From: Chthoniobacter flavus
Lineage (GTDB): Bacteria > Verrucomicrobiota > Verrucomicrobiia > Chthoniobacterales > JACTMZ01
Length of the DNA: 32,073 nt
Reading direction: 5' to 3'
Assembly: GCA_945878135.1 (NCBI GenBank)
Contig: CAMDUL010000028.1
Location: 1-32,073 of the forward strand
A model generated the notes under the pieces. The model was not told the DNA's origin. It worked only from the letters and a program-made list of their open reading frames with translations, and searched no databases. The position numbers were made by a program, and so were the translations under genes. Of the stretch, positions 1-32,073 are shown piece by piece. Each line of letters opens with the position of its first letter. Positions within the stretch are counted from its first letter, which is position 1.

Positions 1-9
1 GACACAGCA

Positions 10-483
10 TCAAATGTCTTGGTCTTGCTTTCCATAAATTAGCTCCAGCGGGTTAACAATACGCACAGCCTGATATCCCTGCAACAAGTTCACGGCATTG
101 AATCCTGCTTCCCTCTGAACATTGACCAGATGGCGAAAGTTCCAACTGACGAGGTAGTCAAGCTTGGCCACCGTGCAAGTGGCCACGTGGCGCGCATCGT
201 CCGTGTATTTCGGAACAATAACGCCCTTCTCAATGTATTGGGCAGCGAGTTGCTCAACCTCGGAGGTCACCTCGACGAGCGCACCCGCGTCAAAAGTGTC
301 ACGGAACAATTCGCGAACATTCTCCGGCGCGTGGGTCAACTCATCGAGGGTAATCGTGGAACTTTGGAAGCACCACTGTCCCGCCTCCATCTGACGCCAG
401 AGCTCGCGCGTCGGCTCTTTCCACTCGTCGTCGAAGTAGCCGCCGAGGACAGAGGTGTCCAGATAGAGTGTATGAAGTCGCAC
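10..483 (-). CDS. PIN-domain protein (VapC-like ribonuclease)
   Basis: 157-residue protein with the layout of a PIN-domain Mg2+-dependent ribonuclease. The acidic residues expected for the metal site are D9 in LYLDTSVLGGYF near the N-terminus, E48 in TLDEL, and D95/D96 in TDDARHVA, followed by the SWNFRHLV segment (113-120). That last signature is typical of VapC-like PIN proteins. The length is a little above the usual 130-145. The gene lies 48 bp downstream of a RarA/MgsA-C-like gene on the same strand, and no classic VapB/Phd antitoxin is visible next to it, so it is either an orphan toxin or paired with an atypical partner. The surrounding DNA looks less GC-rich than the rest of the window, consistent with transfer. 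Fold assignment is good; the RNA target is unknown. Confidence 0.8.
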   Translation of the reverse strand: MRLHTLYLDTSVLGGYFDDEWKEPTRELWRQMEAGQWCFQSSTITLDELTHAPENVRELFRDTFDAGALVEVTSEVEQLAAQYIEKGVIVPKYTDDARHVATCTVAKLDYLVSWNFRHLVNVQREAGFNAVNLLQGYQAVRIVNPLELIYGKQDQDI

Positions 484-531
484 GATGAAAAATTACCACG
501 GAACCTGGAAAAAGTCCGACACAGTTCTCAG

Positions 532-1128
532 CTACCCAGCAACCAGATGATCGAAGAGCCCTTGCTCCAGCGGCACCAGCGCCGCCTGCTCGGCCTTGAA
601 GAAGTCCGCCTTCGTCTTACCCATCGACTTGCCGCGGCGCGTGTGGCAATCGAAGGCATAGTCAGGAACCGGCACGTATTCCGGCGCGCTGCGTAGTTCA
701 TCAGCGAGCGTGTCCGGATCAATGCCGCGCATTTCGTCGTAAACAAAGTTCTGCAGGTGATCCGCATCACGGCTCTTCTTGGCCGCGCAGAGCAGGATCA
801 CGGCCTTGGAAATAAAGATGCGGCCGCGGGCACGGCGACCAGAGAGGTTTGCATTGATCATCGCGTACGACTCATGCAGCGCCTTGACCTCCTTGGTGAT
901 GATGCCCCAGCAGTCCTCGGCCGACACGGTGAGGAGCCGTTTCCACACATAGTGGCCAAAGCCACTGGCCCACAGCTCCAAGGCCCAGTAACCGGCGTAT
1001 AGAGTTTCCCCGCGCCGGATCGCCTTTTGCATCGCCGAGCTAACCTCGCCGAAATCGTAACCTCTGATCGTTCTAAGTCTCATGCCGTGACCCGTGAGTC
1101 CGAACATGTCTGGTGTGAATGTGTGCAT
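532..1128 (-). CDS. RarA/MgsA C-terminal-domain-like protein
   Basis: 198-residue protein resembling the C-terminal helical region of RarA/MgsA/WRNIP1 AAA+ ATPases. The region around residues 20-75 (YDFGEVSSAMQKAIRRG, then YAGYWALELW and WKRLLTVSAED) matches the RarA pattern of a helix that starts with S-A-hydrophobic-K-S/A-I-R, followed by a YW-L segment and an R-hydrophobic-SAED segment. There is no Walker A or B motif, so the ATPase part is absent. Stand-alone versions of this domain occur in mobile DNA. The start is uncertain: the ATG used sits directly after AAGGGGG with almost no spacing, and Met16 is an alternative. It is divergent from the XRE regulator and upstream of the PIN gene, with which it may be co-transcribed. 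A role in replication or recombination is inference only. Confidence 0.6.
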   Translation of the reverse strand: MHTFTPDMFGLTGHGMRLRTIRGYDFGEVSSAMQKAIRRGETLYAGYWALELWASGFGHYVWKRLLTVSAEDCWGIITKEVKALHESYAMINANLSGRRARGRIFISKAVILLCAAKKSRDADHLQNFVYDEMRGIDPDTLADELRSAPEYVPVPDYAFDCHTRRGKSMGKTKADFFKAEQAALVPLEQGLFDHLVAG

Positions 1129-1234
1129 CCCCCTTGGCCTCTCGCAGGAGTCGCACTGAATCCATCCGTTTTTTGCACCATTTTTCGCATCTCAAAAGGG
1201 TATCGCGTTGAAGGCACCGAACCTAATTCCCTTG

Positions 1235-1252
1235 GGGGTGCATTGAGGGTGC
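1235..1252. promoter_or_regulatory. candidate operator upstream of the XRE regulator
   Basis: GGGTGC occurs at 1236-1241 and again at 1247-1252, one helical turn (11 bp) apart, just before the XRE start codon and inside the 136-bp divergent spacer. A GCACC at about 1214-1218 gives an inverted partner. Autoregulation by the XRE protein is a guess from position only. Confidence 0.25.
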
Positions 1253-1264
1253 GGTCTTGACTCA

Positions 1265-1480
1265 GTGATGCGCGTATCACGTAGTAACGAGATGACGCGG
1301 AAGAGATTCGCCAAGCTGCTCAAGGACTACCGCGAGAGACGCAGGTTCACGCAGGAAGACGCGGCTAAGCACTTGGGCGTTTCCTTACGCACGCTGCAGA
1401 ACTGGGAGATCGCCCGGAACATGCCGAGGGGGTTTGGGCTGCGCGCATTGGTGGCGGCGCTGGAAAAGGGCCGGAAATAG
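1265..1480 (+). CDS. XRE-family HTH transcriptional regulator
   Basis: 71-residue single-domain regulator. Residues 28-48 (FTQEDAAKHLGVSLRTLQNW) form a clear Cro/C1-type helix-turn-helix: Q30 and A33 in the first helix, the G38-V-S turn, and the recognition helix LRTLQNWE. The N-terminal KRFAKLLKDYRERR stretch is a typical first helix. The start is uncertain: GTG at 1265, ATG at 1268 or ATG at 1292 (Met10); no strong Shine-Dalgarno sequence favours any. It is divergent from the RarA-C-like gene and convergent with the initiator tRNA gene. Small XRE proteins of this kind often repress toxin-antitoxin or prophage operons; its target here is not visible. Confidence 0.85.
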   Translation: MMRVSRSNEMTRKRFAKLLKDYRERRRFTQEDAAKHLGVSLRTLQNWEIARNMPRGFGLRALVAALEKGRK

Positions 1481-1591
1481 ACCGCGCAACCTGAAGGGCT
1501 GGAGAAGCGCCAAGTGTAGGCCCGCGAGAGCGGAAAGCCACTTCCCGCGAAGAATGCCTGCAACTCCTTGAGCGCACAAAACTTGCGCACA

Positions 1592-1612
1592 TTTGTCACC
1601 ATTTTGTCACCA
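1592..1612. repeat. TTTGTCACCA direct repeat
   Basis: TTTGTCACCA occurs at 1592-1601 and 1603-1612, in phase with an 11-bp spacing, directly beyond the tRNA terminator. It lies where a tRNA-targeted island would have its edge; a link to integration is unproven. Confidence 0.4.
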
Positions 1613-1614
1613 CC

Positions 1615-1641
1615 ATAAAAAAGGCCCGGAAAATCCGGGCC
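1615..1641 (-). terminator. rho-independent terminator of tRNA-fMet
   Basis: On the minus strand an 8-bp perfect stem (GGCCCGGA/TCCGGGCC, 1623-1641) with a 3-nt loop is followed by six T residues (1617-1622). It starts about 30 nt past the tRNA 3' end. Confidence 0.85.
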
Positions 1642-1672
1642 GCTAAACCTGCTTAAATCGTTGGTAGAGAGT

Positions 1673-1749
<77 letters not shown>

Positions 1750-1760
1750 ATTTGGTCTCA

Positions 1761-1788
1761 ACTCTACCCAAGCCCGCCGCCTTGTCAA
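1761..1788 (-). promoter_or_regulatory. sigma-70-type promoter of tRNA-fMet
   Basis: Minus strand: consensus -35 TTGACA (1783-1788), a 16-bp spacer, and -10 TAGAGT (1761-1766), placing the transcription start about 5 nt before the tRNA 5' end. The TGA stop codon of hpt (1785-1787) lies inside the -35 box. Confidence 0.75.
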
Positions 1789-2363
1789 GCAGACTTCGGC
1801 GCGTATTTGGTGATGGTTTCGTCACTGACCACGCCGATATACGGCAGGTTGCGGAAGCGTTCCATGTAATCGAGGCCGTAACCGACGACGAATTCGTTGG
1901 CGATATCGAAGCCGACGTAATCGGCCTCCAACTCGCGCTGGCGCGGGACGTCTTTGCGCAGCAGCACGCAGATCTTGATGCTCAGCGGACTCGTCTCGGC
2001 CATGAGTTTGTCGCGGATGGCGTGCAGGGTGTGGCCGCTGTCGAGGATGTCATCCAGGATGAGCACATGGCGTCCGTGCACATCGGGCAAATGCAGCTGA
2101 TTGAATTTGACCGTGCCGGTGGTCGAGGCCCCGTGGTAGCTGGAGACGCTGAGGCAATCGAGACGCAGGGGCATCTCGAGGCGGCGCAGCAAATCCGCAC
2201 CGAACATGAGGCTGCCATTGAGGACGGCGACGACGGTGAGGTCTTTGCCGGCGTAGTCGGACGCGATCTGCCCGGCCATCTCGTCGAGCCGGCTCATGAT
2301 GGTCGACTCGTGGAAGAGAATACCGCGGATCTCGCTCCGCATCTCGCCGGCGACGCTGGGCAT
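1785..2363 (-). CDS. hpt: hypoxanthine phosphoribosyltransferase
   Basis: 192-residue purine-salvage enzyme that makes IMP/GMP from hypoxanthine/guanine and PRPP in the cytosol. The PRPP-binding motif is clear at residues 101-113 (LILDDILDSGHTL), with the acidic pair D104-D105. Upstream are the PPi loop region VLNGSLMF (48-54) and the flexible-loop segment VSSYHG (73-78). The C-terminal ADYVGFDIANEFVVGYGLDY segment is the family's purine-binding end. Length is normal for bacterial Hpt (about 175-190). It follows fba by 13 bp on the same strand, so both are probably one transcript. Its stop codon is embedded in the -35 element of the downstream tRNA-fMet promoter. Confidence 0.95.
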   Translation of the reverse strand: MPSVAGEMRSEIRGILFHESTIMSRLDEMAGQIASDYAGKDLTVVAVLNGSLMFGADLLRRLEMPLRLDCLSVSSYHGASTTGTVKFNQLHLPDVHGRHVLILDDILDSGHTLHAIRDKLMAETSPLSIKICVLLRKDVPRQRELEADYVGFDIANEFVVGYGLDYMERFRNLPYIGVVSDETITKYAPKSA

Positions 2364-2376
2364 GGCGCCGGGGGTC

Positions 2377-3330
2377 CTAAAGACCGAGTTCCTTGCGCAC
2401 GTTGGGGAGTTCGCCGGCGGACCCGAGCATCTTGTTCTTGTGCGCGATGAACTTGGCGTATTCCTCGACGAAGATCTTGCCGGGCGGACGGAAGTCGAAC
2501 TCGCCGGGCTTGTTGTGGAAAAACTCGCGATGCACGCGCGTCCAGATGAGGCGTCCGTCGGTGTCGATATTGACCTTGGTCACTCCGAGCCTGGCCGCCG
2601 GGAGGTATTCGTTTTCATCGACGCCGCGCGCGCTCTCGTCGAGTTGCCCGCCGGCGGCGTTGATGCGTTTGACCTCGTCCTGCGGGACGCTGGAGCTGCC
2701 GTGCATGACAAGCGGGAAGCCGGGGAGGAGTTGCTGGATTTCCTCGAGCACGTCGAAGTGGAGGCTTTGCTGGCCCTTGAACTTGTAGGCACCGTGGCTC
2801 GTGCCGATGGCGCAGGCCAGGGAGTCGCATCCGGTGCGGACAACAAATTCTTTGGCTTCGGCCGGATTGGTCAGGCAGGCGTGGCCCTCGTCGACGTGGA
2901 TGTCTTCCTCCACCCCGCCGAGCATACCGAGTTCGGCTTCGACGCTGAGACCTTTGGCGTGGGCGCGGTCGACGACGCGCTTGGTGATGGCTACGTTCTC
3001 GTCGAAAGGCGCGTGGCTGGCATCAATCATGACCGAGCTGTAGAAACCCGAGTCGATGCAGTCGTAGCAGGTTTCCTCGTCGCCGTGGTCGAGGTGCACG
3101 GCGAAGACGGCCTCCGGATACATGGTGTCGGCCGTGCGGATGAGGGCTTCAAGCATGCGCTTGTCGGCGTATTTGCGCGCGCCTTTGGAAAGCTGGATGA
3201 TGAACGGCGCTTGGCTGTCGATGCAGCCTTGGAACAAACCGAGGGTTTGCTCCATGTTGTTGATGTTGTAGGCGCCGACCGCGTATTTGCCGTAGGCGAT
3301 TTTGAAGAGTTGAGCTGTCGTGACGATCAT
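2377..3330 (-). CDS. fba: class II fructose-bisphosphate aldolase
   Basis: 317-residue zinc-dependent aldolase of glycolysis/gluconeogenesis, interconverting fructose-1,6-bisphosphate with glyceraldehyde-3-phosphate and dihydroxyacetone phosphate. Visible signatures: HLDHG (79-83) with metal ligand H82 and catalytic D81, MIDASH (101-106), E133 in VEAELG, metal ligands H179 (GTSHG) and H210 (VMHGSSS), and the phosphate-binding NIDTD segment (254-258). Length and motif spacing fit the roughly 310-residue class IIB branch that also includes tagatose-bisphosphate aldolases; substrate cannot be separated by eye, but a glycolytic role is more likely. No strong Shine-Dalgarno sequence precedes the ATG. 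Downstream hpt is 13 bp away; the upstream secreted OB-fold gene ends 63 bp before. Confidence 0.93.
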   Translation of the reverse strand: MIVTTAQLFKIAYGKYAVGAYNINNMEQTLGLFQGCIDSQAPFIIQLSKGARKYADKRMLEALIRTADTMYPEAVFAVHLDHGDEETCYDCIDSGFYSSVMIDASHAPFDENVAITKRVVDRAHAKGLSVEAELGMLGGVEEDIHVDEGHACLTNPAEAKEFVVRTGCDSLACAIGTSHGAYKFKGQQSLHFDVLEEIQQLLPGFPLVMHGSSSVPQDEVKRINAAGGQLDESARGVDENEYLPAARLGVTKVNIDTDGRLIWTRVHREFFHNKPGEFDFRPPGKIFVEEYAKFIAHKNKMLGSAGELPNVRKELGL

Positions 3331-3370
3331 ACGAAAGAGTCATTCAAGCGGCCCGCGCCGCCCCCGGCAA

Positions 3371-3393
3371 GAAAAAGCCCGCGGTGGAACCGC
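3371..3393 (-). terminator. weak candidate terminator after the OB-fold gene
   Basis: Directly after the stop codon, on the minus strand, GCGGT/ACCGC (5-bp stem, 3-nt loop) is followed by GGGC and then TTTTTC. The stem is short, so it may only attenuate transcription into fba. Confidence 0.3.
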
Positions 3394-3873
3394 TCAACGC
3401 GCCGCGGCCGGCAGCAGGCGGGCGTGGCGGATCACAATATCGCCGGCCTCGAAGCCGAAGAACGATCCGCTGACCACGACATCTTGGCCGGTCTGGACGA
3501 AGGGCGCTGACCCGGTGACATTGCCGGTCGTGTCCGTGGTCCGCATGAGCACCTCGCTGTTGTCGCCCGGCACATAGAGTTGCTGGTTGGGCTGCAGGTC
3601 TTCGGTTTCGAAGAGGCACTTCACATCGGGACCGGGGCCGTCGGCGGAGGAGAGCGTGACGGCCACGGCCGGAGCGCTCTCTGTGGTCATGTCTCCCTGG
3701 GCGATCGCCGAGACCGGTCCGGTCACCGTGATCATGCTGCCTTGGTATTTGGCCTGCGCCGCGGCGGCGTCCTCCGAAAATTCGGTGGCGAGCGTTTTCC
3801 AGTCGATCGGGGCCTCTTGGGCCGCGGCACCGACGGTAAGCGAGAGAAGAACAAGCAGGATGGAGGTTTTCAT
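3394..3873 (-). CDS. secreted OB-fold (tRNA_anti-like) protein
   Basis: 159-residue exported protein. The N-terminus MKTSILLVLLSLTVGAAAQ is a signal peptide with cleavage expected near residue 19. The mature part resembles the tRNA_anti-like OB-fold family of small periplasmic proteins: a helix with A-A-A-KYQG (about 37-44), then the strand MITVTGPVSAI, and a late VVVSGSFFGFEAGDIVIRHARLL. These families usually have an N-A-A-K-YxGK entry motif followed by a V-x-G strand, as here. Function is unknown; envelope location is inferred. The start was chosen at the ATG beginning the signal peptide, with GAGG about 12 nt upstream. It is divergent from the OmpH/Skp-like gene across 85 bp and precedes fba on the same strand. 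Confidence 0.7.
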   Translation of the reverse strand: MKTSILLVLLSLTVGAAAQEAPIDWKTLATEFSEDAAAAQAKYQGSMITVTGPVSAIAQGDMTTESAPAVAVTLSSADGPGPDVKCLFETEDLQPNQQLYVPGDNSEVLMRTTDTTGNVTGSAPFVQTGQDVVVSGSFFGFEAGDIVIRHARLLPAAAR

Positions 3874-3958
3874 GACGGGCGTATCCTCGCCCTTTCGCCC
3901 GGTGTTGGCAACATCCGAGGGCATTGATCGCCGGGCCGGTTTGTGCGAGGCAAGAGCG

Positions 3959-4483
3959 ATGCGCCTGCTTGCCGCCGCCCTCTTGTTCGTCCCGCTGGCC
4001 CCCATCCCGGCGTCCGCCCAGGGGGCGCCGCGAATCGCGGTGGTGGACCTGACAGCCGTCTTCGAGGCGCATCCGCGCACCGCGGCGGCCACCGCGGAAC
4101 TGACCAGGATGCGCGATGCGGCGCGCAAAAAGTTCCGGGCGGAATCCGCCGAACTCAAAAACACCCTGCAACGCCACCAGGAATTGCTGCGCGACGGCCG
4201 GCGGGAAGAGGCTGCGGCGGAGTTGGAGAAAGCGAATACCCTCGAGCGCTCCATCGCCGAGTTGGGCACGACCAACCAGCGCAACATCGAGGAGCAATTC
4301 CGCCGCGCCAAAGCGGAGATCATGGAAGACATCCGGCGCGTGGTGCGCGAGTTCAACGCGCAGCAGGGTTACGCCCTCGTGTTCGACAGTTCCTCGTCCT
4401 CATCGAACGGCCTGCCCCAGGTGCTCGACGCTCCCGGTGCGGAGGACATCACCGCCGAGATCACCGCGCGCTTGAAGCCATGA
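3959..4483 (+). CDS. OmpH/Skp-family periplasmic chaperone
   Basis: 174-residue exported protein with a signal peptide (residues 1-20, cleavage after ASA) followed by the Skp signature RIAVVDLTAVFEAHP (25-39), where a strand leads into a long helical arm. Residues about 40-135 are strongly charged and predicted coiled coil, as in the tentacles of the Skp trimer, and the C-terminal part (YALVFDSSSSSSNG) returns to the beta body. Length fits the family (about 160-190). Skp-like proteins escort unfolded outer-membrane proteins through the periplasm. Its stop overlaps the start of the NamZ-like gene by 4 bp (ATGA), so the two are translationally coupled. It is not next to bamA or lpxD, where skp is often found. 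Confidence 0.85.
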   Translation: MRLLAAALLFVPLAPIPASAQGAPRIAVVDLTAVFEAHPRTAAATAELTRMRDAARKKFRAESAELKNTLQRHQELLRDGRREEAAAELEKANTLERSIAELGTTNQRNIEEQFRRAKAEIMEDIRRVVREFNAQQGYALVFDSSSSSSNGLPQVLDAPGAEDITAEITARLKP

Positions 4484-5580
4484 GCCGCGTGGTCCTGCCC
4501 GTCGACCGCCTGCCCGCTCTTTGGCCGGCGCGCCTGCACGGACGCCGCACCGGCGCGCTGCTCCACGCCGCCTCGGTGACGTCCGACCTGCGGCCCACGC
4601 TGTCCGTGCTCGAGGAAATGAACGCAGCCGGCGCGATCAAATTGGCCGCTTTGTTCGGTCCGCAGCACGGCTTCGAGACCACCACACAGGACAACATGAT
4701 CGAGTGGCGCGGCTACCGTCATCCGCGCCTCGGCATCCCGGTGCACAGCCTCTACGGCGAGCACCGCGAACCGACCGACGCCATGCTTGACGGGTTGGAG
4801 GTTTTGTTCATCGACCTGGTCGATGTGGGGGCGCGTTATTACACCTTCATCTGGACCATGCTCCTCTGCCTGCAGGCCGCGGCGCGGCGCGGCATCACCG
4901 TGGTGGTGGCCGACCGACCGAATCCTCTCAACGGCACGGAGACCGAGGGTCGTCCGCAGCAAGACGATCATCTGTCCTTCGTCGGGCTCCACCCCCTCCC
5001 CGTGCGGCACGGCAAGACCATCGGCGAGCTGGCCGGGCTTTTCCGGGCGGAGCGTGTGCCGGACGCGGATCTCGTGGTGCTCCCGCTCGAGGGGTGGAAC
5101 CGCGCGCATTATCATGAGGAGACGGGACTCCCGTGGGTCATGCCCTCGCCCAACATGCCGACGCCCGACACGGCCGTGGTCTATCCGGGCATGTGCCTGC
5201 TGGAGGGCACAAACCTTTCGGAGGGCCGCGGCACGACGCGACCTTTCGAGTTGTTCGGTGCGCCGTGGGTCGAAGGACACCGGTTGGTCTCCGCACTCCA
5301 AGCCCTGCGCCTGCCCGGCGTGCATTTCCGCGAAGCGGCCTTCGAGCCGGGGTTCCAGAAACACGCGGGACAAATCTGCCGCGGGGCGCAGTTGCACGTG
5401 ACGGACCGCGGTTCGTTCCGCCCGTTGCGCACCGGATTGGAAATCCTCCGCACGGTCCGGGATCTTTACCCCGGCCAGTTTGCCTGGAAGCAGCCGCCCT
5501 ACGAATACGAAGAGAAAAAGCTGGCCATCGAGATCCTCTGCGGGCGGCCGCTGGAAAGAATTTTCGATGAAACGCTCTGA
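4480..5580 (+). CDS. DUF1343 / NamZ-like exo-beta-N-acetylmuramidase
   Basis: 366-residue protein of the DUF1343 family, whose characterised member NamZ removes terminal MurNAc from peptidoglycan fragments. Family blocks in order: GPQHGFE (60-66), SLYGEHREPT (90-99), DLVDVGARYYTF (112-123), DRPNPLNG (145-152), LPVRHGKTIGELA (173-185), a PSPNMPT block, and TNLSEGRGTTRPFE. No signal peptide is visible on this start, so it may be cytosolic or start elsewhere. The C-terminus stops soon after AIEILCGRPLERIFD, where relatives usually continue into one more helix, so it is slightly short. It overlaps the previous gene by 4 bp and the next by 14 bp. The neighbourhood (Skp-like, 3D-domain) supports a cell-wall turnover role. 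Confidence 0.88.
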   Translation: MSRVVLPVDRLPALWPARLHGRRTGALLHAASVTSDLRPTLSVLEEMNAAGAIKLAALFGPQHGFETTTQDNMIEWRGYRHPRLGIPVHSLYGEHREPTDAMLDGLEVLFIDLVDVGARYYTFIWTMLLCLQAAARRGITVVVADRPNPLNGTETEGRPQQDDHLSFVGLHPLPVRHGKTIGELAGLFRAERVPDADLVVLPLEGWNRAHYHEETGLPWVMPSPNMPTPDTAVVYPGMCLLEGTNLSEGRGTTRPFELFGAPWVEGHRLVSALQALRLPGVHFREAAFEPGFQKHAGQICRGAQLHVTDRGSFRPLRTGLEILRTVRDLYPGQFAWKQPPYEYEEKKLAIEILCGRPLERIFDETL

Positions 5581-6316
5581 CCGGACCGGCCTCGTCTTGG
5601 CCGCACTGCTGGCCGTATCCGCGCCGGCCGCGGCCAAAGTGACGTGGCAGGAACTGATCAACGCACCGCTGCCCGTGACGGGCATGCTGCAAAAGCCGGA
5701 AGAATTCGCGGACATTGTCCCGCGCCCGGCCGTGCCGGCGGAAGGACTGCGTTTTTTCACGGACGTGATGCGCGACCTTTATGACACTTGCGCGGAGCCC
5801 CCGGATTCGCATTATTTTTTCTGCACGGTCTACTACACGCCGTTGGAGACGGGGTTCGCGGCCGAGCGAGGGTTCGACCTGACGCCGGCGGTGATGAAGG
5901 GAGCGGGCGGACGGAAATTCGCCGCGGACTTCATCCGCGCCACGGTGATGGAAGGCTTCGCCCGGCTGGCCGAACCGGTTTCCGGCAAGCCCTACCTCGC
6001 CTACAACGGGCGTTTCCACGCGCGCATCCTCGGCAACCGCGGCAACGAACTGGTCCCGCGCGAGAGCATCGCGGTGAACACGAAAAACCGGCTGGTGCCG
6101 TCCGGCCGCAAGGTCTGGGTGCTCGACCCGGAGGTCTACAACCAGTTCGGCGCGGCGCTTTACCGGGTGGACGACACGGGTGGCGGCCTTTTCCGCAACC
6201 AGATCGATCTTTACTGGGGCGAGGACGACCCGCGCGGGCCGGGCTCGGGCGTGGCCCGCGCGGCTTCCTGCGACTTGTCGGTGAAATGGATCGTGCCCGT
6301 GCTCACGGTGCCGTAA
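5567..6316 (+). CDS. exported 3D-domain (double-psi barrel) protein
   Basis: 249-residue protein with a signal peptide (MKRSDRTGLVLAALLAVSAPAAA, residues 1-23). The C-terminal half carries the 3D (Asp-Asp-Asp) signature of the MltA/RlpA-like double-psi beta-barrel: VDDTGGG (201-207), NQIDLYWGEDD (211-221), with D202/D203, D214 and D220/D221 as the acidic triad. Residues 88-97 (VYYTPLETGF) are the first barrel strand, like the YYTPE entry seen in MltA-type lytic transglycosylases. Such proteins cut glycan strands. Together with the upstream NamZ-like gene, which it overlaps by 14 bp, this suggests muropeptide release followed by MurNAc trimming. The start is the ATG inside the end of the NamZ-like gene, chosen because it begins the signal peptide. 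Confidence 0.78.
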   Translation: MKRSDRTGLVLAALLAVSAPAAAKVTWQELINAPLPVTGMLQKPEEFADIVPRPAVPAEGLRFFTDVMRDLYDTCAEPPDSHYFFCTVYYTPLETGFAAERGFDLTPAVMKGAGGRKFAADFIRATVMEGFARLAEPVSGKPYLAYNGRFHARILGNRGNELVPRESIAVNTKNRLVPSGRKVWVLDPEVYNQFGAALYRVDDTGGGLFRNQIDLYWGEDDPRGPGSGVARAASCDLSVKWIVPVLTVP

Positions 6317-6328
6317 AGAGCTATCCGC

Positions 6329-6808
6329 ATGGGCGACTTGCTGGTCAAATTGTATGCCTTGCCGGATCCCGCGCCTTCGCTGGCGCGCATCCGCGCGGCC
6401 GGCTATGACATCCGGCGCCCGTTGCCGCCCGACCGCCGCGCGGTGGTGCGCTGGGTCGAGACACATTTCGGCGAGCGCTGGGCCGGCGAGGCGGAGACGG
6501 CCTTTTCCCGCGGGCCGGTGGCGTGCCATCTGGCGGTGGACTCCGCGGGCGGCATCTGCGGTTTCGCCTGCCATGATGTGACTTTCCGCGGATTTTTCGG
6601 TCCGGCCGGCGTGGCGGCGGAAGCACGCGGCCGGGGCCTCGGCACGGCCCTGCTCCTGCGCGCGTTGCACAGCCTCGGCGCGGCGGGCTATGCCTACGCG
6701 ATCATCGGCGGTTCGGGCGACGATGCGTTTTATGTCAAGGCCACGGGAGCGGCGCCGATCGCCGATTCGACGCCCGGACCTTACGGAATCTGGGGCGCGC
6801 AGACTTAG
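6329..6808 (+). CDS. GNAT-family N-acetyltransferase
   Basis: 159-residue GNAT protein using acetyl-CoA. Motif A is visible at 94-107, with the pyrophosphate loop R100-G-R-G-L-G followed by the TALLLRALHSLGAAG helix. The C-terminal part (YAIIGGSGDDAFYVKATGA) is the usual motif B strand and helix. The substrate cannot be told. It is the last gene of the plus-strand envelope cluster, 12 bp after the 3D-domain gene, and its stop is only 6 bp from the convergent end of the exonuclease gene, with no obvious terminator in between. Confidence 0.85.
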   Translation: MGDLLVKLYALPDPAPSLARIRAAGYDIRRPLPPDRRAVVRWVETHFGERWAGEAETAFSRGPVACHLAVDSAGGICGFACHDVTFRGFFGPAGVAAEARGRGLGTALLLRALHSLGAAGYAYAIIGGSGDDAFYVKATGAAPIADSTPGPYGIWGAQT

Positions 6809-6814
6809 CGCGCC

Positions 6815-7723
6815 TCAGAAAAGTTCGCCCTGCTTGGATCCGTCCGCGGCGACCAGCTTTTCGTATTCGGCGAGCAGGCTGCGGAATTCGCAACGCCGCG
6901 CCACTTCGAGCATGGCCCGCGGGTCGGGACGCACGGCGAGGTCGTCGACGGGGACCGGAAGGGGCAGGTCGCGGTCGAGGCGGACGAGCTCGAGATTGAC
7001 GCGCACGCGGTCGGCGGCCGCGGCGATTTTTTCCCGCAGTTTGTCGTTCTTGATCATCGAGGGATCGGCGGCCAAGCGGGCCGCGGCGCCGTGCTCGCGC
7101 ACCAGTTTGGCCGCGGTTTTCGGGCCGACGCCCTCGACGCCGGGGATGTTGTCGACCGCGTCGCCCGTGAAGGCGAGGACGTCGGGGATGAGGGCCGGCG
7201 GCACGCCCCACTTCTCCTCCACTTCGGCCGGACCGAGCAGCGCGAAGCCTTCCTGCGGGTTTTTCAGGTCTGTCTTGTTCGTGGAATAAATCGCCACGCG
7301 CTCGTCGACCAGCGAGTAGATGTCCTTGTCGTTGGTCGCGATGAAGACCGCGCTGGACGGCGGGCGCGAGGCGAAGGCGTAGGACGCGATCAAGTCGTCG
7401 GCTTCGTGGCCGGCCAGGCGGACATTGCGCACCCCGAGCGCGGAGACTGCTTCCTCGATGACCGGGAACTGCGCCGCGAGCAGTTCGGGCGTCTCGTCGC
7501 GTTGCTGCTTGTAGGAAGGCAGGAGTTCCATGCGCCGCTCGGGCAATCCGGCATCCCAGACCACGGCGGCGGCATCGGGTTGCACATCGGCCAGCATTTT
7601 GCGCAGGGCTTTGACGAAGCCGAAGACCGCGTTGGTCGGCTCGCCGCGCGAATTGGTCAGGTCGCGGATGGCGAAAAAGGACCGGTAGGCGTAGTAGTGC
7701 CCGTCGACGAGGAGGAGGCGCAT
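6815..7723 (-). CDS. 5'-3' exonuclease (Pol I N-terminal-domain type)
   Basis: 302-residue stand-alone flap endonuclease/5'-3' exonuclease, homologous to the N-terminal domain of DNA polymerase I and to Xni. The metal-binding acidic residues are in place: LLLVDGH at the start, AAVVWDAG, GHEADDLIAS, ATNDKDIY and the helix-hairpin-helix block GDAVDNIPGVEGVGPKTAAKL. The region YKQQRDETPE corresponds to the helical arch start. There is no 3'-5' exonuclease or polymerase domain in this gene. The start is the ATG beginning MRLLLVDG; upstream codons in frame do not look coding. It is the last gene of the long minus-strand cluster, 47 bp after the DUF697-like gene. Role: removal of RNA primers or flaps. 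Confidence 0.92.
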   Translation of the reverse strand: MRLLLVDGHYYAYRSFFAIRDLTNSRGEPTNAVFGFVKALRKMLADVQPDAAAVVWDAGLPERRMELLPSYKQQRDETPELLAAQFPVIEEAVSALGVRNVRLAGHEADDLIASYAFASRPPSSAVFIATNDKDIYSLVDERVAIYSTNKTDLKNPQEGFALLGPAEVEEKWGVPPALIPDVLAFTGDAVDNIPGVEGVGPKTAAKLVREHGAAARLAADPSMIKNDKLREKIAAAADRVRVNLELVRLDRDLPLPVPVDDLAVRPDPRAMLEVARRCEFRSLLAEYEKLVAADGSKQGELF

Positions 7724-7770
7724 CGGGCGGAGACTACCACCGCGGGCCGGCGGAGGGCAGACTTTGTCTC

Positions 7771-8829
7771 TCAGCCCTCCAACTCGGGCCGCGCTTTTTT
7801 CCGCCGCCAGGGTACGCGGACCCGCGCCATGCGCTGGCCTTCGATGTAATAGGCGATGGCCGCGCGCCCCAGCGCGTAGGTGCCGGCGCCGGCCACGCCG
7901 CCGGAGATCATGTGGCCCCACACGGGAAGGATTTTCACCGCGGCACGCGCCGTCTCGCGGAAGACGAGTCCGGCCCCGAACCCGAGTCCGAGCGACGCGG
8001 CGAATTCCCCGGCCAGACGCGGGGAGAATTCGCGTCCGCTCACGTGGATGATGAGCGATACCATGAACATCTGGAGTCCGAGGAGCACCGGAAAATCGGC
8101 CAGCGGGATGGGTTGCACGCCGACAACGCCGGCCATCGCGCCGAAGGATTTGAGCACCGTGCCGGCCAGGCGCGCCTGCGCGCCGCGGGCGGAGAGGAAA
8201 CGCGCCAATTCGAGTTGGGCATCCTCGGGCAGGTAGTCGCACAGCCGGTCGCCGAGCGCGGACCGCGCCTGCGGATCGAAACCGCTTTCCACACCGCGGC
8301 GCGGCAAGTGCGTGGAGAAAACAACCGAGGACGAGGCGCCGGCGTCGGCCAGGGCGGACAAAACGGCAGCGGTGTCCGCCTGGTCGCCAAGGACGACGAC
8401 GGCCAATCCCGGAGGGCTGCCCCCTTCGCGCGGCGGCGCGTCGGCGAGCATGGCGGCGGCGCGGCGCGCGTCGGCCGCCAGCGCGGGAGAGACGGAGCCG
8501 GCAAAGAGGTAAAGATCCGCCGGTTCGCCCGCCAGCGTGCCCGAACCGCGAAGGTCGGCCAGTTCGACCGTGCCGGCGCCCTTCACGGCAGTCCAGGGAC
8601 CACGCAGCAGCGGCGCGTGCAGGACGGTGCGTCCGGCCAGCGCGTTCATGAACGCCGGCAACTCGATGCCCGCGTCGCCGAGCACCGCGATCCGCGGCGG
8701 GCGCTGACGCAGGAAGATTTCCTTGATCGGATCGAGCTCGCGCAGGATCGGCTCCTGCAGCGAGCCGGGCAATTTGCCGAGCAGGGCGGAGAGCTTCTCG
8801 TAGGCGGCAAGCAAGGCGGGTCGGCTCAT
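7771..8829 (-). CDS. DUF697-type membrane protein with degenerate GTPase domain
   Basis: 352-residue protein. The N-terminal half looks like an Era/YcjX-type GTPase: a helix, then the strand IAVLGDAG (47-54) where a P-loop should be. The expected GxxxxGK[ST] reads GDAGIELP (51-58), so the glycine-lysine-serine is replaced by ELP. The G4-like position reads GDQAD instead of NKxD. Nucleotide binding is therefore probably lost. The C-terminal half (about 220-330) is DUF697-like, with a hydrophobic segment around VGVQPIPLADFPVLLGLQMFMVSLII (split by prolines) and a glycine-rich second segment (LGLGFGAGLVF to HMISGGVAGAGTYALG), then a basic tail. Such proteins sit at the inner membrane. It is 13 bp after def. 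Confidence 0.72.
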   Translation of the reverse strand: MSRPALLAAYEKLSALLGKLPGSLQEPILRELDPIKEIFLRQRPPRIAVLGDAGIELPAFMNALAGRTVLHAPLLRGPWTAVKGAGTVELADLRGSGTLAGEPADLYLFAGSVSPALAADARRAAAMLADAPPREGGSPPGLAVVVLGDQADTAAVLSALADAGASSSVVFSTHLPRRGVESGFDPQARSALGDRLCDYLPEDAQLELARFLSARGAQARLAGTVLKSFGAMAGVVGVQPIPLADFPVLLGLQMFMVSLIIHVSGREFSPRLAGEFAASLGLGFGAGLVFRETARAAVKILPVWGHMISGGVAGAGTYALGRAAIAYYIEGQRMARVRVPWRRKKARPELEG

Positions 8830-8842
8830 GGCGGGGAAAGCT

Positions 8843-9394
8843 TCACCCTACCATACGTCCGGCCGCGGCGTGCAACTCCCCGGCCACGCGCCGGCGCTCG
8901 TCCGCATCGAGACGGTCGATGAAGAGGATACCGTCGAGATGATCGACCTCGTGCTGCAGGGCCCGGCAGAGGAGGCCCTCGGCTTCGAATTCCACCGGCT
9001 TCCCGTCGAGGTCGAGGGCTTTGAGGCGGACCATCGGCGGGCGTTCCACCTCGCCGGCCACGCCGGGGATGCTGAGGCACGCCTCGCTGCCGGACTCCCG
9101 CCCCGGACCGAATTCAAGCTCGGGATTGAGCAGCACCATGGGCATGTGTTTGTGCACCGGGCGCGATTTGCCGCCGATGCGCAGGACGCTGGGGCGTTTC
9201 TTGGCCTCGCGGGTGTCTATGACAATGATGCGTTTGGCCACGCCGACCTGGTTGCCGGCCAATCCGCATCCGTCGTGGGCATACATGGTCTCGAGCATGT
9301 CATCGGCCAGGCGCCGCAGCGGTGCGTCGATCGTGCCGACCGTTTCCGCCTTGGCCCGCAGCACGGGGTGGCCGAGCTTGGTGATCTCCAGCAT
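8843..9394 (-). CDS. def: peptide deformylase
   Basis: 183-residue iron/zinc enzyme that removes the N-formyl group from nascent proteins. The three motifs are present: I, GCGLAGNQVG (42-51; most relatives have GxGLAAxQ, so Asn48 and Gly47 are small deviations); II, EACLSIPG (104-111) with metal ligand C106 (EGCLS in most relatives); III, QHEVDHLDG (147-155) with H148, catalytic E149 and H152. Length is normal (about 165-190). It begins 3 bp after exbD, within the long minus-strand cluster, and is not next to fmt, its usual partner. The initiator tRNA whose product it serves lies 7 kb away. Confidence 0.95.
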   Translation of the reverse strand: MLEITKLGHPVLRAKAETVGTIDAPLRRLADDMLETMYAHDGCGLAGNQVGVAKRIIVIDTREAKKRPSVLRIGGKSRPVHKHMPMVLLNPELEFGPGRESGSEACLSIPGVAGEVERPPMVRLKALDLDGKPVEFEAEGLLCRALQHEVDHLDGILFIDRLDADERRRVAGELHAAAGRMVG

Positions 9395-9397
9395 GGG

Positions 9398-9826
9398 TCA
9401 GTTTCCGCCCGTTTCCGGCGGACGGGCGAAGGCCGGCAAGTTGCGGATGCCCGCGTCGCGCAGGGCGTCGATGATACGGACGATGACCCGGAAGGGCACG
9501 CCCTCGTCGGCCTGCAGGGCGATGCCGCGATCGGGCGCGGAGGCGTTGGTCTCGCGCAGCGCGGCGGCCAGTCCGTCGAGAGTCACCGGCTTGCCGTCCA
9601 ATTGCAAAGTCGTCTCGTCCTGCACCTCGAGGATGAAGGGCGCCTCGTTTTTCTCCGAAGCAGTGGCCGCTTTCGACTCGGGCAGGGCGATCTTCAATTG
9701 CGGCAGGTTCTTTTTGAAAGTCGTCGTGACAATGAAAAAGATGAGGAGGATGGCCAGGATGTCGATCAGCGAGACGATGATGACCACCGGCGCGCGCCGC
9801 TTCCGCATGTAGAATCCGGCAGCCAC
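9398..9826 (-). CDS. exbD: ExbD/TolR-family proton-channel subunit
   Basis: 142-residue inner-membrane protein with one N-terminal transmembrane helix (about 12-35: VVIIVSLIDILAILLIFF in two parts) containing the essential D22, followed by a periplasmic domain (about 45-130). The TTTFKKNLPQLKIALPES junction is typical of ExbD/TolR. It works with ExbB to couple proton flow to a TonB/TolA-type protein. exbB lies 6 bp upstream and def 3 bp downstream. The N-terminal MAAGFY could be shortened to Met7. It could be TolR rather than ExbD; the adjacent protein with a TonB-like C-terminus does not decide this. Confidence 0.9.
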   Translation of the reverse strand: MAAGFYMRKRRAPVVIIVSLIDILAILLIFFIVTTTFKKNLPQLKIALPESKAATASEKNEAPFILEVQDETTLQLDGKPVTLDGLAAALRETNASAPDRGIALQADEGVPFRVIVRIIDALRDAGIRNLPAFARPPETGGN

Positions 9827-9832
9827 GGCGGT

Positions 9833-10462
9833 TCAGCGGTGTTCCGGATAGCACTTGGCCAGGAGGTCGGCCACCAGGCCCTCCATGCTCACCGCCATGG
9901 TCTCGAGCTTCCGTTGGAAATAATTGTGGGCCACGAGGCTCGGCGCCGCGACGGCCAGTCCGACGATCGTGGTGTTGAGCGCCTCGGAAATCCCGCGGGC
10001 CACGGCAATCGGATCGCCCGTGCCGCCCTCGCCGAGGTTGGCAAAAACCGAGACAAGCCCCGAGAGCGTGCCGAGCAACCCGAGCAGGGGTGCCACCCCG
10101 GTGGTGACTTCGAGCACGGAGAGTCCGCTTTCCATGCCGACAACTTCATGCCGCGCGCGCACCTGCACCGCCTCGATGTTTTCCTGCCGCGGCCAGTTGA
10201 GGTGATGAAGGCAAACGCCGATGATGCGCCCGAGCGGCGAGGGGTGTTCGCGGACCGCGCGCTTCACGCCTTCGAGCGAATCGCCCGGTTGCACGCGCTC
10301 GATGGCTTCTTCCAATTCCGGCGGCATGACCCGGCTCTCGCGCAGGGCGGCGGCGCGCAGGAGGATGACGGTGCCGGCCACGACGGAAAGCGCCAGGAGG
10401 AGGATCATGAAAAATCCGCCGCGCAGAAAAAATTCCGCCGCCCCTGAGAGTGCCTCGCCCAT
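9833..10462 (-). CDS. exbB: ExbB/TolQ/MotA-family proton-channel subunit
   Basis: 209-residue inner-membrane protein with three transmembrane helices: about 15-37, 120-142 and 160-182. The family signature GVAPLLGLLGTLSGLVSVF (122-140) is followed by the third helix with ISEALNTTIVGLAVAAPSL (158-176), containing the T-T pair lining the proton path. The basic cytoplasmic segment (about 40-110) separates helices one and two as in ExbB. It begins 3 bp after the TonB-like gene and ends 6 bp before exbD, so the three form one module. The pump most likely energises outer-membrane uptake or envelope constriction; the TonB versus Tol role is not decided by sequence. Confidence 0.92.
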   Translation of the reverse strand: MGEALSGAAEFFLRGGFFMILLLALSVVAGTVILLRAAALRESRVMPPELEEAIERVQPGDSLEGVKRAVREHPSPLGRIIGVCLHHLNWPRQENIEAVQVRARHEVVGMESGLSVLEVTTGVAPLLGLLGTLSGLVSVFANLGEGGTGDPIAVARGISEALNTTIVGLAVAAPSLVAHNYFQRKLETMAVSMEGLVADLLAKCYPEHR

Positions 10463-10465
10463 GCT

Positions 10466-11440
10466 TTAGTCCGTGATGATGCTGAAACTGTAGTCGATTT
10501 CGATCTGCCCGCCTTCCAGCACGGGCAAGACGTCCGGCGGAATCGGCGGGATTTCAGCCGCCAAGATAGACTCCAGGGTGACGATTTCAAAACTTTCATT
10601 CGACGAGTTGCGGGTGACCCGCGGGCGGCGCACCTTGCCGGTCCGGTCGACGGTGAAAACCACGTCCAAGGTCCCGTAGCTGAACATGTCGAGCCGGTTG
10701 CCGATGTAGTAATACCAACTCGAGCCGATCGCGTCGCTGATCGCCTTGCGGTAGCGGCCGAGCGGCGTGGCGACCGAAGCGACCGACGACCGGCCCGTGC
10801 TATCCACGCTGCCGCGCAGGCGGGTGGGCCGCGCCTGACGCTGGAAGGCCGGACGGGCCGGCGGCGGGGCCGGAGGACGCGGTTGCTCGCGCGGTTCCTC
10901 TTCCTCTTCCCGCCGCGGCTGGTTCATGGCGAGCAGCGCGTCGGGTTCAGGCGGCTTTTCCTCGGCCGGTTTTTCCTCCGCGGGCTCCGCGGCGGGCGCC
11001 GCTTCGGCCACGGCGGGTTCCGCGGGCGGCGATTCGGGTGCGGGCGCGGTTTCGGACGGCTGGGCAAGGGCCAACTCGGTTTCCTGCAGCTCGAGAAAGG
11101 GCTGCTCTCGTCCGTCCTGGGTGGGCACGGGCAACTCCCCTTGCGCGGCGTCGGGCGCGGCCGCCGCCGTGTTGCGATCGGATTCGAAAGCCGCCTGCTC
11201 CGGCCTCGCGGCCTCGGGTGCCGCGGCATCGACGAAGGTCGGCCGAGCGGTCTGCGGCGCGGGGGGCTCGACGAAGGTGATTTCGATCTCGGTGATCTCC
11301 TCCCCCGGCGGCGGGGTTTCCTTCAAGTAGGCCCAAGCCACGGCAAGCACGGAGACCAGATGGATGAGCAGCGAGAAAAGCAGGGCGAGCCACGTGGCCC
11401 GCTGTATCTTCCGGCGCCGCGCTCCGAGCAACGCGTTCAC
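10466..11440 (-). CDS. TonB/TolA-like energy transducer
   Basis: 324-residue protein with a basic N-terminus, one transmembrane helix (about 15-38, WLALLFSLLIHLVSVLAVAW), a long Pro/Ala/Glu-rich periplasm-spanning region (about 45-215), and a C-terminal domain of about 95 residues (FTVDRTGKVRRPRVTRNSSNE in two parts to the end) with the TonB-type pattern of a strand, Gly-Lys-V turn and helix. The start is GTG at 11440: AGGAGG lies 8 nt upstream and the codon overlaps the TGA of the glycosylase gene (GTGA), so translation is coupled. It precedes exbB by 3 bp. It differs from E. coli TonB in a longer spacer and a C-terminus that ends in a beta strand (EIDYSFSI). Confidence 0.82.
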   Translation of the reverse strand: MNALLGARRRKIQRATWLALLFSLLIHLVSVLAVAWAYLKETPPPGEEITEIEITFVEPPAPQTARPTFVDAAAPEAARPEQAAFESDRNTAAAAPDAAQGELPVPTQDGREQPFLELQETELALAQPSETAPAPESPPAEPAVAEAAPAAEPAEEKPAEEKPPEPDALLAMNQPRREEEEEPREQPRPPAPPPARPAFQRQARPTRLRGSVDSTGRSSVASVATPLGRYRKAISDAIGSSWYYYIGNRLDMFSYGTLDVVFTVDRTGKVRRPRVTRNSSNESFEIVTLESILAAEIPPIPPDVLPVLEGGQIEIDYSFSIITD

Positions 11441-12252
11441 GGACGCTCCCTCCTCTTTGTCATACGTGCATGATGGAAAAGGTATTGCTGCGCGTAGCCG
11501 GCCTGCGGGCCGAATCGCCCGGCCAAACGCCGTTCGATGGCCAGCGGCGTCGGTTTCCGGCCTCCGCGCCAGTAGTGGTTCCGCATGATGCGCGCCACCC
11601 ACGTGTCCACCGGAAAGGCGGCCAGGCGTTCGTATCCGAAGAGCATCACGCAATTGGCCACTTTGCGCCCCACCCCGGGCAGCGTGCACAGGGCCTCGCG
11701 GAGACCCTCGTCGTCCAACCGGCGCCAGCCGGCCAGATCGGCCTGGCCCGAAGCAACGCGACGCGCCGTGGCCAGAAGGTGTTTCGCCCGGTAGCCCAGC
11801 CCGCAGGCGCGCAAATCCGCTTCCGTGGCCGAGGCCAAAGCGGCCGCGTCCGGATACGCACGCTGGTCCGTCCCCCGCACCGCGCGCCCGAACCGCGCGC
11901 GCAGGGCCTGCGACATTTGGCGGATGTGGGTGACTTGTTTCATGGACGAGGTGATGAACGTGGCCAGACACTCCCAATCCGGCTGACGGATAATCCGCAA
12001 CCCGCGGCAAAAGTCCAAGGCTGCAAGCATGGTCGCGTCGCGCGGGAAGCCCGCGTAAATCTCCTCCAGATCATGATCGAGGGCGAAATATTCCGCCGCG
12101 GTGTCCTTGTCGCCGTCGAGGACCTCCAGCCGTCCGTCGCTGTCCCGCACCACCGCGCGGTGTTCCCCGATCAACCCTTCCCACGCGCCGTCGGTCCGCT
12201 CGCGCCAATGGAAGACCTGCCCGCATTCCAACGTCGCGCGCAGATTGATCAT
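11437..12252 (-). CDS. OGG1-type 8-oxoguanine DNA glycosylase/lyase
   Basis: 271-residue base-excision-repair enzyme. The N-terminal OGG_N region is recognised by L-x-CGQVFHWR (8-17), the stretch used in OGG1 relatives. The HhH-GPD domain follows: LPGVGRKVANC (191-201) with the catalytic Schiff-base lysine K197, and PVDTWVARI (214-222) with catalytic D216. It lacks the Cys-rich FeS loop of MutY/Nth, and the order of domains fits bifunctional OGG1 rather than AlkA. Function: excision of 8-oxoguanine. Its stop overlaps the TonB-like GTG start by 4 bp; sixA lies 22 bp upstream. The grouping with an (iron-sulfur) photolyase gene 2 kb upstream is suggestive but not operonic. Confidence 0.9.
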   Translation of the reverse strand: MINLRATLECGQVFHWRERTDGAWEGLIGEHRAVVRDSDGRLEVLDGDKDTAAEYFALDHDLEEIYAGFPRDATMLAALDFCRGLRIIRQPDWECLATFITSSMKQVTHIRQMSQALRARFGRAVRGTDQRAYPDAAALASATEADLRACGLGYRAKHLLATARRVASGQADLAGWRRLDDEGLREALCTLPGVGRKVANCVMLFGYERLAAFPVDTWVARIMRNHYWRGGRKPTPLAIERRLAGRFGPQAGYAQQYLFHHARMTKRRERP

Positions 12253-12274
12253 CGCCCCGCGGAAAACTCTCCGA

Positions 12275-12748
12275 TCACATCAAACGCACGGGCAGGAAAA
12301 ACTGCAAAGTCCCCGCCCCCGTCTGCAACCCCGCCGCGGTGTCGATGCCGGCGAGCAGCGCCTTGCGCACCCGCAGATTTTGCACCTGCGTCATGCCGAG
12401 AAGCACCGCAGCCAAAGCGCCGAGATCCGGTTGGTGTCCGACGAGCATGACGGCGGGGAGGGAGCGGTAAGCCCCGAGTTCCTCCATGGCGCGCCACGGA
12501 TCCATGCCACACGCGGCCCACGGCACCTCGATCAGTTCGCCCCCGGTCAGACTCCGGGCCACCCTGTCCGCCGTCTGCCGCGCGCGCACCACGGGGCTGC
12601 TCAAAATGACAGACGGTTCGATCCCGTGCTTGGCGCAGAATTTGCCGACCTTGATCGCCTGCTCCTCGCCCTTCGGGGTCAACCGGCGGGCTCGGTCGCT
12701 GGCAGCCAGGACCTCGGCTTCGGCGTGGCGCAGCAGGTAGAGGAGCAT
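12275..12748 (-). CDS. sixA: SixA-type phosphohistidine phosphatase
   Basis: 157-residue histidine-phosphatase-superfamily protein, the short SixA class (E. coli SixA is about 161). The catalytic RHAEAE motif is at 7-12 (R7, nucleophile H8), the second arginine lies in SSPVVRARQTA (50-60), and the second catalytic histidine H105 is in VGHQPD. SixA removes phosphate from histidine of phosphotransfer proteins. The start is the ATG opening MLLYLLRHAE; GAGG is not well placed, but upstream codons in frame do not match the family. It lies 22 bp from both fabG and the glycosylase gene on the same strand. Confidence 0.92.
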   Translation of the reverse strand: MLLYLLRHAEAEVLAASDRARRLTPKGEEQAIKVGKFCAKHGIEPSVILSSPVVRARQTADRVARSLTGGELIEVPWAACGMDPWRAMEELGAYRSLPAVMLVGHQPDLGALAAVLLGMTQVQNLRVRKALLAGIDTAAGLQTGAGTLQFFLPVRLM

Positions 12749-12770
12749 GGGATCGGGCGCGCGCGGCGCG

Positions 12771-13520
12771 TCACATGACCATACCGCCGTCGACGACCAG
12801 CACCTGCCCGGTGATGTAACCCGCTTCCGGGCCCGCGAGAAAAGCCACCGCCGCGGCGATGTCGTCCGGCGCACCGAAGCGCGCCAGCGGGATTTTTTCC
12901 ACCACCGCGGTGCGGATGCTCTCGGGCAGGACCGCCGTCATGTCCGTCTCGATGAATCCCGGGGCGACCACGTTGGAGGTGATCCCGCGTCCGCTCAATT
13001 CGCGCGCGATGGTTTTGGTCAGTCCGATGAGACCCGCCTTGCTCGCGGAATAGTTCGCCTGCCCGGCATTTCCGGTGATCCCGACGACGGACGCGATATT
13101 GATGATGCGTCCCTTGCGTTGCTTGGCCATGGGTCGCTGCACGGCGCGGATGAAGTTGAAGGCCCCTTTGAGGTTGGTGTCGACCACCGCATCCCAATCC
13201 TCGGAGCTCATGCGCATGCTCAACCCGTCGCGCGTCACACCGGCGTTGTTGACCAGAATGTCCACCTTGCCGAAGTCGGTGACGATGGCGTCGCCCAATT
13301 CCTGCACCGCCTGGAAATCGGCCACATCCACGGCGTAAGCCTTGGCCGCACCGGCGTGCGCGGCATTGATCGCCTCGGCCGTCTTGGCCGCGTTGGCCTC
13401 GGTGCGGCTGACCACCGCCACCTTGGCCCCGCCATCGGCCAGACGTTTGGCGATGGCCTCCCCGATCCCGCGCCCCGCACCGGTGACGATCGCCACTTGT
13501 CCTTCGAATGGTTTGCTCAT
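12771..13520 (-). CDS. fabG: 3-oxoacyl-ACP reductase FabG
   Basis: 249-residue short-chain dehydrogenase. NADPH-binding TGAGRGIG is at 13-20, NNAG at 91-94, and the catalytic tetrad is N116, S144, Y157, K161 (NIASVVG, then YSASK). The PGFIETDMT segment and the C-terminal GQVLVVDGG are typical of FabG rather than other SDRs, and the length is exactly that of the family. It reduces beta-ketoacyl-ACP in fatty-acid elongation. The start is the ATG giving MSKPFEGQVA; longer in-frame starts add a non-homologous stretch. It is not next to fabD, acpP or fabF, so it may be a paralogue. The mscS-like gene ends 42 bp upstream. Confidence 0.93.
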   Translation of the reverse strand: MSKPFEGQVAIVTGAGRGIGEAIAKRLADGGAKVAVVSRTEANAAKTAEAINAAHAGAAKAYAVDVADFQAVQELGDAIVTDFGKVDILVNNAGVTRDGLSMRMSSEDWDAVVDTNLKGAFNFIRAVQRPMAKQRKGRIINIASVVGITGNAGQANYSASKAGLIGLTKTIARELSGRGITSNVVAPGFIETDMTAVLPESIRTAVVEKIPLARFGAPDDIAAAVAFLAGPEAGYITGQVLVVDGGMVM

Positions 13521-13562
13521 AGGCCGGCCAGTAAACATGACCCGCCCGCCGAGGGGCAAACC

Positions 13563-14318
13563 TTAACGCCGCGCGCCGGCCGGCCCCATGTTGATCACGG
13601 GCGCATTGGTGATCAGCTGGTTCGGGATGGAAACAAGATAACCCTCCGGCGTGCGCACCTTCGTGCTGCGCAGTCCGATGTTTTCGACCACGCCGGTGAC
13701 ATCGCCCTGCCTGATCGTGTCACCCACCTGGAAAGTGCGATCGAGCAGCACCGCGATGGAACCGAACAAATTGGCCAGCGTTTCTTTGGCGGCCAGCGCC
13801 ACGGCCAGTCCGCCGATACCCAACCCCGCGAGCAGGCCGGCCACGTTGTAGCCCGAGTTCTGCAAGACGAGCAGGACGGCGATGAGGTAGAAAAACACCT
13901 GACAGGCTTTGGTCAGCACCGGCGCCAAGGTGCCGCGGGTGCGCGCCTCGGCGGGATCCGACGGCAATCGCGCCCAACCGAGGAAGGCGGCCGAAACCGC
14001 CCGGCCGGCGACAAACGCGGTGAGCAGGGCCAGCGCCGCCTGCGCCCCCCGTCCCAGCCACAACTCGACAGCCGGCGGCAACTTCAGCATATGCAGGGCC
14101 ACGGCCACCGCAGCCAGGAGCAAGCCCCAGCGGACCAACGGAACCAAAGTGCGCAGCACCTCGATCTTCAAGACCGGTGCGCTCGTCAGCACCGCCCGCT
14201 CCGCGCGTCTGCGCAGAATACGTGTCATAATCCAGCTCCCGCTCCAAGCCAGCAGCACCAAGGCGGCAAAGACCGCGATCTCCCAGAATTCCATCTCGGA
14301 CCATATCCCGCTCATCAC
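13563..14318 (-). CDS. short MscS-family mechanosensitive channel
   Basis: 251-residue membrane protein. Hydrophobic segments lie at about 10-32, 58-80, 86-112 and 133-155, followed by the MscS pore helix VAGLLAGLGIGGLAVALAAK (158-177), the linker ETLANLFGSIAVLLDRTFQVGD, and the beta domain (IRQGDVTGVVENIGLRSTKVR). It ends at IPNQLITNAPVIN plus 8 residues, right after the beta domain. The alpha/beta vestibule of E. coli MscS (about 100 more residues) is missing. The stop is clean and fabG follows 42 bp later, so this looks like a natural short form. GTG at 14318 or ATG at 14315 are both possible starts. It opens the ten-gene minus-strand cluster. Confidence 0.88.
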   Translation of the reverse strand: MMSGIWSEMEFWEIAVFAALVLLAWSGSWIMTRILRRRAERAVLTSAPVLKIEVLRTLVPLVRWGLLLAAVAVALHMLKLPPAVELWLGRGAQAALALLTAFVAGRAVSAAFLGWARLPSDPAEARTRGTLAPVLTKACQVFFYLIAVLLVLQNSGYNVAGLLAGLGIGGLAVALAAKETLANLFGSIAVLLDRTFQVGDTIRQGDVTGVVENIGLRSTKVRTPEGYLVSIPNQLITNAPVINMGPAGARR

Positions 14319-14330
14319 GCCGATCCATTA

Positions 14331-14357
14331 ACCGCAGATGCCGCAGAGGGCACGGAG
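14331..14357. repeat. 9-bp-period repeat ACCGCAGAT-type
   Basis: Three consecutive nonamers: ACCGCAGAT, GCCGCAGAG, GGCACGGAG (14331-14339, 14340-14348, 14349-14357). It lies between the mscS-like gene and the terminator of the photolyase gene, and is the same class as 21994-22020. Confidence 0.6.
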
Positions 14358-14386
14358 AAAAACCCGGGCCTGAGCGCAGGCCCGGG
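14358..14386 (-). terminator. rho-independent terminator of the photolyase gene
   Basis: On the minus strand a perfect 10-bp stem CCCGGGCCTG/CAGGCCCGGG (14363-14372 with 14377-14386), 4-nt loop, is followed by TTTTT. It lies about 80 nt beyond the photolyase stop and separates that gene from the mscS-like cluster. Confidence 0.85.
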
Positions 14387-14387
14387 A

Positions 14388-14422
14388 AGTGTTCAGTGCC
14401 CGGTATCCAGTGTTCAGGGTCG
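14388..14422. repeat. 7-bp-period repeat (AGTGTTC class)
   Basis: Five heptamers in phase: AGTGTTC (14388), AGTGCCC (14395), GGTATCC (14402), AGTGTTC (14409), AGGGTCG (14416). The reverse complement contains the word CTGAACACT seen at other spacers in this window. Confidence 0.7.
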
Positions 14423-14466
14423 GAGCGGTTTGAGTTTTTCCGCAGCTTACTGCAGGGCCCCGGTGG

Positions 14467-15993
14467 TCATTTTCCCAGCTCCCGCAAAAAAGTCCGCGCC
14501 GAATCCGCGATGGCCTTCCGTTCCGCGGGAGTCTTTTTGGCCAGCGTTTTCAGCGCCATCCCGACCCGCGGATTGCGCGCGAAGCGCTTTTCGTGCCGCG
14601 CGTAGAAATCCCAATACAAATAATTGAAAGGACACGCCTCCGCCCCCGTCTTGATCTCGGGCTTGAAGCGGCAACCGGCGCAATAGTTGCTCATCCGCGA
14701 AATGTAACCCGATCCCGCGGCATACGGCTTGGTCGCCATGAACCCGCCGTCGGCATGCAGCACCATGCCGAGCACATTGGCCGCCATGACCCAGTCGTGC
14801 GCGTCGACATACATCTCGAGATACCAGCGCAGCGCCTCCGCCGGACGCACCCCGGCGAGAAGCAGGAAATTGCCCAGCACCATGAGCCGCTGGATGTGGT
14901 GATTGTAGCCGGTGGCCAGCACCTGGCGCAGGCACAGACGCAGGCAATTCATCTCCGTGTCGCCCGAATAAAAAAACGCCGGCAACGGGCGCTGCGCGTC
15001 GAGCCCGTTGACTTGCGCATACTCCGGCATCTTGAGCCAATAGACGCCGTTGACGAATTCCCGCCACCCCGCGATCTGACGCACGAATCCCTCCACGCTG
15101 GCCAGCGGCGCCAGGCGCTTTTCGTAGGCGGCGACAGCCCGCCCGATGCACTCGCGCGGGGTGAGCAGGCCGAGATTGATCAGAGGCGATATGACCGAGT
15201 GAAAAAGCAGCTCCTCGCCCTCCACCATGAGGTCTTCCCAAGGACCGAACCCGGCCAGCCGCGTGGCGATGAAATCGTCCAACCAGCGCAGCGCCCCCTC
15301 GCGATCGACCGGCAGCCAAAAATCATCCGCCGATCCGGGATTCGACGCGAATTCCTTTTCCACGAGTGCCATCACCTCCCGCGTGATCCGGTCCGGCTTG
15401 ACCCGCACCACCTCCGCCTGCGGACGGCCCGCCTTCGTCCAATCGCGGAACGTCTTCCGGTTCTCCTCGTCGAAATTCCACCGTCCGTCCACCGGCTTGC
15501 CGTCAGGCTCCATCAAAAATCCGAATTCCGTCCGCACCCGCCGGTAGTGCGTTTCCATGAGCAGCGACTTCTTGCCCTCGGCCCAAGCGACGAACTCCTC
15601 CCGCGGCACGAGAAACTGCCGCGTCGGCACAATCTCGACCGGAAATCTCTTGGCCAGCTTTTCCACCGCCGCCTGTTCGTCATAATTGTTGGGCTGCGCC
15701 AGCAGAATCCGCCCCGGCTTGTGCTTCTTCACGTGCGCCGCCAGGGCCGACTCCCAGGCCACCCCGCTCCCGAGCGCATGATAATCCACCGTCCACCCGG
15801 CCCGCCGCATCTCCCCGGCGAAGTGCCGTTGCGCCGAAAACAAAAGGACCAAGCGCTGTTTGTGGTATTTCAGCTTGCGCGACCCGCGCTCGCTCTCGAC
15901 GAAAAGAAGGACATCGTCCTTTTTTCGCGCGCCCGCCAACGCCGCATTATCCGGCCCGAGTTGGTCGCCGAGGATCCAGACGGTTCGCTTCAT
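14467..15993 (-). CDS. FeS-BCP photolyase-like protein (PhrB/DPRP family)
   Basis: 508-residue member of the iron-sulfur bacterial cryptochrome/photolyase family (deoxyribodipyrimidine photolyase-related protein), the group with Agrobacterium PhrB, a (6-4) photolyase of nearly the same length. Four cysteines that bind the 4Fe-4S cluster are at C350, C438, C441 and C454, the same numbers reported for PhrB. The Rossmann-like N-terminus starts WILGDQLGP; a histidine pair H365-H366 (GYNHHIQ) lies in the FAD domain, with AHDWVMAANVLGM following. Function: light-driven repair of UV (6-4) photoproducts, or light sensing. AGGGAG precedes the ATG. The gene ends at its own terminator and follows vapC by 46 bp on the same strand. 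Confidence 0.92.
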   Translation of the reverse strand: MKRTVWILGDQLGPDNAALAGARKKDDVLLFVESERGSRKLKYHKQRLVLLFSAQRHFAGEMRRAGWTVDYHALGSGVAWESALAAHVKKHKPGRILLAQPNNYDEQAAVEKLAKRFPVEIVPTRQFLVPREEFVAWAEGKKSLLMETHYRRVRTEFGFLMEPDGKPVDGRWNFDEENRKTFRDWTKAGRPQAEVVRVKPDRITREVMALVEKEFASNPGSADDFWLPVDREGALRWLDDFIATRLAGFGPWEDLMVEGEELLFHSVISPLINLGLLTPRECIGRAVAAYEKRLAPLASVEGFVRQIAGWREFVNGVYWLKMPEYAQVNGLDAQRPLPAFFYSGDTEMNCLRLCLRQVLATGYNHHIQRLMVLGNFLLLAGVRPAEALRWYLEMYVDAHDWVMAANVLGMVLHADGGFMATKPYAAGSGYISRMSNYCAGCRFKPEIKTGAEACPFNYLYWDFYARHEKRFARNPRVGMALKTLAKKTPAERKAIADSARTFLRELGK

Positions 15994-16039
15994 GGCTCCC
16001 TTTTAGCAGAAATTCCGAAAAAGCCCGTTCCATTGCACC

Positions 16040-16498
16040 TCATCGCTTTTGCTCCCGCTTGAGCGGATCCACCACGCGGAGACCGGCCTTACGCCCCAGC
16101 GCCGCCTGACGGCCGTCGCTTGTGACCAATTCCTCCGCTCCCAATTGCAAAGCACAGGCCACATGGAGCGCATCCAACGTGCGGCAGCCGGTCGCCGCGG
16201 CACGCGCATCGGACAAGATACGGCACCGCACCCATGCGTCATCCCACGCCACCGCGGCAACGCGCAGCACACCGGAGGCAAGATCCGACTCGATGTCCCG
16301 CAAGGCACCTGCAGCTTCCTCCTCGTGGCATTCGCCGCGGAAACATTTCAACCGCAGCGCCGGGACGCATTCCGTGTGGTGCATCACGGTGAAGACCAGC
16401 GCTTCGGCGCGCTGCACCACGAAGCTCCGGACGGGCGCCGAATCCTTCTCGTTGGTGCAGAGCTTCAGGAGAAGCCCCATGTCATAGTAGCACGTCAC
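16040..16498 (-). CDS. vapC: VapC-type PIN-domain toxin
   Basis: 152-residue PIN-domain ribonuclease. The acidic metal-site residues are D6 in YYDMGLLLKL, E44 in HHTECVPALRL, the aspartate of TLDALHVACA (about 108), and the aspartate of VTSDGRQ (about 127). YYDMGLL is a variant of the usual YLDTSAL. Length is normal. Its ATG overlaps the stop of the upstream Phd/VapB-type gene by 4 bp (ATGA), the typical antitoxin-first toxin-antitoxin arrangement. The target RNA is unknown. The downstream photolyase gene starts 46 bp later in the direction of transcription and could be co-transcribed. Confidence 0.87.
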   Translation of the reverse strand: MTCYYDMGLLLKLCTNEKDSAPVRSFVVQRAEALVFTVMHHTECVPALRLKCFRGECHEEEAAGALRDIESDLASGVLRVAAVAWDDAWVRCRILSDARAAATGCRTLDALHVACALQLGAEELVTSDGRQAALGRKAGLRVVDPLKREQKR

Positions 16499-16737
16499 CG
16501 GTCGCCGCGGCTTTCGTCAATCAGGGCCTGCGCCCCCGCACCGCGCCGGGGACCGCGCCAAGCGCGCTGCGCCCGCGCCGCGAAGTCGGGAAACACCACC
16601 GGGGCCGCTGCCGGAATGGGCGAAAGCACGGCCACCGGCCGGCCCCGGCGGATGATGGCCAATTGGCGCCCCGCCTCCACCTCGCGCAACAGCACCGCCA
16701 GATTGTGCTGCGCCTCCATCACGGAAAATGTTTTCAC
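16495..16737 (-). CDS. vapB: Phd/VapB-type antitoxin
   Basis: 80-residue protein with the Phd/YefM pattern: MKTFSVMEAQHNLAVLLREVEAG, then LAIIRRGRPVAVLSPI, which forms the N-terminal DNA-binding and dimer part (1-43). The basic, disordered C-terminus (RAQRAWRGPRRGAGAQALI) is where toxin binding is expected. It overlaps the PIN toxin by 4 bp. Like relatives it should repress its own promoter and neutralise the toxin. Confidence 0.87.
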   Translation of the reverse strand: MKTFSVMEAQHNLAVLLREVEAGRQLAIIRRGRPVAVLSPIPAAAPVVFPDFAARAQRAWRGPRRGAGAQALIDESRGDR

Positions 16738-16827
16738 AACGCATGAAAATCACCGATATCGTCGAGCCGTCAATCAGGCTCTCCGGACAGCTGGCCAGCG
16801 AGCCACCCGGTTGTCGATCAACGGGCC

Positions 16828-17181
16828 TCAGCGCCCGGTGCCGGTCAGGTAGGCATAAGGCGGACGGAACAACACCCGCCGCGGGACCACTTCGCCCCCG
16901 CGCCACTCTTTGGTTTCCACCGCGCGGTTGTTCGGCGTGGACACCGTGATGCGGTGCCGGGTCGAAGGCGACCCGCGCCAGCGTCCGTCCGGGGTGGACG
17001 GAACATCGATCTTCACCGGCGTGCCCCCGAGGTATTCGCCGTTCATTTCCACCACGCAGCGCGGCGGGATGCTCACCACCTCGAGAACGGTGGTGGACTC
17101 GGGATAAACCATCTGCCCGCCCCCGCAGCCGGCCAGACCGGCCGCCGCCAAGGCGAAACACAGCACACGCAGCTTCAACAT
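16828..17181 (-). CDS. PEGA-like lipoprotein
   Basis: 117-residue lipoprotein. The signal peptide MLKLRVLCFALAAAGLAGC ends in a lipobox (LAGC, lipidated C19), followed by GGGQ. Residues about 36-60 (VVSIPPRCVVEMNGEYLGG and TPVKID) match the PEGA surface-layer-type repeat, in which the consensus has I-P-P/x-A-x-V-x-V-(D/N)-G-x-Y-x-G-x-TP. The C-terminal part (WRGGEVVPRRVLFRPPYAYL) is unassigned. The start was chosen at the ATG that opens the signal peptide; an upstream in-frame ATG adds 16 residues that do not fit one. It is divergent from the alkaline-phosphatase-like gene across a 150-bp spacer. Role: probably an envelope-anchored binding or structural protein. Confidence 0.75.
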   Translation of the reverse strand: MLKLRVLCFALAAAGLAGCGGGQMVYPESTTVLEVVSIPPRCVVEMNGEYLGGTPVKIDVPSTPDGRWRGSPSTRHRITVSTPNNRAVETKEWRGGEVVPRRVLFRPPYAYLTGTGR

Positions 17182-17288
17182 GGCAGGCAATCTGCCCCGA
17201 AGAACGTCCGCGGGCAAGACCGGGCGCACCGGTTTTCCTCAGCCGTACGCACACAACCGGCCGCGCACCTGCGTCCTCTTCCCGCTTT

Positions 17289-17323
17289 ACTGAATCACGG
17301 AAAACTGGACACTGCCAACTCTG
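17289..17323. repeat. 7-bp-period repeat (ACTGAAT class)
   Basis: Five heptamers in phase immediately before the alkaline-phosphatase-like start: ACTGAAT (17289), CACGGAA (17296), AACTGGA (17303), CACTGCC (17310), AACTCTG (17317). It shares the word GGAAAACTG with the copy at 25981. Confidence 0.65.
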
Positions 17324-17331
17324 CCCATCCC

Positions 17332-18564
17332 ATGCCCTCCCGCATCCGCAACAAGATCATTTTCCTGACCTGCCTCTTCGCTTTCGCCGGCCTCGGCGTC
17401 GTCCTCTACCGCGAATGGGTTGTGCAAAAGCCCTTCGCCATCATTCTCATCGTGGCGGAAAACTTCGCGCCTTCGCACCTCGCCTCGGCCCGTCTTTTCG
17501 CCGGGGGCTCCGATTTCCGTTTCCGCATGGAGTCCATGCCGCGGGCTGCCTTGGCCAAAGCGCGGGCCGCCGACTACGCGGTGGCCGACAGCGCCGCGGC
17601 GGCCAGCGCCTTGGCCGCCGGGCAGCTGGTCAACCGCGGCGCGCTCGCCCTTTCCCCCGAGGGCCAGACCCTCGAGACGCTCCTGACCGCCGCGCGCCGG
17701 GCCGGACGCGCCACCGGGCTCGTTTCCGACACTCCCCTGACCGAACCGGCCACCGCCGCGTTCTTCGCCCGCGCCACCGACACCCGCGACGCCGGCGCGC
17801 TCGCCTTGCAACTCGCGGAGGACGGCGGACCCGATGTCATGCTCGGCGGAGGCGGCGCCCTGCTCACTCCGGACACGCAGGGCGGCATGCGCCGCGACGG
17901 ACGCGATCTGCTGCTCGAAATGCGGCAACGCGGCTTCGACATCGTGCGCAACAAGGCCGAACTGGAAAACACCCCCGGCTGGCGCGCGCCGAAATTGTTC
18001 GGTGTCTTCGCCGAGGGCGACCTCGCCTTCGCCGAGGACCAATCGCGCTATCCGACGCAGCCACGCCTCGCCGACCTGGTGCGCCGGGCCATCGAGTTGC
18101 TCCAATTCAACCGCAAGGGCTACTTCCTTGTTGTCCACGCCGGCCTCGCCGGACGCGCCGCCGAACTCGGCCGCGGGGAAACCCTCCTGCGCGAATATAC
18201 CGGCATCGACACCGCCGTGGCCACCGCCCTCGATTACGCCGGCGAGAACGCGCTCATTGTCGTCACCGGACTGTCCAATATCGGCGGACTGCGCCTCAAC
18301 GCCTTCTCCTTCGCGCCCGACCGCGGCATCGCCGTCCTCGGCCCCAGTGCCGGCGGCGTCCCCGCCCTCACTTGGTCCACCGGCCCCGGCCGCCCCGAGG
18401 CCGAACCCGGCACCGCCACCCTGGAAGCCGTCGCCGCCCGGACCGACAAGCCACAACCCGTGGCCGAAGACGTTCTGGTTCTCGCTTCGGGCCCGGGCAG
18501 CGAGAAAATTCCCGGCTTCCCCGACCTCACCGACCTGCACGCGGCACTGCAGCCGGGTCTGTGA
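17332..18564 (+). CDS. membrane-anchored alkaline-phosphatase-fold protein, probable pseudoenzyme
   Basis: 410-residue protein with a short basic N-terminus and one transmembrane anchor (about 8-26). The rest follows the alkaline phosphatase (PhoA-type) fold in motif order, but ligands are lost. The first strand IILIVAENFAP (37-47) replaces VILLIGDGMG; the serine motif ADSAAAASALAAGQ (85-98) keeps D86 and nucleophile S87; GLVSDTPLTEPATAAF corresponds to GLVTTtxxTHATPAAF without the His; VHAGLAGRAAEL (268-279) replaces EGGRIDHAGH; and VTGLSNIGG replaces TADHETGG. Metal-binding Asp/His residues at four sites are therefore missing, so catalysis is unlikely. It may bind phosphate or serve a structural role. 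It is the first of four plus-strand genes leading to a pseudopilin. Confidence 0.75.
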   Translation: MPSRIRNKIIFLTCLFAFAGLGVVLYREWVVQKPFAIILIVAENFAPSHLASARLFAGGSDFRFRMESMPRAALAKARAADYAVADSAAAASALAAGQLVNRGALALSPEGQTLETLLTAARRAGRATGLVSDTPLTEPATAAFFARATDTRDAGALALQLAEDGGPDVMLGGGGALLTPDTQGGMRRDGRDLLLEMRQRGFDIVRNKAELENTPGWRAPKLFGVFAEGDLAFAEDQSRYPTQPRLADLVRRAIELLQFNRKGYFLVVHAGLAGRAAELGRGETLLREYTGIDTAVATALDYAGENALIVVTGLSNIGGLRLNAFSFAPDRGIAVLGPSAGGVPALTWSTGPGRPEAEPGTATLEAVAARTDKPQPVAEDVLVLASGPGSEKIPGFPDLTDLHAALQPGL

Positions 18565-18648
18565 ACCGGCAGGCCTTGGACCGGCGCGTCTTTTGCCTTG
18601 CCCAAGCCAGGAAAAGACCCGAAGATTAATCCATAAATCCCGAACACC

Positions 18649-19488
18649 ATGAATAAATTCCTCCTCGTTCCCCTCCTCACGGTCCTCTCATCCGCCCCCC
18701 TTCTCGCCGGAGCCGGAACGGGCCCTTGGGCCTTGGGCGCCTACTACCCCGGCCAGCTTGACGGCAAGTATCAGGCCTCGGTTTCCGGCAACAACATCAC
18801 CGGCGTGGTCGGCTTCGCCATCGTCAATGGCGGACTCCCGTTCGCCTCGCGGAGCAGCGCCGCGGGCGGCGGGGCAACCACCGGCGGCGGGGCCGCCACC
18901 GGCACCTCGGCCAGCTCGGTCAACACCGACCTGGCGGGTGTGGACGAGACCCAAAACTACTTCGCCATCTTTGTCGAAGGCCGCACCTATACCGGCCGCA
19001 CCGTGGGCATGATCGACATAGATCGCAAAAAAGTCACCGGAACGTTGATCGGCCTGCAACCTCCGTTCAGCTACCAAGAACTGACCATTGGCCAAGCGCT
19101 CGTGGTAGGCACCCCGCCCGACCAAGAGGTCGTTACTTCCGAAACCACCGTGCCAATCGCCGACAATCTTCCGCTTCTGAACAGGGGTCTCTCGGGCGGC
19201 TTTACCGCCAACCTCAAGAACACCAAGAATTTGATGACCTTCAAAGGCACCGGGGAATTGGCCACTCCGGCCCAAAAGCAAACGATCATCGCGGACCCTT
19301 CCACGTTCCCCGTACCCGCATTGGATCCTGCGAGACCCGACATCATCATCAGTGGCTTCACTCCGCGCGCCACCTCGGCGACCATTGAAACTGACACCGT
19401 GTGCTTCAACGTCTACGGCATCAAGACTTCGATCTTGGCCACGGATCCCTTGGCTTCATCGGGCGCTGCTGCGACCGGCGCAAACTGA
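18649..19488 (+). CDS. secreted protein of unknown function
   Basis: 279-residue exported protein. The signal peptide is MNKFLLVPLLTVLSSAPLLAG (cleavage near 20). A Ser/Ala/Gly/Thr-rich low-complexity stretch at about 69-90 separates two beta-rich parts: VVGFAIVNGGLPF before and YFAIFVEGRTYTGRTVGMIDID after. The C-terminal half contains LSGGFTANLKNTKNLMTFKGTG (about 177-198). No family is recognised. It lies 84 bp after the pseudo-phosphatase gene and 13-76 bp before the pseudopilin (depending on its start), so it is a candidate cargo or partner of that system. Function unknown. Confidence 0.75.
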   Translation: MNKFLLVPLLTVLSSAPLLAGAGTGPWALGAYYPGQLDGKYQASVSGNNITGVVGFAIVNGGLPFASRSSAAGGGATTGGGAATGTSASSVNTDLAGVDETQNYFAIFVEGRTYTGRTVGMIDIDRKKVTGTLIGLQPPFSYQELTIGQALVVGTPPDQEVVTSETTVPIADNLPLLNRGLSGGFTANLKNTKNLMTFKGTGELATPAQKQTIIADPSTFPVPALDPARPDIIISGFTPRATSATIETDTVCFNVYGIKTSILATDPLASSGAAATGAN

Positions 19489-19564
19489 TCTCCCACGAGA
19501 TATGACTTGGGCTGAGGCCAAGCCCCCCAAGCTCCCGGTTCCATCGCCTGCTTCGCGGCGCGCC

Positions 19565-20080
19565 ATGCGTCCCCGGCGGCAACCGGGTGCGTTCACCATC
19601 CTCGAACTGGTGGCCGCCATGCTTATCCTCGGCATCCTTGCGGCGCTGATCATACCGAATGCTTCCCGCTTGGTCGCCGCCGCCCAGCAGGCCAAGTGCG
19701 CTTCCAACATGCGCTCCATCCGCTTGGCCCTCGCGGGCTATCTGGACGATCACAAGCAGGTGTGGCCGCAGGGTCCGGAACCCGGCACGCCGCCGTGGGA
19801 AACTTTCTGGGTCGCCACCCTCGGCCCCTACGGCATCGGCGCCAATGGTTGGGAATGCCCGACCCTCCGGGCGCAAATGAAGGAGCAGGGCGAAACCGGC
19901 TACGGTCTGCATTACGTTCCAACCATGTTCGACGCCACGCCGAACATCGCCAACCGCTGGTCGACCCAGCCGTGGCTGATCGAGGCAGCCGATGCCCACG
20001 GCCATGGCGCGCTGATCTGCTTCCCGGACGGCTCGGTCAAACCTTTCAGCAAGGTCCTGGCCGAGCAGGGACTGCTATGA
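19565..20080 (+). CDS. prepilin-type pseudopilin with H-X9-DG motif
   Basis: 171 residues from Met at 19565 (an alternative ATG at 19502 adds 21 residues). The leader MRPRRQPGA is followed by FTILELVAAMLILGILAAL, a type IV prepilin/type II pseudopilin N-terminal helix with Glu at +5 when cleavage is after Ala; the -1 residue is then Ala, not the usual Gly. The C-terminus has HGHGALICFPDG, an exact H-X9-DG match, a motif found in pseudopilin-like proteins of Planctomycetes, Verrucomicrobia and Lentisphaerae. The preceding segment with WECPTLRAQ and YGLHYVPTMF matches the same family. The stop overlaps the next gene by 4 bp. It is probably a minor pseudopilin of an unknown assembly or secretion device. 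Confidence 0.88.
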   Translation: MRPRRQPGAFTILELVAAMLILGILAALIIPNASRLVAAAQQAKCASNMRSIRLALAGYLDDHKQVWPQGPEPGTPPWETFWVATLGPYGIGANGWECPTLRAQMKEQGETGYGLHYVPTMFDATPNIANRWSTQPWLIEAADAHGHGALICFPDGSVKPFSKVLAEQGLL

Positions 20081-20988
20081 CACCCACGGCCCTGCGCCTG
20101 GCCGGCGCAGCCGCCATCCTGCTCGCCGCCAATACGATGCCAGCCGCGGCCAACGATGCCCCGGCGATCGATGCGGCGGCCGCGCTGGCCGATCTGGCCG
20201 CCTTGCAGGAGAAACACGAACGCTCGGCCGAAGCACGCCGCCGCGAAGCGATCGCCCTCCTCCGGGCCGCGGTGCAAAGCGGCGCGTCGGCGACCCGGCT
20301 TTACGAAGACGCGGTCGAGAACCAGGGACAGCCGGACATGGCCGAATGGAAGAAAAAGAACGCCGACCTGCTGCGGGCCAAACCTTTCGAGTCAGCCCTC
20401 CAGTTGCGCCTGCGCTACCTCCTGCTCTCGCTGGAACGCGGACGCGCGCCGGAGGGCGCCGCACGCTGGGCCGCCCCTTCGCTGCAATACGCCGCGGACC
20501 TCGCGCGGCTGTTGACCGACAAAAGCTTCAACGCGGGACCGAAGGAAGCGCGGGAAATGCTGCAGGCCCCCTTGGGCGAAGGACCGTTTGTGCGTTGGTT
20601 GCGGCTCGGCCCCCTCCTCCCGCCCGGCGACCTTTGGGAGCACAGTCCGGGAGAACTCGGCGGCATCCTCGAGAAGAACGTGCGCACGGCGTGGCGCAAG
20701 GAAGGCAACCCGCGACTCGACGAATCGTGGCAGCTCGAGTTGAACGCCGGCGCCGCCTTGGCCGAGTCACGGGTCGGGCGGGGCGGACGTGCGATCGACG
20801 ACTTCAACAACTTCACCGCCCCGTCGCTCCTCTTCCGCCGCGCCCGCGACCGCGCCGCCGCCGGCCAGCCCAACTGCGCCACCGCGGACCTCCTCGATCT
20901 GGCCCGCCGCTACCCCGCGCACCCCGAATTCCCGGCCTGGGCCGCGGCCCTGCGCGAAATGCTGGGGGATAAAACGGACACCCCCTGA
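20077..20988 (+). CDS. exported protein of unknown function
   Basis: 303-residue protein with a signal peptide (MTPTALRLAGAAAILLAANTMPAAA, residues 1-25). The mature part is mainly helical: an Ala/Glu/Arg-rich stretch (about 30-75), then ATRLYEDAVENQGQ and AEWKKKNADLLRAKPFESALQLRLRYLLL (in parts) where tetratricopeptide-like helices could form, and later DDFNNFTAPSLLFRRARDRAAAG. No catalytic motif or known family was recognised. It overlaps the H-X9-DG pseudopilin stop by 4 bp (ATGA), so it is translationally coupled and probably acts with it. Gene reality is well supported by coding character and the coupling. Confidence 0.8.
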   Translation: MTPTALRLAGAAAILLAANTMPAAANDAPAIDAAAALADLAALQEKHERSAEARRREAIALLRAAVQSGASATRLYEDAVENQGQPDMAEWKKKNADLLRAKPFESALQLRLRYLLLSLERGRAPEGAARWAAPSLQYAADLARLLTDKSFNAGPKEAREMLQAPLGEGPFVRWLRLGPLLPPGDLWEHSPGELGGILEKNVRTAWRKEGNPRLDESWQLELNAGAALAESRVGRGGRAIDDFNNFTAPSLLFRRARDRAAAGQPNCATADLLDLARRYPAHPEFPAWAAALREMLGDKTDTP

Positions 20989-21034
20989 GCGGCCGCGAAG
21001 GCGGACCTGCCCAGGCCGTGATTATGACACCACT

Positions 21035-21724
21035 TCAACCGCCGCGCCGCCGCAGAATCTCCGCCGCGTAAGGATCCCCTTCCTCCGCCAGCTCGCGCAG
21101 GAATCTCCGCCCGAGCTCGGCCACCTCCGGGTCGGCGTGCGTCAGCGCCACCTCGGCCACCCGGGGCGTGAGGAAGCGCCCGAGCATCCGCACCGCCTCC
21201 CCCGCGGTCGCCCGCGGCAGACGCGCGAGATAGTCCGCTTCGATCTTCCCCTCCAAAAAAATGATATCTGCCCGGTCTTTGTCCCGCCCGGTCTCCTGCT
21301 TGCTGACCAACAGATCGATCGGATCCGGCAACCGCGTGCCGTCGTCCATCGGCCGGGCCCGTTCCCAAATCTCATCGAAATCCTCCATGGGGAGCTGGTT
21401 GGGAGCACGGAAAATATCCAGCGGGCGTTCCAACCCGCCGAGTCGGATCACTCCATCGCGCCCGATGACCTCCGCCAGCTGATCCCGCGGGATTTTCTCC
21501 CACGATCCGATCGCCACCGGCTGCCCGGAGCCGATGTCATAAAGCGCGGGAGCAAGCCGGCTGGACCATTCCTCCGGAGACCCGAACGGATCGACCCAAA
21601 CGTCCGCATCGTAAGTGTTGCGACTCAGACCGGTGGCAATAACCGCCACGCCGCCGAGGGTGAGCACGCGGAACTCTCCCGCCACGCGGCGGATCACTTC
21701 GTCGGATCCGGTCTTGGCCCCCAT
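21035..21724 (-). CDS. nucleotidyltransferase-fold protein (AbiEii/DUF6036-like)
   Basis: 229-residue protein. Residues 21-46 (LTLGGVAVIATGLSRNTYDA and DVWVD) show the nucleotidyltransferase-fold signature: G24-G25, then R35-N-T-x-D39-x-D41, which in AbiEii-like and DUF6036-like proteins binds NTP and metal. The C-terminal half is helical (RLPRATAGEAVRMLGRFLTPRVAEVAL in parts). It overlaps an 81-residue gene upstream by 31 bp on the same strand, in the arrangement of a toxin-antitoxin pair. Biochemical activity is inferred; it may be a toxin or an RNA-modifying enzyme. Met21724 was chosen as the start because it opens the first helix; a longer start would overlap the partner more. Confidence 0.72.
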   Translation of the reverse strand: MGAKTGSDEVIRRVAGEFRVLTLGGVAVIATGLSRNTYDADVWVDPFGSPEEWSSRLAPALYDIGSGQPVAIGSWEKIPRDQLAEVIGRDGVIRLGGLERPLDIFRAPNQLPMEDFDEIWERARPMDDGTRLPDPIDLLVSKQETGRDKDRADIIFLEGKIEADYLARLPRATAGEAVRMLGRFLTPRVAEVALTHADPEVAELGRRFLRELAEEGDPYAAEILRRRGG

Positions 21725-21939
21725 CGCTCCATGTCTTCCTTGATCCGGTCGGAAATCCAGAGCGCATCGGCCACGGACCGCACCCCGCCGGGCAACCACG
21801 GCTCGGAGTTGTCGGGGATGCGGGGCCGGGAGGGATCGGGGCCCTCCGGCTTGCCCTGCCAGCGGCGCAGCACCTTGCGGGATTTTTCCATGGAGTAGAG
21901 CCATTTCTGACGCTCCACGTCCGGCCGGTATTGCTTCAT
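21694..21939 (-). CDS. small partner of the nucleotidyltransferase (putative antitoxin)
   Basis: 81-residue protein. The N-terminal part MKQYRPDVERQKWLYSMEKS is basic and helical; the C-terminal ADALWISDRIKEDMERWGP is amphipathic; the middle is rich in Pro and Asp. No family was recognised. It is encoded upstream of the nucleotidyltransferase and overlaps it by 31 bp, as many antitoxins do, so a neutralising role is proposed. Upstream of the start is TTTGGCTT, with no good Shine-Dalgarno sequence. Coding status is fair, based on length, coupling and an absence of other genes in the spacer. Confidence 0.5.
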   Translation of the reverse strand: MKQYRPDVERQKWLYSMEKSRKVLRRWQGKPEGPDPSRPRIPDNSEPWLPGGVRSVADALWISDRIKEDMERWGPRPDPTK

Positions 21940-21993
21940 AAGCCAAAGTTAGCCCGCCGAACGGGACGAGACAAGATCCGGAGAATTCATTTG

Positions 21994-22020
21994 AACAGAA
22001 GCAAACAAAGGGAACGAAGG
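21994..22020. repeat. 9-bp-period repeat GAACAGAAG-type
   Basis: Three nonamers ending in AAG: GAACAGAAG (21994), CAAACAAAG (22003), GGAACGAAG (22012). Same 9-bp periodicity as at 14331-14357, but different words. Confidence 0.6.
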
Positions 22021-22054
22021 GCACCCCAGCCCGCCCGCTCTCCGCCCTCACTTT

Positions 22055-22075
22055 CACTTCGCACTTCGTCCTTCC
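22055..22075. repeat. 7-bp-period repeat CACTTCG
   Basis: CACTTCG at 22055 and 22062, then TCCTTCC at 22069. It lies in the same spacer as the 9-bp repeat and the pseudopilin promoter. Confidence 0.5.
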
Positions 22076-22091
22076 CAGCTTTTCCCTCCTC

Positions 22092-22119
22092 TTGCCTGCC
22101 AGCCAATGCTAGCTATACT
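22092..22119 (+). promoter_or_regulatory. candidate sigma-70 promoter of the GspG-like gene
   Basis: -35 TTGCCT (22092-22097), 16-bp spacer, -10 TATACT (22114-22119). Transcription would start near 22126, about 95 nt before the ATG, so the leader RNA would contain the CTGAACA heptamers at 22146-22166. Confidence 0.5.
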
Positions 22120-22145
22120 AATTCCCGTTCTCTTCTATGTCTAAG

Positions 22146-22210
22146 TCTGCCACTGAACACTGAGCCGAGGCTTGGCGAGACAGGCCTTAGCCAAAACTGA
22201 ACACTAAACC
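22146..22210. repeat. 7-bp-period repeats (CTGAACA class) in the GspG-like 5' leader
   Basis: TCTGCCA (22146), CTGAACA (22153), CTGAGCC (22160), and a second block with AACTGAA and CACTAAA around 22195-22208. They sit between the candidate promoter and the start codon. Confidence 0.6.
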
Positions 22211-22220
22211 CACCCACCCC

Positions 22221-22718
22221 ATGACCATGCCATCACTCGTCACTCGTCACCCGTCACTCGTCACTCGCCGCCGGTCGGCGGCGTTCACCCTCATCGAACT
22301 CCTCGTCGTCATCGCCATCATCGCAATCCTTGCCGGGCTCGGCTTCGCCGGGATGAAAGGGGCGATGGATGCCGGTAAAAAGGCCCAGGCCCGCAACGAT
22401 GTCAGCCAGATCGCCTCCGCGGTGAAGGCTTACCTTCTCGAATTCGGGCGCCTGCCCGAAAAAGGCACCCTGATGGCCACCCTGACCGGAAACAACCCGA
22501 AGAAAATCGTCTTTTTCGAAGCGAAGAATGCCGTGAAGGGCAAAGGCGGCCTGCAAGGCCAGAACATGATGGACCCTTGGGGTGAGGCCTACAAAATCAC
22601 CTTGGATGACGACTACGACAACAAGACCAAAGGCGAACTCTCCGGGGTGGAACATCTGACCACCGTTGTCGTCGAGACCATGGCTCCCGACAAAAAGGTC
22701 ATCAGCAACGTGCAGTAA
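22221..22718 (+). CDS. GspG-like prepilin-type pseudopilin
   Basis: 165-residue protein with the class III signal sequence FTLIELLVVIAIIAILAG (about 22-39), Glu at +5, and processing after Ala21 (AA|FTLIE), so the -1 residue is again Ala. The mature part resembles GspG: helix AQARNDVSQIASAVKAYLLEFG, then GRLPE and DPWGEAYKI (about 118-126), which is the pattern of the major type II secretion pseudopilin, here with a calcium-site-like DDDYD stretch. The leader MTMPSLVTRHPSLVTR is encoded by five copies of the heptamer TCACTCG. No other type II secretion genes are nearby. Start ATG 22221 or 22227. Confidence 0.88.
   Translation: MTMPSLVTRHPSLVTRRRSAAFTLIELLVVIAIIAILAGLGFAGMKGAMDAGKKAQARNDVSQIASAVKAYLLEFGRLPEKGTLMATLTGNNPKKIVFFEAKNAVKGKGGLQGQNMMDPWGEAYKITLDDDYDNKTKGELSGVEHLTTVVVETMAPDKKVISNVQ
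22233..22267 (+). repeat. five tandem TCACTCG heptamers inside the pseudopilin leader
   Basis: TCACTCG repeats at 22233, 22240, 22247 (with T to C: TCACCCG), 22254 and 22261. Because 7 is not a multiple of 3, one unit gained or lost shifts the frame of the pseudopilin. Confidence 0.85.
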
Positions 22719-22754
22719 GACCGAACCGGGAAAGAATCTGGGCTTTGTTTCTCG

Positions 22755-22822
22755 GGGTAGGGAGGAGCGGCCCGCTCGTCCGCCCTCTTTCCAAAGGACA
22801 CCCGAGCCGCGTGTCCCTACCC
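22755..22822. repeat. REP-like palindromic element (GTAGGGA arms)
   Basis: GGGTAGGGA (22755-22763) faces TCCCTACCC (about 22813-22821). Inside are two smaller hairpins: GGAGCGGCCCGCTCGTCC (about 22764-22781) and one around GGACAC/GTGTCC (22795-22815). It lies after the GspG-like gene and may also act as a transcription stop. Confidence 0.6.
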
Positions 22823-22855
22823 TGGGCCGAAAGATGCAGTTGAAGCCAAAAAGTT

Positions 22856-22909
22856 GAAGCGGCGTCCCCGCCGCTTAACCCGGACACCAAGCGGCGAGGA
22901 CGCCGCTTC
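22856..22909. repeat. REP-like palindrome (AAGCGGCG arms)
   Basis: Two 21-nt arms, 22856-22876 and 22889-22909, are inverted copies with one mismatch. Each arm is also a hairpin by itself (AAGCGGC with GCCGCTT). It is 62 bp past the endonuclease stop. Confidence 0.65.
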
Positions 22910-22971
22910 CACTTTTCCGAGGCACGCTCCTTCGCGGACTGATTTCTTCTGCGCGGTTACGACGCACCACC

Positions 22972-24687
22972 CTACTCCGCCAACTCCGCCCGCAACCGCA
23001 GGAACCGCGCGTCGCCCGTGGCCGGCACGCTGAAGACACGCCTTTCGCATCCCGCCGGCACGCCGTCTTGCGGCACACCCTCCGCGGCACCGGCCGCGGC
23101 GACACCTTGCACCGTCCACACGCCGGCAGCAAGGTTACCGCTGGATTCGGCCACCACGGTCAAAGCGGGATCATCCGCGCGCACCACGGCTTCCAGGACA
23201 AGGAAGCCGTTGTCGAGTCCGGTGCTCGGCATTTGCCCGTCACCGGACGAAGGACCGCTCGCCCCGCCGATGGCGTAAGCATGGAGCGTGTCCGGGGAAG
23301 GTTCCTCCCCTTGCAGCCATTCCACGAATCCATCGGCGGGTTGCGGATCAACCTGCACCTCGACAACAAGAGTCAGAGTTTCGTAGGCCGCGGTGTTCGT
23401 CGGCGTGAAAACCACCTGCTGCAAAGATGAGCCGACAGGCGGCACGATTTGTCCGGCGGCGAAGGCGAATGTCCCGGGCACGGAAGCCTGCCCGCCGGTC
23501 AGCGTGATTTCGGCCAGCGTCATGCCATCGGTGGCCGGACCGGCCACCGGCCAAGTGACGATCTGCGGGACACCTTTGGCCGGGGCGTCGAGGAGCGCCA
23601 ACTCGGCCGGACCGTCCACCGGCGCGTAAGCCGCGCTGGGACCCGCGGCGACCAACAAGGTTCGCAGGCCTTGCTCTCCGGATTGCGCGCGAGCCGCCAG
23701 GACGAGATCGAAAGTCGTGGCCCCGGCGGGGATCGTCACGGCAGACGGCGTTTCCTCCCACTCGCCCGGGTCCGCGGTGCCGTCATAAACGAGCGGGACG
23801 GTCAGGGGCTGGGTCACCGGGCCGCGCCGGCTGATGCGCACCACGGCGTCCTCGAGTCCTTCGGTGGCCACCGCCTGCACCGCCGTGACCCGCACGACCG
23901 GCACGCCGCGGAAAACCATCTCCACGTAATCGGGATCATCGACGAAAGGATTCCGGTTGTATTGGTAGTCGGTGTAAACGAGATGATTGCGGCGCCGCTC
24001 CTCGTCGTCCACCGGATCCTCACGGTGCCAGCGGAGCAGATCGGAGAGCCGCCCGAAGCGGTTCGCTCCGGCATTGGGCGTGTCGGACAACTCGAGATCG
24101 GGCGTCGACTCCCCGCCCTCGTAGCGCACCGCCATGTAGAACATGGCGCGGGCCAAATCGCCTTTTTCCTCGGGACGTGGCATCCATGCGGCCGAAGTTT
24201 TCCGGCACAAGGGCGAGAAAGTCGGAGTGCTGCCGCCCGTGATCTCGGCGTAATAGAGGCTGCCCCTCTCGTTGTTGGCCTGCACGTCCGTCGGACGGAG
24301 GTTGTGGACGTCCGATTTGCCCGGGCCCGAATCGACCCCGTAGGCCTGAGGCCAGCAGTGCTCATGGTTCCAGTCGCCGACCGAGCCGCCGTAGCGTGAC
24401 CCGGCGCGCCCCGTGCCCCAGTAGAGCAGGCGCACCTGCGACGAATTGCCCGGCATGGCATCGAGCACCCGCAGGGCGGCCGCGGTGCCGGAGGAACCGT
24501 AGGACAATACCCGGTGGCCCTTGATCCTCTGGTGCAAGGCGGACTTTAGTCCCGCGCCGACCAACCCCTGCGCACTCTGGTAATAGTCAGCCGGCGGATC
24601 GTAAACCGTGGATCGCCCGACCCGCGCCTCGGCGGAAGAGAAAGCCCAGAGCAATAGAAAACCGAAGAGAATTCGAAAGGAGAACAC
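22972..24687 (-). CDS. secreted endonuclease I with C-terminal Ig/Calx-like domains
   Basis: 571 residues from the GTG at 24687, chosen because it begins a signal peptide (MFSFRILFGFLLLWAFSSAEA); ATG at 24810 would add 41 residues before it and lies inside a repeat. Endonuclease I (EndA-type) motifs: WNHEHCWPQ (106-114), DVHNLRPTD (126-134) and N138 with R141 in ANNERG. These form the beta-beta-alpha-metal nuclease site, cutting DNA outside the cell. Then come a Calx-beta-like region (about 300-385), an Ig-like region (about 400-480), and a last domain ending FSVPATGDARFLRLRAEL. The tail matches that of the 1289-residue protein downstream. Likely a nutrient- or biofilm-related extracellular nuclease. 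Confidence 0.88.
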   Translation of the reverse strand: MFSFRILFGFLLLWAFSSAEARVGRSTVYDPPADYYQSAQGLVGAGLKSALHQRIKGHRVLSYGSSGTAAALRVLDAMPGNSSQVRLLYWGTGRAGSRYGGSVGDWNHEHCWPQAYGVDSGPGKSDVHNLRPTDVQANNERGSLYYAEITGGSTPTFSPLCRKTSAAWMPRPEEKGDLARAMFYMAVRYEGGESTPDLELSDTPNAGANRFGRLSDLLRWHREDPVDDEERRRNHLVYTDYQYNRNPFVDDPDYVEMVFRGVPVVRVTAVQAVATEGLEDAVVRISRRGPVTQPLTVPLVYDGTADPGEWEETPSAVTIPAGATTFDLVLAARAQSGEQGLRTLLVAAGPSAAYAPVDGPAELALLDAPAKGVPQIVTWPVAGPATDGMTLAEITLTGGQASVPGTFAFAAGQIVPPVGSSLQQVVFTPTNTAAYETLTLVVEVQVDPQPADGFVEWLQGEEPSPDTLHAYAIGGASGPSSGDGQMPSTGLDNGFLVLEAVVRADDPALTVVAESSGNLAAGVWTVQGVAAAGAAEGVPQDGVPAGCERRVFSVPATGDARFLRLRAELAE

Positions 24688-24797
24688 GGGGAGCGTTGGG
24701 GAGGTCTGACCAAAAGGTAAAGTTAACCCATTTCCCCGAGGTGGCAAGGGGCCCTCCCCCGCCCAAGACAAAAGTCCTGCCTTGATTTCTTTTCGTT

Positions 24798-24845
24798 CTC
24801 CATTCTGCATTCTGCACTCATCATTTTTCCTTCCTCCCCTCCGCG
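24798..24845. repeat. 48-bp direct repeat B, copy 1
   Basis: Identical over 48 bp to 27228-27275. It begins with CTC and two CATTCTG heptamers, then CACTCAT and a T/C-rich tail ending CCGCG. The reverse strand carries a GGAGGAAGGAAAAATGATG-like ribosome-binding stretch ahead of Met codons. Confidence 0.9.
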
Positions 24846-24934
24846 CTCCCCGCTATTGCCAGTTTTCCACCTTCATCCTTTTCCCGTGCCGGCCCTTGCC
24901 ATCTAGCCGCGGAAACGGCATCTTTCGAAGTTTC

Positions 24935-25120
24935 ATGAGCACCTTGATGGAAATCGAAGAGGCCGCCGCACAGCTCCCTTCGCCCGACTTCGTGCAACTC
25001 CTCGAAGATCTCCACGATCTCGCCACCGCACGGGTAGCCTTGGGCGAGCTGAAAGAAGATCCGGCCGGCGCGGTCGCGTGGGACCAGCTCAAGTGCGAAC
25101 TCGATGCCCTACACGGTTGA
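24935..25120 (+). CDS. RelB/ParD-like antitoxin (addiction module)
   Basis: 61-residue acidic protein. The core DLHDLATARVALGELKEDPAG and AVAWDQLKCEL resembles the RelB-type antitoxin consensus D-L-A-xx-R-xx-(x)-E and W-xx-(L/V)-K-x-E-L. It starts at the ATG giving MSTLMEIEEAA; a weak GAAG precedes it. It overlaps the toxin gene by 17 bp (25104-25120). It should bind and neutralise the RelE-fold toxin and autorepress the operon. Confidence 0.8.
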   Translation: MSTLMEIEEAAAQLPSPDFVQLLEDLHDLATARVALGELKEDPAGAVAWDQLKCELDALHG

Positions 25121-25370
25121 GATCCTGCGCCGCGCAGAAAAAACGCTGCGGGCCCTGACTGATCGCAAATTCTACCTCCGCCTCCGCAATACCATCGATG
25201 CGCTGGCCGTTGAGCCACGGCCGCATGGCTGCTCCAAGCTCAGCGGTGGCAAGGATATCTACCGCGTCCGCGTCGGGGACCACCGCATTATTTACCAAGT
25301 CATCGACGATCGCCTGTTGATCTTGGTTGTCGATATCGGCCATCGCCGCGAAGTTTACCGCACTGTTTAG
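25104..25370 (+). CDS. RelE/ParE-family toxin
   Basis: 88-residue protein of the RelE/ParE fold. MPYTVEILRRAEKTLRALTDR is the first strand-helix, then LRNTIDALAVEPRPHGCSKLSGG, then the strands DIYRVRVGDHRIIYQVIDD and LLILVVDIGHRREVYR. The YRVRVGDHRIIYQV block with R-hydrophobic-G-D-x-R is characteristic. RelE members cut mRNA at the ribosome while ParE members target gyrase; the sequence does not decide. It is the distal gene of a two-gene module enclosed by direct repeat B. Confidence 0.9.
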   Translation: MPYTVEILRRAEKTLRALTDRKFYLRLRNTIDALAVEPRPHGCSKLSGGKDIYRVRVGDHRIIYQVIDDRLLILVVDIGHRREVYRTV

Positions 25371-25479
25371 ACAGAGCCAGTTTTGCGAACCGACGCTTGG
25401 CGAACCGTAGCGAAGCGAAGATGGGTCGCTTGAAGCGACCAACTGATACCGGAGGCGCAACCGGAGATGGCCCTCTGTC

Positions 25480-25507
25480 AACTTCAGGTCTCAGGTTTCA
25501 GCATTCC
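25480..25507. repeat. 7-bp-period repeat (AACTTCA class)
   Basis: AACTTCA (25480), GGTCTCA (25487), GGTTTCA (25494), GCATTCC (25501), in phase. Confidence 0.6.
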
Positions 25508-25546
25508 TCCCTCTTACCATCCCCTCTCCCCTTCCGCGGCAAAGGA

Positions 25547-25650
25547 TGAGACCTGAGTTTGAAAGCTGAATCAGCCGCAGGCCGAACAAACATTAGCCAC
25601 CGATGGAAGAAGATGGTTTCCCGCGGTGTGACCCCCGCGGGAAACAATTC
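25547..25650. repeat. direct repeat A, copy 1 (about 104 bp)
   Basis: Matches 27033-27145 with a few substitutions and one 10-bp length difference. It begins with TGAGACC/TGAGTTT heptamers and ends with an 11-bp perfect hairpin, GTTTCCCGCGG/CCGCGGGAAAC, around an 8-nt loop. Confidence 0.88.
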
Positions 25651-25776
25651 ACGTTCAGACTTGCCCAAGGGCGGTCTCTTCTGCGCTGAACTGCACCCGC
25701 CCGCATGCCTCCCTCGGTCCAGTTCTTTCCGAACTCGCCACACGTTTGCCTCCCGACTAACTCGAGGTGTTTTTAG

Positions 25777-25846
25777 GCAGCGACGGTCATAGACCGCCGC
25801 TACAATTTTTCGTCGAGGTGTAGCGGCGCTCTATGAGCGTCGGTGC
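25777..25846. repeat. REP-like pair of inverted hairpins
   Basis: Arms 25777-25804 and 25819-25846 are inverted copies with 3 mismatches in 28. Each arm folds alone: CGGTC/GACCG in the left and CGCTC/GAGCG in the right. The differences between arms keep pairing inside each arm. Confidence 0.75.
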
Positions 25847-25985
25847 TTTTCCCCCTTGCCCGGATGATAACCCCGGTTACTCCCGGCACACACCCGCGCG
25901 CGGGTTCGGGGACTCAGGGCCATCTCCGCAGACTCCGGTTCAAGCCACACGTCACCGGGCGCCCCGCGCCTCGCCTCCGGCGGAA

Positions 25986-26006
25986 AACTGAACACTGAAC
26001 ACTGCG
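25986..26006. repeat. 7-bp-period repeat (AACTGAA/CACTGAA class)
   Basis: AACTGAA (25986), CACTGAA (25993), CACTGCG (26000), preceded by CGGAA as in the 17296 copy. It lies just beyond the AbiEii-like stop. Confidence 0.75.
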
Positions 26007-26025
26007 GCCTCCGGCCGCCTTGCCT

Positions 26026-26679
26026 TTAACTCAGGCTCTCCGCTCGAAGCGAAACTTGCGGCAGGTCGCCAACCCCGGCAACGGCAGCACACAGCGTTTC
26101 CCGCACATCGGCCGGCAACGAAGACAAATCCCCACCTTCGAAGTAGGTCAGGGCCTTGAGCACAACCATCGGCGGCAGATCGGGCGCGAAAAGCGTTTCG
26201 GCGGCGGCGAGTCCGTGCTCCAACCGCAGGCCGGCCCGAAGAATTGCCGCAACGTCGAGATAGTCCTTCGCCTCGACCCTCTGCACGACGAGCTTCAGCT
26301 TGAACGCGAGCAAATCCTCCAACGAGGCCGCGACGACCACGCCATCTTCGGACGCCTCGGGCTCACCCACGCGCCCGACATTCAAGCCGCCGAAAAAAGA
26401 AACTTTGACCCCGCCGGGCGAAAGCACGGTCAGGGACTCCGGCTCATCCTGCAGCACCGCGGCGGAAGCCAACCATGGCAAGGAGTGTGTCAGCGCCGTG
26501 CGTTCGAGGGGACGATGCGTGAAGAAATCGAAATCGACCGATTGGCGGTGGCCCAGACGCAGCGCGATGGCCGTGCCGCCATAAAGGACGAAACCCAGAT
26601 CCCGCACCGGCGCCAATCCCCCCCAAAGCGCCATCTGAGACGCGGGAAGGATCGAGAAGCTTGGGTGAAACCTCTTCAC
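26026..26679 (-). CDS. AbiEii-type nucleotidyltransferase toxin
   Basis: 217-residue protein of the AbiEii/AbiGii toxin family. Residues 30-52 (FVLYGGTAIALRLGHRQSVD and FDFF) hold the nucleotidyltransferase signature GG(34-35) and S-x-D49-F-D51. K127/K129 and KDYLDVAAIL (138-147) form the conserved second block. AbiEii toxins act as (GTP-dependent) nucleotidyltransferases, some modifying tRNA. The start is GTG at 26679, which overlaps the TGA of the upstream 102-residue gene by 4 bp (GTGA). That upstream partner is the same as in many AbiEii loci. It is enclosed by repeat A copies. Confidence 0.88.
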   Translation of the reverse strand: MKRFHPSFSILPASQMALWGGLAPVRDLGFVLYGGTAIALRLGHRQSVDFDFFTHRPLERTALTHSLPWLASAAVLQDEPESLTVLSPGGVKVSFFGGLNVGRVGEPEASEDGVVVAASLEDLLAFKLKLVVQRVEAKDYLDVAAILRAGLRLEHGLAAAETLFAPDLPPMVVLKALTYFEGGDLSSLPADVRETLCAAVAGVGDLPQVSLRAESLS

Positions 26680-26984
26680 GCGAAGCGGCGAACCGGCATG
26701 GCGGGCACGGCACCGGCCGCCGCCAGCCCGAGACGGCAGTGCCAAAAATGCCAAGACCGCGGGGAAAACCACCCCGGTTCGGCCTGGCGGATCACCTCGG
26801 CCAAAGCGTCCGGCCCGGCGGCCTTCTCCAGCGCGCGCACATCGGCGAAGGTGCCGAGGTCCATGACTTGCGCCATGACGCGCCGCGGACGCCGCGCCGC
26901 CTGCTCCGGCGTCTGCCACCAAATATATTTGGCCGCCCAATCGTGGATCGCCGGCGTCATCCGGTAAACATAGCGCATTTCCAC
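26676..26984 (-). CDS. small AbiEii partner protein (putative antitoxin)
   Basis: 102-residue protein with the family pattern RRVMAQVMDLGTFADVRALE, then LAEVIRQAEPGWFSPRSWHF and WHCRLGLA, ending PAMPVRRF. Proteins of this type are regularly found directly upstream of AbiEii-like nucleotidyltransferases, which suggests antitoxin function; it is not the larger winged-helix AbiEi. It overlaps the toxin start by 4 bp. Met2 of MEMRYVYRMT or Met9 could be the start. Confidence 0.83.
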   Translation of the reverse strand: MEMRYVYRMTPAIHDWAAKYIWWQTPEQAARRPRRVMAQVMDLGTFADVRALEKAAGPDALAEVIRQAEPGWFSPRSWHFWHCRLGLAAAGAVPAMPVRRFA

Positions 26985-27032
26985 TGCCCGTCCAACTCGC
27001 TTCGACGATAGCCAAGCTACCCTCCGGCCAGT

Positions 27033-27145
27033 TGAGACTTGAGTGTGAAAGCTGAATCAGCCGCAGGCCGAACAAGCATTAGCCACCGATGGAAGAAGAT
27101 GCCCGAAGATGGTTTCCCGCGGTGCTACCCCGCGGGAAACAATTC
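27033..27145. repeat. direct repeat A, copy 2 (about 113 bp)
   Basis: Same orientation as 25547-25650. It has one more GCCCGAAGAT unit after GAAGAAGAT, and its terminal hairpin GTTTCCCGCGG/CCGCGGGAAAC has a 7-nt loop. Confidence 0.88.
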
Positions 27146-27227
27146 CGTGCTCAAGGCCGGACTCCGCCGGGACTCAATCCGCACCCATGCGCATCAATCG
27201 GCGCTCCGCTCATCGCAACCTTGCGTC

Positions 27228-27275
27228 CTCCATTCTGCATTCTGCACTCATCATTTTTCCTTCCTCCCCTCCGCG
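27228..27275. repeat. 48-bp direct repeat B, copy 2
   Basis: Identical to 24798-24845, same orientation, 2,430 bp away. Confidence 0.9.
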
Positions 27276-27301
27276 TAAATCGGTGGCCCCGTTTCCCTCC
27301 G

Positions 27302-27336
27302 ACTGAACACTCTCAACCGAATCACTGAGCACCTGA
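27302..27336. repeat. 7-bp-period repeat (ACTGAAC class)
   Basis: ACTGAAC (27302), ACTCTCA (27309), ACCGAAT (27316), CACTGAG (27323), CACCTGA (27330), in phase. Confidence 0.65.
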
Positions 27337-27410
27337 CGCGCAGTGCCGCTCGGAACGCTCGATTGGAGAACCTTATCTCCGCGCAGCGACTTTCGGTGTG
27401 GCGCCAAAGC

Positions 27411-27442
27411 AAAACCCCGCGGCGTTTCTGCCGCGGGGTTTT
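27411..27442 (-). terminator. bidirectional rho-independent terminator
   Basis: 13-bp perfect stem AAAACCCCGCGGC/GCCGCGGGGTTTT with a 6-nt loop, A-run on one side and T-run on the other. It lies 25 nt beyond the stop of the 1289-residue gene and could also stop transcription coming from the other side. Confidence 0.9.
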
Positions 27443-27466
27443 GTGATGTCGTGACTCGTTGTTACT

Positions 27467-30400
27467 TCACGGCGTGGTCGCCGTGACACGGTAGAAGCCG
27501 TTGCCGGTGGCCGGGACGCTGAACTGCTTCCGGGTGTAGCCGGTCGGGACCCCGGTCTGGTCGGAAGCGGTGGTCGGAGTGACCGCAGCCGGGTTCCACG
27601 GACCGGCGGCCAGATTGGTCGTGTTTTGCACCGCGTAGGTCACGCCGCTGTCGCGTTCGATGAAGGTCACCGTCAGGTTGCCACCGGACAGCGAGGCGCT
27701 GGTCAGCGCCGCATTGCCCTGCGTCGGATTTGTCCCGAAGGCGAACTCCTGCGCATTGCTGAAGCTGTCGCCATCCGGGTCCGCCGTCGGGGCGCCGGTC
27801 GTCGCCGGGTCGAGGCCGAATCCCGAGGCCCAAGTGTCATAGGCACTGCCTCCACCGCTCACCGTGCCAGTCACCGCGATGTTCTGCGTGGTCGCACCAC
27901 TGCTCGCCAGGGAGACTTGACCCGCCGGATTCCCGACCGGTGCTGTTGCCGCGATGCGCACGTAAACCGGCGTGGAGGCTACCGTTCCGCCGACTTGAGC
28001 CAATGTTACAGACGAAGAGAAGGTGGTGTTGTCCAGCGACACTTCATAGTCTGTCGGGGCAGTCACCGTGATGTTGCCCGTGAGATTGGCCCCCGAGGCG
28101 CTGAAGGATTGCGCGGCCGAGGGACTTCCCTCCGTGGCACTGAAAGAGGTGAGCGAGCCGCCGATGTTGATCGCGGGGTCCGGAATTTCCGAGGTGCTGA
28201 TTTGGAAGCTGGCCAGGCCGATTTGGCGCGAGGCACCCCCGGCCAATCCACGATCGCTGACCCAGGAGATGGCGAATTCCGCGCCGTCGGGAATGCTGAG
28301 TCCGGTGATGGCCGCGCTGAGCAGTTCGTCCCCCGGAGCTCCGCCTTCGCCCGATGCGTTGGCCGTGCTGTAGGCCAACTCGGCAACAACGTTGCCGTCC
28401 AGCGAGACGGCCCATGCCGGATCATTGGTTTCATCGACGCGGGCCACCCGGCCGAGATAATTCACGTAGAGCGTGGTGATCGGGGCGCCGGTATCATTGA
28501 TAAAAGTGGCTGTGACCGTCAGCGCGCCCGATGTCGAGGTGTGCTGGTAACCCAGAACACCCGGGTCGCTCACGCCGCCGCGGAATCCCGCCGCGCTGCC
28601 CGTTCCCCAGGCGCCTCCATAGTTCAACACTCCGCCCGATGAGATGGCCGACCATCCGGTGGGCAGGGATCCCTCAAACGCGTTGAAAGACTCGGCGTAG
28701 CTGCCAAGGAAGGAGATGGCCGCCGAAATGGTGGTGAAAGTCGCCACTGGCGTGTACGTCGTGCCCTGCGCGTTTGTGGCATAGGCCGCGAGCGAGTAGG
28801 AGGTTCCGGGCGTCAGACCGGACAAGGAGCCGGACATCACACCGACGCCGGTGGTGGCATCGGGGATAGCCGTGACCCCCGTGCCACCGAGTTGCGGATT
28901 GGGGTTGACGCCAGTTTCGGCATAAACAAACCCCTGTGCGGAAATCGTCTCGCCGCCGTCGCTGGTCACCGCAGCAGATAACTCGGCCGACGTGCGGGTT
29001 ATGGTTCCGGCCGGAACGGCTAGGGAAGATACGGATGGCGGCAGGAGGGTTGCACCGAGTTGGACACTCACATTGCCGATGCCGATCTGCTTGGACGCGT
29101 CAGAAGGCAACCCGCGGTCGGAGGTCCAGATGATTTCAACAATCTGCCCAGGCGCGATCGACAGGTTGGTCAGTGAGGCAGTGGTCTGGATGTTGGCCTT
29201 GGAAACCGTGCTGTAGCTCAAGCTCCCCACCAACTCGCCATTGACCGTGACCGAGTAGATCGGCGACCGGTTTTCAGCCACTCTGGCCACCATGCCAAGA
29301 TAGCTGATGGTCATCGCATCGATGGTTTCAGCTGTGGCATTTCTCAGCGTCAAAATCTGCCGGAGCACGCCCGTGCTGCTGGTGTGTTGGTAGCCGAAGA
29401 CGTTCGCTCCTCCGCGGAAGCCGCTGTTGAAACCTTCACCCCAGGCATTATTTTCCGCGGGGAAAGTCAGAACGGAACCATCTGCCGACCAACCGGCCGG
29501 CAGTTCCGGAGTAGCCGCGCTGAAAGTGCTGAAGTTTTGGGTGTATCCCCCTGCCGTGAGGTCCGCGCTCACCCGGTCTACGTTGCGAACGAGAACGAAA
29601 GCTTGTCCAAAATCGTACCCTGCAGCCTCCGCGACAACTTGCACATTGACATCAGAACCCGGCACGAAGTCGCGGATCGTCGTGATGTTGAATCCGGCCG
29701 AGATCTCTCCGGCAAAAATGGGGACCTCACAGCTGGCCGCGGGAGCATCGCCATAACCGTTGTCGACCAGCAGCACAGCGGGATCGGCACTGGTCACCGT
29801 TACGGTGACATCCTCACCCAAGGTGGCCGGCAGGATGACCGTTCCGATTCCAGCGGAGCCCTCGTCGAGGGACCCGGGAGCGGTCACCGCCAGGGCCGGT
29901 TGCGTCGCGTCGTAAATTTCGACATCGTCGACCTGCCAGAGGGCCGTGTTGCTGGTTGTGCCTCCAGCCGTGTAGCGGAAAGCGATGTAGACACCGTTTT
30001 GTCCGGCGATCGGGTCCAAAGCGACTTGGCCCGAGGCCGTCTTGGTATTTTCCTCGACCGGTTTGAGAAAGGGCAAAGCCTCGCTCCAAGTCGCGGCCGC
30101 CGGATTTCCCAAGCCGTCGTAGTTGCTCGAGACGATCAGTTCCAACTCGTTAACGATGGTCTGAAACGAGGTAAAGGCATTCAGCGTATTGAAGGAAATC
30201 ACTGGGTTGGCCGCGGAAGAGAAATCGAACGGCCCGATGATCAGCCAGTCGACGGCCGGCACATTGCTGCCGAAGCCGTTGGCCTGCCACACCTTGTTCG
30301 CTGGCGCACCGGAGGAACTCCCCCCGCCGCGCGTGCTGGTCACATACTGCCAGTTGGCACTGCCCGCTTGATCGAAAGTGAACCAAGGCTCGGAGGTCGT

Positions 30401-31336
30401 CTCGAAGCTTTCCGGCCCGTAGGGAATGGGCACGAAAGTCGGTCGCACCGAGCCGCTCAAAGGAATGCTGCGTTCCGTCGCGCCGGCACTGCTGAGAACC
30501 AAGTTGCCGGCAACTGCGCCCTCAGGCGCCGTGGCCGCCACGCGCACGTAAATCGTCCCAGAAGCTGCCCCGCCGGTTTGTGGCAGGCTCACGCTGGGCG
30601 CGAAAACAACATTGTCCTTCGAGACCTCGAAGTTTGCCGGCGCAGTGGCCAAAACCGATTCGGTGAGATTGGCACCGTCGACAGTCACGCTTTGCGAAGC
30701 GGAAGCCGTGCCGAGGAAGGTGGCAAAAGGAGAAAAGGCTCCGGCTGTGGTGATCGCCGGTGCAGTTGGGTCGATGCTGGTGAGCTTGTAGAGCTTCAGG
30801 TTTTCGCCGAACGATGACGCGTAGCAGACAAAACGAGGAGAGGATGCGTTGTATCTCAAGGTCCTCGTGCTCAAAGCGACGTTGGTCACGACGAAAAGGT
30901 TGGAGGCATACGCAAAATTCCAACGCTGATTGTCGCTGCTTACGGCGTCCACGGCTTGGATGTTGTTGCTTGAACCGGTGTAGGAGGCGTAGCGGGAAGT
31001 TACTTCGCTAAATATCGTGCGCCCCGCTCCATTGGTCTCAATGCGCCAGACAATGCCAGCTGGAGGATCGACGAGGGTGCCGCTGACAGGCGCTATGTCA
31101 GCCGGTGGATAAAGACTCCCAGTATGGGCGCTATCCATGGCAAATGCCCCACTTGAATTGGCAATGACATAATAGCCATCGGTGAGATCGGACACAGACG
31201 TGATCTCAATGAAAGTTCCTGCACCGGCATATTGAGCCGAGGCCTTGGAAGGAAAAGCCACAGAAATGGCTATCGCAGCCAGAGCAAACAAAGTCGTGAT
31301 GCTTTTGAGAGGAAGAGAGAGAAGATGGGGTGTCAT
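27467..31336 (-). CDS. large modular secreted protein
   Basis: 1289 residues from the ATG at 31336 that opens a signal peptide (about 1-35, cleavage near ASA-Q). Order of modules: an N-terminal YYVIANSSGAF-type domain (about 40-195); a beta repeat with A-x-NFEVSKDNVVF; a choice-of-anchor J/MAM-like domain (PESFETTSEPW to WQVDDVEIYD); a Calx-like stretch; two copies of a roughly 170-residue domain (WSADGS/WSAISS, GFRGG, GYQHTS, SDRGLP/SDRGLA); a fibronectin III-like domain between them; a second beta repeat with YEVSLDNTTF; then DPDGDSFSNAQEFAFGTNP and the C-terminal FSVPATG-FYRV tail. This architecture is typical of verrucomicrobial surface proteins. No enzyme domain is seen; adhesion or binding is inferred. 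Confidence 0.85.
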   Translation of the reverse strand: MTPHLLSLPLKSITTLFALAAIAISVAFPSKASAQYAGAGTFIEITSVSDLTDGYYVIANSSGAFAMDSAHTGSLYPPADIAPVSGTLVDPPAGIVWRIETNGAGRTIFSEVTSRYASYTGSSNNIQAVDAVSSDNQRWNFAYASNLFVVTNVALSTRTLRYNASSPRFVCYASSFGENLKLYKLTSIDPTAPAITTAGAFSPFATFLGTASASQSVTVDGANLTESVLATAPANFEVSKDNVVFAPSVSLPQTGGAASGTIYVRVAATAPEGAVAGNLVLSSAGATERSIPLSGSVRPTFVPIPYGPESFETTSEPWFTFDQAGSANWQYVTSTRGGGSSSGAPANKVWQANGFGSNVPAVDWLIIGPFDFSSAANPVISFNTLNAFTSFQTIVNELELIVSSNYDGLGNPAAATWSEALPFLKPVEENTKTASGQVALDPIAGQNGVYIAFRYTAGGTTSNTALWQVDDVEIYDATQPALAVTAPGSLDEGSAGIGTVILPATLGEDVTVTVTSADPAVLLVDNGYGDAPAASCEVPIFAGEISAGFNITTIRDFVPGSDVNVQVVAEAAGYDFGQAFVLVRNVDRVSADLTAGGYTQNFSTFSAATPELPAGWSADGSVLTFPAENNAWGEGFNSGFRGGANVFGYQHTSSTGVLRQILTLRNATAETIDAMTISYLGMVARVAENRSPIYSVTVNGELVGSLSYSTVSKANIQTTASLTNLSIAPGQIVEIIWTSDRGLPSDASKQIGIGNVSVQLGATLLPPSVSSLAVPAGTITRTSAELSAAVTSDGGETISAQGFVYAETGVNPNPQLGGTGVTAIPDATTGVGVMSGSLSGLTPGTSYSLAAYATNAQGTTYTPVATFTTISAAISFLGSYAESFNAFEGSLPTGWSAISSGGVLNYGGAWGTGSAAGFRGGVSDPGVLGYQHTSTSGALTVTATFINDTGAPITTLYVNYLGRVARVDETNDPAWAVSLDGNVVAELAYSTANASGEGGAPGDELLSAAITGLSIPDGAEFAISWVSDRGLAGGASRQIGLASFQISTSEIPDPAINIGGSLTSFSATEGSPSAAQSFSASGANLTGNITVTAPTDYEVSLDNTTFSSSVTLAQVGGTVASTPVYVRIAATAPVGNPAGQVSLASSGATTQNIAVTGTVSGGGSAYDTWASGFGLDPATTGAPTADPDGDSFSNAQEFAFGTNPTQGNAALTSASLSGGNLTVTFIERDSGVTYAVQNTTNLAAGPWNPAAVTPTTASDQTGVPTGYTRKQFSVPATGNGFYRVTATTP

Positions 31337-31394
31337 GGTAATTTGGTGGCGAGTGGAGAAGATAGTCAAAGTGCGCCCGCCAGACACTGGCGGC

Positions 31395-31426
31395 AACCTT
31401 TTTGTCCGCTCTGTGACAAAAAGGTT
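31395..31426. promoter_or_regulatory. 12-bp inverted repeat upstream of the large secreted protein gene
   Basis: AACCTTTTTGTC (31395-31406) and GACAAAAAGGTT (31415-31426) form a perfect 12-bp dyad around 8 nt, 59-90 bp before the start codon. It is placed like an operator for a dimeric regulator; a terminator is less likely because no T-run follows outside the stem. Confidence 0.5.
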
Positions 31427-31432
31427 ACATTC

Positions 31433-31462
31433 ATGACCAGCCGGGTAAGAATGACCAACCGG
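31433..31462. promoter_or_regulatory. direct repeat ATGACCA(G/A)CCGG
   Basis: ATGACCAGCCGG (31433-31444) and ATGACCAACCGG (31451-31462), 18 bp apart. It is adjacent to the dyad at 31395 and could be a second binding site. Confidence 0.4.
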
Positions 31463-31615
31463 CCCGCTAATAGCGCTGCAGAGAAATTGTTGGTCGGCGC
31501 TTGCGCGCCCGGTTGCGGAGGCAAAGTTGACGGCTCGGCGCGTGTAGCTGGACCTCAGCAAAGATTTGGGGCGCACCGAGCCACCCCCTGTGACGCTGCA
31601 TGGGCCGAGCGGAGG

Positions 31616-32073
31616 TCAGTTCGACGGGGCGGGAGCGGGTGCCGCGGGCGGGGCGGGGGCGCTGGAGCCGCGGGTTTCGGCCTCGACGTCTTTCATTCGC
31701 TTCTCGAGATCGCGCTGCAACTCGGCGGCGTTTTCCGGGACGTTGAACCCGTCCGCGATCTGCGCCTTGAGGATGGTCATCTGCGATTCGAGGTGCAGAC
31801 GTTCGAGTTTGGCCGCATTGACGCGCGCCTCGCGTTCCTTGACGCGTTCCTGGGCCAGGTCGAACTCCACGGGGGCCACGGGCGGCGGGGTCGGGGTGGC
31901 TTTGGGTGCGCCGCCGGGGATGACCTCGGGACGCATGCGGTCGCGGTGGTCGGGGCCGACCACGACATAGGCCACGGGAAACTCGCTGTAGTCGATCTCG
32001 GCGACCGTTTCGGCCGCGGGGCCGCCGTCGGGGGCGAGCACCTTGACGTTGAAATTGCCGGTCTTGGGCGGCA
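31616..32073 (-). CDS. partial protein, function unknown
   Basis: The 5' end runs off the window: the reading frame stays open to 32073 with PPKTGNFNVKVLAPDGG, so the true start is outside. About 152 residues are seen. The middle (PGGAPKATPTPPPVAPVEFD) is a Pro-rich linker, the next part (LAQERVKEREARVNAAKLER and following, about 60 residues) is a predicted coiled coil, and the end is a Ser/Ala/Pro-rich tail. An envelope or periplasmic location is possible, but no family is recognised. It is on the same strand as the large secreted protein gene and lies 279 bp upstream of it. Confidence 0.65.
   Translation of the reverse strand, partial: PPKTGNFNVKVLAPDGGPAAETVAEIDYSEFPVAYVVVGPDHRDRMRPEVIPGGAPKATPTPPPVAPVEFDLAQERVKEREARVNAAKLERLHLESQMTILKAQIADGFNVPENAAELQRDLEKRMKDVEAETRGSSAPAPPAAPAPAPSN

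Follow-up and report, generated by a model that had tools for sequence, protein, structure and literature searches.

The window, the whole 32,073-nt stretch analyzed here, carries runs of seven-base words (heptads) at the following places, here listed with the gene that holds one of them (p values as defined below).

14388..14420, minus strand: degenerate heptad array of AGTGTTC / CAGTGTT words, adjoining a GC-rich hairpin (lag-7 p 0.014; lags 5–12 p 0.10)
17289..17314, plus strand: decayed heptad array ACTGAATCACGGAAAACTGGACACTG, alone not significant
22055..22074, plus strand: short heptad array CACTTCG CACTTCG TCCTTC (lag-7 p 0.037; lags 5–12 p 0.21)
22151..22163, plus strand: CACTGAACACTGA, just under two heptad units (lag-7 p 0.044; lags 5–12 p 0.30)
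22221..22718, plus strand: pseudopilin-like gene holding the coding array (PF07963 and PF08334 above cut-off, TIGR01710 below cut-off)
22233..22267, plus strand: (TCACTCG)5 in predicted N-terminal codons of the GspG-like pseudopilin (SLVTRHPSLVTRR; TRF score 63; p 0.0005)
24796..24819, plus strand: heptad array TTCTCC ATTCTGC ATTCTGC ACTC (lag-7 p 0.002; lags 5–12 p 0.016)
25484..25506, plus strand: heptad array TCAGGTC TCAGGTT TCAGCATTC (lag-7 p 0.0065; lags 5–12 p 0.039)
25983..26004, minus strand: heptad array of two CAGTGTT and one CAGTTTT, adjoining the hairpin GCGGCCTCCGGCCGC (p 0.001)
27228..27262, plus strand: heptad array CATTCTGCATTCTGCACTCATCATTTTTC, a near-copy of 24796 (lag-7 p 0.0025; lags 5–12 p 0.022)
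27302..27335, plus strand: isolated related words CTGAACACT and CACTGAGC, no significant array (p 0.65)

The recurring words quoted by the first-pass annotation (CTGAACA, ACTGAAC, CATTCTG and TCACTCG) are present, and its statement that all loci but one lie between genes is roughly true, 17289 sitting at a gene start of uncertain exact position. Directly after the coding array (TCACTCG)5 lies a GC-rich hairpin; among the best pseudopilin homologs of nine genus members (G005 not included), only those of G004 and G007 hold runs, which are weak and built of other words. An Rfam scan of the window at gathering score matched solely a tRNA at 1676–1749 and no known RNA family at the arrays, and the G3/G4 tract per unit of a G-quadruplex heptad is absent from the window words (GTCACTC, GAACACT, CATTCTG).

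To assess the rhythm, 13 stretches (the 12 coordinates quoted earlier and 22199–22220) were each compared with 2,000 first-order Markov shuffles of themselves, scored both at lag 7 and with any lag from 5 to 12 free; p values are per stretch and uncorrected for the 13 tests. Both scores were significant for 22233, 25986, 24801, 27231 and 25480 (free-lag p 0.0005, 0.001, 0.016, 0.022 and 0.039, respectively), and lag 7 alone for 14388, 22055 and 22146 (p 0.014, 0.037 and 0.044), whereas 17289, 22199–22220, 25547, 27033 and 27302 showed no significant periodicity against these shuffles. The 7-bp rhythm proposed for these loci thus stands for eight of the 13 stretches at lag 7 (five with the lag free), but the period is not "strict", given the five that are non-periodic alone and the 8-bp step present in some related runs: the rhythm is real and looser than first stated. 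Nor are all heptad loci of the window independent, since 24801 and 27231 have ~46 bp in common, array included, and 25547 and 27033 both fall within a second, longer repeated segment. In the 18 spacer pieces of the window, together 5,157 bases, lag 7 yielded four segments at the lower threshold (0.2 in shuffles) and two at the higher (0.0 in shuffles), with every other lag below three.

The same preference was found in a sample of this genome comprising 19 stretches of 20 kb not picked for arrays (171 intergenic pieces, 35,896 bases). At the higher threshold the intergenic lag comparison proposed at first pass gave the excess it had anticipated, with five segments at lag 7 against 0.1 in shuffles, three at lag 14, four at lag 21 and at most one at every other lag; at the lower threshold lag 7 gave nine (1.2 in shuffles), with a mild excess also at lag 5 (7 vs 1.9) and lag 6 (5 vs 1.3). 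Heptad arrays are mainly intergenic in this genome: 12 higher-threshold lag-7 segments were noncoding and 6 coding in 20 own-genome stretches plus the window, of whose 432,073 bases 52,871 are noncoding (one stretch, L010, was picked for a match). Genes here and below are our own codon-model calls, and with genomes this GC-rich some of the open reading frames may not be real. Furthermore, in a census of seven genomes, from which segments with the stretch-choosing words were removed (72 dropped, all lags pooled) and which used one shuffle per spacer, long arrays favored lag 7 (46, against 16 at lag 8 and fewer at other lags). Short two-copy seeds were instead spread over lag 7 (26; 9 in shuffles), lag 9 (34; 13) and lag 12 (31; 9), although missed coding sequence may account for part of the short-segment excess seen at lags 9, 12 and 15. 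Since short duplications occur at many lags and long arrays mostly at lag 7, the 7-bp preference arises during array growth.

Sister genomes clarify how these loci change. At the place of 14388, four of them carry TTTTCCG/TGTTCAG/TTTTCAG-type runs, and at places matching 17289, G006, G002 and G010 carry runs of GAACACTGAAAACTGATCACT type, so that the sister species show both loci to be degenerate arrays. The 25484 run is identical or almost so in G010, G002 and G004; at the 27228 place G010 and G002 hold CATTTTGCGTTTTTCATTC. At 25983, G002 has the same units and G010 is exactly 14 bp longer than the window. Orthologous arrays of G010 differ by 7 bp from those of G002 and G006. G002 and G006 (flank identity 97–98%) are of equal length, a middle TTTTCCG having turned into a copy of the neighboring TGTTCAG. 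Among 25 directional ortholog rows, which are not independent, 13 show length differences divisible by 7, where 3.6 would be expected, and the remaining rows hold other spacer indels as well; clean ortholog pairs differ by 0, 7 or 14 bp. Unit number between relatives, another comparison proposed at first pass, therefore does change in 7-bp steps.

On balance, we lean toward reading the loci as dispersed heptanucleotide minisatellites that are seeded, expanded by slippage with 7 bp favored, lost and relaid, a reading supported by the peaks of strong intergenic repeats at lags 7, 14 and 21 and by the presence of TCA(C/G)T arrays in records from no fewer than 12 phyla (assigned from record titles). 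Under this model, a short word fragment, drawn from a small vocabulary particular to the lineage, would arrive at a site through some agent; the array would then expand and turn over in whole 7-bp steps, as seen above, probably by replication or repair slippage, with growth preferring 7 bp, as in the seven-genome census, though short duplications of many sizes arise. The period would outlive the word because a phase change breaks the array, while unit copying spreads or erases point changes, in line with the earlier remark, borne out here, that conservation is stronger for the period than for the words. Exchange of one word for another may come about by loss of an array and the laying of a new one at the same permissive site. 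Arrays would mostly be tolerated rather than used, at gene edges and in leader or loop codons, where the pyrimidine-rich strand mostly provides the codons. Predicted genes carry arrays both in this genome (the window pseudopilin and hemW among them) and in others, and the pyrimidine-rich strand was sense in 35 of 39 arrays within called genes; between co-directional genes it was sense in 41 and antisense in 58.

Several observations sit uneasily with slippage from local seeds, which would be expected to yield diverse words, yet each genome looked at uses few. At one coding site in a distant genus (that of G160; six genomes), three species hold ACTCGTC x4 (32 bp), ATTCAGC x4 (31 bp) and CTCGTCC x4 (30 bp), with a right-flank identity of 85–90% among these array holders, and three other species hold no array. 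In that genus a second gene holds CACTCGT, two mutually inverted ATTCAGC-type arrays, or no array at all; at the hemW start, the window's genus uses two word families unrelated to each other; and each of the six orthologous array pairs of G143 and G157 shows unit differences, three of the pairs in every unit. Whole-unit replacement at one place would need collapse and regrowth, or another process. The slippage suggested at first pass accordingly accounts for whole-unit change (14 or 7 bp, or a unit copied over its neighbor) and explains whole-word replacement poorly; because slippage alone does not easily give such replacement inside genes, the unknown phased-repeat process suggested alongside it still stands as an alternative. 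Wholesale change of word at one site with the rhythm kept points to a copying process not yet understood.

One such process would be an unrecognized activity that uses a small vocabulary of templates to set down short heptad arrays of much the same length and can replace a resident array, in register, with another word, as the swaps above might suggest; we consider it a tentative and rather unlikely explanation. Array lengths of 30–32 bp, which simple slippage does not predict, made up 73 of 309 over all sets and were the commonest class in G143, G157, G248 and G249, in counts that include stretches picked for GTCAC or TCA(C/G)T arrays. A strict standard length was nevertheless rejected: clear in G143, G157 and G248, it is weak without the dominant words (14 of 107 once these were removed) and missing in the window's own genome, where 30–32 bp accounts for only 7 of 45 arrays and 18–20 bp is the commonest class. 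Moreover, arrays entering tolerant loops independently, or an array collapsing and regrowing by 21 bp, would leave the same picture, and no enzyme was found; the sole candidate looked at, the Y1/RAYT transposase (PF01797), partner of the dispersed, tagged palindromes of REP elements, is present in 137 of the 194 genomes and by eye shows no obvious relation to arrays, leaving it a doubtful partner. That many phyla share an array-writing process, laying 4–5 heptad units from a small lineage-specific word set at intergenic and coding sites with in-register overwriting, such that the pitch (and in some lineages the ~31-bp length) would be set by the machine rather than by the sequence, seems to us slightly less probable again.

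Homologous recombination copying arrays with their flanks between dispersed copies (ectopic gene conversion) is similarly improbable. In G143 and G157, the array belongs to a larger dispersed unit, with CACCGCA in 30 of 66 flanks and hairpins significantly near arrays, and a block of hairpin, CACCGCA and array differs between flanks of 95% identity; this unit favors recombination and counts against a plain minisatellite view. Against such copying, the flanks of G160 and of G248 yielded no convincing common motif and those of G249 just a weak TTCACC phrase (5 of 39 flanks), yet words are swapped within the G160 genus. Hairpins were significant in those two genomes only, and were rejected as a general companion of arrays (own genus 5/30, p 0.12; G160 6/21, p 0.14), G209 (2/17), G248 (1/14) and G249 (3/39) likewise giving no significant association.

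The omega ribbon-helix-helix repressor stacks every 7 bp, and each heptad could by analogy be a subsite for a putative repressor so stacked, a proposal we hold to be distinctly improbable. In variable-column counts that include the same picked stretches, the two most variable unit columns were adjacent in 11 of 13 G248 arrays (permutation p 0.002) and 21 of 30 G249 arrays, the latter with a permutation p of 0.18, but in only 6 of 20 in the window's genome and 4 of 16 in its genus. The first pooled test took 29 arrays in which two columns vary and gave 11:10:8, and with the window's genus negative, a general rule of five fixed and two neighboring free positions was rejected; it is kept as a tendency in two Acidobacteriota genomes, the pattern that selection on a core would give and one that counts against the minisatellite reading. 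One regulatory role is further opposed by arrays lying within codons and by the use of either orientation where neighboring genes run the same way. Chance periodicity in a set of pyrimidine-rich spacers, to which the five non-significant stretches might be ascribed, is refuted for the loci taken together by the genome sample, sister genomes and shuffles, and has next to no probability.

Returning to the minisatellite reading, arrays inserted in-frame into protein genes recall Rickettsia palindromic elements, which are longer palindromes and not heptad arrays. The window arrays are heptanucleotide LSSR/STRR in that their 7-bp units exceed chance, are mainly intergenic and vary in 7-bp steps, and the likeness to cyanobacterial repeats drawn at first pass is apt. 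Heptanucleotide minisatellites are described from Cyanobacteria and Beggiatoaceae (PMC4679880) and Xanthomonas (PMC4692102). For prokaryotic long simple sequence repeats of this unit (Mrazek 2007, as described in both papers), slippage through polymerase interaction was proposed, and a polymerase footprint is the published idea on the cause of the 7-bp preference; here, by comparison, the preference lies at growth and not seeding, words swap at one site, and arrays lie within genes. The TAACTGA repeats of Beggiatoaceae, Cyanobacteria and Bacteroidetes, as described in PMC4679880, have one dominant word (related heptamers being rare in BOGUAY) and mostly sit, in a single orientation, immediately before start codons. 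GGGAATC of Xanthomonas and GGGGA(C/T)T of Nostoc (PMC4692102) are similar as heptads, mostly of four units, varying in length and sequence at conserved places, but the G-quadruplex idea offered there does not fit the TCACT- or CTGAA-type words. Closest to the swaps is P6b of the Nostoc trnL intron as described in PMC4476775, where, of two 7-nt motifs (Class I, TDNGATT; Class II, NNTGAGT), Class I repeatedly replaces Class II wholesale at one site; that site is a single RNA stem-loop, whereas here several sites, protein-coding ones among them, are affected in another phylum. Both word swapping at one site with the period kept and arrays inside predicted genes go beyond known heptanucleotide minisatellites.

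The reason for the seven-base preference of prokaryotic minisatellites has, in the sources cited, stood as an open remark since 2007; duplications of many sizes with selective growth of the 7-bp ones make it testable with unit-length reporters. Sister species with different words at the same site are natural experiments on slippage versus templated replacement, and heptad arrays also alter proteins, in leaders, loops and the hemW start. The idea that synteny breaks or cassettes end preferentially at arrays was rejected, since 3 of 23 block ends lay no more than 60 bp from an array, where 12.3% would be expected (p 0.55). As suggestive single cases, the window flanks at 22055–22267 and at 24796 align to different contigs of sisters; in G143, a gene absent from G157 lies between two arrays, and in G157 a 1.2-kb gene lies at an array.

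The first-pass annotation had described runs of in-phase heptamers at a series of loci in the window, a description that stood for part of them. When 13 window stretches were each compared with 2,000 shuffles, stretch by stretch (nominal per-stretch tests), five were periodic with the lag (repeat pitch) left free, three at lag 7 only, and five were not periodic. The top array of the window is (TCACTCG)5 at 22233-22267 (TRF score 63), inside a GspG-like pseudopilin gene. The expected lag-7 excess was borne out in the host genome (2.64 Mb, 64% GC): in the intergenic sequence (35,896 bases) of 19 stretches picked without regard to arrays, five strong segments were found at lag 7 against a shuffle mean of 0.1, with three at lag 14, four at lag 21 and at most one at every other lag. 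Lags 5 and 6 also rose mildly above shuffles in this sample once the threshold was lowered. The window also contains the following repeats and genes:

25744-25929: dispersed repeat of ~170 bp, with at least 10 more places in the same genome (identity about 81-94%) and some in sister species
22730-22823 (~90 bp) and 22846-22923 (~75 bp): two further short dispersed repeats with many genus copies; genus member G005 holds most copies of the first among the matches listed
25554-25650 and 27047-27147: two window spacers share here a second, longer repeated segment, running from AAAGCTGAATCAGCCGCAGGCCGAACAA.. to ..GCGGGAAACAATTC
24944-26984: ParE-type toxin gene and AbiEii-type gene between array-bearing spacers, the two blocks being in reversed order in genus member G010

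Comparison of orthologous sites within the genus (genomes G000-G010) revealed turnover by whole units. At 25983, G002 matches the window array unit for unit and G010 has exactly two units more; at the 14388 site, where G002 and G006 are equal in length with 97-98% flank identity, the middle unit TTTTCCG has become a copy of the neighboring TGTTCAG. Length differences were multiples of 7 in 13 of 25 directional ortholog rows, the other rows containing additional indels. Unit gains and neighbor-copied units are the expected products of slippage or unit copying, and slippage explains the unit steps. Elsewhere, single genes that one member of a pair of near genomes has and the other lacks sit precisely at heptad arrays (L102:16361-16800 and L154, reverse strand, 5173-6500), flanked by arrays or array remnants; we take their products to be a small four-helix-like protein and a nuclease-like protein, respectively.

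At other sites the word itself is replaced throughout. Of the six orthologous array pairs compared in genus g94, three differ wholly and the other three in part of their units; in one of the wholly different pairs, all four ACTCGTC units have become ACTTGTC with no change in length. In genus g99, the first of two places in one protein gene carries four copies of ACTCGTC in G160, of ATTCAGC in G271 and of CTCGTCC in G272, with no array in G273, G265 or G266; of the more distant genomes, G270 and G188 were examined, and neither shows an array peptide there. At the second place, arrays are found in G160 and G266 but not in G273, G271 or G272. In a second g99 gene, G160 and G269 share the word CACTCGT. 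The G271 copy of this gene has two ATTCAGC-type arrays, 34 and 33 bp long, as an inverted pair, the G273 copy has an 8-bp run (by eye), and no heptad array is present in G272, G266, G265, G270 or G188. In the genus of the window, the hemW start (gene identified by TIGR00539 above cut-off) carries words of the GTCAC(C/T)C type in G000 and G004, GAAAACT/GAACACT words in G005, G001, G002, G006, G010, G008, G003 and partly G007, and neither family in G009. The GAAAACT/GAACACT family was read by eye, the lag-7 detector flagging G003 only, and its run contains one 8-nt step. For the pseudopilin, the top homolog was examined in nine genus members; none has the leader array of the window, and those of G004 and G007 have weak runs of different words. 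The window arrays are members of the known heptanucleotide repeats, for which wholesale replacement had been described in a single RNA stem-loop of the Nostoc trnL intron; what is added here is replacement at several sites, protein-coding ones included, in another phylum. The titles and abstract openings of open-access papers listed in literature searches yielded no description of such replacement in the present phylum.

Across 194 genomes of the phylum, a pattern of three GTCAC cores at any spacing found matches in 102, high counts including G160 (128), G209 (58), G157 (36) and G143 (28), with 9 in the window's genome. Among the matches listed, the 2-nt gap that corresponds to 7 bp was seen at 18/20, 18/20, 20/20 and 19/20 places in those four genomes, respectively. 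A backward-read control gave no matches in G000, G143, G157 or G160, 48 in G209 and still more in some others, G070 (137) among them; other repeats are present in these genomes. Three TTCAGT cores occurred in 16 of 194 genomes; among the matches listed, the pitch was 7 bp in seven (G197, G217, G092, G231, G219, G094 and G241), 8 bp in G133, 9 bp in G060 and irregular in the remainder, and the window's genome had one 7-7 place and two with an 8-bp step. Six TCA(C/G)T cores at 7-bp pitch were found in at least 12 phyla among 80 matches listed (phyla assigned from record titles).

A seven-genome census (246,917 intergenic bases; 72 segments with the stretch-choosing words removed) separated array classes by length. 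Among short segments of barely more than two copies, lag 7 (26 vs 9 shuffled) stood beside lag 9 (34 vs 13), lag 12 (31 vs 9) and lag 6 (21 vs 9). The middle class had 35 at lag 7 (shuffles 2) and 17 at lag 9 (shuffles 1), and the long class 46 at lag 7, 16 at lag 8, nine each at lags 6 and 16 and at most seven at the remaining lags, with no long segments in shuffles at any lag. The window's genome by itself has few lag-7 segments (3, 2 and 1 in the short, middle and long classes). From these counts, the preference for 7 bp is therefore visible during the growth of arrays. This fits the published polymerase-footprint idea, as relayed in PMC4679880 and PMC4692102.

Over all sets, 73 of 309 lag-7 segments were 30-32 bp long; lags 6, 9 and 10 drop off instead. 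This was the commonest class in G143 (17/61), G157 (21/49), the Acidobacteriota genome G248 (9/23) and, narrowly, its fellow G249 (9/49); it was not the commonest in the window's genome (7/45), and it fell to 14/107 with dominant words removed. CACCGCA precedes 30 of 66 arrays in G143/G157 (0.3 expected), G249 flanks have a weak TTCACC phrase (5/39), and no convincing motif was found in array flanks of G160 and G248. The pyrimidine-rich strand was sense in 35 of 39 arrays within called genes, antisense in 65 of 94 next to 3′ ends, and 41 sense versus 58 antisense between co-directional genes. Hairpins lay near 13/33 arrays in G143 and 20/33 in G157, where about 10% was expected, and beside 5/30 in the window's genus (p 0.12). 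Inverted pairs of heptad arrays across a short spacer (L090:9782-9876 and L086:13955-14014) could form long imperfect hairpins. Array families of 8 bp (GGTTCGAA, TCACTTCT) and 9 bp (TTCAGTCGA) occur alongside, in the L091:13238 region, G249 and G060.
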